DNA from: Pomacea canaliculata
Taxonomy: Eukaryota > Mollusca > Gastropoda > Architaenioglossa > Ampullariidae
NCBI RefSeq assembly: GCF_003073045.1
Contig: NC_037590.1
Coordinates: 10,993,042-11,057,041, forward strand
Length of the DNA: 64,000 nt
Direction of reading: 5' to 3'
In this document: piece after piece, positions 1 to 64,000 of the stretch
Numbering within the stretch: position 1 is the first letter of the stretch
How the letters are laid out: each line of letters opens with the position of its first letter
The notes under the pieces: model-generated
Told to the model about the DNA's origin: nothing
The model's input: the letters and a program-made list of their open reading frames with translations, nothing else
Database searches by the model: none
Made by a program: the position numbers and the translations under genes

Positions 1-68
1 TGTGACTAAACCGGAAGCTTCGTACAAACCTGCCTTGTTTTAGTAGTTAACTGGAAAAAATCGTCTTC
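1..68 (-). repeat. SINE-1 family fragment, reverse orientation
   Basis: The first bases match the middle of a dispersed repeat (here SINE-1) that recurs at 14693-14893, 15240-15629 and 31269-31485, read in reverse: the shared words include CTAAACCGGAAGCTT and TAGTTAACTGGAAAAAA. The copy is cut by the window edge and loses similarity near base 68. Confidence 0.75.
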
Positions 69-1617
69 CAGTTTGTGAGTGGATCGAGACGTGAAGTTAT
101 CTTGGGCTTCGTGCATTTCTAGTCTTAAATCACAATGGCTGAAATATGCATAAAAACGATTTTTGTTGTCTTGCAGCACTTCTGTCAAAATTACTTTCAT
201 TCACACCGTAACGGGCAAAGCTGAAGTCGGCTTTTATAAATTTTAGTGTTCTTCAGAGACACCGCACGCACACAGTAAGCCTGTCCGCACATCATTTCAT
301 TTGGTAACTGTCGTAAAGGAGACATGATGGAGTGTAGCAAAAGGTGAACTAACGCCAGTAGGGCCGGTCTTGCGCACTTGAGAAGGTCCCCACGTGAACA
401 GCCGGTCCACTCCTTCACGTTAGTCATTCAGCATTTTTTTTTTTTCTGTTTACCACGGCGTTAACCGCCTTCAAAGTAACCTTGGAGAACTGTCTTTGGC
501 AAGGTGTCATGTCAGAGATGTCTTTTGCTCCCTTGTAGGAGATCCGGAGAAGTCTACAGAACCATTTCATTTCGAACGCTCAACAAAATTTGGGCCAGCA
601 GTAACGTCAGCTGCCGCATCCGATTCAGGTTCAAGTCTCTCGTGCCAATCACGTTGTACGCTGGGAGACTTGTGGCACGCACATCCCTAGCCCTAATACG
701 ATTCACATACATCGCAGCGTACGCTTTCGGAGTGGAAACAAATGAAAGACATCCCTGCGGTAATTTTAGCCTTATGAAGGTCGATGTGAGATGAAAATCC
801 TCTTTAAAAGAAACAAGACAAAACGAATAATATAAAGAGAAATGAAAGAAACATACAAACTAAAAGCAAAAGAGCCAACTATAAATACATGTACTTTGGT
901 TTTTGGAGTCTCGAAATTTTATTCGGAATGACAATTTTAAAAAAATGAAATGTGAGATTGAAGCACGTCTACCAGAAAATACAAAATATAATGTGACCTT
1001 AAAACTTTATGAAATCCATTTGCAGTTTAAATGCAGTTTTGAAAAGAAAGGGAGCCTGACGCCTAGAGATTGCAACAGCTTATGCTTCTGAAATTCAACT
1101 GATGAATCTGGACAACAATGACAAATCTTTTGACATGCTCTCATTAAAAAAATATAATAAGTCACTACAACACTGAAGATGACATAAAAAGAATCACAGA
1201 TATCTGCATTTGCTATATAAATGTATATGAACATAACACTCGATCTCTTTTTACTTACTACATGGAGTCATTGAATGACATTCATTCACATTATTTGTAC
1301 GCATGAGAGACATAGAGGTAGGTTAATCTTAATCCTAGCAGCTATTAATCAGCTAATAATTAAAATTAAACAGATTGTGATGGAATGCATTTTTTTTACT
1401 GGTCTGAAACAGATTGTTGGATGTTCAACCCAACAAAATCTCCATTGTAATATATGGGTACAACAGCTCCACTTTAAAAAAAAAATAGCATTATGGCTGT
1501 ACAGCTGTTCATGCTCCTACAGCTACATGACAGATTTGTGAATCATTATTGCAAGCCAGAGAACAATTACAATCCAGAATGCCAACAACAATTTAACTGA
1601 AAGGTCATCATGATTTA
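69..1617. other. Non-coding stretch, no gene recognised
   Basis: Both strands carry only short open frames with no recognisable domain. There is a T-run near 436 and AT-rich sequence after 800. The ending CACATCCCTAG near 680 resembles the tail words of SINE-1 copies but is too short to call. Confidence 0.5.
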
Positions 1618-1690
1618 TCTCCTCTCCCTCTCCCTCGGTGCCTTACCTTCCACAAGCGCTCTAACCACTCAGCTATCTGCTCCCCCATTG
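1618..1690 (-). repeat. tRNA-derived SINE head (fragment)
   Basis: Read on the minus strand this stretch has a tRNA-like 5' half with an A-box-like run, AGCTGAGTGGTTAGAGCG, followed by a CT/GA-rich part. No B-box-bearing second half or cloverleaf can be completed, so it is a tRNA-derived SINE head or tRNA pseudogene fragment rather than a working tRNA gene. Confidence 0.5.
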
Positions 1691-3183
1691 AAGATAGGTG
1701 CAGCAGTTAAATGAGACTGCTAAAAAGTCTTTTAAAAGTTTGTTTCCTGAAGTGCTGTCTATATTTTTTTGTGCATGCTGAGAAGCAACCTAGCCAGGAC
1801 TTCATCTCCTCCTTCCTCTTAATGGTAGCAATAAAAATGTGGACTTTAAGGTAAAATATAAAAAAAATCTGAAGGGACAAAACGGAGGTAGGAGGAGGGT
1901 TGCTCGTCTTCTACACAGATTGTATTTTTTATTGTTACTGACATGTAACTTGTACTCACATAGTAAACTTCTTAACATGTGCATAGAAAATACACTGTGA
2001 GAAAAATCCTTGAAAAAGCAACTCATCAAAACAGGAATGATCCAGAAAAGAATTACAGTAACATTGCATAACAAATAAGCACAAACTTTAGATCAGAAAG
2101 GCAACAGTCCTGCACAGTAATTCAATAAATTATCTCCTATAGTGGAAGTTTATACAAAAAAACAACTGTGATCCATATGCAAAGCCAGTTTTTATTTTCC
2201 CCTTTGTGTCTTTGTAATAATTCCTGTAACCACATTCAGACCAAAACATGGAATGAAATACAAAAAAAAAAAACTTTGCAAAATATCCTGATTTATGAAA
2301 GAAATAATCTGATCTTCCTTAGAGGTTTTGCTCAACAGTCCTTTTGAGCGATTTTTTTTTGTCTGGATAATTTAGAGAAAGCAATACAAAAGCAAACTGT
2401 CCAAAAAATAAATATATTTATATATACATACATAAATTTATTACTTTGTAATATAACAGCAAATTTTCTGCATATCATTTTACTAGATTCAAGAGAGAGA
2501 GAGAGAGTATGCTATAAGCTCCACAGATTAATGAGGATATCATTGGCAATTACAGTAAAAGTCATTGAATGTCTCTGCCAATAACCACACAGTTGTTATA
2601 TTAGAAATCTAAGGTTAGCTCTTTTAAGAAACAAAGCATTTTTGATTCTTAAACCTGAACAGTATATCAAAGACCTTGTACACCAGTCTGTAAATGCATC
2701 TGACTTAAAAAATGTTTTACGACACAAAACAAAAAATGAGCAGCAGAGTGCAACAAGAATAGCACTATGCTGCCATGTCACTTTCTTATATATAGCAAGT
2801 TATGCATAACAGCTGATGGAAAAATTGCTTACATCTTTTTGACTGATCATTTGGCTTGATGAAAAACATCTTGATGGAAACTTTTACAAACTTAAAAGCT
2901 GAGAACACGTACACAGAAACATTCTTCCTTGCAAAATACAGTATTGTGATAATGCCAACCACCACCATTCTTTGGACACAGTAAACTAAGTACCCTACAA
3001 AGGAGAAATCACAGCACATTAAAAAAAGTGCTAGACTTGGGTGATTTTATAAAACTTTTCATATCTAAGATTAAGACACTGCCAAGTTCCAATGTTTTTC
3101 AGGCTGGAAAAAAACTGATTAGCCTCATGACTGCAAGCTACAACTACAAACTGATGCAAAGTTCTCCTTATGAACAGCCATGA
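1691..3183. other. 3' flank / probable 3' UTR of SLC25A16-like gene
   Basis: No gene is recognised. The carrier gene on the minus strand stops at 3184, so its 3' UTR must lie here. Minus-strand AATAAA hexamers (TTTATT on the plus strand) occur near 2437 and 2190, but neither can be assigned. A short (AG)n run lies near 2495. Confidence 0.45.
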
Positions 3184-6100
3184 TCATCTGTCAAAGCCAG
3201 TATCCAAACCTAGGGCTTGCTTAAGAGTCTCATAGGCTGTGAAAGATACACCCACCATAGGCATGATGCGCAAATAGTTGACTGTCATCCCACGAAATAG
3301 GCCTTTTGAAATGCCATCATCACGGTACACCATTACCAATGTATGCACCCATCCACCTCTGGATGAGAAAAAAAAAAAAAACTTACCATGTCAACCAAGA
3401 ATTTCAAACCAATTCAGTTCCTGTTATACAAATGAGCTAACTCAGGTTAATGTGAGCATTTCACAGACTGAGGTTGCTAAGTTGCTTATCTTAGGATAAA
3501 TGTTTGTTTCATCCATACAATGAGGGTTCAACACACAAACATTTGTGCATACTGACACACTCATGCAATACATATTTTTTTAATGGATTTCACTTTATAT
3601 TATTATACATTATTTATATATGCATACCAATTCTATCCTACATAGTACCTACCCTGCTAATACTTAGCACCTAATCCCAAATACGAGCATCCAGCACTTT
3701 GCAGCACCCAGTAATTTAAAAACAAGCATCTACACCAAGGGAATAGGTTGAGTATTGTGAGCTGCCTTCCAGCAAAATGGCACTTCTCCCCTGCTTGGGA
3801 TGGAGGAATTCATACCTAGTCACCTCAAGTCAAACAGATTCCTAGGAACGAATACCATTATGCTCACCAGGGCCTGTTACAGTTTCAGGCTACGAAGAAA
3901 GGGTGAAAAAGGGAGGCCTTGTGACAACTGAGAATTTTACTGCTCTAACAAGGACTTATTGCAAACAAGTAAGGTGTAAGGACTGAGTTGGAGTTTTCCA
4001 CCATGTCAGCAATCAAGGCTATCTCATGGCAAGGACTGATTTCTGAATGCTATTCACATCAATTTGCAGCTACAATATTCCCTCTGTGATTGTCTGTGCA
4101 ACTTGTGCAACAAGCTGATGTACAGGGTGGATGAGACAAAGCAATGCCAGCACTATAGCTGTTCTAACAGGTGCTTCCACTTAAATAATATTAAAAGTGA
4201 TAATTTAAGCAAGTTTACACTCGCAAAAATACCTGCACTAAATAAGACAATACCTTCGGTTATTACCTGTTATACTTATGTGGTTCTGGAAGAATGGAGG
4301 ACAGCTGAAGCCTTCTGCGAACAACATCTAGTGGATACCTTCTCCCACAAACAAAAATCAAATCTTAATTTTAAAAAGCTTATTTAAATTATTCCTTTAC
4401 ATGTTGCCTACCCAGCCTCTTTCCATAAATCACATATAAACCTTTAAAACATGAACATTAATGACAATGAAAATGCCATGAAAAAAAAACTACACTGCTT
4501 TAACCACCTCCTTCCTAATGCCTGAGTGCCCAAGAAATTAACAAATCAGTCTTGTAAATAACAATAATATATAAAATTTACATGTGAGAAGCATGAAGTT
4601 ATGGGATATCTAATGGTCATAAGAGAAAACAATTTTAAGCAGCATTATTACTGTAACAAGTCTCTTTATAAAACTCACGAAATAGTCTGGGCAACAGCAC
4701 CTGCAAGGCCACCACATACAAGCTTTGCTGGCACAATCAGAACAAGTCCTCCAGTGTTCTGCGGACATGGCTTTCCCAAGATGTCAGGAAAGTATTCCAG
4801 GAAAAATGACTTGATAACTTCATAGGTGAAAAAGGATAAGCCTGAAATGGAAGGAGAACAGTCCACGATGTTTAACAACTTGCATGAGTGTGTTCAAGTA
4901 CTTTACATGAACTGGGGATGTTGTTAGGGTTTTGATTAGTGTTGTTATAAAACTCAAGCTGATATTTAGTTAGGTTCAGCTTGGGCTTTAAGGCTTTGAA
5001 AGTGTCGTGTATTGAATCAGGCTTAACAGGGACATATTCCAATTTCTAACAATTGATAATGACAGTTTAAAACCATTTTTACCTGAATAGGGAGCCATTC
5101 CCAGCATAGACGGTATAATGCCACGGTAGAAGCTACGCAGCCCTCCTTCTAAGTAAAGCATTGCTCGTACTGTGTCAACCATTCCCACCTCAAGTTCAAA
5201 TGCTACACGTGAACGAACAACATCTAGTGGGTAGGTCACAAACACTGCAGTTAAACCTGAAAATACGATAAAAAGACAGCCCTGATCAATGCATTAAGTA
5301 AAATGTTACATAAACACATGCAGATCTGCAAACATGTATGCACACATGAACATTTATTTTACTCTTATGTTTACAAAAGAACTGTTTTGTTTCTAAGGGA
5401 GCAGGAGGGACCTGTGTGTATGTCCCAGAACTACATTGGTCTTAAAGATGCATCTCTAACAAAACTGTGCTGAGAAGTTCATATTAACATTTATTGTATA
5501 TTTTTAACAAAAATTTTTATATATAATTTTGTGACTCAATAAATTGCTAACTGATATTTTTCTCAATGTATATATTGTCTGAAATGTATACTTATTCACC
5601 ATTTTTGTTGTTTCCCAGGTATACATGTACTTGTGATTGACGTAACAGAAAATGCATGTCTTTTAGTACTATTCTCATCCAGAGACTAGAAAAATTGTTA
5701 ATATATGATCAAGGCATTAAGAATAAAACAAACAGAACAACAACAAAAAACCCAAACCTGCTAAAGAGCCTGCCACAAGTTTATTGACATGTGGATGATT
5801 GGAGAAAAATGGTTTGAGAAACTGCAAGAAAAAGATATTTAGGAAACAGCAGCATTCTGAATCAAAATTGAACTTTCTTCATGTTCTGTCCTCTAAAGAT
5901 GGCGGATGAAAATCAATGAATTTTCCCACCAAAGTATTTCCATACTTGAAATTTTATGTTCGTGAAACAAACGATGGCTTGTGTATAAAGACTAAAGAAA
6001 GCCTCTATGTAGATCATATGTCATGCACCACATTGTCATACTAAACTGATCAAGAGCATATTGTCTTGAAGCTTATGTACATACCTTTTTATATTGTTCA

Positions 6101-9100
6101 AATGTTGAAAACTGAATAGCAGCATATGGAAATATCCTGAGCATCTGCACACCATTTCCTTTAAAGAGTCCAACAAAACCTTCCTTGAACAGGACCTGAC
6201 GTAATGAAGATAAAACACCTGTAACAGTTTTTAAAAATAGTTTAGCAAAGGAAAAATTAAATAAAAATTATGCTTCATTGCCAATAGACTACCTTATTGT
6301 TTATCTCAAAGATTTTTGGTAATACAGAAAATATCAGGCTTGTAATAATTCAGCCTTAAAAAAATGGAAGAGGGAGGAGGGATATGATCAGGAAATACTG
6401 GGGATCCACAACTACTCAGACACAAAACATACTATTTTTTTTCTCAGGCGAAAATGTTTCCAAAGGCTGAAATGGAAGGAAAGGTGGAGAACTATTAGCC
6501 CTGAAATCCAAAAATTTGTTGTTCTATATCCGTAATAGTTGTATGGCATATTCTTAGGGGAAGAGGTTAGCTGAGCAAATTTGAAGGTGCACCATTTCAG
6601 TACGGTGCAGCAAAGCTGCCCCTTGTCAGAAATTGGTACCTGATTTTATAGAGGATTAGAAGATTATAGATTATAGGAAGATAAGACAATGAAAGGGAGA
6701 GGAGATGGATATTGCCCTCATTAAAAAAATGGCCCCAAGGAAAGTGTGGTCTTTAACACCACCCTCTCCACAGACTTAAAATGATTAGGCAATGACATTT
6801 ACCTTTTACTTTTTAAAAATTCTTTGACAGCTAAGTGCTATATGAGCTGTCTTGATCTTTTAATATGTCTCAAACCTAAAAAAAATTTGATTGATGATAC
6901 ATGAAGAATTAATCAGTCATTGTGTTTGGGAAAAAATGGCAAAGAACTTACAATTTATACATAAAATCGACGATAAAGCAAAAAATAAATGGCTTTAAAA
7001 GGGGTTAAAGATTAGTTGAACAGCCTATTGTAAAAATAAGGTTTTAAACATACAAAGTGGTGGTTAAAGAAAGTAAAAAGAATTCAAGAAAGAGAAACAA
7101 AATTTATCAAGAGAGTTGAACATTTCTATGATTTATTTACTTACTTTATTCCATTATTTAATTCTCTGCAATTGGAAGATATTTTAACACTGTAACCCTG
7201 AACATAAGCTATTAATGTGGCTATAACAGTGCCTCAAGTTACAAGTGATGTGTGTTAAATATAGCTAAACAGCTAAAGACCTTGAAAATGACAAAATATG
7301 CACTTTCTACCACATGTCTAGTGTCACTTTACTATCTATGACACAAATTTGTGAGGTATATGTTTCATGTTGTTTTGGCTGAAGGGCATTAAACACATCA
7401 GTGTTTTTTCAGTTTTATCTCCAATGAATATTAATTTTATTCTTCAGTCTGCAGCAGTTTTTTTTCACAGATGAGGAATGACAAACTACTGTTGTACAGT
7501 GATTAGGTTTTGTGCAATTGGTACTTACTTCCCATACTGTCTACACTACCCCCTGATCCTGCATGCTTTCTCTTCTTATTTCTTGCATTCTTAATTTTTA
7601 ATTTATCAATAATAATAATACTAGCTGATTTAAAACATTCTTGTTCCTTACTGAAAGTTTCAAATGCAGTGCAATTTTAAGGAACATGAAGGTGTATAAA
7701 AAGAAGTAATCGGACAACAGAGATATAAAGAATACAGGAGGCAGAAAGAGACAGCAAGGAGAAGCATCAAGAATACAGGTAACGTCCAAACTCATCAAGC
7801 TTTACACAGGAGTAGAAAGTAGATCAGCATATGCAAAATAAAAAAAAAATTTACTTAAGTAATTTGCAGCAGGGCAGAATGAATTATATTATTTACAAAC
7901 ATGAAACTGCATTGTTCCTTCTGTTTTAGTTTACATTCTAAGGCTGAAGATGTGCAGACAGATTATTATACTTGTAACATATATTTTATGTAAAACCTGA
8001 AAAAAAATAATAACTACGATAGTTGAAGCACTTCCAAACATGAATATCTCCCTCAGGCACTTGACTGGAACCCTCAGGGAATGAGGACAATTGGGAAACC
8101 AAAGCAGATTTGGAAAAGAACAGTAGAGAGTGAAACAAAGGACGTCGGAACCACATGGATCCAACTGAGGGGGCCTGCAGAAAACCAGGTCCGCTGGAGA
8201 GATGTTGTTGTGACCCTATGCTCCTCAAGGAGTAACAATTAGGAATAAACTAAACCTGCAGGACTAGACATAGTATTATTATGTGTAAAAGACTATGGGA
8301 TAAGACTTATTCCTTTTGTAAATTTTCAGGATGAACACTTGGTATTTGCTTAAAATTTGTCTTATAAGTTTTATAATTTTTTTCAGTGCTTTTTTTAAAA
8401 ATAGGGTAGTTTTGTGCATCACAGAGTAACTAACACCATCTCATTCATGTGTCTCTAATGAGACAATTAAACAAAGGAAAATATACTCAAAAGACCCACC
8501 TAGATGTTTGTAGTGTTGATTATGAGCTTGAAGCAAAATTTTTACCCTGTCCAGTGGAGCTACAACTGTTTTAGCTGCACATCCAGCAAGTCCTGCAAGC
8601 CATATAAAAGACTGGATAAATGTCAATAATTATTATAAAGAAAAATACAAAATTTAGATGACATGTTCTAGGTATTTGTGTGTGTATGCATTCAGAATGT
8701 CTAGGTATAACAATATAGTAAAATCTGAGATTTGACAACACCCTTCATACAGCTAAAATATGTGTGCTATCGCAGTTGGTGAGAAGGACAGCAAAAGCAC
8801 TCTTTTTGGTGACCAGTTGTTTCTATCTTAGGCCTGAGTGTAGCAAGACGAGAGAAGTCTGTGATAATGCTGACAGCTTTTATCCTCACATCAAGCCTGG
8901 TGTATAAATAACCTAGTAGTCTTTAGCGAGTGCCAATGACCTTGCTGGCAGTCTTGACCACCTTTATCAAACATTTATTCTTCACAAAGAGAATGCCTTA
9001 CCACACAAATTGAACATTAATATGCTCTTGATCAAGCTGCTAGCCCTGAAATTTCTCCGTTTTCACACTGATGTAACTTCCTAGAAACGATATTGGTGTT

Positions 9101-10004
9101 TTTAAGGAAGGACAGTTTGCTTTCTTGCACTGTGCTGAGATATCTATAACTGTGCAACTGTACTATTGTCTCAGTTCCAGTTGTCCACAGCCACAATCTG
9201 TAGCTTTAATGTGACTTTCTGTTTCAGTGTCTTGCTTAGTAACTTCAATATGCTTCTAAATGTTAAAAGTTTTCCTATTTCCAGCAGGTGTTCCACACAT
9301 TGAATATTCATTAATGATAGGACCAAACTTTATTTTTAGAACAGGAAGTCACTACAAATAAACATTTATGCCAAACTAGAACCAACCAACATAAACCAGC
9401 TGTATTCCACTGCTTGATTATTTGAAAATTGGTGCCACTGCAAAAATATCAAATGAGAGGACATTTTGTGCTTAAAACTGATCCATGCAGATCTAAAGTG
9501 CCACAGGATGTATCCATCTGTCAGAGGGTCTACTCATACAGATTTTACTGTAAATGATTGCACATTTCAATCAGGAATAACAGCTGGGTCAAACCTAGAA
9601 TAGTACATATTACCATACTGATGATTTTCTTTTTTATTCTACTTGTTCTCTCCTACCATCTGTGTTCTTAATTTTTTGCTTGAGAAAGGCATCAAGCAAT
9701 GACCATTTTCATCCCAAATGAAAAGTAATAGTTTGTATCATTGCAATTCAATATTATATTACAATAATCACAAAGTTTCTCCACTCTATTTCTAAAATGT
9801 ATTTATTCAGCACACATCTCGTACTTTATTTGCCAAACTAGAAGAAAGTGGGGTGGTTATGACTATTTTGAAAACGGTTAAGCGTAACTGCAACAGAGAC
9901 AAACAAATATACTTACCTCCAGCAACGAATGTTCGAATAGGAACTGAAATGTTCCAGCGCCTTTCTTCTAGTTCTATCCGAGTCATATGGTTTTCTGTTT
10001 TCAT
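3184..10004 (-). CDS. SLC25A16: Mitochondrial carrier, SLC25A16-like
   Basis: Eight exons on the minus strand: 9917-10004, 8500-8592, 6085-6218, 5758-5821, 5083-5256, 4679-4841, 4276-4338 and 3184-3358. Joined lengths total 954 nt, giving 317 residues and a TGA stop, with GT-AG junctions and matching phases throughout. The product is a six-helix inner-membrane carrier with three repeats, each with its signature: APLDRVK in exon 2, YPLDVVRSR in exon 5 and YPLDVVRRR in exon 7. The run LLQAHNQHYKHLG after the first signature is nearly the vertebrate SLC25A16 (Graves disease carrier) sequence and separates it from SLC25A42. SLC25A16 has been linked to mitochondrial coenzyme A supply; the substrate here is inferred. 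The start is uncertain: ATGs lie in frame at 10049, 10004 and 9986, and I chose the middle one. Human SLC25A16 is 332 residues. Introns carry LINE and simple-repeat sequence. Confidence 0.92.
8035..8262 (+). mobile_element. RTE-like LINE, 3' terminal fragment
   Basis: The plus strand encodes the typical C-terminal end of an APE-type LINE polyprotein: GKPKQIWKRTVESETKDVGT, a WRDVV-like stretch and LCSSRSNN before a stop, then TAAACTAAACC. Related tails occur on the minus strand at 43440-43560 and 45795-46160. The copy sits in intron 2 of the SLC25A16-like gene, antisense to it, and is 5' truncated. Confidence 0.7.
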
Positions 10005-10587
10005 TCCGATTTTCTTTGTAAAACTCAAATTTACTGAACATACCCACACACAAAAAAAAAAAAGAGGAAGAAAAAGGGATGCTCTAGAAGCAGCAGTAGA
10101 AGTAACAAGTACTGCCGCTTAAGTTATGTCACGTCATCAAAAAGAGATTGGTCAAACTCACAATACGAAGTGATTATTTGTTTTTACTAAGTTGTAGTTC
10201 TGCAGGTTGTAAAGCGAAAGAAGACATTTTGTGGGTGTAAAGCTTAAACTCCAATGGTCTCGAAATAACAAAACTCGCTTGAATTTCATATTAAAAAGGT
10301 AATATTTGAAATTCGAACAATGCCACGGACACCAGCACGATAATAACATGGCGAATATTGAGACTGATTTCTCAAATTTAGCGTTCTCTTTAAACACAAC
10401 CACAAGTAGGTTGACTTGAGTTAAGCTAACATATTTAGTTTTGTATACAATGGAAGATATCTCTGTTTTCTCAAAGTATTTACCCCATAAAAAAGTGCAA
10501 CTTTAAGTTGTTAATTTGAACATTATGTCAATTTTAAACGACAAGTCATAAGCGTTTGTGCGAAACTACACACCATACTATGTTGCG
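10005..10587. promoter_or_regulatory. Shared 5' interval of SLC25A16 and CAMLG (head-to-head)
   Basis: The two genes diverge from this 583-bp gap, so both promoters must lie in it or in non-coding first exons. GTCACGTCATC at about 10127-10137 resembles a CRE/ATF or E-box-type site. No TATA box can be assigned with confidence. Bidirectional use is inferred from layout only. Confidence 0.5.
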
Positions 10588-13500
10588 ATGGCGGGTATGG
10601 AATCCGCAAGGGATGCTCGTAGACGGAAAATTTTAGAAAATCGCGAAAGTCGAATGAACCGTCTTCTGGGCAAGTCACCAGGTACGCAGAATGGTTAGTT
10701 TGCTGAAAGCAAATAATTTCGCTGGCAGACTGTTTAGAATATGTGAGGTTGATTTTATTCTCAACGCCCTTTTAGGTTGACAACAAACTATGAATCTTGG
10801 TTCTGCAGCACTCCTTTCTCTCTAGTCACGCGCTTTCATGTGCGATTCATCTTCCACTTTCAACCTGTTGTTGCATAACTGAAGAAAGTCTGACACAGAA
10901 TTTGCTGCGAGATTGCATACTTGGCAATTAGCATTAGGACTTCGCACTTATCATTACAAAGTATCAATTCGCCCGGAGCATTATCATCCATTCGCTTGAC
11001 TGGTTTTGGTCAGTCCAGTACTATTGGGGTTTGATGAAGCATACTTCCGCCAAAAAGAACCTTCACTTAAGTTGCTTTCAAGACTCACTTAAGCATAGCG
11101 GTAAACAGCTCTATCAAGGACGAGCATCCTTTGGGTGAGAATGGATGACTGGCACCTTATCTTTTTTTTTTTTGGTAATTGTTTAATGTGTTGTTATTTG
11201 AGCTTATAAGGTCAGCAGACATAACTTTATTTTAGTAGAGGCCCAATACACCATGGCGCCTTTTACAAACCAGAAAACAGGATTGGGTTAGGGTTAGGAG
11301 TAGGGGATGGCTTAGGATTCAGGTTGAAGTTGAAGGTTTGGTGTTTTTTTAAGGATGTGTCATGGAGTCAATAACAATATAATTCAATATATTATGGGCA
11401 GACCTGTTCTTAGCCCCTGTGAGGCCCAACAGGCATATGGATTAATTTTGGAGCCCAGTTAGCCTAGGGGCCCCTGGCAACTGTCAAAAGCACGGAGCCC
11501 TAGGTAGAGGCCTCGTCTGCCTGTCGCTAAGCACATCCCTGATTATGGGTCCTCCCATAGTAAAGTTGGTCATCGTATGATAAAAACGGTTTCAGATAGA
11601 ATTTACTATAAAATGGCATGTTTCTGCTATAAAACAATGTCAGACCTGGTTACCTGTATGACTGTTTTCTTTGACATCTGGCTGAGCTTCTTACAACCTA
11701 CCCACTTTCTCAGCTCCATCCACTTCCTATCTGATAAAAGTTCACATGGTTATTGCTAATTCTTTTTAGTTATCAGCTTTGGAATTGTCTTCTTTTCCAC
11801 ACTAGTATCTTTATATGAATTCCTTGGTTGGTTGTACCTAGGATGGTTGCTTGCATGTACCTTGATATTTAGGTGCCTTATTTATGACAGTGGTTTTTAA
11901 CCTGGGTTCGATTGAACCCTAGGGGTTCGGTGAGTCAGTCTCAGGGGTTCGGCGGAGCCTCCGCCACGGAGGTCATGACACACCCGCAATTCGTGATGAC
12001 ACTAAAGAAGGGTTTGATGAATGTGCATATGAAACTAAAGAAGGGTTCGGTGAATGTGCATATGAAACTAAAGAAGGGTTCGGTGAATGTGCATATGAAA
12101 CTTGTGGGTTCGGTGCCCCAAAAAAGGTTAAGAACCACATGAGTATACCTATAAGTAAACTTCAGTTGAAGACTTGATGAAGAAAATCAGTGATATTGTC
12201 AACATCACAAATGTCAACCATGACAAAATTTGCATTATTTTTTTAAAGAAAATTGTTCATATTTACAAGATTATATATAAAAAATGAACTTTCTAATGCT
12301 TTGCTTTAAGCTTGTTTTACGATTTGTAATTGGCATGTCTATATTATTGACCCGTATCTATTTCTTGACAGATCCCCAACATAAAAATGAAGTGCCTGAA
12401 GATATTACAAAATGTGAAGGCCTCATACTCCAGTCATCCAAACAAGATGCAAGTTATGAATTTGCTGAGGTTTCCACCATGCATGATGTGGACATAACCA
12501 CTAATAGCCAGGCACCATCAGTTGTTAAATCAAAGAATACTTTCCGATTCTCCTGTGAGCCCTACATTAAAAGAAGAGAACAAAAACATTCCATTAAAGC
12601 CAGTCAATCAATTCCAGTATCATACTACACAGCATGGTGAGAGTTGGGTACCAGATGATGAACATCAGCCAGTAACTGCAAAACCAGATCTGCTAGGCAT
12701 GCTGGATGTGATGAGAGCTGGTGGCTGTGTGATCGTTGCCTTCTTGACATGTTGGTCTTTTTCTTTTGGAATGAATCTTCTTTTTTTAGAGGTAAAATTT
12801 CAAATTTTTTCTAGGACTAGTGCTTTAGATAAAAGAAGCGCTGGCAAAATTATGATGAAGCTAGTTCATTTTTAATTCTGTTTATAAATACAGTGACAAT
12901 AAGAATCCTTATCAGCTACATTAGCTATAATGTCAAAATTTGCTGATTAACAGAGATGTTGACAGGTAATAAAGATAAAGTTGAAAATGCTAAAATTGCA
13001 TTTGCATTTTTGGTGGGGGGGGGGGGGGGGGGAGAGAGTTGATTTGGTACTGGGCAACTGTTTCAAAAAATGTTTGTAGGTTAACTAATGTTTATAAAAA
13101 AATTAAACTGTGAATCTTTTGGTTAGGTGCATGCAAACAGAATTTATTTTGCTTCATCGTTCAGCGTCACCAAAAACCGCCTGCTTATATTTCTGCGCTA
13201 TTATTTAAATATCTTAAAGAAATCCTATGCTGTTATTATTTCTTTATTATTAAGCTTATCTAAGTAACCATTTAATCACTCCTGTCTATTGCAGCTTGCT
13301 ACACTGCCATTCATTTTGCTGGAGGGGTTTCTGTTCTATTTCCAGACCACACACATGAAGGTAGGTCACATCGCTAAAATGGTTTATTTTAAACTTGAAG
13401 CAAATAAGGGAGGAAAAAGACACTCTCCAGAGACTGAGACTAATATGTTTATCTTGTATAACTGTTGATACAAATGTTTATGTTAAACTGAGCTGTGTTA

Positions 13501-13926
13501 ATTTTAATAATTGGATTTGAAGTCTAAAATCACAAATACAGATAACAAATTACTTTCTAAACAGTTATCTTTCCTGTTAGAATCAACTATTACATACCTG
13601 GTAAGCTTTCAAGTTAGGTGTGTGCTATCATCAGGACTGTAACTTTTATCAGAAATTGATTTGCTGATGACACTTATAATTTCTATTGCTGACAAGCTTA
13701 GTCTGCAAGACTTTTAAAAACTTTCCAATGCTTGTTTCCACAGGATGTTCGATTACCTCACAAGTTTTCGGTGATGTCTAGTGTTCTGATGCTATGTGGG
13801 ATCCAGCCAAAAGCAATTGGGTTATATGATAAAATTATGGGTTACATTTGTGCAGTAGCAGAAGATTTTGCTCTATTCTTGTTCACAGTTATTTTTTTCA
13901 ATACTTTCATAGGTGTAGACAGCTGA
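10588..13926 (+). CDS. CAMLG: CAMLG / GET2-like tail-anchored protein receptor subunit
   Basis: Four exons: 10588-10681 (or to 10692, where a better GTTAGT donor keeps the same phase), 12372-12791, 13295-13360 and 13744-13926. The N-terminus has the basic cytosolic motif of CAML/GET2, RRRKILENRESRMNRLLG, which in the family binds the TRC40/GET3 ATPase. Exon 2 ends in a first membrane helix (GGCVIVAFLTCWSFSFGMNL), exon 3 gives the second (LATLPFILLEGFLFYF) and exon 4 the third, near the C-terminus (DFALFLFTVIFFNTF). The role is ER-membrane insertion of tail-anchored proteins with WRB/GET1. Odd: exon 2 does not stay in one frame. The entry frame ends at 12638-12640 (TGG TGA), while the membrane helix is encoded one frame over, which is open from about 12497. 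Joined exons total 763 nt, one more than a multiple of three, so one base appears to be in excess between about 12497 and 12640. This could be an assembly error, a real frameshift or an unseen splice. Confidence 0.85.
11222..11560. repeat. Possible dispersed repeat in CAMLG intron 1
   Basis: This segment is richer in G+C than the rest of the intron and ends in CACATCCCTGATTA, the same closing words found at the end of SINE-1 copies (14893, 31485). The body does not match SINE-1. It also contains two TTAGGG units. Classification is uncertain. Confidence 0.3.
11888..12139. mobile_element. hAT-like MITE with internal 33-bp tandem repeat
   Basis: A 252-bp element with hAT-style inverted ends: CAGTGGTTTTTAACCTGGG at the left and GGTTAAGAACCAC at the right. 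Inside are a perfect short hairpin, GGCGGAGCCTCCGCC (11951-11965), and three head-to-tail 33-bp units at 12001-12099, the first slightly diverged. It encodes no transposase. A clean 8-bp target duplication is not visible. It lies in CAMLG intron 1. Confidence 0.65.
13015..13032 (+). repeat. Poly-G tract (18 G)
   Basis: An uninterrupted run of 18 G in CAMLG intron 2, followed by GAGAGAG. It could form a G-quadruplex in the intron RNA, or it may be a homopolymer whose length is poorly resolved. Confidence 0.85.
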
Positions 13927-14692
13927 AGCACAATATCTGAATTGCTATTTATTGAGTAGAAAAGAATAGGTGGTTGATTTTCTTTTTTAAAAGAAACTTT
14001 TTCCAGATGAACACAGCTTTTTTTTTTTTTTTTACTTGTAAAGCTATTGAAGAACTGATGCTATCAGTTAGAGAATCTGCATTTGTTAGATCAATTCCAT
14101 ATGCTTTCTAAACAATACTGCTTTCACTTGGAAAGACAGTTTCCCATTCCCACCATCTACAGTGCACCCAGCTTGTATGCACACCCTTAAAACCAAAATT
14201 TAACAAGCCCTGACCCATACACAAGTATAGGCACTGTCCTGTGCAAGGTGTAGAAGTTTGGAAAAATACATCCTAATGACATAAAGTCATAACTGATGCC
14301 GTTAGCACGTAGCTGTTTGAAGTGTTGTGTGTAATACATAACTAGTACTTTAATTTTAAAACTACAGAAGTCTTTTTAATTTAAAAAAATGTGTGCAGCT
14401 TCATTAAAATGACATTATACTGCTGGAATTAATAGCTCATTAACAGTTGTGTGCTTTTAATCAGGTGGGAACAGATGAAGGTGAATTTGAACGAGATGAA
14501 TTTGAAAATTGTTTTCATTCAGTATATATGGTTGCCTTTCTCAGGGGTAGCCCACACAATTTGATATTAAGCTTAAGGTTTTTTCTCTTATGCATGTAAT
14601 AATAATATAATAATAATGTGTACTTGCAACATGCAGCTTCATGACCAAGATAGATCGCACTCTCTGTGCAGACTAGTAATGATGAATGACTG
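13927..14692. other. CAMLG 3' flank, no gene recognised
   Basis: AT-rich sequence after the CAMLG stop with no domain-bearing frame on either strand. It leads into the convergent space between CAMLG and TFAM-A. No confident polyadenylation signal was assigned. Confidence 0.45.
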
Positions 14693-14893
14693 CATCAGAC
14701 CACGAACTTGTATTACTGGACTGCTGGCAGACGATTTGTTTCCAGTTAACTACTAAAACGAGGCACGCTTGTACAAAGCTTCTGGTTTAGTCACATTCAT
14801 AGTTTAGGCTTGCCGTGACTAACAGTGGAGAACTTTGCAAGAGGCTAAGTGTTGGTCTTGGCAGACAGCAATCCACCTATACACATCCCTGAT
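14693..14893 (+). repeat. SINE-1 copy, forward
   Basis: A near-complete copy: it opens with CACGAACTTGTATTACTGG, contains AGTTAACTACTAAAACGAGG and GGTCTTGGCAGACAGCAAT, and closes with ACACATCCCTGAT. The same order is seen at 31269-31485. Confidence 0.75.
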
Positions 14894-15239
14894 CAGACAC
14901 TGACATACGTTAATGTCTTATGTTGCTGTTAGAGTGAATCTCATAATTATGACTATAACAGCATTAGTAGGTACCGCCACACATGCCTTTCTGCTGAAAT
15001 TCCAAGTATTTCATGGGCTATCGGGACAGAAATATCACAATAAAGAACAACTTTTCTTCGTGTGTTCAGAATTTTCTTTTGTTTTGTGTGACTGGGCGAA
15101 TAATGTGTATTCTGGATAAATGGTAAATATTTGTCAACTCTGAAATGATGTAGCTCACACCACATGCAAAATATCATGTGGTTTCCTAGATGAGCGTGAA
15201 AGAGCATTTTCTGATGAATTAGATGGTATATGACATGGC

Positions 15240-15629
15240 GGGGAAGCCCGGTAGTGTAGTGGTTTAAACTCTTGCTTGTCACCACGAACTTGTATAACTA
15301 GACTGCTGGCAACCGATTTTGCAGTTTACTAAAACCATGTTTGAGTATAGGTGGATTGCTGTCTGTCTGCCAAGACCAATGTTTAGCCTCTTGTGAAGTT
15401 CTCCTCTGTTAGTCTCGGCGAGCCTAAACAAAAAATGTAACTAAACCAGAAGCTTTGTAGTATCATGCCTCATTTTAGTAGTTAACTGGAAAAAATAGTC
15501 TGGCAGCAGTCCAGTAATACACGTTCATGCTAAAATGAGGCATGTTTGTACAAAGCACAGTCGAGATTAACAGCGGAGAACTTTGCAAGAGGCAGGCTGC
15601 GCGTTGGTCTCGGCAGACAGAAGTTGGTA
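15240..15629. repeat. Nested SINE-1: reverse copy inserted in a forward copy
   Basis: The forward copy starts with a tRNA-like head at about 15247-15281 (CCCGGTAGTGTAGTGGTTTA, an A-box-like run) and CACGAACTTGTAT. It is interrupted at about 15337 by a full-length reversed copy (about 15337-15529) and resumes with the second half of the unit to 15629. The head is the best evidence that SINE-1 is tRNA-derived. The inverted arrangement could form a long hairpin in RNA. Confidence 0.65.
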
Positions 15630-15895
15630 GCAAACAGTGAAAAATTATTTAATTTATCAAAAGATACTTTATTGCTTATTTTGTTTATAAAATTACCCAA
15701 ATTCTTTCACTTCAAGTGCATTTTTAAGTAATAACTTCCCCGTTGAAGAAGTCTACATAAAGAGAATGTGACATACATAAAACAAACACCAAAACATTTC
15801 AAGAATATGTTTGTGATTTTCCTGATGTAAGTGACTTTTTCACATCTTCCTTCTGGATTCTGGTGATATCGAGATTGTCTTTTGGCTTTTTTGCC

Positions 15896-18800
15896 TCATA
15901 AGGATGATTTCTTTGGCACATTCGAAACAGAAGTTATTTGGGGTTTATTTCGAGATGATTCACGGATAAAATCTTGAAATCCAGTTGCTTTCATTTTCTC
16001 CTCCCACTCTTCTAATTCTTTCATGTACTTTTCTTTTCTTACCCTGGCATCTTTCTCATATATCTGTAAGAAGATTTACGCACACCTTTTTTAAAAATCG
16101 ATTTTAGAAGAACATCCAGACTCATTTTTTCATCATATGCCATAACAGATTTGCTAAATATAAGTGGTGAGCTTTTGTTCCTACTCATATTTCAAAACTC
16201 TATACCTTGTAAAAGTATATATCTTGCATATGTCCATCCTATAAATGTTCCAAGACAAAAAATTGTAAAGATAAAATTAAACAAGTACCCTCCCACCAAC
16301 ACCAGGCCTTCGATATGTACACAAGTCCATAAAGTTTTTAAAATGACCAAAAATTTCTGTGTATGTGAAAACAAGAGGATCTAGAGAACAGGGTAACACC
16401 AACATCTAAAACTGAATATGTATCCATTTCATCCTAGGACAAAAATAACATTCATAATCTTGATAAGGTACTAGGAGTAACTTCTATTTGTCTAAAAACC
16501 GTCTTTCTACTCTGTAACTTATCAAAAAACAAAAAACATTAAGGCACACGAATCTGATGTGTAATAGCCTGATTAAAGGCCATTGTAAACATGAGAATAC
16601 ACTTAACAAAGACAAAAAAATTACAGAAATCTTAATACCTCTTTCTCTTCTTTGGTAATATTATGCCAGTCGTTCGCAAGGTCTTTAATATATTGCTGAA
16701 AAAAAAGTTCAAAGCCTTATAATGATGAACATTTATATAGCACTTTTCCAAAATAATTTGCTCAATGCTTCACAAGAAAAACTACAGACTCATCCTAAAT
16801 AAATCTGAATGCTAATGTCTATACAAACATCTAATCATACAACAGACACACCTAAAGAGTAAATACAGACACATTTTGCCATATAAGGTCTTGAGATGGA
16901 AGAGTGAAGTCACTGATTGTGAAAAAAGTAACACTGAAGAGAGGCTGATAAAATATGCCGAACTTAACAGCACACTCAATGTACAAACAAAAAGACACCA
17001 AGCTAATGCAAAAAACAAAAACAAAAAAAGCCTCAAAAAATCCCTTGTAAATTTCCTTATTTTCCTTTATTTTAACAAATATTGGCTGCTCCATGGACTA
17101 GAAACCATTTTTCAGAATATACTGATTTTTCAAGTTTTTCCTGACCTGCACAGATGTGCATATATAAAAATCCATGAACTGTAAATACCCAATTATTATA
17201 TATAAAGGTCTCAAATATAAACTGTACTCTACTTCAAGCGTTAATCTAAATGCAAGTAAATTCAAGTCTACTCTGCACACAAAGGCCCTAAGTAGTTTTC
17301 CCTTCAACAGATGGTCCCTTAGCTTACTTATTTACTTTATATAACTCACCGCCATAGACTTATTCCCCCGTTTAGGCTTAGAAGCTTTCAAAAACAGTGC
17401 ATATGACGTTAGTGGCATCTTTGGCTTTCCCAGTCCGTGCAACACCTGCAAGGTAAAGATTACATACTTATATGGTTTCAAGAAGCATCCATATAAAATA
17501 GCATGTGAATCTTATTCACCAAGTGTATGCGTAATTTATATTTTAAGATATATCGCTATCATAAAAAATGTTGGAATATACATCTAAATTTGTCAACTGC
17601 CATAATAACAAAATTCTTCAAATTTTATTTTCAAGTCATAAATTTTGTTCTCAAATCAACAGCTGTGTGCTTTTAATGTGATGGAAGCAATAAACAAGTC
17701 AAAAACTTCAGGACACTCCATATACTTTATGCTTAAATAAGCAACATATAAATGGCTAATCTTCATAGACAGTGCAGATGAAGGAGACTGATATTTTACA
17801 CTATGCCATGAAAATATCAAGAAAAAAGTAAAATCTGTGCTATGGTAGAATCCAGATCAAACAATAATGGAGGTTATTAATGTGTGGAATTCTGTGAAAA
17901 GTACAGTGAAAAATGTTGAGGTTGAGGCCATTAAAAATGACTAAAACTTTCGAAAAAAAAGGGTAAAATTTATCCACAGCAATCAGACAATACTGGTGAA
18001 GATACAGTCTAAAAACAGAAATACTCTCCAGTCAGAAAGGTCCATCAGGTGAACATGACAGGTCTGCCAGAGAGCTCACAAAATGTACCTGTATCTACTA
18101 TAACTTTATGAGTGCAAAGTAAAATGTAATCAGTGAAAATGTTCAACACTGAAGATTAATTTATCAGACCAACCCACTTTTTTCATTGGCGAATGGTCAT
18201 GGTTCAGAGGCAGGCATATGTGCAACATTCATAAATTAAAGAATCTCTGTCAATGAATTAGGATAATGTAAAACTGTTGCCTGGCAGGATGATTAACTCT
18301 CCAGCTTTTAAGTACTAAGCATAAAAAATTATAGGTTACTTTGAATCACAAATGACATTTTCGGCACCAGTGTTTTGTTATTTAGTAGTAAATAATCTAA
18401 ATTCATCCCACAAAACAAACTGCAGCTTAATTAAGTTTTCTGTCTGATGACCGTACAGTTTATGAAATACATATCCAACCTTGGTTACATGGAATATTTA
18501 AGTTTTACTAACTTTGATTTCCTTTTTCTTAACTGGTGCCTCTTTTACAAATTTGTGATAAAGGTTAACTTTCTTCTCTTGTTCACTGAGTCCATCCAAA
18601 AACATCAAATACTTCTGCTTGTAGTCTTCATATTCTTTTTGTGCAAGTAACTTGCGTACCTGTCAATATATTAAAAAGATGCAATGTCAGGTAGAAAGGT
18701 GGTTCCTTACTTAAATAGGTATTTAAACTTTATATTCTGTCAAGGTAACATGCTATAAAACCTGAATGTTATCCGATAATATGGCTCCTAAATTGAGTCC

Positions 18801-20857
18801 TATATATAAATGAACAAAATAAAAGGCAAAGTTCTCAACAAAGTTGTTACCTGCTTTAAGTCTTTAGATATATCATTTTTTAACAGTTTGATAGCACACC
18901 ATACATTAATCAAATACATGTTTTCTCTCTTTATAACTCACACTTTTCTCCTCTTGGCCTAGCTCACGCCACAGCTGACTTGCAATCTTGGTTATTTCAG
19001 GCCCATTGGAACCTTTAAAAAAATAGGTTAAAAGAAACTATGCCACAAAGCTCTACATTTTGTATCTCTTTCTAATATTTCTATCAAAATTACCAAAATA
19101 GTAGTAATGCAAAAATGTTAATATAGCTTAAAATAACATGCAATATCCTCAGGGTTATTGTTTTGTTTCACGTAAAGACTTAATTGCCACTTTAACATAA
19201 ACAATGGAAATGATATTTGAAATTCAAAAATAAATATAATTTACTTGTGCCTATAATCAACCTGGGTTATTCTTTTGAATTTCTGAACATTTCTCCTTTA
19301 CAAACTTTCCAAATGCCCCAGGTGGTCTCTTTGGCGCATCAGGGCTTTGGATAGACTGAGACATGCTGATGAAGCATCGTGCATCTTGCATTGGTCTGTG
19401 GACACAAGATGGGTAATTCACCTCAACAGCTTAACATGGTATTAAGCACTGTATAGTACAATCCTATAATTTGCTTTTATTTATACTAGCTAATTTGCAT
19501 TCACTGTATCACTGTCTCTAGCAGTAATATAATGCACTATACACAGTATAAACTCAAAAGTTTTATAAACAATGTTTCTTCACAAATTTTGAATGGTAAT
19601 CAGTCCACTTCAGCACTACCCAGAGATACAAAATCTATATTAAGTATTAGACTGTTCACCAGATTCCTAACTTTCCATCATTAAACTTATAACTACCTGT
19701 TCCAAACAGTGTTAAATGCAGCTGTACATTTCTATTCCATTTAAACTACAAGTTCTACTGAAATGTTAAATGTGTTTCACGTTCTCAAAAACACACAAAC
19801 ACATTAGGGCATGGCAGATAAAGGAAGGGTGGTGATATTTTTTCCCCCCAAGATAAACATGTTCTAAGCTCTTCATGTGCTTCAAACTGCTTGAATATAG
19901 AAAAATCTGAAGAGTTACTGGAGGTAGGCGGGAATTAGTGTTTTGTGACGAGCCAGCAACTATTGCCATAGCACGGCACAAACTAACATACACATCCTTG
20001 ATCACGGCAAGGCAGCCAGCCCTAAGAGGAGAGCTGAACCCAGGACAGCAAACCCTCTCAATATAGATGACAGGTACTAACCGCTGCCCCACCGGACCGC
20101 CCGATGAGTTACTGCACGAACTTGTATATTACATGTCCATGGTTACTGGAGAACATTTTTCATACTGACTCCGATGTCACTGGCTATGTAAAGGCTATCA
20201 CTGAAAGTACTCTTTTACTATACTTTGGATAGGGTTCAAGTAATATCCCGTGGCATCCTCTTCTGCACAGCAATTACTCCTTTGGGTTTTCATTCAAACT
20301 TGAAATGAAAGTAGTCGTGTTGAAAAACGGTCAGCTGGTCCCAAGAGTACAGCCAGCGCTGCGAACGGGTGTCACAATGTCCTGGAAAGTACGACCTGTC
20401 TGCCAAAATGTGATGTGTACTTGTTTTCATTTTCTTTCATTCGGCCTAGGTTAATTTGAAATTTATGAAGTACAACAGCATTAGAAATCAGCAGTCCGTA
20501 ACACGGCTGGCGTATCTGCTAGGGTCGTTAGGGAACATCCATCGGAGGTTGGCTCCCTTCAAAGAAAAGGCTGATTTTAAAGTGATATTGTGAGCGGATT
20601 CAAACAGCTTTACTTTACACAATGAATTCGGTAGGTGAACGCCTTGGTGCCCCCTCTCTGAAACGAAAACCTTCGAAGCAATTTATATTTAATTGTTCTC
20701 GACAAAAAGTGTCATATACATATAGACTAATCCGACACAGACATGAGAAAGTATCGGAATTGTTGACTATCACCCATCCAGCATACCTATTTGTTGTTAA
20801 CAAACGCTTTGCGCTAATACCAGCACCTGACCGCCAACTAGCAAAGGCGGCGGCCAT
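15896..20857 (-). CDS. TFAM: TFAM-A: mitochondrial transcription factor A, two HMG boxes
   Basis: Seven exons on the minus strand: 20787-20857, 19262-19395, 18942-19012, 18513-18659, 17350-17445, 16639-16695 and 15896-16063. They join to 744 nt, 247 residues with a TGA stop, close to human TFAM (246). The first 24 residues (MAAAFASWRSGAGISAKRLL and on) look like a mitochondrial targeting leader: basic, no acidic residues. HMG box A runs about 43-118 (APKRPPGAF, IASQLWRELG, YKQKYLMFLDGL), a basic linker follows, and box B runs about 146-217 (LGKPKMPLTSYALFLKASK, LANDWHNITKEEKE). TFAM bends and packages mtDNA and activates its transcription. The C-terminus ends in a short basic stretch (VPKKSSL). 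A SINE-2 copy sits in intron 1. This is the first and most diverged intact unit of the array. Confidence 0.9.
19921..20105 (-). repeat. SINE-2 (tRNA-derived) with target duplication
   Basis: On the minus strand the element has an A-box-like GGGGCAGCGGTTAGTACC and a B-box-like GGGTTCAGCTCTCC. It is bounded by the direct repeat GAGTTACTG at 19912-19920 and 20106-20114, the target site duplication. It lies in intron 1 of TFAM-A; the intron 1 sequences of TFAM-B and -C lack it. Confidence 0.8.
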
Positions 20858-20960
20858 GTTGAGACTGAACGCCTACATGAGGCGCGTTGCACAGAGAAGT
20901 GAGCCACGCGCCACGCACCGCGGCCGGAAGTCAAACCTTCAAGATGGCTGTTCACATGAG
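20858..20960 (-). promoter_or_regulatory. TFAM-A promoter-proximal region with ETS-type site
   Basis: Just upstream of the TFAM-A start is a locally G+C-rich stretch with CCGGAAGT at 20924-20931, an ETS/GABP (NRF-2) core, and GCGCCACGCACC, loosely like an NRF-1 site. Human TFAM is known to be driven by NRF-1 and NRF-2. Conservation here is inference from motifs alone. Confidence 0.45.
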
Positions 20961-23094
20961 GAAAATGATAAATGCTGTGATTGTTTCTGAGTTTTTAGAA
21001 GCCCCTCCAAGATTTTACAGCCGATATATTTTGAATTGATAAAAATGCTGCATTTTAATTTTGAATAACTAGTTTGACCTCTGTGTATGCCTGTATTGTA
21101 TGGGGGGGAGGGAGGAAAGATCTTGATTCCCATTTAGAGCAGCATAAATATTTCAGGATCTCCAAACTCGGATTGCCCCGATCTTCCAGTTGAATAGTTG
21201 ATCGTGCTCATAAAGCTCCTAACCCCTGATGGCTGTTTGCAATTAAGTCCTAAGTGAACAAGAAGAGGGTGGGTTCACTAACCACGTTTACATGGCATGC
21301 AGTTTTAATTTAATGCCCATGAATGCTGGAAAAGAGAAAGCACAGATGCCAGAAACTACATAGCCTATTGAAACTTTGCCCACCCCTGCCCAGATCTCAC
21401 AAACCCTTTGTTGTCATCAGTTTGGAGTTCATATTAAATGCATATGGAGACGTTAACATGAAACAGGTGTCATTGCTCAGTCAAACAACAATGACAGAAA
21501 AAGCATGATTGATCAAGCAAAAATGACAGAAAAGTATAATATAGTTTGTAAAAGGTTTATTTTAACATTTGAAATTGAATTTATCGGTGACTGAAGTCAC
21601 AGTTACTGGTATGAAACTGGTTGATTTCCCAACAATGCCACCCACCCCCTACACACCCTCAGTTATCACCAAATTTTGGTGGATTTTAGCAAGTCTTGAT
21701 AGGGATGTTTAAATGTAAAGATTCAGTAAACCTGGGCCATTCTTCCTATTTGGCTTGTAGAATCATGGTTTTTTTTGTAATGATTCTTGCATTTGGTATT
21801 ATTTTCTGTTGTCTATGGTTTTGTATTTCACCCCATATTTTTATGTTTCTTGTTTTTATAGCTGTTTAATAGGCTTCACCATGTCTAACCTATAAATACA
21901 TTTATTTCTTGACACAGACAGACTTAATAATAGCTTTAATAATTCTGTTAGGGAAAGTTTGGAATCTATACCAGGTGCCCACACCTTCTGCTATTAGTAG
22001 TTTATACCCATCCCAGTTTGTCTATTTTGCATTTATTCAAGTGATTATATAGAATATGTTTTCTGGTTCACCTTCAGCATTGTGATAATAATAGACAAGT
22101 GATCACTGTTTTATGTGTTATCTTCATTTATCTCGAAGTTTAGAATACTAGACTAGGGGTACACATAGAGATCTATGGATGATATATCAGTTATTCCCTG
22201 AGAGAAAATGAGGGTGGGTTCACCACGTCTACCCTGCAATTTCATGTTCAAGGTATTTATAAGAGATATGAAAAGTGATTTTGAGCATGAAGGTCTTTAA
22301 TTTGATATACATGTTTAGTTAATTCTACACTTTCCTAACATTAAATGATGACTTGGCATACTCCCAATAATCATGGATGTACACCTCTGGACTGCTGGGT
22401 GCCTGCTGAGACCAACTCTAACCAAGTCTAAACCTCTTGTGAAGTTGTAGGATGTCAGGTCTCAGCAAACCATTTAACAGTTTCATATCCAGGACAATGA
22501 TAAAATTCTTAAAGTCAAGAATAGGCTTGCAATAAAATTGCTGGGAGTTCTTGTACGATTATCCAAGCACACATTTTAATGCATTCAAGGTAATGTTCAA
22601 TTTCAAAAGCAATCAAATTGACAATGTTTACGTATATACATTCCTACTGTTCATAAAAATCAAAATCAAAACAGACTTTATTGTCTATCCAGGAGACCCA
22701 GGACAGAAATTTGTCTTCGCTCACAAGGGCAGGCATACATTCTCATACAGACACATAATACAACACAAGTAAACTTTTTGTCATCATTCTACAAGATCCA
22801 GTTCACATTTATCACACAAGCGTGTGTGCTCACACACACATGTGCAGGTGCGAGCACACTCACACTTAAGTTTGATGAAACAGGAAATTAGCTAGCTTAA
22901 TGAAATTCATAACACATGGTCTTTTTTCTGCCATTTTCACTTGTTAAAACCAAGGAAACAGCATGACAAAAATAAAACTTCATACAATCATCTTCCCAGC
23001 AAGCACTGATTACAATTAGCACTTATTTGTGGTTTTCCTTCCACATGCTGGTAGCAGTCTTTTGCCTTTTTTCCCGATGTGGAGGATTTCTTTG
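20961..23094. other. Spacer between TFAM-A and TFAM-B
   Basis: No gene recognised. It holds a diverged reverse SINE-1 piece at about 22370-22470 (CTAAACCTCTTGTGAAGTT), a possible retroelement 3' end at about 22645-22765 on the minus strand (GACAATAAAGTCTGTTTTGA), and a CA/TG-rich run at 22815-22866. The last part is probably the TFAM-B 3' UTR. Confidence 0.5.
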
Positions 23095-23594
23095 CTACTT
23101 AAGGATTTTTGAAGCTCTTTTGAATTTGATGCGAGAACTTGTGCGAATAACATCTTCACGGCCAATTTCTATCATTCTCTCCTCCCACTCTGCTAGTTCC
23201 TTGTCATATTTTTCTTTTTCTACCCTGGCGCCTTCCTTGTGTATCTGAAAGAAGATTTATGTGAACACTAGGTTCATATTTTTATTATCTGCCATTAACA
23301 GTCTAATGAATTCAATGGATACAAGTGGTTAGTTTTGGTTCCACTTCTTCCCTTTATACACCTGAATTCTACATATGAACTATAACTTATATATGGCATG
23401 TGTGCATGCTGTGTTCCAAGACGAATGTAACTCGCCTGTTTCCAATCACCAAGCTTTAGACATGCACGCACATTTATAAAGATGTTTTCAAATAATTAAA
23501 ATTGTGTGTGTGGATGCTTGTGTAAGCAAAAGGCTCTAGTGGACAGAATCATACTAAAACCTTCACCTAAATTTGGATAACATTTACCTACTTA

Positions 23595-25140
23595 ATCCAG
23601 CCATCTTATTTCCAGAATATGGCGTAGGCACTGGTTGGTAAAGGTCTGGAGCTTATTGTTGTTGGTGTTTGTCACTCTTCAGGTTTCAGAACCATATAGT
23701 AGGACAGCCTTCACATTTGTGTTGAAGATGTAGATCTTACTGTGGAAGGATAATGCTTAGGGATTCCAGACGGACCTGGCATTGTTGATGCAGCTTTTGA
23801 TGTCATCGTCCACTCCTCCGTCCTTGTTGACAATGCTCCCCAGATACATGAGGTGATCTGTTTCCAGGATCTCTCCTTAAAGTTGGATTGGGAGTTCCTG
23901 CTTCTTGTTGATTCTCATCACTTCAGTCTTCTTTCTGTTAACCTTTAAGCTCTGTACAGATTGTCTTCCAAATGCTCTTGAGTGTTGACTGGTTTTCTTC
24001 CATTGATTCCTCTGTCAGTCCTGAAAGGTTCTCATACTTATTCTTGATTTCACAGTCATAAATTTTCCTTGTTTCCTTGTTCCTGAGGTACTGAGTCTGC
24101 CTGCTGGATCAATGAAAGACTTCAGCTTAATCTTGAAGATTGCCACTAGAAGCTAGTGGTCTGAAGAAACATCTGCACCTCTTCTCACTTGGACATCTTT
24201 TCGACTTTCGAGCAACCGTTATATGATCAATCTGATTTTTCATCTTGCCATCAGGGGAAGTCCAAGTTGTCTTGTGTATATTTTTGTGTGGGAACATGGT
24301 GCCACCTATGACATGGTCATTGAAAGCACAAAAGTCTGTGAAGAGTTTCCCATTTTCATTGCAGGTGCCGACGTCATGTCTTCCCATGATGAGTTTGCTG
24401 TTGGTGTTATTATCTCCCACTCTGGCATTTAGGTCTCCCATAATGACCTTCAGATCTCTTCTTGATGTGCAGCCAAGCAGAGACTGCAAGGCTCTTCATC
24501 TGCTGCATTTGTTGGTGCATAGCATTGGATGATCGTGATCTTCGTTCCTTTAGGCATTGAATCTCACTGACATGAGCCATGGTGAGACTGGTTCCTCTGT
24601 TGACATCAGCAGTGCTACTCCCTAGGCATGATCATGGTCCAGGTCTTTGTGGCCAGAGTAAATAATGGTTCCTCCTGATGTGAGTTTGGCCTGGTCACTT
24701 CCATTCCATCTTGTTTCACATAACCCAAGAACCCTGATGTAGTATTTCCTCATTTTGCTTGCCAATTTTGTAGAGGGTTCTGATGTTCCAGGTCCCTATC
24801 CTGGTTCTTGACTTGGTCGTTAAATGATGTCGGCAAGCTTGCTCCCTAAGGCTTTCACCAGCATGTGTCATAAGCTCTTCTAGAAAGGAATCTTCCTGAC
24901 CAGGTCCCTGTTGTGGTACTGTTGCAGTTTCTGTAGCAGCTGCTTTTTTTTTTTTTTTTACATGAGTGGGTTGTTAGTCCAAAGCAAAACCCCCAACCTG
25001 GAGGGCCAGGGTGCAACATTTTAGTCTAAATTCTACCCTATCAGAGCTGTTCCACTTGGTTAGACCATCTAGGAGCACAAGGCTCCTGCCAACATAGCTC
25101 TGTGGATCGACACAACGTGCAAGTCACCATACCACTACAA
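23595..25140 (-). mobile_element. RTE-like LINE, internally deleted
   Basis: On the minus strand, from 25140 down: a 5' segment with GGACTAACAACCCACTCATG, then an APE-type endonuclease (VIMGDLNARVGDN, NENGKLFTDFCAFNDHVIGG, QIDHITVARK), then, after loss of most of the reverse transcriptase, its C-terminal part (KTEVMRIN, LGSIVNKDGG, AVLLYGSET, CLRHILEIRWLD). The same RT words occur in the fragment at 34826-35385. It lies in intron 6 of TFAM-B in the gene's own sense. The frame carries stops and shifts, so it is inactive. Confidence 0.75.
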
Positions 25141-25845
25141 GGTAAGTTGCACCAATTTGCAGTGGTCTTGTTAAGGTACTATAAACAATCTTTAAACTCA
25201 AAAATTCATCATTTGGAAAATGTTCAATCAAAAACATCATCAAAAGAAGCAAGGCAGATCAAGCAATATACAAAATCTAAAAAAAAAAGTTAAAGCATAT
25301 GATTCTGACTTGCAATAGAGTGAATAAAAGATCACAAAAAAGTCATATTCAGGTAAGCATAAAAATACACCTAAAAAGAAACAATTATAAAAAAACAAGT
25401 ACCTTTTTCTCGCTTGGGGGAATAATGTACCAGTGGTTTGCAAGATCTTTATAATGCAGCTGGAAAAAAGTAAAAAGTCATAGTCTTAAAATATTAGTTA
25501 TTGTATAATGCAAGAGATGGCTTTCTCTCTACATCTTTTCAGAACAACTGCCAAAGCTCAGTACCAAAGAAAAACATCTATATCAATTTACAATATGGAA
25601 ATAAAAATTCAATATTTTATGTCTAAAATACAAACTATTCTTTCTGCTTAATGTGTAAATCTAAATGCAACAGAGATGGCAATACTTTTCAAGTCTACTA
25701 TGCATAGTCAAATACCATAGTCAAAGAAAGAGAACTTTTTTTTTTTTTGTAAGTCGCTGATTTATTTTTCCTACAAAAGATGGATTTTAACTTTCTTATT
25801 TTGTTTATATCACTCACAATCGTAGATGCATCACCCTGTTCAAGC

Positions 25846-27692
25846 CCTGCCCATTCTCATGCCGCGGATGAACACCCAGCCTCTCTCTGGCTGGGTGACT
25901 AATTAGGCCCACCCCCTTTTTCTTATGCTTTTCTTTTTTCTCCCTTACCTGGCCCTTTCATCTATATTCTTCTTCTAATCAAACATCACCCTCTTATACT
26001 ATAGTTTTATCCTTCCTATCTTCTGTCTACACTGGTCTTTCACCTGTCTTCTTGTTTTCCATCATGTCTTTCTTTTGAAGTCTTTTTTTTTTCTCTGTGG
26101 CCTCCTTTAGGCCCTGTGTCAGGATCCTGGAGGTTGAGGTCCCTGATGGGGTCCCTTGGGGTTATCGTTGACTGTAAACTATCTTTTCTCTCTCATATCA
26201 AATCTCTACACCTTTCTTGTCAGAAAGCTTTGGACATTCTTAGAGTAGTTGGCCATGTCAGTCTGTATTGTGCCCTGGTCCGCTCCAAGCTAGACTATGG
26301 ATTCATCATCTACGGCTCTGCTCGAGAGTCCTACCTCAAAATTCTTGATCCTATTCCCATCCTGTACAAAGTTTGTACACAGAAGCTGGTGAGCCTCCAC
26401 TTTCTCTGTGCTGCTTTCAGACCTTAGGGTGCTGCCCTGTATGCCATTCGTACCAAGGAGCAAAAGCCATTATCACTCTGTGTTGCACCTCACCTACAAG
26501 ATGTCGGAGAAGAGCCTCTCCCTCTACTACTAGCTCCTCCTTGGACCCTTCCTTTCCAGAGATTCATCTTGATCTTACAGTCTTTAAAAAAGGGGACACT
26601 GATAACATAATTTTTCTCCAACGCTTTCAGGAACTCCCTTCTGACTATCCTGGATTCTGTTCTATCTTTACAGATGGCTCCAAAGTCCTAAGTGGTGGCC
26701 CGGTCACTGCGGCAGCAGTTCCCTCCTGTCAACTGCAATGGGCTGCTTCAGTCCGACTGGCAGATGGCTGTTCTATTTTCACTGCGGAACTTAGGCCATC
26801 TTGTTTGCCTTGCAGCATGTTCACCACTCTTCGGAGCACAACTTTTTAATTATTTCAGACTCTCTCTATACCTTCCAAGCTCTTCTTTCCACTGATTTTG
26901 ACCACCCTCTCATGGTTCCAGTTTCATACAATTCATGCAGCACTCATTCATTGTAACAAGGATATTGTTTTTATTTGGGCTTCTGGCCATGCTGGTATCT
27001 CAGGCTGCTAAGGGTGCATGTCAGTCCCCTGGCAAATTACACTCGCTCATATCATCAGACTGTAAACCTTCTCCCTACAATCAGTCCCTATGGCAACTCA
27101 CCTGGCCAACATAAATTACATGCCACTCTTCCTGTCTTTCCAACCATCTACCTTCGTGCCATCCTGTGAGGTGGGAGGAGGTGGTCCTTGCTAGATTAAA
27201 GTTAGGACACACCTATGCTACACAAGGACACCTCTTATGAGGTGAGCCACCACCAGTTTGTCCATGGTGTAGGGGAAGTTTTAGTGTGGTACATGTTATG
27301 ATTGTTTGTCCTCAGCTCCAGATTATCAGTCAGCAGTTTTTTACAGAAAATTCTTTAGTTTTCTTTCTTCAGGTCTGTCCCATTGGCAGCAGTCTTTACT
27401 TTTTAAGGAGGATAGCACTTTACCATCAGATCTAACAAATTTTATGACCTGATGGCTGTTTGTCTTATGGATTTTTGGTTTGTTGGTGGCCTTTTTGAAT
27501 TTCACCACTCCTTTTTACACTTTGCCCACCCTTTTATATATTGTTTACTTCTTGCGTTGATCTTTTAAAGAATGTTATGGCTATGTCACTCTGGGGGTTT
27601 TGTCCCTAAACTTTTAAAGTTAAGATTACTTTAGGTTGTCGTGATATAGTCTCAGCTGCTGGCACAGCTTTAAAAGCAAACAAACAAACAAA
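25846..27692 (+). mobile_element. I/Jockey-like LINE with RNase H, inserted in TFAM-B exon 5
   Basis: About 1.85 kb on the plus strand, bounded by CCTGTTCAAGC (25835-25845) and CCCGTTCATGC (27693-27703), 9 of 11 bases alike. It begins with a CT-rich 5' segment and then jumps to the end of the reverse transcriptase (GVIVDCKLSFLSHIKSLH, LVRSKLDYGFIIYGSA), followed by RNase H (FTDGSKVLSGG, IFTAELRP). It ends in a tail of CAAA repeats at about 27676-27692. Frames are broken and the central RT is missing, so the copy is inactive. Its orientation is antisense to TFAM-B. Confidence 0.8.
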
Positions 27693-28085
27693 CCCGTTCA
27701 TGCTGAGATCTCATAAACATGAAGTATGCATTAAGTGGCTTCTTTGGCCTTCCCAGACTGTACAACTCCTGTAATGTAAGGATTACATAATACATAGTTT
27801 CATGAAATAGATCTTCTAATACACAAATCATTTAAATCTCAAGCTAAATCACCATCATAAAAAAAATGTTGCTATAGACATTTACATTTCTTTAAATGCC
27901 ATAACAAAATTCTCCAAATTTTCAAGTCATAAATTTATCCTTAAATTAACAGTAATGTTCTTTTAGTGTTGAAGCACCCAACCTGATAGAGAGGATTTTG
28001 TAGAACAACATGAAAGTAATTTTAGACTTTAGTCTTTAAGAATTATGATTTTAATATATTTCTCCTATATGAAATTCAAGATTTC

Positions 28086-28545
28086 CACACTTTGCTATTG
28101 TGCTGTTCATGGCCTCACCCCAATCTCTCTGAGCTTATGTTGCCCTACCAGTCTGGCAGGTTAGTTCGCTCTGCCCACATTTTCTCACTGTCCCATATAT
28201 CAGACTGGAGATGTTCAGCAGTCACTCTCTGGCCCTAGTATTTGAAATGCCCTGCCTTTGTCTCTATGTACAGTTGGAATGCTACATGCTTTCTGATCGG
28301 GACTTAAAACCTATCTCTTTTGGAAATGCCTACTGTAATCAGTTTCCCCTGTTCCTTTCTCCACCTGTGTTCTTTCATGTTCCTGGTAATGTTCACTGTG
28401 CACAAGTGGAGTATGCATGTTTGCCTGATTTTGATGCCCTTCTAAGTCATAAGGCATCATTGCCTACAGTTCGTCATATCTTGTAAAGTACACTGAACTC
28501 ACATCTGTATAGGGAAAACGTGCTATGTAAATTCCATTATTATGC
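28086..28545 (+). mobile_element. L2/CR1-like LINE 3' fragment
   Basis: The plus strand carries the decayed C-terminal part of an L2/CR1-type polyprotein (SELMLPYQSGRLVRSAH and following) and ends in the usual style of such elements, GTAAAGTACACTGAAC then GTGCTATGTAAATTCCATTA. It lies in intron 4 of TFAM-B, antisense to it. Confidence 0.55.
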
Positions 28546-31268
28546 ATTAATCATTTTGTTCTGAAGAAATAATTTTTTTTAAACATTTATTTCTTTAATT
28601 CATATTCTATCATTATTTTATCTTGTAGCATGCATGTAGTATCAACTGTTTAGATACATTTACCAGACCAATCTACTTTGTTTATTACTAAGGAATGGTC
28701 ATGCTTTAGAGGCAGATATATGTATATTGCGGCAAACAGAACGTGGCTTACTAAAATCAAGTGGACAGTGTGTCAGCTGGAAAACCTTATGAGAGGTGCA
28801 CAGAACAGGTCCAGCTGAGTTATTGCTGCATCTCATCATGCCCATCAAATGACTGGTCACAGTTAAGGTACAGAGTGATAGGTATATTGTTCGTGAAGAT
28901 ACTCTGATAATGAATTATGACTAAAAGTGTTTCTTCTGACATGATGATAATTAAAAGTGTAAAACAATTTTATAGATACAGAGTGCTGATCAAACCATAT
29001 CCACCCTGTGTTACATGGAAAACGTAATGTTCACTAACTTGTTTGTCTTTCAATTTTTTTCGATATGCCTTCTTTGCACGTAGTTGAGATTTTTCTTCCT
29101 CACTGAGTCCATCTAAAAACACCAAGTACTTCTGTTTGTAGTCCTGATATTCTTCTTGTGCTTGTAACTTGCGTGCCTGTCAATATATGGAAACCATGCT
29201 AAGCCATGTAAAAGGGTGACTCCTTGCAAGGTAACAGGCTATAAAACCTGAAAGATTAAAATTCCTATATTAAAATCTAAGTGTTTTTTATGATGTGGCT
29301 CCTTCATTTTGTCCTAGACATAAATGGACAAAATGAAAGGAAGTTATCAAAATGGTAACCTGTTTAAGTGTTTAGATATGTGATCATTAACATTTAGATT
29401 CTGATACCACACCATATGTTTATGACTCACATTTTGGTCCTCTTGGCCTAGTTCATGCCATAGCTGACTTACAATTTTGGCTACTTCACCAACTCTGGCA
29501 CCTTAAAAAAATGGGGAAAAGAAAACTATACCACGAAGTTCTACATCTCACTTCTCTTTCTAAAATTCTATCAAAAATTACCAAAATAGTATTGTTACCA
29601 AAAGTGTTAACATAATTTAAAATAACATGCAATGTTCTTGGGGTTGTTTTGCTTCATTGTCACTAAAATATAAACAAGCAACAGAAACAATACCTGATAT
29701 TTAAAACTGAAAATAAATAAGATTTGTGTGTCTTTAACAAACCTGGCTTATTCTTTTGAACTTCTGAATACTTCTCCTTCATAAACTTAACAAATGGGTG
29801 AAGTGGTCTCTTTGGTGCATCAGGGGACTGGACAGACTGAGACATGTTGATGAAGCATTGTGCATCTTGAACTGGTCTGTAGACACAAGATAACTAAGAT
29901 GGTTACTTAACATGGCATTAAGCATTGTAACACAAAAACCATATAATTTTCTTTTATGTTACCAAAATTACCTTCAGTATAGTACTATTTTTAACAGCCA
30001 TACAAATCAAAATCTTAACTTTTTAAACATTTTTCTTTCAGCTAAAATTAAACCATGCTCCTTCAAAAATTTTAAGTCATGCCCATTCCACTTCGGCACT
30101 ACCCGGAGATACAACACCTATATTTAGCAGAAAATAAGACTATTCACAATGTTAAACTTAAACTCATTAAATTCATGCCATTCCTTTCAAAGAAATGCTA
30201 AATGCAGCTGTGCAGTTCTATTCAAACTGAAAATTTTTGTAGAAATGCACAGCAACACGTAAAGCTAAAGGAGAAAAAATGTAAAAAAAAAAAGTAGATT
30301 TTAAATACAAAAAATAGATGGAAGACTTCAATGAGACAGAAATGAGAGAAATCTCTATAACACTCTACAAACAAGCACTCTCACACACATCTGCCCAAGA
30401 GGGAATGGAGGATACAGAGAGGTGGTTAATTTTTTATTCTCCAAGATAAACATGAAAGTGTTGGCGTGTTGCATATTATTTAAACATAGATTTGAAGAGT
30501 TTGGGTGTGTTTTATAATGGCTGTCACTGACGGCAAGCATATTTTTACAGGTCATTATATGGTTCAAATAGCATCTCATTCTGCAAAGTACTAACCCCTC
30601 TATGATGATCTTAATGCAGTTGTCGTGTCGGGAAAACAGTCGACTGGCCCCTTGGGGGCACATCTTCGACATCCCATATCAGCATGTTCTGACCGTAATG
30701 TGTACCAGCCTATGCAGTTTTTTAGTGCCATTTTGCTTATAAAAATATTCCTCCGAGATCTGAAATGGCTTCGGTACAATTCGCCTAAGAAAAGAAAATT
30801 CCCTCTCTCACTCCATAGTTTAGACCCAATCTAAGTGACATTCTCCAGCCCTGACTTTCGAAGCAGTTTATATTTAAATATCTCTGAAAAAATAGTCTCA
30901 TATATATTTGGAGACACAGACACGTGAAAATGTACTTTAGAATTTTCGACAATCCCACAGCAAACATACCCATTTGTAGTTAATACCAAACGTTTCGCGT
31001 AAACACCAGCAATAAAGCGCCTGCATACAGACGCGACGGTCATGTTTACGCTGATCACGAACTTGTGAAACCAAACCGGAAGTTATTACACAGCCACCCA
31101 CCCCCCGCTACGAGAAGTCTGACGAAACTATGGCTAGACTTCTTACTACACCGCGTATTCAGCGTAAAGGCGATGGTAAATCGCTACTGTTAATATATAT
31201 ATGAAGATACGCGATATCTAGGTTTCTTTCTATTGTAACAAAATGACTTTGTCTCTCGCAAGAGATAC

Positions 31269-31485
31269 CATGCCATCGCGAACTTGTATTACTGGACTGC
31301 TAGCAGACGATTTTTTTTTCAAGTTAACTGCTAAAACGAGGCATTAGATGACAAAGCTTCCGGTTTATTTTTCTTTTTTTCGTTTAGGCTCGCCGAGACT
31401 AACAGCGGAGAACTTCGCAAGAGGCTAAACGTTGGTCTTGGCAGACAGACAGCAATCCACCTATACACGTCCATGATGCCATCAA
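31269..31485 (+). repeat. SINE-1 copy, forward, upstream of TFAM-B
   Basis: A near-complete unit from GCGAACTTGTATTACTGG through GGCTCGCCGAGACTAACAGC to ACACGTCCATGATG. It lies about 225 bp upstream of the TFAM-B start. The piece between it and the gene also has SINE-1-like words (CACGAACTTGT, AAACCGGAAG), so the ETS-like GGAAG there may be repeat-derived. Confidence 0.75.
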
Positions 31486-33029
31486 TGTTCAAGTATAAGA
31501 ACCACACCTTTTATTGTATGTCTAGATCTATTTCATTTCAGTCCCTTTGCCACGTCCACCACCCTTTCCACCTCGTGCGCGTTTGTGTATATTTACACAC
31601 CCTCATAATCTTCATGGTAACTATGCATCTATGGCTTTATTAGGTGGCAGCATTGATTGTGACATAGTTATGGCTGCTGGACAAGTTTTCATTAAATGCA
31701 GATTCCTAGGGATCCCCCCCTTTTTTTTTAAACTAAGACCACTCGGATTTCCATATTATGCACTGACTGCAATAAAAGGGATTATGCATATGTGCACTAT
31801 AGTGTGATATGCATGAAATTGTATAGCTGTATTACATATCTACAGTATGGGCAACTGATAATTGTAAGATGTGTATTGCTATGAGCAAGAGGTGTTTAAA
31901 ATTGTACTAGTACAACAAAAGTGCATTGTCAGTACAGTTAAGGTATCTACAAATGTTACTTAAAAAAAGGATGTACATATAATTCACAGGGCCTGTAGCA
32001 TCAATTTACAGCAGAAACAGTCATGGTCACCTTGTGCTGAATGCTGGTTGCAGGTGATTTGTGGGTTGGTTTGGGTGACGCGAGCCGCTTTCCATCAGGA
32101 CCATAGCACCTTGCGGCAAAATATGGTATTTCTCACTTGCTCAGAACCAAAGTTTTACTGCTTTTCCAAGCAGGACCACCCTCCTTTCAGTAAACAGGTG
32201 CAAGCACTGTAAACAGGTGCAAGACTTCTGCCTGCTATTTATACTGGACAGTTTGGGTGCTTTGTCACCCGTCTCGCGCGACCAAGCATGGAGTGGAAAG
32301 GGATGCGGGGTGGAGGGAACAAGCACTGTCAGCGGTACACGCTGCCCTAAACAAGCTCTCCCGCTACAATAATATATGTCTAGAAGTTCGGGGCTTTTGG
32401 AGAGAGGAAATGAAAACACTTGCAAACAGAAAAACAAAATCAGCTAGAAACAAATTATGACAATGAATTGTAGATTAATTATAATCTTTTATGGTTAGTC
32501 ACTTTCAATTATACCAGCTCCTTTTTTCTGAAAAGTCATTTAAGAGAGAACATGCAAGACCCTGGGTGAAACAAAAACTAAACTGTTATGACACATTAGG
32601 TCTCTTTTCATGATTAATACCTGTAAATTTAAAAACATTGATTGCTAAATGTGACTTTTCTTTCTGATTATAGGGGATGTAGGAAAACAGAAAGATGTAG
32701 CAGTTCATGGGTATAACTCAGTAGGCAGTATAGTTTCCTTAGTGTTAGATCGATAGCTTCAGAGCCGGGTAGATTTGGCTTAGATGGGTCACGTGTTCTA
32801 GCAGTATATAGTTCAGGGTAGATGTTTAGTCGGGGTCTTTTCCGAATACAACAGGGACTACCGTCTCTGAGCGCCATACCAGCAAGTCTGAGGGAGGCCC
32901 GTTCTAAGTGAACGCTACTTGCTGGCACTTGCAGTCTGGAACCTTGGAGAGTGAGGAAGGGGTCTCCACCCTCGCAGACGACAAGAAGGGGATACAGTGA
33001 TACACCGACGAACCGGGAAGGATGGGACT
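31486..33029. other. Spacer between TFAM-B and TFAM-C, no gene recognised
   Basis: Short frames only. From about 32680 to 33029 the sequence becomes richer in G+C and CpG than its surroundings and stops close to the left edge of the TFAM-C duplication block. It looks like an inserted element of unknown type, but I see no inverted ends, domain or tail. Confidence 0.4.
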
Positions 33030-33177
33030 TGAAAAGAGCATTGCAAAGCTGACCATATTCTCAGTTCTTAAAACAAAACAAAACCTTTGCTTGCAGTCTA
33101 AATTTCCTTTCAAATTTAATTCATTTACATACAGAGTCTGAGGCACACAATTCAACAGCTTTACAAAACTGTCAGTA

Positions 33178-33395
33178 CTTTTATTAAGAGTATGTCTCTA
33201 GCTTTCACTCAAGCTAATCAACGAGTCGGTTTCCTACTCATCACAAATAAAAGCTAGCCCAGTAAGGACTCGGGCTGTCTTCGGAACTGATTTTTATTAA
33301 GAGTTACACTCTCTAGCTTTCACTCAAGCTGCTTTCTATTCATCATAAATAAAAACTAACCCAGTAAGGATTTGGGTCATCTACTGAACATTGGG
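33178..33395. repeat. Roughly 110-bp direct tandem duplication
   Basis: Two adjacent diverged units each contain TTTTATTAAGAG, CTAGCTTTCACTCAAGCT and CCAGTAAGGA. The matching array exists in block D (about 44325-44520), so it predates the C/D duplication. It lies in the 3' flank of TFAM-C. Confidence 0.65.
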
Positions 33396-34566
33396 GTTAC
33401 TGGCCAGCACTACAAGCATGCGCATCATGCTTATCTAGTTCTCTCGGAATAGTTCCCAAAGTCCATTCTGCTTTGAGGCTTTCACAAGCTCTAAAATGCC
33501 TCTCAGAAATGATCATTCTATGCAAAAAAAAAAACAACAAAAACGTCCAGAAACTCTTAACCCATTCATAAATTTAGGTATTTGCCAATAGAGAAAGATC
33601 ATGGGTATTTAATTCTAAATACATGTTCAGTGAATTCTGAATTTTACTAACATCAAATGATAATTTACTCAATACCCTCATTATATAATGCTGGGAGAAG
33701 TTCTCATATGATACCTGTACATTATTACATCCAAAATAGAGTTCAATGTCAACAGCCATCAAAAGTCCTTTAATTTTTTTCATACACATTTCTACCTTTC
33801 AGTGACACACTACAAACTTGGTCATCATCATATAAAAAGACCCAGATCACACTTTTTTTCTGAATGCATGCATGCACACACATTCACTAACGAATCACTC
33901 AGGTTACATGTAACATAAAATCAGTCAGCTTAATGAAATTTTGTCTGCCATTTTCACCTGTTGGAACCAAAGAAACATAAATGGAAAAAAAATTAAGCTA
34001 TTGCTTTCCCAGGATTACAATCAGCTGACACCTTTAACTTAGACAAGCTACTCTGATGAGTTGATTAAAAAAAACCCACTTCTCCATGCAGAGCTGATGT
34101 CTGTTTAAAAAAGAAAGGTAAAAAGAAATCCGTCCTTAACAAACAAAAAACTCCTCCCTCTCCTTGTTTATGTTGTTTGGCAAAATACATTTTAATGTTA
34201 TTTAGAGCTTGCAAAATTACCACAATTACTTTACTGGGAAAAAAAAAACATGACACAAAGATATCAAAATATATCAGGAATCAGCTTCTGATTCTCCTAA
34301 AATGTGTGGCTTTTTGTGACTTTCCTTCTGGATGCTGGTGATACTCAGACACTTTATCCAAATTCCTTCACTGGAAAGCAAACACATCTGTCAAAGAGGT
34401 CTACACGAAGAGAATAAGACATATGCATGAAACAAATGCATCAGAACAATTCAAGAATCTGTTATTCTTCTGAAACGTGTGACTTCTTTGTGACTTTCCT
34501 TCTGGAAGCTGGCGATACCGAGATTGTCTTCTGTCTTTTGGCTGATGGGAAGGATTTCTTTGCTAC

Positions 34567-37500
34567 TTAAGAAACAAAAGTTCTTTTGAATTTAGCAAGA
34601 AATTTTCTGCGAACAACATCTTCCCGTCTCATTTCTATCATTTTCTTCTCCCACTCTTCTAATTCCTTGAAGTACTGTTCTCTTCTAACCTTGGCATCTT
34701 CCTCATATATCTGCAAGAAAATTCATTAACAATGATTTTAGAAGGACATTCAGTTCACGTTTTTACTATCTTAATAGATTAACAGATAACGAATGTAAGT
34801 GGTTCTTTTTAAACTTGAGAATATTTTTAGTTTAGTTTGTTCCTTGCTACTCCGCTCCACCGTCCTTGTTGACAATGCTCCCCAGATACGTGAAGCGGTC
34901 TGCTACCAGGATGTTCTCTCCTTGAAGTTGTAGTGGGAGTTCCTGGTTCTTGTTGATTCTCATCACTTCGGTCTTCTTTCTGTTGACCTTTAAGCCAGTC
35001 TTCTCTGCTTCCTCGGCTAGCTTACTCAGTTTGGTTTGTGCATGCTGCTGCCAATCAGATAAGGTCATCTGCAAAGTCCAGGTCCTCTAGCTGTTTGGTG
35101 AAGGTCCAGTGGATACCGGTGTTGTTGTCTTGCGCATAAGACAGTCTATGATCATCAGGAAGATTGTTGGTGATGATATGTAAACCTGTCTTACGCCGGT
35201 CTTCATTACGAAAGGTTTAGTGAGTTTGTCGTTGTGGACAACTTGGTAGGAAAAGTCTTCGTACGATCCCTGGATAATGTTTATGAGCTTAGGCAGAATA
35301 CCATAGTAAATCATCAGACTCCAGATGACGTCCCTGTCTACACTGTCAAAGGCCTTCTAAAGTCCACAAAACTTATACAACTGTTACAGAAACCGCAAAC
35401 TTAAGAATACACCAGTAAAAATATTATAAAAATTCAACTACCTCTTTCTCCTCTTTGGGAATATTGTGCCAGTAATCTGCAAGACGTTTATTAAATTGCT
35501 GAAAAAAGTTAAAAGTCCTTGCATTAGAATATTAATTATATAATGCTGGACATACTATCTTCTCTAGATCTTATCAGAATAACCACCATAGCTAAGTATA
35601 TAAAAAAGGCATTCTGCACACACACACACACAGTGCATCAACATGTAAATACATAAATATTAAATATTTTAAAAACCAACCTGAAACGGTTTGTGTTCTT
35701 TTCCAGATATCCGTAGATATAGGTGATAAAAACTAACCTGTAAATTCCAGCCTCCAAAACTCATCCGTTAATTATCCACTAAGATTCGCACCTGTGATCA
35801 ACAAGCGCTGATAACTGTGCTACGTTACGCTTGTGCACCATTCACAACATTGCTGCAGTCAACACCAATCAGAGAGAGAGAATGAGCGACAGGTGGGATA
35901 ATTCGGACGCTGACAGTCTGCATTTCTCGTGGTTTTGAAAACTGCTATTTTAGCATGAGAAATGCAGACTTTCAACCTCCGAATAGTCCAAACTGGCAAC
36001 TTTGTGAAGGCTGCACTAGAGTGATGTAATACAGCATTACTGGCACTCGTTGATCGCAGGTGCGAATCGCGTACTTTTCTAGCGGATAATTAACGGATGG
36101 GTTTTGAAAGCTGAAATTTACAGGTTACGTTGATATTGCCTTTACTACCGATATCTTCAAAAAATGCAAACCTTTCAGGTTGGTCTTTAGAGTTTAAACC
36201 ACAAATTGTACTCTCTGCTTAGTGTGTAAATCCAAAAGTAACAGACTGTTATACACGTAACAGAGACTGTGATGAGTTTGTTTTTTAAGTGTACACAGCA
36301 TACACAGCAAAGGCAGAGAATCTTTTTTTAAAGTCCACAAATTTTGTTTTCCATTCAAAAGATGGTCCTCAGCCTATTTTCTTTTCACCACTCACAATCA
36401 TAGATGTATCACCCCGTTCAAGCCGAGAAGATCTCACAAACAGCATGAATGCGTTTGGTGGTTTCTTTGGCTTTCCCAGATTGCGAAACTCCTGCAGTGC
36501 AAGGATTACATGATCTATGAAAATATGTACATAAAATAACTTGCAGATTTTATGCACTAAATGTTTTCATAATTTATATCTCAAGCTAAATCACTCTCAT
36601 AAAAAATTTTGCTGCAAACATTTACATTTTTTCACAGAACAATCCTTCAAATTTTATTCTCAAGTCATAAATTTATCCTCAAATGAACAACTGAGCATCT
36701 TTTAATATTATGTAACCAATGAACAACTCGAAAGCTTCCTGGCACCATATACATTTTGAAATGAAGGACATATATCTGTCTTGCTTTGATAAACTCATCT
36801 TTCACTAACTTGTTTTTCTTTAAATCTTTCTCGATGTGCCCTTTGTGCACGTGTATCATTATGTAGCTGAGCTTTTTCTTGCTCACTGAGTCCATCTAAA
36901 AACACCAAATACTTCTGTTTGTAGTCCTGATATTCTTCTTGTGCATGTAACTTGTATGCCTGTTAAGACCAAAGAAAAAAACATGCTACAATTAAATGGG
37001 TGACTCCTTGCATGCATAAATTGCAGGTAATTAAAAATTATATTCTATTAAGGTAACAGGATATAAATCTACGAGGATTAAATTTTTAAAACTCTGAGTG
37101 TTTTTTGATGAAGTGATTCTTTCATCCTGTCCTAGACATAAATGGACAAAATGAAAAGACAAAGTTTGCATCAATTACCTGTGTTTAGATTTGTGATTTT
37201 AAACAAGTAGATACTGGAACTATACTACATCAATCAAACACACGTTTCCGCCAGTTCCTATTTATAACTCACATTTCGCTCCTCTGGGTCTAGTTCCTGC
37301 CATAGTTGACTTGCAATCTTGCTTATTTTATGCATATTGGCACCTTGATTAAAAAAGGGGAAAAAGAAAACCATGTAACAACATTCTATATCTCATACTC
37401 CAATATTTATATCAAAAATTACCAAAATTGTAGTAATATAAAAAATTTTAATATAGCTTAAAAATATGCAATATTTTCAGGTTATTTTTTTAGGTCATGA

Positions 37501-40500
37501 AAGAAGTCAATGTCACTGTAATGTAAAGAAGCAATGGAAATGATACCAGAAATTTAAACATGAAAATAAGCAAAAATTTGACATGAGTGCCTATGGTCAA
37601 CCTGGGTTATTCTTTTGAATTTCTGAATACTTCTCATGCATAAACTTCACAAATGGGCCAGGTGGTGGTTTGGGAGCATCAGGAGATTGGATAGACTGAG
37701 ACATGCTGATGAAGCATCGTGCATCCTGAAATGGTCTGTGGACACAAGATGCATAAGATGGGTAACTTTCCATAACAACTTTACCTGGTATCAAGTACTG
37801 TATCATACAAACAAACCTATAATTTGCTTATATCACATTAGGTTAAGTTTATCATCATATGTAACAGTAACATAATGCAGTACAAAATTAAAGTCTTCTA
37901 AATCATGTTCCTTCATAACTACTGAGTGGTGCTTTCGCACTACCCAAAGATACAACAAAGTATAAAGGTATTCACAAGCTTCTTAACTACCCATCATTAA
38001 ATTTATGGTTACCCTTTCAAAGCAATACTGAATGCAACTGTGCATTTCTATTCTATGCGGACAGTACGTTTTACTTAGAAAATTTAAAAATTAAAGCAAA
38101 ATCTGAACTAAATGGGAAATACATAAAAAAGCAAAAAGAACAGCCATGGTAAGATGTTCAGAATTCAAACACTCCATTTACGAACAAGCAAAACAGGAAT
38201 GTTAAATATGTTTCAAATTCTCAAACACACACAAGCACAAGAGGATATGGCAAGTAAAGAGAGGATAGTGATTTTTTCTTCCTCCAAGATAAACACATTC
38301 TCAGTTGTTGCTGTGCTACACACTGCTTAAATTTAGAAAGATTTGAAGAGTTACTGGTGATCCTTATACTGTTTCAGATGGTCTATAAAGGTTGTCACCA
38401 ACTGTACAAATCTGTCACTAGGCATTGGTTCAAGGTTGGTTGCCATACACTCCTTTCTGCATAACACTTACTCCTTTGCATCCTTGTCCCGATTTCAAAT
38501 GTGTGATGCTCTTAAGGCAGAGTCATGTTGAGAAATGGTTAACTGCTCCTTTGAGGATGAGATGCACAACACTGACAAGCCAAAGCAATATGTTCTGATG
38601 TGCACCAGGCTCCAACTGGCTTATGTAGCTTTTAAACCACTTTGCTGACAAAAATAGTACGCTGATATTAGAAATGCCTATGCTACAATTAACCTAAGAA
38701 AACAAGACTGACTCATCAAACATGTGAACCGATTATTTTAGAGTTGGATCCAATCAATGAGACTTTCTCCAGGCCTTTAGTCTAGACTCTCCAGAATAGT
38801 AACTAAAACATTCAACGCAGTAGTGGCTAGACTGGAGAGGGTCTGGTACACCCATAACATGTACAATCCAAACAAGTCCCTCACAGTACCGATCCTGTTT
38901 TATAGATATGAAACGTTGACTCTACTTGTTGATACAATTCAAGAGGCTGCTTTAGATCTCATACAAGGTACATAAAATCAAAGACTTTGTATGAAGCATG
39001 ATTGCCACACTTGATTGGATGCCAGAAACCCTTACTCATAACAGCCAAGTGGCGTAAGCTGGTCTGGTTTGTCATGTGACCTGGCACAAGTACCTTAGAA
39101 GGTGGTCAACACCAATGTGGCCAGAAGAAGAACTGGCTTACAAACATGGACCTTCTCCCATTGCTCAAGACAGGCATGTGGCTGGCCTTATCAGCTGCTA
39201 TGTCTATCAATGTGCTCCCTCCAATGACCAGCTCCAGTCAAGAGAATGAATGAAGCATGGACAATTGCTTCAATTTCAGTTAGGCAGCTACAACAGTGTT
39301 GTTCCTTATGTTGCTGGATTATCCCTTTTACATTGCTGTTATGCATATGGAATTAAGATATAGCTTGTTTTTTTTTTTCTTTTAAAAGGAAGGTTATTCT
39401 GGTTCTTGAACAGACATTTCCTGGCAGTTTTGTTTCATACAATTTTTGTAGTTAATGCATCTCTTTCACAAAGCTGGATCGTTTCAGCCTTCTCATGGAG
39501 AACCATTTCTGTCTGGTGCCCATGAGATGACTTTCAGACGTCTATATTTTTAGCTTGTATGAGTGCTGTACATTCTCTAGGGTGATATCTGTTGTTTCCT
39601 CCATCCACTGGTGTTGTTCTCATGGCAACAGTGATGTTATTGGTGCTTGGTTTTGAATTACATCCATGGTCTGTTGATGCGACCTGTTTGCTGTCAACCA
39701 AGAGCTGGATCTATATTCTAGGTGTGGCCTTATGGTTCCCTGAAACAGGATCTTTCCATTAGCATCCCAATTCTTTATGTCAGTTTTCTTCTAAAGCAAG
39801 GATGATCCTAAAAATTGGACGAACAAAGCTATAGCTAGAAGCTATTGCCCAATTAGTATGACAAGCAATGTGTATAAAACTATGGAACCAGTGGCTATCA
39901 TTGTACCAGAGCAAGCAGGATAGGCAACAGAAGCACAGAAGATCAAAATGAGCATCTTTCACAGGTTATTGAGGATCCTTTCCAATCCCATAAAATGAAC
40001 CTTTCTGTCTTTAGAGACTTATAAAAAGCATTTGAAATTCTGGAAAGATGAACTTCTGGTGGAGCTCCTGCCAGTGGAATAAAATTAAAGGCAACTTCTA
40101 CAGGTGAATCAAATCCTACTCGCATAAGCACAGAGCCAGAAAGCAAATAGACGGAAGCTGTGAACAGAAAGTGCTATTGAGACAACAAGTACTTAAGGGC
40201 GATGTCCTGTCACCAACAGCTTATCCTCTACATCCCTGACTTTGTATCAAAGCTGCCCAGTGGGTTAAAGCAGTACTGTATTCCTATGACCTGGTTTTAT
40301 GGTGTTCCGGAAAGTGTGCAACCATTGCAACATACAGAAGGCAGCTTTCTTAGTGTCGCAACCTGGACAGCTGGTGTGTTACCATTAACAAAGAGAAAAT
40401 AACAGTTACGCTCTTCTCTTTCTCCACTAAAGAGCAGGCAACTTATTAACAGACGGTAACAAATAATATTTGAAGACCAGCTAATGTACCTAGAGATCAC

Positions 40501-41749
40501 TTTTGTCATGACTAATATCATTATTTCTAACCCAGCAAATAATGGAAATATGTCAAAACATTTTACAAAAACAATAAACAAATTTTTAGAGCATATTCTT
40601 AGAATGTTTAAAATGTAATGATCTATAAAAAAAATTAAGTTTGAAGAGAACTAAAACTCTTCCATGAGCATCCTACAACTGGTACCGTCTATCAACCATT
40701 TTGCTTCTTCAAAGTTTTCACAATCCTCTGCGGAATTTCTGGACCCACACTAGTATCATTCAATTTCTGTCTGACTGATAAGACTTAGACTGTGTTCCAT
40801 GATGAATAAACGATGAATAAAAATCATGTCATGCTCCACTTTCTTTGCCAACTCCATTCTGTTCATTTTTACACAAAACCACTGTAATCATGGATCCAGT
40901 CTCATGGTTCTCATCAGTCATATGCATCTGTGTTGCCACCCCACCAACTACACCTCAATCTATCAGCACTATAAAAGTCTGGTGATGTCAAAGACTGAAT
41001 GATACAAAACAAACTGAAACTCAATAATGATAAAATGAAATCCTCGGTAGTATAGTGGATAAAATGAAAGTCCCTTTATGCTCAAGAAGAAGAATCCATC
41101 ATCGTTCATCAGTCCACTTGAATATGTCAAGGTGGACAACTATTCCTGTCACCAGAACAACATATGGGCAAAAGATTTTTATTTACTATGCAACAAAACA
41201 GTGGAACTCTCTCTGTCTCCTTCCATATCCGCCACTTACCCACCATCGAATCCTTTAAAAGTGCACTGAATACAAATCACTTCCTCGAGCATTACTTTTA
41301 ACGACCTAAGGCTAGTACATCTTTCAACCATTGATCTCACATTTTATTTCGTCTATTGGCTAGTCCGCCTACTCGCCTTCCTCTCCAGTCACGCAACTCA
41401 CTTCTCATTCATTATTATTTGTTACCCGATTCATGTTTGTGTCTTCTACGCTTTTTTAATTACTTGCAGTATTGGTGTTAATCGATCCGTTCTCCGTATA
41501 CTCTCCATGTCTTGTGTCCAGCACTGAGAGAATGTTCCTTCGTGAGAGCAATCATAAATCGCGCGCTTATTATTATTGCTACCAATTCAAGGACGAATGA
41601 ATAAATGATGTATCTAGAGATTAATCAAATACCAAAACTATCTTAGAATTGTCACCTATCAAACATTCAGCATACCCAGGTGTGGTTAATGCCAAATGCT
41701 TCATGAAAACATCAGAGATCGCTCTACAACGTGCAAGTATGACGGCCAT
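34567..41749 (-). CDS. TFAM: TFAM-C: intact TFAM paralogue
   Basis: Seven minus-strand exons: 41676-41749, 37602-37735, 37273-37343, 36810-36959, 36396-36491, 35442-35498 and 34567-34710; 726 nt, 241 residues, TAA stop. The leader is MAVILARCRAISDVFMKH, unlike A or B. Box A has PGPFVKFMHEKYSEIQKNNP, IASQLWQELD and YKQKYLVFLDGL. The linker is longer and more charged than in B. Box B has LGKPKKPPNAFMLFVRSSR, LADYWHNIPKEEKE and ELEEWEKKM. The role would be mtDNA packaging and transcription. Odd: the codons after the TAA stay open for 34 more and are rich in lysine and arginine (VAKKSFPSAKRQKT and on), as if a basic C-terminal tail was recently cut off; TFAM-D shares this. Intron 1 is enlarged by LINE debris. 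Confidence 0.9.
34826..35385 (-). mobile_element. RTE-like LINE fragment in TFAM-C intron 6
   Basis: The minus strand encodes reverse transcriptase pieces: AFDSVDRDVIWSLMIYYGI, KTGVRQ, then GLKVNRKKTEVMRI and LGSIVNKDGG, and ends in a short LINE tail (GGAACAAACTAAACTAA). The flanking junctions are the same as those of the different LINE piece in TFAM-D intron 6 (45795-46160), so one ancestral insertion has been trimmed differently in each copy. Confidence 0.75.
35675..36184. mobile_element. MITE with long terminal inverted repeats (TFAM-C intron 5)
   Basis: A 510-bp element beginning ACCAACCTGAAACGGTTTG and ending with the inverse of ACCAACCTGAAAGGTTTGC. The inverted arms run roughly 130 bp and share TAACCTGTAAATT and CATCCGTTAATTATCC. 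It has no coding capacity. No clear target duplication was seen. The copy in TFAM-D is 46455-46934. Confidence 0.7.
38881..40745. mobile_element. LINE debris present only in block C (TFAM-C intron 1)
   Basis: This segment is absent from block D. At about 38886-39250 the plus strand has a decayed RTE-like C-terminal region (WFGHVT-like and GRRRG-like stretches with stops). At about 39940-40560 the plus strand matches the reverse transcriptase of the I/Jockey-like family (DVLSPTAYPLYIPDFVSKLP, GVLPLTKRK, YLEITFV). Both are heavily broken. Between them nothing is recognised. Confidence 0.55.
40746..41610 (+). mobile_element. L2/CR1-like LINE, internally deleted
   Basis: This matches the L2-like element in block D (48990-50010) but lacks about 470 bp inside. 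The C-terminal words TIPVTRTTYGQKIFIYYATK and QWNSL are visible at 41130-41215. The 3' end reads CGCGCTTATTATTATTGCTA. Confidence 0.6.
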
Positions 41750-42099
41750 GTTTACTCGCGCGTGTTGACAGGGTAATCGTTAGTTACATTGTGACAAATA
41801 ACGAAAATATGCCAAAGCGTTTTATAGAAGCAATAAAACAAGTGGAAAGAGAAAAATAAAATATTTGGAATACATTCTTAGAATGTTTAACATTTATTTA
41901 AGTATCTACAAAAATAAAACAGAGTTAGAATGCAGTGAGTTTGTGACACCTCCCTGAACATAGTCTAAGCACGAAGCTTTGCTATCATGCACAGCGTAAA
42001 TTGCATTGGGTGATCGCCAGTTGTTGTTGTTTTGGTTTTTTCCCCATAACTTTGCAGCTTGGATGAGCTAGGTTCTTGGTGTTGGACTTTGCAATCCAG

Positions 42100-42650
42100 T
42101 TACATGAATCAGAGTTGACCTAATGGCTCCAGAGCCTCCAGTGATAATTCCAGATGCCTGATTTTGGGTTCTGCATGGCTATACGTTTCAAAGTTGGACC
42201 CCAAGCAGCCCTTCCATATTCCAAAACTGGACTTCTTTGGCCACTGAAGTCTGCTCCCCAAGAAGTTCCATTCATCTTTTTCATCAGGGAAATTCGATCC
42301 ATGCTTAGCCCGTGCTGCACACTTTGCATTTTCCAAGTTAATCTGGTATCGAAAGTGACACCTATAATAGGCATCTTAATTGGTTCCTTGTCTTGAAAGA
42401 GAGAGCGTCTCCACATACATGTACTTTGAGGTTTGTAACTTGTCTAGATGTTTTCTGTGTTGAAGTCTGGCCTTTCTGTTGGAGAGGTAATGACAGATAG
42501 TGTGATTTCAGTCTTGTAAGAGATCGTCTATTTCCGGTGCTATAGATAAGCCACTTGATCTCCTGTTGATCTGTTCTGCCTAAAACCAGACTGTACTGAT
42601 GATTTTTTGTTTTTCCAGGTCGTCCTTGTGTTTATCATTCTACCATTTTG
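42100..42650 (-). mobile_element. I/Jockey-like LINE reverse transcriptase fragment
   Basis: The minus strand encodes GFRQNRSTGDQVAYL near 42600-42560, then IGVTFDTRLTWKM, LMKKMNGTSWGADFSGQ and VLEYGRAAWG. Block D has the homologous piece but stops at about 51514, inside the element, so the duplication breakpoint falls in this LINE. Confidence 0.7.
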
Positions 42651-43129
42651 CCAACGCATGTAACGTTAGCCAGTAACTGTCCACTCAGATTTTTTCAGTA
42701 TTGGTATCATTCATGGTAACATATCTCTCTATGATTGTGGCCCGAAAAGTGTTTGTCCAGCTGGTGTTGTAGATCTTGAGCATTATCACTGATTTGATCT
42801 CTTATGAGATTGGGTTGGTACCAAACTTACAGTCTTTGACAAGCTGTCGTCATCTTAATTGTAACATTACGAGATCGATTCGCCTTAAACTTATGGATGT
42901 TGAGCAGGTTAAAGAGCAGCTTCTTTAATTGTCGCTATCGCCGTGGTCATCGGAAGCAGCGTCCTCTGAATAATTATGGTGTGTGTGTGTGTTTAGGATT
43001 TTCCCATTCCAGTCTAGAGTTAAACATCACACTGTACCAGTTCTTGTCTCAAATTATTTCAGCAGCTTGACAAGCAATTGATCTATTGGATATCAAACAG
43101 GTACAACTTAATAATTCCGTTGATAGCTC

Positions 43130-43400
43130 CCTATGGAAGCTTGATGTTAGTTTTTGTTCCACTTCTTCCCTTCATACAGCTGAACTGTACATATGAACTA
43201 TATTAACTTACATATGGATTGTGTCCATGTTGTAAGTGTTCCTATATGAATGTAACTCACCTAGCTGTTTCCAATCACCAAGCTTTAGACATGCACGCAC
43301 GTTTTCAAATAATTCAAATTGTTTAAACAAAAGGCTCAAGTGGACAGAATCATACCAAAACTCTTAAATAAATTTGGATAACATTTACCTACGTAATTTT
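43130..43400 (-). pseudogene. Stray TFAM intron 6 fragment
   Basis: This matches 23330-23600 (intron 6 of TFAM-B) over most of its length: TTGTTCCACTTCTTCCCTT, TGTTTCCAATCACCAAGCTT, TAGACATGCACGCAC and TTTGGATAACATTTACCTAC recur in the same order. No exon is attached. It is most simply a leftover of another TFAM unit or of an unequal exchange. Confidence 0.7.
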
Positions 43401-43439
43401 GTCTGAGGACTAAAGAAACAGCATTCATAGACTTGTTAA

Positions 43440-43560
43440 GGATAGTTTAGTTTAGCCCTTCTTACTCCTCGGGGAGCATAGGGCAGTAAGACCTCGTCAG
43501 CGGAGCCAGTTTTGGGCAGCCCTCGCCTGAGATCGCCACCGCAGCTGTTGTCCGTTGCCT
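43440..43560 (-). mobile_element. RTE-like LINE 3' tail
   Basis: On the minus strand the end of the LINE frame, with TGCTCCCCGAGGAGTAA, is followed by GGGCTAAACTAAAC. It is the same type of end as at 8035-8262 and 45795-46160. It directly follows the stray TFAM intron 6 piece. Confidence 0.55.
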
Positions 43561-45507
43561 GGGGCAACCGGAGGAGCAGCAGTGCCAGTGAGCTAGGGAC
43601 AGTGTGTCGGAAGACTCACCTCCAACTTCATCGCCATCGTTCGTTGCCTGGGGCAACGGTGTGCGATCTATGATCTCCGCAATAGTGTGCCGAGACAACT
43701 GGTTGTCGAGGGGCAGCCTGTCGCGAGGACACTGCCGTGTACACCTGTGTACGCATCGGAGGAGTGTTCGTCGGACACAGATTCAGAGCCATAAAGTGCT
43801 GGGAGGAAAGTGTTATTTTTTTTTTTTTTTTGCTTTCTTTCACTGACCGGATGTCAGATTGTTCAATTAGAGATCCTTAGGGCGTTTAATGTAATCAACC
43901 TTGCCGTTTTTCTTGTGATTATAATTTGTTTGATGTAAAACCGTGTTGTCGGTTGTTTGCGCACGCGGATGAGTGTGATTGTCAGTGCGTACGAGTGAAG
44001 AAACGGGCGAGTGGGTGTGAGAGGGCGAAAGTCGGGTGAGTGAGCTAGCTGAAGTGTCCCATTTCCCCTCGGGCGAGATAGGCCCATCCTTCTCCCCGCC
44101 TCAGTCGTCATAAACACATAGAAGTAAAATGTGTCTGTGGTAATAGATTCCTGAAATAAAAAGACGTAGAAAAGGGTGAACTTTAAAAGAGCATTGCAAA
44201 GCTGAACCATATTCTCAGTTCAAAAAACAAAACAAAAACTTTGCTTGCAGTCTAAATTTCCTTTCAAATTTAATTCCTTTACATACAGAGGCACACAATT
44301 TAACAGCTTTACAAAACTGTCAGTACTTTTACTCAAACTAAACAACGAATCGGTTTCCTACTCATCACAAATAAAAACTAACCTAGTAAGGACTCGGGCT
44401 GTCTATTGAAATGGACTTTTATTAAGAGTTACATTCTTTAGCTTTCACTCAAGCTAATCAACTTTCTACTCATCATGAAAAAAAACTAACCCAGTAAGGA
44501 TTTGGGTCGTCTACGGAACTGATACAAGGCAGAGACGTTATACCCTACGCCTCTGTACAAGGTAACGTTTTTCCTTGTTTCCTTGGGGTTACTAGCCTGC
44601 ACTACAAGCATGCGCCTCATGCTTATCTAGTTCTCTCGGAATAGTTCCCAAAGTTCATTCTGCTTTGAAGCTTTCACAAGCTCTAAAATATCTCTCAGAA
44701 ATGATCATTCTATGCAAAAATAAAATGTCCAGAAACTCTTAACCCATTCATAAATTTAGGTATTTGCCAATAGAGAAAGATCATGGGTATTTAATTCTAA
44801 ATACATGTTCAGTGAATTCTGAATTTTACTAACATTAAATGAAAATTTACTCAATACCCTCATTATATAATGCTGGGAGAAGTTCTCATATGATACTATT
44901 GCATCCAAAAAGAGTTCAATGTCAACAGCCATCAGCCATCAAAAGTCCTTTATTTTTTTTCACACACATTTCTACCTTTCAGTGACACACTACACACTTG
45001 ATCATCATCATATAAAAAGACCCAGTTCACACTAAGTGCGTGCAAGCAAATTCACCTGCACACACACACATATGCACTAATGAATCACTCAATTTCCCTC
45101 TCCTTGTTTATGATGTTTGCCAAAATACATTTTAATGTTTTTTAGAGCTTGTAAAATTACCCAAATTCCTTTAATGGAAAAAACCCCACATGACACAAAG
45201 ATATCAAAATATATCAGGAATCAGCTTCTGATTCTCCTAAAATGTGTGGCTTTTTTGTGACTTTCCTTCTGGATGCTGGTGATACTCAGACACTTTATCC
45301 AAATTCCTTCACTGGAAAGCAAACACATCTGTCAAAGAGGTCTACACGAAGAGAATAGGACATTTGCATGAAACAAATGCATCAGAACATTTCAAGAATC
45401 TGTTATTCTTGTGAAAAGTGTGACTTCTTTGTGACTTTCCTTCTGGAAGCTGGCGATACCGAGATTGTCTTCTGTCTTTTGGCTGATGGGAAGGATTTCT
45501 TTGCTAC

Positions 45508-48500
45508 TTAGGAAACAGAAGTTCTTTCAAATTTGGCAAGAGATTTTTTGCGAACAACATCTTTACGTCCCATTTCTATCATTTTCTTCTCCCACTCTTC
45601 TAATTCCTTGAAGTACTGTTCTCTTCTAACCTTGGCATCTTCCTCATATATCTGCAAGAAAATTTATGCGAACTTCTTTAATACACATTCATTAACAATG
45701 ATTTTAGAAGGACATTCAGTTCACCTTTTTACTATTTAACAGTGTAACAGTCAATGAATGTAAGTGGTTCGTTTTCAAACTTGAGAATATTTTTAGTTTA
45801 GTTTGTTCCTTGTTACTCCTTCGGAAGCATAGAGCAGCAACACCACCTTGCCAGCAGACCCACTTTTGGGCAGCCCCCTTCAGTTGGGCCAATGTGGTTC
45901 CAACATCCTTTGCCTCGCTATCTACTGTTCTTTTCCAAGTCTGCTTTGGTCTCCCAGCTCTCCTCTTCCTTTGAGGGTTCCAGTCAAGCGTCTGCTTAGC
46001 AATGATGTCAGCTGGTTTGCGCAGGGTGTGTTCTGTCCAGCAACATTTGCGCTTCGTGATGTCTTAGTGAATTCCTTGTTACTCCTCAAGGAGCATAGGA
46101 CCACTTGTGATGTCTTGGCTAGTGGCATTCTGGTTGGTTCTTTTCCACAAAAGTTATATAAAGTTGTTACAGAAACCGCAAACTTAAGAATACACCAGTA
46201 AAAATATTATAAAAATTCAACTACCTCTTTCTCCTCTTTGGGAATATTGTGCCAGTAGTCTGCAAGACGTTTACTAAATTGCTGAAAAAAGTTAAGTCCT
46301 TGCATTAGAATATTAATTATATAATGCTGAAGATGCTATCTTCTCTAGATCTTATCAGAATAATCACCATAACTAAGTATATTAAAAAAAGGCATTCTGC
46401 ACACACACAGTGCATCAACAACATGTAAATATATAAATATTAAATATTTAAAAAACCAACCTGAAACGGTTAGTGGGTTTTTTTCCCAGATATCAGTAGA
46501 TTTAGGCGATATAAACTAACCTGTAAATTTCAGCCTCCAAAACTCATCCATTAATTATCCATTACGATTCGCACTTTTGATCAACAAGCGCTGATAACAG
46601 TGTGCTGTGTTACGCTTGTGCACCATTCACAATATTGCCTGCAGTCAACACCAATCAGAGAGAAAGAAAGAATGAGCAACAGGTTGAAAACTGCTATTTT
46701 AGCATGAGAAATGCAGACTTTCAACCTCCGAATAGTCCAAACTGGCAACTTTGCGAAGGCTGCACTAGAGTGATGTAATACAGCATTACTGGCACTCGTT
46801 GATCGCAAGTGCGAATCGCGTACTTTTCTAGCGGATAATTAACGGATGGGTTTTGAAAGCTGAAATTTACAGGTTAGGTTGATATTGCCCATATCTACCT
46901 ATATCTTTAAAAAATGCAAACCTTTCAGGTTGGTCTTTAGAGTTTAAACCACAAATTGTACTCTCTGCTTAGTGAGTAAATCCAAATGTAACAGACTGTT
47001 ATACACGTAACAGAGACTGATGAGTTTGTTTTTTTTAAGTGTACATAGCAAAGGCAGAGAATCTTTTTTTAAGTCCACAAATTTTGCTTTCCATTCAAAA
47101 GATGGTCCTCAGCCTATTTGCTTTTCACCACTCACAATTACAGATGCATCCCCCTGATCAAGCCGAGAAGATCTCACAAACAGCATGAATGCGTTTGGTG
47201 GTTTCTTTGGCCTTCCTAGACTGCGAAACTCCTGCAGTGTAAGGATTACATGATCTATGAAAATATGTACATGAAATAACTTGCAGATTTTTATGCACTA
47301 AATGTTTTCATAATTTATATCTCAAGCTAATAACATAACAAATTTTGCTGCATACATTTACATTTTTTTCAGATAACAATCCTTCAAATTTTATTCTCAA
47401 GTCATAAATTTATCCTCAAATGAACAACTGAGCATCTTTTAATATTATGTAACCAATGAATAACTCGAAAGCTTCATGGACCATATACATTTTAAATGAA
47501 GGATATATATATATCTGTCTTGTCTTGATAAACTCATCTTTCACTAACTTGTTTTTCTTTCAATCTTTCTCGATGTGCCCTTTTTGCACGTTTATCATTA
47601 TGAAGCTGAGCTTTTTCTTGCTCACTGAGTCCATCTAAAAACACCAAATACTTCTGTTTGTAGTCCTGATATTCCTCTTGTGCATGTAAGTTGTATGCCT
47701 GTTAAGACCAAAGAAAACATGCTACCATTAAATGGGAGACTCCTAGCATGTATAGGAATTTAAAAATTATATTCTTTCAAGGTAACAGGATACAGGATAT
47801 AAAACCAGGAAGATTTAATTTCTAAAGCTCTGAGTGTTTTTTGATGAAGTGACTCCTTCATCCTGTCCTAGACATAAATGGACAAAATGAAAAGACAAAG
47901 TTTGCATCAGTTACCTGTGTTTAGACTCATAATTTAAAACAAGTAGATACTGGAACTATACCATTGCAATCAAACACACGTTTCTGCCAGCTCCTATTTA
48001 TAACTCACATTTCGCTCCTCTGGGTCTAGCTCACGCCATAGCTGACTTGCAACCTTGCTTATTTTAAATATAGTGGCACCTTGATAAAAAGGGGAAAAAG
48101 AAAACTATATCACAACTCTCTATATCTCATACTTCAATATTTATGTCAAAAAATACCAAAATTGTAGTTTGTTAATTTAGCTTTAAAAATGCAACATTCT
48201 CAGGTTATTGTTTAGTTCATGAAAGAAGTCAATGTCACTGAAATGTAAACAAGCAATGGAAATGATACCTGAAATTTAAACATGAAAATAAGCAAAAATT
48301 TGACATGAGTGCCTATGGTCAACCTGGGTTATTCTTTTGAATTTCTGAATACTTCTCTAGCATAAACTTCACAAATGCGCCAGGTGGTTGTTTGGGAGCA
48401 TCAGGAGATTGGATAGACTGAGACATGCTGATGAAGCATCGTGCATCCTGAAATGGTCTGTGGACACAAGATGCATAAGATGGGTAACTCTCCATAACAA

Positions 48501-50175
48501 CTTTACCTGGTATCAAGTACTGTATCATACAAACAAACCTATAATTTGCTTATATCACATTAGGTTAAGTTTATCATCATCTGTAACTGTAACATAATGT
48601 CCTGATTTCAAATAAGTGATGATCTTAAAGCAGTGTCATGTTGAGCAATGGTTGACTGGTACTTTGAGATGCACAACACGGACAAGCCAAAGCAATATGA
48701 TCTGATGTGCATCAGGCTCCAACTGGCTTATGTAGCTTTTAAACCACTTTGCTGACAAAAATATTATGCTGATATTAGAAATGCCTATGCTACAATTAAC
48801 CTAAGAAAACAAGACTGACTCATCAAACATGTGAACCGATTATTTTAGAGTTGGATCCAATCAATGATACTTTCTCCAGCCCTTTAGAATTTAGACTCTC
48901 CAGAATAGTAACTAAAACATTCAATGCAGTAGTGGCAAGATTTGAGAGGGTCTGGTACACCCATAACATGTACAATCCAAACAAGTCCCACACTAATATG
49001 GTTCAATTCCTATCTGATAGGACTTAGACTGTGTTCCTTGAATGAACATCATGTCATGCTCCACTTTCTTTGGGGTCTCCATTCTATTCATTTTTATATG
49101 TAACCACTGTCATCATGCATCCAGTCTCATGGTTCTCATCAGTCATATGCATCTGTGTTGCCACCCCCACCAACTTCATCTCACTCTATCAGGACTATAA
49201 AAGTCTGGTGATGTCAATGACTGAATGATACAAAACAAACTGAAACTCAATGATGATAAAATGAAAGCCCCTTTTTGTTCAAGAAGAAGAATCCATCATC
49301 GTTCATCAGTCCACTTGAATATGTCAAGGTTGACAAAACCAACCACACCTTAACATCATCTGTCACAAATCTGAGATTCATGATCACTGCTGACATGACC
49401 CTTGATAGGCAAGTTATGACTGTCAATCGATCTGCTATGAACTAAGATCAGCTCAATTCACCAGGTTCTCTCTACAAATACTGCCAGCACTCTTGTCTGT
49501 ATATTTGTTCTACCTAGGCTTCATTACTGTTACTCCATGCTCACAGGCCCGACCTACATACCTTATTCATAAACTCCAGAAAGTACAGAACTCCACTACA
49601 GGTCTTGTGCTTAAAGCTAGGGAACAGCATCACATCTTTCCTCTCCTTCATTCTCTGCACTGGATACCATCTGTGCTTGCATTCATTACAAGAAGATTGA
49701 GCTTGTGTTTTAATTTCTTTGCAGGCTCCTGCCTGCCTATTTCTCTGACCTTTTCTTCCCCCGTATCCCAGCCACACAACTCCGTTCTTCGTCTGACGAA
49801 CGTATACCAACTATTCCTGTCACCAGAACAACATATGGGCATAGGATTTTTAGTTATTGTGCAACAAAACAGTGGAACTCTTTCTGTCTCCTTCCATATC
49901 CGCCACTTACCCACCATCGAATCTTTAAAACTGCACCAAATACCGTCCATGTCTTGTTTCCAGCACTGAGAGGGTAATCATAAATCGCGCGCTTATTGTT
50001 ATTGCTACCAATTCAAGGATGAATGAACAAATGATGTATCTAGAGATTAATCAAATGCCAAAACTATCTTAGAATTGTCACCTATCAAACATTCAGCATA
50101 CCCATGTGTGGTTAATGCCAAATGCTTCATGAAAACATCAGAGATCGCTCTACAACGTGCAAGTATGACGGCCAT
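45508..50175 (-). CDS. TFAM: TFAM-D: intact TFAM paralogue, sister of TFAM-C
   Basis: Seven minus-strand exons: 50102-50175, 48324-48457, 48009-48079, 47549-47698, 47136-47231, 46225-46281 and 45508-45651; 726 nt, 241 residues, TAA stop, each exon equal in length to that of TFAM-C. The leader is the same as in C except at its last residues. Differences are scattered: PKQPPGAFVKFMLEK in box A, GATIFKISKVASQLWREL in exon 3, RLDQGDASVI in box B. All splice sites are intact. As in C, the frame behind the TAA is open for 34 codons and strongly basic. The role would be mtDNA binding, packaging and transcription. Intron 1 is compact compared with C. Confidence 0.9.
45795..46160 (-). mobile_element. 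RTE-like LINE C-terminal fragment in TFAM-D intron 6
   Basis: The minus strand encodes a C-terminal LINE stretch (RRLTGTLKGRGELGDQ and, nearby, LCFRRSNKEQTK) and ends in AACAAACTAAACTAA. The outer junctions match those of the LINE piece in TFAM-C, but the interior comes from a different part of the element. Confidence 0.65.
46455..46934. mobile_element. MITE with long terminal inverted repeats (TFAM-D intron 5)
   Basis: The counterpart of 35675-36184 at the same intron position, 480 bp, with a small internal deletion near 46685. The ends ACCAACCTGAAACGG and its inverse are intact. Confidence 0.7.
48990..50010 (+). mobile_element. L2/CR1-like LINE, longer copy
   Basis: The plus strand encodes the C-terminal half of an L2/CR1 reverse transcriptase: TYLIHKLQKVQNSTTGLVLK, FPLLHSLHWIPS and LCFNFFAGSC are diagnostic. 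The frame is broken further on. It lies in intron 1 of TFAM-D, antisense to it, and is not a host gene. Confidence 0.75.
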
Positions 50176-51049
50176 GTTTATTCCGCGCGTGTTGACAGGG
50201 TAATCGTTAGTTACATTGTGACAAATAACGAAAATGTGCCAAAGCGTTTTATAGAAGCAATAATACAAGTGGAAAGAAAAAATAAAATATTTGGAATACA
50301 TTCTTAGAATGCTTAACATTCATTTAAGTATCTACAAAAATAAAACAGAGTTAGAATGCAGTGAGTTTGTGACACCTCCCTGAGCGTATAGTCTATGCAC
50401 GAAGCTTTGACATCATGCACAGTGTAAAGGTGTCATCAGCGGTGGGATAATACAATCTACGGTATCATTTGTAATATTAGTAGAAAGGCAGTCGAAAATA
50501 AACCAGATGACACAGCATTAACAGCCCCCACCCGTTCCTCTCCACCCCCGCCAAAAGTGAGAGAAAATTTAGTGCTCTTCGCATTTACTGCTTTGTGGTA
50601 TATATGACAGTATTGTAAAACACGTTAGTGGTGCTATCTTTTCACTTCGCCACTTCAGTTTGACCAGATCGATATCTGGTTTGACGATGGTATCAACATA
50701 TGTATTCCTCCTACATCCTTTTAAATTAAGATTTGAGTGCTTTATTGATCCCCCCTTTTTTTTTGTTGGGTGAGGGGAAGGGATGTCCACTGGAAAGTGA
50801 TGATCTCTTTTGCATGGTGGCTGCTGTAGCTATACACTAAATACAGATGTCTTTATTTGGTTGTTGGAAGAGGTCAGAGTCCTGCGCCTTTCTAGTCTGC
50901 GAGCTTCTCTAAGAAAGTTAAATTGTTCCTCTTTAATCTACATTTTTACAGACTTTAACATCTTATGCATTGGGTGACTGGACAGGTTTTTGTTTTTTTG
51001 TTTGTTTTTTAATTAACTTTGCAGCTTGGATGAGCTAGGTTCTTGGTGT

Positions 51050-51514
51050 TGCATCTGACCTCCAGACTTTGCAATCCAGTTACATGAATCAGAGTTGACC
51101 TAATGGCTCCATTGATAATTCCAGATGCCTATAGCTGATTTTGGGTTTTGGCTACTTTGTCAAAGTTGGACCCCAAGCAGCCCTTCCATATTCCAAAACT
51201 GGACTTTTTTGGCCACTGAAGTCCGATCCTCAGGAAGTTCCATACATCTTTTTCATCAGGGAAATTAGATCCATGTTTTGCCCCACTGCACACTTTGTAT
51301 TTTCCAAGTTAATGCTGGTATTGAAGGTGACACCTAGGCATCTTGATTCCTTGTATTGAAAGAGAGTGTCTCCACATACTTTGAGGCTTGTAACTTGTCT
51401 AGATGTTTTCTGTGTTGAAGTCTGGCCTTTCTGTTGGAGAGGTAATGATAGATTACAGTGTGATTTCAGTCTTGTAAGAGATTGATCGTCTATTTCCGGT
51501 GCTAGATAAGCCAC
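51050..51514 (-). mobile_element. I/Jockey-like LINE fragment at the edge of block D
   Basis: The minus strand carries LGVTFNTSINLENTKC and LISLMKKMYGTS, homologous to 42100-42554. It ends abruptly at the block boundary and is followed by TFAM-E intron 1 sequence. Confidence 0.65.
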
Positions 51515-51639
51515 TATACAATCCCCTCAAACAGTCCAATATATAAAGGCAATAATAATCAAAGATGGGTGACAGAAATAAGAGAAAGGTAGATAAAAAA
51601 TTAAAAAAATTCAATGAGTGGACAGCACAATATTTTTCA

Positions 51640-52385
51640 CAGATGTTGGAGATAGAGGTGTGCATCATTGGAACAAATCTTCTACTTGACAATGGTTCAA
51701 GCATGTTGGGAAATGGCTGACTGGTGCACAACATCAATAGCCTATTGCAGCATGTTTTGACCATGATGTACACCAGGCCCAAACTGGCCAAAGCAGCTTT
51801 TAATGCGACTTTGCTGGTAAAAATGTTAAATGAGTTTTGAAATGTCAATGCTACAATTCACTGACACTACTAACTGGATCTAATCAAAGTGACTGTCTCT
51901 AGCCCTTTTGACTGAAACTAAAACTTTCGAAGCAGTTTATTTTTAAATACTTTTGAAAAATACCAACAATTGTTTAAACAACCAAAGGTGCCCACAATCA
52001 TAGTTACTGTTTAACTAGCATCTTTCAAGACACATTCCATGACACTTTTATTTCCATCGGAGGAAGACTCATATACAACCTACGGAGATGACATCGATCT
52101 CATAGCAGACAAAGAGAACCGTAAGACCTTGCCAACAGACAGTTCTAACGCATATGAAATGGGCTGGACAGCCACATATCAGTATTTTCACAAAGTACAT
52201 GCGCATGGGAAACTTGTGCTCTGCTTGCCGAATTGGGACGGTGAATCCAGGCATTCAGAAACAAGTGACTAATCAAATACACACACGGGAAACTATCTTA
52301 GAATCGTCGACTATGACACATCCAGCATACCTAATACTAAACGCTTTTCGAAAACAGCAATACCCCCACAACACACGACTGCCAT
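51640..52385 (-). pseudogene. TFAM: TFAM-E remnant: exon 1 and part of intron 1 only
   Basis: Exon 1 is 52331-52385: MAVVCCGGIAVFEKRLVL followed by a GTATGC donor, as in the other copies. Below it, about 51640-52000 matches the intron 1 of A, B and C (CTTTCGAAGCAGTTTAT is shared with B and nearly with A). No exon 2-7 follows before block D. The exon is 55 nt and ends in phase 1, whereas the other copies are 71 or 74 nt and end in phase 2, so it could not splice in frame to their exon 2. It is the unit nearest CPE and may mark the edge of the original locus. Confidence 0.75.
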
Positions 52386-52742
52386 GTTTACGCCAATCGC
52401 ACGCGCCGAAAATCATTATTTATAACGCAGGTAATAATGAAAATATCCTAGAACTTGTTATGAAACTAATAAAACACTTTGAAAGGGAATTAAAACTCAT
52501 ATAATGCATTTTCTCAAAATGTTATGAAGTAGCTACAAAAATATACAAAATAAAACAGATTTTGCTTGCTGAGAACTAAGAATCCTCCCGTTGACGTCAA
52601 TCATGACATAATTTATACACTGTCTCTGCCTACGCTACGCTTTCATTCACAGCTGTATTAGTTCAAAGGTGGGATCGCTTGGCATCGTCTAGGCAGCAAA
52701 AATAATTTTCTCTCTGCGATCTCAAAATAGCTGTTAACAAGA
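52386..52742. promoter_or_regulatory. Interval between TFAM-E and CPE with a perfect CRE
   Basis: A 357-bp head-to-head gap. TGACGTCA, a full palindromic cAMP response element, lies at 52592-52599, about 145 bp before the CPE start. Part of the interval (about 52440-52570) is similar to the upstream sequence of TFAM-C and -D (GTAGCTACAAAAATA, AAATAAAACAGA). CREB control of CPE, a neuropeptide-processing enzyme, is plausible but inferred. Confidence 0.55.
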
Positions 52743-55700
52743 ATGCGAGACCATCATAGAATTATGTTTCAGTCAGTGATAGGCTTGTTCTTTGTAGCTT
52801 TGGTTAGTTTAACAGAAGGAGCTGTCGAGAAGGACGATTTCAACTATGTCCACCACGACTATGATTCAACAATCCGACTGCTTCAAGAAGTCAACTCGAA
52901 ATGTCCCGAAATCACCAGACTCTACAACCTTTCAGAGCCTTCAGTCCAAAATCGTTCTCTCATTGTAATCGAGATCACAGAACATCCAGGCACCCACGTC
53001 GTTGGTAAGTTATTTTGATCATTTTCACCATTTTGCTAAAACGTCCGTAGCATTAACAGTTTTTACAGCTCTAAATGCAATCTCTGTGGGCATATTCATC
53101 ATAAACTTTATAGTCATAGCAGTGGGACTAAGTTCTGCCGATCTTCTCTTCAAATGTTTGCGACGCCTGGGGAGAAGCTGGGCAGGGGAACGACTGATGT
53201 TTGCAATAGCAAGTATATAAACAGATGCCATGTGCAGGAAAAAGAACAGCGTGTCAGACAAGACCTAAATCCAGGAAAGCTAATGCATGGTACTTATTAA
53301 TGACAGGCGCTAACCACTGCGCCACAGGACTAAGGAAAGTAATTATTTGCCCAACATCATGCATACTATGACCCACAATTTATCATTGGAATCTACATTA
53401 TTCTGTTTTCTTATTTGGTTAGTCACTGATACATTTGATATAGAACAAAAATTGAAGACAAACTTGTCAAGAATGTTTCAGTTCTGCTTCAGTCTTATTT
53501 TATTTGAAGGACTGGAGATAAATGAGGCTTTTTGAACTTGCTTGGGGACACTTTCAGATAGATCAGCAGATAACACACACGTCTGTTTTCATTCATTGGG
53601 TCTATAATAATTGTCATAATAATAGTCTTCATAATAGACTGAGAAATTGTTGATTCACTTGTACAGAAAATAAACACACGGTGAAAATTCTACATCCCTT
53701 CCTTATTTTGACGTTCAGATTATTTCCCTTTAGGTATGTCAGGTTACTTGTTATTCTGCACCTTTTCAGTTTTTATTACAGTTGCTTCTTTTTCACCCTT
53801 AATATTTATATTAGTCTTATATTATTATTGTGTTATGTTTTGTAAATTTTATCATTTAGTTGCTCAGTTAAACATTTTCAAGTTATTTTTAGATTGACAT
53901 TTTGAATCCGGTCTTGTTTTTTCTGGTTTTTAGATCAAACCCAAACCAGGCATTCAGTAATTATACTGTGTTTGGTTTCCAGGAAAACCTGAGTTCAAGT
54001 ATGTGGGTAATATGCATGGAAATGAGGTAGTGGGCAAGGAACTTCTGCTGCGGCTTGTGGTTTACCTCTGCGATGAATATCTGAAGAATAATGAGCTAAT
54101 CAGGTTTTTGCTTCAAAACACCCGTCTGCACATTATCCCAACCATGAACCCTGATGGCTGGGAAAGGGCCTCTGAGGATTTCAAGGTTTTTTGATATATT
54201 TGTGTTAATTTTTTCTTTTGCTGACTAAGAATTCACCTCTGAGCAACATCTTGATAATTATCATTTCTATCTTTGGTGACATTTGATTTTTAACTTTGGG
54301 CCAGAAAGGTATTGTTTCATGGCATTTTCATATGTAATATGGCAAACTCGCTGAACATTGATTTATTGATGTTTTTTATGCTTATTACTCTGACATTAAA
54401 TGCATTATTCTGTTGTGTCAAGAACTGATCACATGCTCCTTTATACAGAATTCTGTACTATAAGTTGCATATTAATTAATTCTATTTCTATTAATTATTT
54501 ATATTCTGTAACAATTTGAAGGTGTATTGGAATTATTATTTGTTCGATTGGTGCTTTTTACAGACAAATGGGACTGTTGGATGGCTGACTGGTCGATCAA
54601 ACTACAATAATGTAGACCTCAACCGTAATTTCCCAGACTTGAACAAGGTGATATATGAACATGAGCGCACAGGAAAAGGTCCAAACAATCACCTTTCGAA
54701 GCTTCAGAAAGCCCTGGAACTTGACAAAGATGTGAGCCTCTTTCTGTTTTGGATTAAGACTTGACATTGTTCATAGGCGTTGGGAAAAAAGTTACAAAAA
54801 TGTTCAGTTAGTTCAAGTGTAATTTACTTTAAAATTTGTACTTGTTACATTTTATTTTCTCATTTTGTAAAAGATGTGCACTTGAACATACATCAATTAA
54901 TAAGATCACTAATGAAAGATGAGCATTTAGCATCGCTATATAGCTGATTGAAATCCTTAGGTTTAATCAGGGTTTCCGCATCCATAAAATGCAAAGATTT
55001 CTTTGAAACATTAACTAAAATTGCTGGGAGTTTTAGAACCTTCACCCTAATAATAAATCTTAGGTCTTATCAATCATTAGCAGAAAACACTACACTGCAG
55101 TGTTCACTTGTTGATATAATCTTGGTTTTTATATATGTTGTCACATTATTACAAACTTAAAAGTTTTAACTTATGTTTGATAACAATAATGAAAGATCAC
55201 TTTTTATGTGTAGTTAAAAAAAGATGTTTTTAACAATGAGACCACCAATCTAAACTCTTATACCCTTTAGATTTCCAGTACCAAATCATTTGCATCTTCA
55301 GACCTCCTTGCAAAATTTTTGTACAAGATAAATAGTTAAGCATATTACTACATGATGGGAAACCCCATTTTTAATCTAGAAGATTTTGTAGCCTGCTTTG
55401 TTTTAGTCCACAAATATCACTGAGATTGGTATAAGCAATTCCATTGATGAATAAAGAGCCAGTTTTTAGTCAGTGTATATTTCATTGAGAAAAATTGAAA
55501 TTGTTCTAAAAAGATCAGTATAAGATGATTAGTGCACAATCACCAGCTTGCAACATCTTACTTGTGATGCTTGGTGAGACTTGTGGTTCACTTTCATTTC
55601 AACTATTTTTGACAGCTTCAGCCTGAGACCCGTGCTGTGATGAAATGGTTGTCAGACATTGGCTTTGTCTTGTCTGCAAATCTTCATGGAGGTGACCTTG

Positions 55701-58700
55701 TAGCTAACTATCCTTATGATGAAACACGCACTGGTGATTCAAAGAGATATACAGCCTGCCCTGATGATGGTACCTTTCAGTAAGTAGACATACAAAAATG
55801 AAAAAAAGGAAAAATTTACCTCTCACTAGATTTTGAAACTACCTGACAAGTGGTAGCTATTATTTCCAACTCTTTCTCCTATTGCACAGAGAAAACTCTT
55901 GTGCTATATTTTTAAAGAAGGATTGTTAAATGCTATAAAATGTTAGCATGTTATCTAGTACTAAATGGTTACTAATTACTTTATAACTGGAGATGAATCA
56001 CGAATCCTTTTTTTTTCAGGTACTTAGCTGAGTCTTATTCCTTCTTACACAAAAAAATGGCTGATCCTAATCGCAAGCCTTGTGACAGAATGGGAGGTGA
56101 TAACTTTGGCAAGCAGGATGGTATTACAAATGGGGGTGCCTGGTATTCAGTTGGCCGAGGTAGGCGAATGTTTATCTGTTTATATTAGGTGTCTGATCAC
56201 AAGCTGTCTCTCTTTGCACAGCTATGAAAGCTCTTCCCCATTGTAGAAGAAATTGCTTATAAAATATATACATAAAACAGTGACTTAATCACAAAATCAA
56301 ACATAAAATAAACACATCATAGCTTTAGTTTAAGCCATAAGTTTGACAAAAAAATAATGTCAGTAATTTAAAAACAATGAGAAGTTCAAACCATTGTTAG
56401 GAATCACTCAGTTGTAAAAAATTGTATGGATGCTCTTTTTCATTATACTAATTTGCCTGTTGTTAACCACCCTGCTAAAACTGTACAGTAACATTTAGAT
56501 GGGAGGGTATGCTTTTGTTTAGGAGTGAAAATTTTTTACTTTTTTAACCTTATTGGTCTGCAAATGATGTGGGACTGCATTTTGACTAATGAATGATGTA
56601 AGCCCAAAACAAATCTGTAAAAGTTTTTTTCATCCTGAAAATTGGGTTGTTCAAAACTAAATCTCTCCAATTAAATCTTATAGGCATGCAAGACTACAAC
56701 TACCTGGAGACCAACTGTTTTGAGATTACTCTGGAGCTTGGCTGTGACAAGTTCCCTCCAGCTGATCAGCTGAAAAGCTTGTGGGAGGACAACATGGAGC
56801 ATTGCTAAACTTTATGCTTCAGGTATCTATAACTATACATGTTCTGTCCATGCACTGGCTGACCTGCTGTCCTCTCTGACACAAACAGGGAGCTGCTGGA
56901 TTTTTAAAATCTGGTATTTGTAAAGAAATATGGTTGATGTAATGATATATTATTCATAATCAGATTGATATATATACAGTGGTACCTCGACATGCGAGTG
57001 CCCTAACATACGAGTGTTTTGAGATACGAGCTGCCGAGCGAGCGATATTTTGCTTCGAGATGAGAGCAAGATTTGAGATACGAGGACTCGCACACTACAC
57101 CGCTGCACACAACCCCAGCATGCGGAGCGGATGTTGGGGTCGTGTGCAGCGTCCAACAGTTTCTCCCACCTCAGACTAGACCTTAGTCTGTGTGCTTGTT
57201 TCCCTCGTTTTCGAAGCATTTTTGATAAGTTGGGTTCGCGTTTTTTGCTTTTTGTACATTTACAAAAGATTAACACATTTATTGTTATAACCATGGGTCC
57301 GAAGAAGAAGATGATGTCTATTGAATTAAACCGTGAAATCATAGAAAAACATGAGCAATGTGTGCAAGTAATTGACTTGGCGAGGATGTACGGGCGTAAC
57401 ACATCAGTGATATGTACTGTGCTTAAACAGAAGGAGTTGATAAAGGGTATAACGCCAGCTAGGGCGTTACAATAATTTCTAAGCTCCGGACCTCTCTCCA
57501 TGAAAAGATGGACAGTTTTTTTAAACGATCTGCAGGTGAAAATGAGCAAAGAGTGACGAAAAAAGCGAAGACCAGTGACGAAAATTAAGCGCTCCGTAAA
57601 CACTTCACTTTAATTTTCTTTTATTATGTTTTTATAGAATATGTATTTGTTATTTATAAATAAATGTTTCTTCTTGTAAATACATTTTTTTTATTCAAAA
57701 GCACTTAACAAAAACAACTGAGGTGGTGTTTTGGGAGCTGGAATGAATTAGTGGCATTTCAATTAATTTCAATGGGGAAAATTGCTTTGAGATACGAGCA
57801 ATTTGACATACGAGCAAGGTTACGGAACGAATTAAACTCGTATGTCGAGGTACCACTGTATATATATATAAGGACTGAGAATTTAAATATTTACAGATTT
57901 TGTGGTCATGTGTTTATTAACTGAACAGACCCATATTGGAATTAAAGGAGTTGTGACAGACACATCTAACAAGGTGATCTCAGGTGCTGAAATCAAAGTA
58001 ACAGATCTGCAGACTGGAAAGCCTATTGATCATGACATACTCTCTTGTAAGTACTGCCTCAGTAAGAATGATCACAACATTCTTTTATTGTAATTGCAGT
58101 ATCTCTTGGTAAAATACCATGCATATTTTCATTTGTCTTAAAAAATTAGTAATTTATGTGCTTGCACACACACATATATACCTCTTCTCTCTTTCTCTTA
58201 TATATTTGTTGTGCATGTTTCTTTTTTATAGTAGCTGTCAAGTTCATGCCCATTTTTTGAGTGTGCTAGTGAAATGCAAAACTATTGTACTATACTGCTG
58301 TGCAGGGATACATGGTGCACACATGCAGAGCTCATGCATACCAAATTTTTGTCTTAGTCTTATTGTTTGAGAATTTGATATGTGTTCTGTTGAGTACATT
58401 CATGTGTCATGTTAAATAATTTTTAAAATTATTTTTAAGGTTGTCAAGTACCATAGTTTTAGTCCAGATCAAAAGATGAGTCAATTTTTGTTTCATGCTG
58501 ACAGTGACAGATGGAGACTACTACCGTTTGTTGAAGAATGGTGACTACATGGTGACTGTAAAAGCCACTGGATACCACCCAGCCATAAAATGTGTGACTG
58601 TGAAAAATGTCATGTTTGTTGGCTCTGGCATTCTGAAAGAGGCTCAAAAGCTAGATTTCCAGCTTACTCCTAGCAGTGAACCCAATCCAGAAGATATTAC

Positions 58701-60081
58701 TGCTGTGTCTTACTGCCGCAATCTTGCCAGCAAGCAGAAAACGGTATGGACAGAATATGCTGCCTAAAAGGCTTCTTGCAGCCAAGAATGTAACATAACA
58801 AAATTCAACCAAGTAATATTTTGCTGGATACCTGTGGTCTAACATAAACTGTTTTTTTTTTTTTTTTAAGTGGTTGGAGAGGGTCTTTTCAGGTTCTGGT
58901 TCACATGGTGTAAGTTTCTTTTTTGGAAAAATAAATTAGAGTAGCATGAGAATGCAGATTATGATTTGTCTTCCTTTAAAGTAATGTTTAGCTGTTTAAT
59001 CCCCTCCTCCGACTTCACCCAGACATAGATACAAGCTGACTGTATGCCATGTCATTGATTAACAAAACCTAGGTCTAGGACAATCACGATTCATGGTAAA
59101 TAAAGGTATTTTTTCAAATATGAAACATTTCTTAAAAATTTGACATTCACTTCATTTTATTGCAAAAGATTGATATGAATACTGATATGATTGATATGAA
59201 TATGATATGAACACTGGTGCTGAAGAGTTGGAAAAAACTGAGATACAGAACAATCAATAAAAGTATAGTAATATTTCATTACAGTTGATATGTGTATCTT
59301 CAATATATTTAAGGTCAGGCTATTCCTATTAATTTTTGTCTTTGCAGTAGCAAAACATGGTGATTAAGCTTGTCATTTTTGCTTTGTATTGTGAAGGTCT
59401 GTAAATAAGTCTCAAATCAAGAAAAACTTCTCCAAGGGTTTGCAGCACAGGCTGCAATGCATTCCCCTCTCCCCCTTTATTTTAAACCAACTAATCCCAA
59501 ATTTAATTCAAAGGGAGATAATGTATCAAAAAGTCTTAAAATGGTTAGGTATCATTATCTTTCTTTAACTGTTAATTTCAATCTGTGCAATTGCACAAAT
59601 AGTGCTATATTTTCAAACTCTCTAGTGAGTCTAGTCTAATGTAGTCTTTCAATTCTAAAAATTGAGAAGCTTTAAAGTTTATTTAAAATTCATGACTGGT
59701 CAGCTTGTAAGCTTTGCCTTCTCTCCCCACCATAGAAGGGAGGGGTAGATTTAGATTACATGTGACATTTTATCTTATTATGACCAGATTGAGTTTCACA
59801 TTTCTCAATTATTAAAAAAAACCCTCTTTTATTCTCAACAGGAGCAGGAGGAGGAAGAGGAATTGCAGGATGTTGCAGAGGATAGTCGAGAGAGAGAGAT
59901 TCTGCTGGAGCTGCTTATGTACCTGGACAGCCGAGTGGACTGGCTTCACCTTGGTCATCTGTTTTCAACTGCTGACCTTTACAGTGCACTTACCCTTGAG
60001 CTGGACCAGCTGGAGCCAAAAGAGAGGAGTGTCCTCATGCAGCAAATACAAGCAGCACTGAAAAAGGATACAAAAGTTTAA
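52743..60081 (+). CDS. CPE: Carboxypeptidase E-like prohormone-processing enzyme
   Basis: Nine plus-strand exons: 52743-53004, 53983-54185, 54564-54731, 55616-55779, 56020-56159, 56684-56822, 57929-58046, 58505-58743 and 59842-60081; about 557 residues. A signal peptide ([20 protein letters not shown] after an in-frame upstream ATG) leads to an M14 metallocarboxypeptidase domain. Zinc ligands are H99 and E102 (MHGNE) and H235 (ANLHGGD); the substrate-binding [10 protein letters not shown] run is kept; the catalytic Glu is in FEITLELG, about residue 330. A transthyretin-like domain follows (exons 7-8). CPE trims C-terminal Lys/Arg from peptide hormones in secretory granules. Odd: exon 6 is one base short near 56794-56800; as written it ends WEDNMEHC-stop, while one extra base would restore the phase needed for exon 7. 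Also, exon 9 adds a C-terminal region of 79 residues not found in mammalian CPE (476 residues). The exon 4 acceptor could be six bases later. Confidence 0.9.
53205..53337 (-). repeat. SINE-2 copy in CPE intron 1
   Basis: On the minus strand, CCTGTGGCGCAGTGGTTAGC (A-box-like) opens the element and the downstream words CACGCTGTTC and GGCATCTGTTTAT match the copy at 63765-63930. The B-box-like part is diverged. Confidence 0.7.
56977..57858 (+). mobile_element. Tigger (pogo) DNA transposon, internal-deletion copy
   Basis: 882 bp between TA dinucleotides, with inverted ends CAGTGGTACCTCGACATGCG and the inverse of CAGTGGTACCTCGACATACG. A short frame at 57293-57475 keeps the transposase N-terminus: [20 protein letters not shown], then the helix-turn-helix part ([20 protein letters not shown]). 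After a stop, the extreme C-terminal words of Tigger transposases follow ([20 protein letters not shown]). The catalytic DDE core is missing. It lies in CPE intron 6. A 217-residue frame on the opposite strand is a shadow. Confidence 0.85.
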
Positions 60082-62668
60082 AGGGAACATGTGTCCTGTG
60101 ATTATATTGTCACCTAGAAATTACATGGTTTCTGACTCTGTTATCTTAAAACAAGGAGGAGGAAAGCAAATGATAAGGGGAGGGGGGTAAAATGAAAAAT
60201 GATGGAGAGTGACATTTATGGATTAAATGGTTGTAAAGAATGAATAAAACGTGAATAATGGGCATGAGAATAATAATATAAAAAAGGAAGTTAAAGAATC
60301 AAGCTGGAAAAGAAGCAGTAACTAGGAATGACAAAACAGCATAAAAACATGTCCTTGAATAAGCCTGTCAACACCAAATCTAGCATAAATTAAAAAATGT
60401 TTTAAATGTAGATTTGTTTCAGATTTTTTATTTTCTGTACAAGAAACTATATCTTCATTTCTTTTCAAAGAGAAATTTGTGCTTAAAGAACAAATTTACA
60501 TGTGGGTATAGGAGTACTTGAAGTAAGCATTCGGTAACACTCTTAGAACAAAAAATCAGGGATGTAAAAGATGAGGAGAAAATATTTTTGAAAATTCCAT
60601 GGGCCATGTATTTATCCTGCTGTGTTAAAATTTAGTCTCTCATTATTATGAATTGTGGATGGAGTTTATCTAGTCTGTGTTTGTTTGTAGCAGTCTTATA
60701 TATTTATGTAAAGATTAAAAGGAAGCAGTTTTCATCTTTACTGGCTTGGGCAAAAGATTGGGAAAGCATTGGTATAGTGGAAGAATTGACCAAGCTGAGA
60801 TAGACAATCCAGGACAGATTGAAATTTATGTTTTTGTAGAATGCATTTTCATTAAAAAGAAAGTTACTTTCTTTTATGAAGATTTATAATTATATTTAAT
60901 AACCATACAATTTTAAGAATATATTTTAGACAATTTTATCAATAAAAACTTCAGTTGAAAGGAATTTTGACTATGATCATGGGAAAGTAACATTTATTAG
61001 AAATCAGATAAATAAAATAAAATCTTTATTCCAGATACAGAAGACAATGTTGGAAAAAATGTGATAATATCTTGGTTCTAGATTAGTCATAGAAAGCATG
61101 ACATTTAGAATTTTAAAAAGCCAAAGACTATAAAATACATGCTCACTATTCATTTGTAAGTGTAATTTTACTTTTGTACTTCAAGCTTGCACAGAATTCC
61201 TGCATAGTTGGTGGACATTTTTTTCTTTCTTGCATTCCATAATGAAGGGCCTTCTGAGCTAACTAGTAATACTAGCCTTAATATTTTGCAGTATTGAATC
61301 TATTGCCAACAGTATTTACTTTTTTCTGTTAGTGGTATAAAACCATTTTGCTTTAGCTTGATGCTTGTAGTTTTTCAAAAGTCACATTCCAAATACAACT
61401 CAAATGTAATTTAAGGTAGAATGCAGTGCAGATGTTTTCCTGTTACTTTAGAGTTGGAGAAGAGTTGCTTTTTTTGTTGTTCTTTTTTAAATCTGTTAAG
61501 ACTTTTCATATTTGTTTCAAGTAATCAAATACTGAAACTCCACTTGCATGTTTGCATGTGTTTGAGTTCATGCTACGAATGTGTGTGCATGCATATGTTG
61601 GGGATAAGCCATATCCACTCAAACACACATATTTAATTTACTTTAAAAAGACAGCAGAATGTTTCTATATTTTTTAAAGGAAAAATAGAAATCAGGGATT
61701 GTTTGCTTATCATTCTTGATCTTGTTAAATATTAAGAAAAATAATATTTAGTTTTCATTATTCTCATTATTCTTTTTTTTATGCAGACAATTGAGATATT
61801 TTAGATTTTTACACTTTGTAGCTTTTTCTCAAGGCCTTCTGCTAGGCAGTGTCTTATTCGAAAGTTTTTTAATTATTCCAAACTGTTATATACATTCCCT
61901 GGAATCAGTCTAGTGTTGTGTCCAAACTTTTAACCTTTATTTAAAAATATATATATATATGAAATGGTCCTCAATCACATTCCTATTACTGTTTTTTCCT
62001 ATTTATTGATAGGGTATTTGTGTACAAAATCACCTTGGATGTTGACAGTACATCAGGTAGTCCCCGATCTTGCCTGTACATTTCTCTGTTTTTATTTTTT
62101 TTCTGTTAATATCAATTTTATTCTATGCTAATGTGTCTGTCAAACAAATCAATGTCCCTACAGACACCATCATTCCTTTCTTGTTTGCTGCACTGGTGTC
62201 AAAAAAATATTTTTTCTTTTTTAGTATGAGAATATGTTACATGATATACTGATCTTCACAAAATTCGCTATACAGAGATTAATACTTTCAAATGTTATGT
62301 TGCAGCAATATTGGCAAATCCTGATTGTCTCAGGTGAACTTGGATGGTTTCAGAATCCAAATCCAAAAATTGTACAGTTTTAATTATTAAATGAACTTAC
62401 ATTATTTCTTTTGTTGATATCAGATTACTAAATAATTTAAAAGTACAATCTGATGAACATGATTATAACAATCTATTGTTTAAAAAGAAACATTTACCCA
62501 GTTGGTTGCAAAAAACAAAAACATAGCTGTTCTGGGAAAATACATTTATACATTCAAATATTTAAGGGCTGGTTTGGGGGGGATCAGGAAATTAATAAGT
62601 GCAATATTAAGTTGAGAAATCCACAATCTTTATTTTTGTGTATTATGTGCTACATTTGTTATTATATA
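60082..62668. other. CPE 3' UTR and flank, no further gene
   Basis: AATAAA at 60243-60248, 162 nt after the CPE stop, is a possible polyadenylation signal; others follow (for example near 60942). The rest is AT-rich with only short frames and a TATATA run near 61948. Confidence 0.5.
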
Positions 62669-63624
62669 TTGGGTTGCCGGAAAAGACATGACATATTTTT
62701 CTATATTTTTTTTATAGGGACATTTATTTATGTAAAGAACAATGATTAATTAATGATATATTGCCCGTTTTGTTCAATACCTTTTTGCCATCTTTCAGTG
62801 AGCTTAATAATTCCTTAGAGTATAAGGACCTGTCTTGATCGACAGAAAACTGAACAAGGTGTTGATTTACAGCCTTATCTGAATTGAACGTTATACCACA
62901 CAAGGAATTTTGAAGAGAGCGAAACAAGTCGAAGTCTGACGGCACAAAGTCAGGCGGGTTTGGTGGGTGTGGCAACATCCCATCTAACTTTTGACTTGTG
63001 TGTGGTCTTACGAGCATCACTCCTTTACGATTTCTGGATGATGGAGTCGTTCGAACTGTCCAATTGCTGACAGTACATATTTGAATTGATTGTTTGGTTC
63101 CCTCATAGGAGCTCGAAAAAACTGTGCACCATATTCCACCGCAGAGATATTCCATATTCCACCTTTCTCGGAGGAGTGTCTGCTTTCGATATCGTTTGAG
63201 GCGAATCATCTTGTCGGGACCAAGACCGTTTGTGCACCACTTTGTTGTAAACAATCCACTTCTCATCACCAGTTATCAGTCTCTTCAAAAAAGAGCAAAA
63301 TTTTTTACGTTTATTGAGAATATCGCAGATGTTTACACGCGCCGTGAAATGAGCGTCTTTCAGTTCACGAGGAACCCATATATCGAGCTTGTTTACGTAT
63401 CCCAGCTTATTCAGGTGGTCGTAAACGTTTGAATAATAAATGCCTTTACCATGACTTCATCATCCTCGCTGCACCTCATTGTTTCATTTAGAATGAAGCT
63501 AGAACAGTCAGCTGTCACATGACATACAATAACTTATAGATGTGAATAACCCTGGTACTTCCAAAAATGAACTAGCGCCATCTATTGCAAAAATACGTCA
63601 TGACTTTTCCGAAAACTCGGCATA
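62669..63624 (-). mobile_element. Mariner DNA transposon, truncated and decayed
   Basis: Minus-strand transposase pieces match Tc1/mariner (irritans-like) elements: LGYVNKLDIWVPRELKDAHF, then LITGDEKWIVYN around the first catalytic Asp, RPHTSQKL, and HPPNPPDFVPSDFDLFRSLQ with the third Asp. The usual DNARPH motif reads MLVRPH, so the second Asp is lost, and the frame is shifted between pieces. The ends show inverted similarity (CCGGAAAAGACATGACATA against TCGGAAAAGTCATGACGTA). At about 955 bp it is short of the usual 1.3 kb; the N-terminal DNA-binding part is missing. Confidence 0.8.
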
Positions 63625-63764
63625 TACAAATTTTATTTATTACAAATGTTGAAGTGTAAGTGTTAAAAAAATGACCTGATATTCCATGTTGTAAGTTTTG
63701 TGCAAATTCTTAAGTACCTTTGTGCATATGTCTTTAAAATTATTGTTGTTGTTTTGTTTTGTTT

Positions 63765-63930
63765 ACGCAACGGTTAGCGCCTGTCACCAATGCAGTGAAG
63801 ATTGGCTGTTCAGGGTTCAGCTCTTGTCTCAGGCACGCTGTTCTTTCTCTGCATGTGACATCTATTTACTGGCAGACTTGCCGTGATATAACTTTAGTTA
63901 CTGTCTTGGAGTAAAAAAAAAATACCCTCT
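63765..63930 (+). repeat. SINE-2 copy with A-rich tail
   Basis: ACGCAACGGTTAGCGCC (A-box region, head slightly truncated), GGGTTCAGCTCTTG (B-box-like), then GCACGCTGTTC and GTGACATCTATTTAC as in the copy at 53205-53337, ending near an A10 run at 63914. It confirms the SINE-2 family. Confidence 0.7.
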
Positions 63931-64000
63931 CCCCCTTGCTTAAAAACATGCAGTATACAAAGTTTTATTCTTCGTTAAGACATAGGTTTTGACTGGCTTT

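Follow-up and report, generated by a model that had tools for sequence, protein, structure and literature searches.

TFAM packages mitochondrial DNA (mtDNA) and switches it on, and in mammals both the copy number of mtDNA and the compaction of nucleoids depend on how much of it there is. To our knowledge, animals are usually taken to have one TFAM gene. A 64,000-nucleotide stretch of the genome of the apple snail Pomacea canaliculata (hereafter the window) carries a tandem array of TFAM genes, which raises the question of whether the snail has merely more TFAM or TFAM variants with different properties.

Gene structures in the tandem array

Four seven-exon TFAM genes (A to D) and an orphan exon 1 (R) were found in the window, all on the minus strand. 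An earlier note on this DNA had claimed four genes and an exon-1 remnant in one direction, and the gene models recovered all of them; the span given there, 15896-52385, is exact, running from the last base of the A stop codon to the ATG of R. Copy A (20857-15896) encodes 247 aa in an open frame, modelled from splice sites and translation, with exons at 20857-20787, 19395-19262, 19012-18942, 18659-18513, 17445-17350, 16695-16639 and 16063-15896. Copy C (41749-34567; 241 aa), modelled in the same way, has exons at 41749-41676, 37735-37602, 37343-37273, 36959-36810, 36491-36396, 35498-35442 and 34710-34567. Copy D (50175-45508; 241 aa; two HMG_box stretches) has exons at 50175-50102, 48457-48324, 48079-48009, 47698-47549, 47231-47136, 46281-46225 and 45651-45508. 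Copy B (31043-23095; 232 aa) has exons at 31043-30970, 29876-29743, 29501-29431, 29176-29039, 27768-27694, 25459-25403 and 23244-23095 (stop included), and its frame is open only through an early exon-5 donor, CGG|GTTTGT, which is weak. The HMG-B loop of B is shortened, and close to the stop its tail differs in length by two bases. The note had listed A, C and D as intact; their frames are open, and so is that of B, given the earlier exon-5 GT.

All 24 introns in the models of A-D are GT-AG and lie in the same phases, in agreement with the claim of common exon phases and mostly equal exon lengths. Those lengths are 71/74, 134, 71, 138-150, 75-96, 57 and 144-168 nt, with the last exon of B counted without its stop (23097-23095). 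Human TFAM also has seven exons. An exon-3 donor farther downstream (a shared SYK reading) was rejected; with the conserved GTGAGT as donor, the protein aligns to TFAM free of indels there. R occupies 52331-52385, with its ATG at 52385. It cannot serve D as another first exon, since the 55 nt that it codes (74 or 71 nt in the other copies) do not match the phase of exon 2.

The array had been placed between CAMLG and CPE. On the CPE side this held at family level only: Peptidase_M14 exons, which any M14 enzyme would fit, were found on the plus strand at C1:11047020-11047217 and 11048654-11048839 (window 53979-54176 and 55613-55798). The CAMLG side was not confirmed. A PF14963 (CAMLG) profile search gave no match, but its controls gave none either, and neither of two ORFs at 12281-12875 matched a Pfam family.

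TFAM copies at three loci

Whole-genome searches with D and with I revealed nine seven-exon TFAM genes at three loci, so that the note was right about the local array but its count was too low for the genome. Locus C1 holds A, B, C, D and the remnant R; locus C7 has another array, made up of E, F, G and H; locus C6 has one gene, I. Frames are open in eight of the nine copies (B conditionally), and G is a pseudogene. Across the eight open copies, exons 1-6 differ in length by multiples of three only.

Query D gave 54 matches and query I 36, each search scoring its best candidates only. Outside the three loci these were weak matches, on C4 (two genes), C2, C10, C12, C9 and C5 (three, E 1.6-2.9). 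Among those on C4, C2, C10, C12 and C9, judged together with a gene on C3 taken from the list of the family, no hidden canonical TFAM was found. The gene at C4:17930503-17936368 was rejected as a tenth TFAM: its box A matches Abf2 and HMGB ahead of TFAM, and its box B matches HMGB and gave no TFAM match. We take the exons adjoining it to be UBF. By eye, the remaining genes are presumably HMGB (C9), SSRP1 (C4:2547), SOX (C3 and C10) and HMG20 (C2) types; the C12 match, also by eye, looks like a single HMG box of less clear type.

Copies A, B, C, H and I were searched against the PDB, and in all five the best match was TFAM over about 180-195 residues (A, E = 5.6e-20; B, 2.7e-19, the weakest; C, 1.1e-22; H, 5.4e-26, the strongest), the next family being at least 10 orders weaker in E. 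Two or more HMG_box stretches were present in each of A-D. An NCBIfam search with copy C gave no match. The first 35 residues of the eight open copies contain 4-5 R/K and 1-3 D/E. On the favoured reading, each of the eight open frames (B conditionally) codes for two HMG boxes, a linker, a tail and a presequence putatively for import.

Vertebrate TFAM likewise has two HMG boxes with a linker, but is encoded by one gene in contrast to the nine snail copies. The vertebrate TFAM-type end of box B (MIEIGREDVVRK) is found in C, D, E, F and H and nearly so in B, whereas A and I depart from it. Identity of the snail copies to human TFAM is 26-30%, and human positions 77, 78, 163, 179 and 182 vary among them. 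Leu58 and Leu182 are hydrophobic wedges in human TFAM. At the first of these positions seven of the eight open copies carry Val, and A carries Gly. At the second the eight carry I, Y, N, S, C, M, M and S, in a loop where the alignment is possibly one residue off. The identity of these two residues is no defining rule across animals.

Exons and introns together, C and D are 91.9% identical over 1957 bp, and A and B 74.9% over 851 bp. A duplicated block with C (33027-42555, minus strand) is homologous to 44180-51515 with D, in blocks of 83-96% identity separated by unaligned gaps. Introns are common in position, phase and sequence and can be aligned between copies; the copies therefore arose by DNA duplication, as had been proposed, and not by retroposition. 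Tandem and interchromosomal duplication of genomic DNA best explains the nine-gene family, and the tandem copies were presumably produced by unequal crossing-over.

Codon and promoter divergence

Codon models, with likelihoods from our own code and naive (NEB) site posteriors, gave a mean omega of 0.85-0.92 across the family. Adding a codon class with omega 3.6-4.5 improved the fit (M1a vs M2a, 2dlnL 25.4 under MG and 47.4 under GY), also in six trimmed or reduced sets (2dlnL 24.7-65.5). None of 154 null simulations under MG reached 25.43, the largest value being 8.49; the simulations were fitted from one start and the real data from two for M2a. Some codons thus show more nonsynonymous change than expected; tests of this kind can be inflated by gene conversion or multi-nucleotide changes, and the branching of E, F and H is uncertain (support 72-80; the protein tree differs). 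Pseudogene G was left out of the M1a/M2a tests, the null simulations and the later branch tests.

The one-ratio omega, 0.92, did not differ from 1 (2dlnL 0.7; nine rows including G, under GY), and in two-ratio tests by copy none of the open copies departed from omega 1. Some of the frames that are open may therefore be under relaxed constraint and on the way to loss. In a two-ratio test pseudogene G itself had an omega of 4.3 (p = 0.013), which is odd for a dead gene. NG86 values for all 28 pairs were 0.52-1.07, lower than those of the codon models, probably because NG86 ignores transition bias. On the stem of the C-H class, amino-acid change exceeded the level for omega 1 (p = 0.010 and 0.015, uncorrected for eight branch sets), the omega of this stem sitting at the upper bound of the fit. 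Neutral simulation gave means of 6.9 stops in A, 5.0 in B and 8.6 in I, with no stop-free run in 300 for each. C, D, E, F and H were stop-free in 6-35% of runs, so that frame retention, which is clear in the older copies, by itself proves little for them.

Ten base-contact or wedge residues of human TFAM are named in PMC8754647. Candidate selected codons overlap four of them (T78, N163, Q179 and L182; p = 0.009), or three of the ten at a stricter cut (p = 0.011), while the other six gave no sign of selection among the snail copies. As aligned, some of the residues predicted to contact DNA vary from copy to copy.

The promoters also differ. The ETS-type motif CCGGAAG (CTTCCGG on the gene strand) lies within 200 bp upstream of the starts of A (20924-20930, plus strand), B (31076-31082, plus strand) and I, and is missing from the equivalent interval of the seven remaining starts (C-H and R). 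The sequence upstream of R can be aligned to that of the C-H class.

Competing explanations and significance

Could the copies be alleles of one gene, left unmerged and placed in tandem by the assembly? Alternative heterozygous contigs were removed from the assembly (473 to 440 Mb), according to the genome paper (PMC6129957), so haplotype duplication was an issue. C and D, however, differ by about 8% including introns and A and B by about 25%, diverged copies lie at three loci, two of them on other chromosomes, and not one N occurs in the 64-kb window, 50 kb of C7 or 20 kb of C6. Alleles of one gene are thus very unlikely, and we regard such an artefact as extremely improbable. A redundant expansion, in which one or two TFAM copies work and the others, lying in a region prone to duplication, drift under relaxed constraint and contribute no more than dose, is a possibility to be taken seriously, although we think it is probably not the case. 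It would fit a mean omega near 1 that is not rejected for any single open copy, the death of G, the remnant R and the damaged exon 5 of B. It fits poorly with the frames of A, B and I, which neutral drift would have broken, with the multiples of three in exons 1-6 of the open copies, and with the rejection of M1a, which allows a fully neutral class, in every set tried.

Recruitment of part of the family to roles beyond mitochondria, say in nuclear or sperm chromatin, would explain the fast change at DNA-contact residues. PMC7463775 describes a testis nuclear TFAM isoform in mammals and the yeast Abf2/Ixr1 pair, which would be parallels, and the changed promoter common to C-H would suit such a role. 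Exon 1 is nevertheless kept in all eight open copies, with a short start of the R/K and D/E content noted above, and we consider this recruitment improbable. Codon selection and promoter divergence, as read from sequence, favour diversification over pure dosage; they bear on neither tissue nor sex, for which the note had offered specialisation of mtDNA packaging as speculation. We lean towards an expansion of the TFAM family in which both the promoters and the surface that contacts DNA have diversified. Against this count the omega near 1, the loss of G, the weak donor and altered tail of B, the six contact residues with no sign of selection and the Val or Gly in place of Leu58. The copies would be imported into mitochondria and would bind and bend mtDNA as TFAM does; A, B and I may be nearer to the ancestral regulation, with the ETS-type motif, and the C-H class may be under a changed promoter. 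Some of the diversified residues correspond to human sites that contact bases or act as a wedge in the helix; the family would accordingly offer variants that differ in DNA binding, and not just more TFAM. Import, expression, divergence in DNA binding and specialisation of the copies are inferred parts of this reading. That the snail has functionally distinct TFAMs, the selected contact surface and the promoter switch at the base of C-H being marks of conflict or of specialised mtDNA handling (different TFAMs for germ line and soma, for instance, or a nuclear answer to selfish mtDNA), is a tentative and rather unlikely extension of diversification.

Abf2/Ixr1 and the testis isoform (PMC7463775) show that a mitochondrial HMG protein can exist in several forms that divide its roles. 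The former is one paralogue pair from whole-genome duplication and the latter one isoform, whereas the snail has three loci with tandem arrays. Gene family growth in the same genome is known from P450 (PMC6129957), which is a different kind of family, TFAM being a gene of mtDNA maintenance. No paper on TFAM duplicates in molluscs was found in the literature searched, where subscription journals are poorly covered. Assays of apple snail TFAM must distinguish the copies. Eight apparently coding TFAMs on three chromosomes, some under other promoters and with contact residues that vary by copy, would allow the specialisation of nucleoid proteins by tissue, sex or mtDNA type to be tested, and the family would allow us to ask whether conflict is played out in the packaging of mtDNA.

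TFAM copies in the window and elsewhere in the genome

Exons were located by self-comparison of the window and then by exon-by-exon alignment, from which gene models were made. At 15896-52385, where the earlier note had placed them, four TFAM units and a remnant of exon 1 were found, all on the minus strand. In the gene models, copies D (50175-45508) and C (41749-34567) each have 241 aa, copy A (20857-15896) has 247 aa and copy B (31043-23095, stop included) has 232 aa, its frame being open provided that exon 5 ends at CGG|GTTTGT. Exon phases, described in that note as identical, agree in all four gene models, and the introns are GT-AG. Stretches of exons and introns align across the units (in the window self-comparison, 91.9% identity across 1957 bp for C-D and 74.9% across 851 bp for A-B); therefore genomic DNA was duplicated, and the preference for DNA duplication over retroposition is borne out. 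The remnant R (start 52385, minus strand) is exon 1 only, with a 55-nt coding part ahead of the next GT. R was ruled out as a spare first exon of D because this coding part does not match the phase of exon 2.

Intron 6 of copy B holds a piece of an endonuclease type element (24127-24495, minus strand; Exo_endo_phos E 7e-4, short of the Pfam cut-off). Elsewhere in the window are an exon of a mitochondrial carrier (SLC25-type) gene (4988-5293, minus strand; Mito_carr E 9e-12) and frames at 62724-63456 (minus strand) that resemble a decayed mariner transposase by eye and had no match in Pfam.

The genome searched comprised 440,159,624 bases in 24 contigs, including C6 (31,531,291 bp) and the 15,707-bp mitochondrial contig C24, whose cox1 frame stays open with either the invertebrate or the echinoderm code. 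For the P. canaliculata assembly, the available part of PMC6129957 gives 440 Mb in all, 31,531,291 bp as the scaffold N50 and 15,707 bp for the mitochondrial contig. A protein search with D as query returned 54 matches up to E 10; those outside the window fell at C7:14646583-14678085, at C6:1614067-1617479 and in five other weak HMG matches. Modelling outside the window gave four more TFAM genes on C7 and one on C6. The C7 array (C7:14646568-14678085) consists of copies E (C7:14651612-14646568), F (C7:14661949-14654691) and H (C7:14678085-14672957), all with open frames, and pseudogene G (C7, from 14669556), with one-base length changes in exons 1 and 4. Copy I (C6:1618615-1614001) has an open frame and is single and the most diverged. 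A second genome search with I (36 matches) revealed no further TFAM locus among the matches examined, which were all but three on C5 (E 1.6-2.9). On inspection, the weak matches on C4, C2, C10, C12 and C9, together with a gene on C3, are presumably of UBF, SSRP1, HMG20, SOX, HMGB or unclear single-box types. Beyond copy E, a weak exon-5-like fragment (C7:14644856-14644894, E 0.016) is perhaps another TFAM remnant.

HMG boxes were detected in A-D by Pfam. For each of the five of eight open copies searched against solved structures (C, A, B, I, H), the top nine matches were TFAM chains, with best E values from 2.7e-19 (B) to 5.4e-26 (H) spanning ~180-195 residues. Identity of the snail copies to human TFAM is 26-30%.

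Duplication history and upstream sequences

In the nucleotide tree, C+D and E-H each had support 100 and C-H together 98; A, B and I lay outside C-H, in a weakly supported order (54). In a protein tree of the eight open copies with human outgroup, I split from A-H with support 88. C/D stretches aligned with C7 at ~79-82% identity over up to 1.4 kb; their alignments to A or B came in pieces shorter than 0.6 kb, mostly with 72-80% identity, under search settings that differed between the two comparisons. On the simplest reading, a C/D-like gene of C1, the contig of copies A-D, gave rise to the C7 array, which later expanded on its own, the C1-C6 link being an older duplication. A ~185 bp repeat lies near copies A, B and I (14704-14885, 15342-15526, 31279-31466 and ~C6:1618622-1618976); in B and I it directly precedes exon 1. 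It is perhaps a mobile element with a part in the duplications.

Vertebrate TFAM is driven by ETS/NRF-2 sites. An ETS-type core (CCGGAAG or complement) was found at -73 in A, -39 in B and -100 in I, and was absent from the 200-bp upstream stretches of C, D, E, F, G, H and R, which have a common sequence unlike A, B and I. The whole window contains four CCGGAAG against 1.3 expected, and four were reached in 3 of 100 shuffles. The C-H stem, with which the promoter difference coincides, has an excess of amino-acid change (p 0.010 and 0.015 in tests against omega 1; 0.038 with G included), with omega at the fit's bound and p uncorrected for the eight branch sets tried. Pseudogene G also showed an excess of amino-acid change in one branch test (omega 4.3, p 0.013), which is unexpected in a dead gene.

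Constraint, candidate selected sites and DNA contacts

The main rival reading is a redundant TFAM family drifting under weak constraint. Pairwise NG86 omega was 0.52-1.07 (28 pairs), and one-ratio omega by maximum likelihood was 0.85-0.92 under three distinct codon models, a fourth setting coinciding with the third; in the sole test made (nine rows, G included) it was indistinguishable from 1. Neutral simulation of terminal branches, with hand-set base frequencies and 300 runs each, gave a mean of 6.9 stops in A, 5.0 in B and 8.6 in I, with 0 of 300 runs stop-free for each. The stop-free share was 33% for C, 35% for D, 15% for E, 6% for F and 11% for H, so only for the older copies does frame retention carry information.

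Drift has also to be weighed against the site models, fitted with purpose-written code, not PAML. M2a, which adds a class of omega >1 to M1a, gave 2dlnL of 25.4 under MG, 47.4 under GY and 31.3 under equal frequencies; ~10% of the codons fell at omega 3.6-4.5 and a further 24-32% at 0.14-0.19. The signal was kept (2dlnL 24.7-65.5) with gap-flanking codons out, with exon 1 also out, and with five well-separated copies only. None of the 154 null simulations completed of 200 planned (MG) reached 25.43, the maximum being 8.49.

Candidate selected sites (mean posterior >=0.5, two models) fell on 18 of the 189 human residues aligned. Of the ten base-contacting or wedging residues named in the available part of PMC8754647, T78, N163, Q179 and L182 were among them (p = 0.009; 3 of 10 at the 0.85 cut, p = 0.011), the mapping of the HMG-B loop being possibly one residue off, and Y57, L58, S61, R157, Y162 and P178 were absent. 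At the human Leu58 position, A has Gly and the other seven copies Val.

Among the matches listed in our literature searches, none dealt with TFAM duplication in molluscs. Prior work includes the review PMC10295803, available in part. Abf2/Ixr1 and a testis TFAM isoform, described in the accessible part of the review PMC7463775, are precedents. On our reading, the window belongs to a TFAM family grown to nine by DNA duplication; judged from sequence, eight of the copies look coding, and their promoters and some of their DNA-contact surface appear to have diversified.
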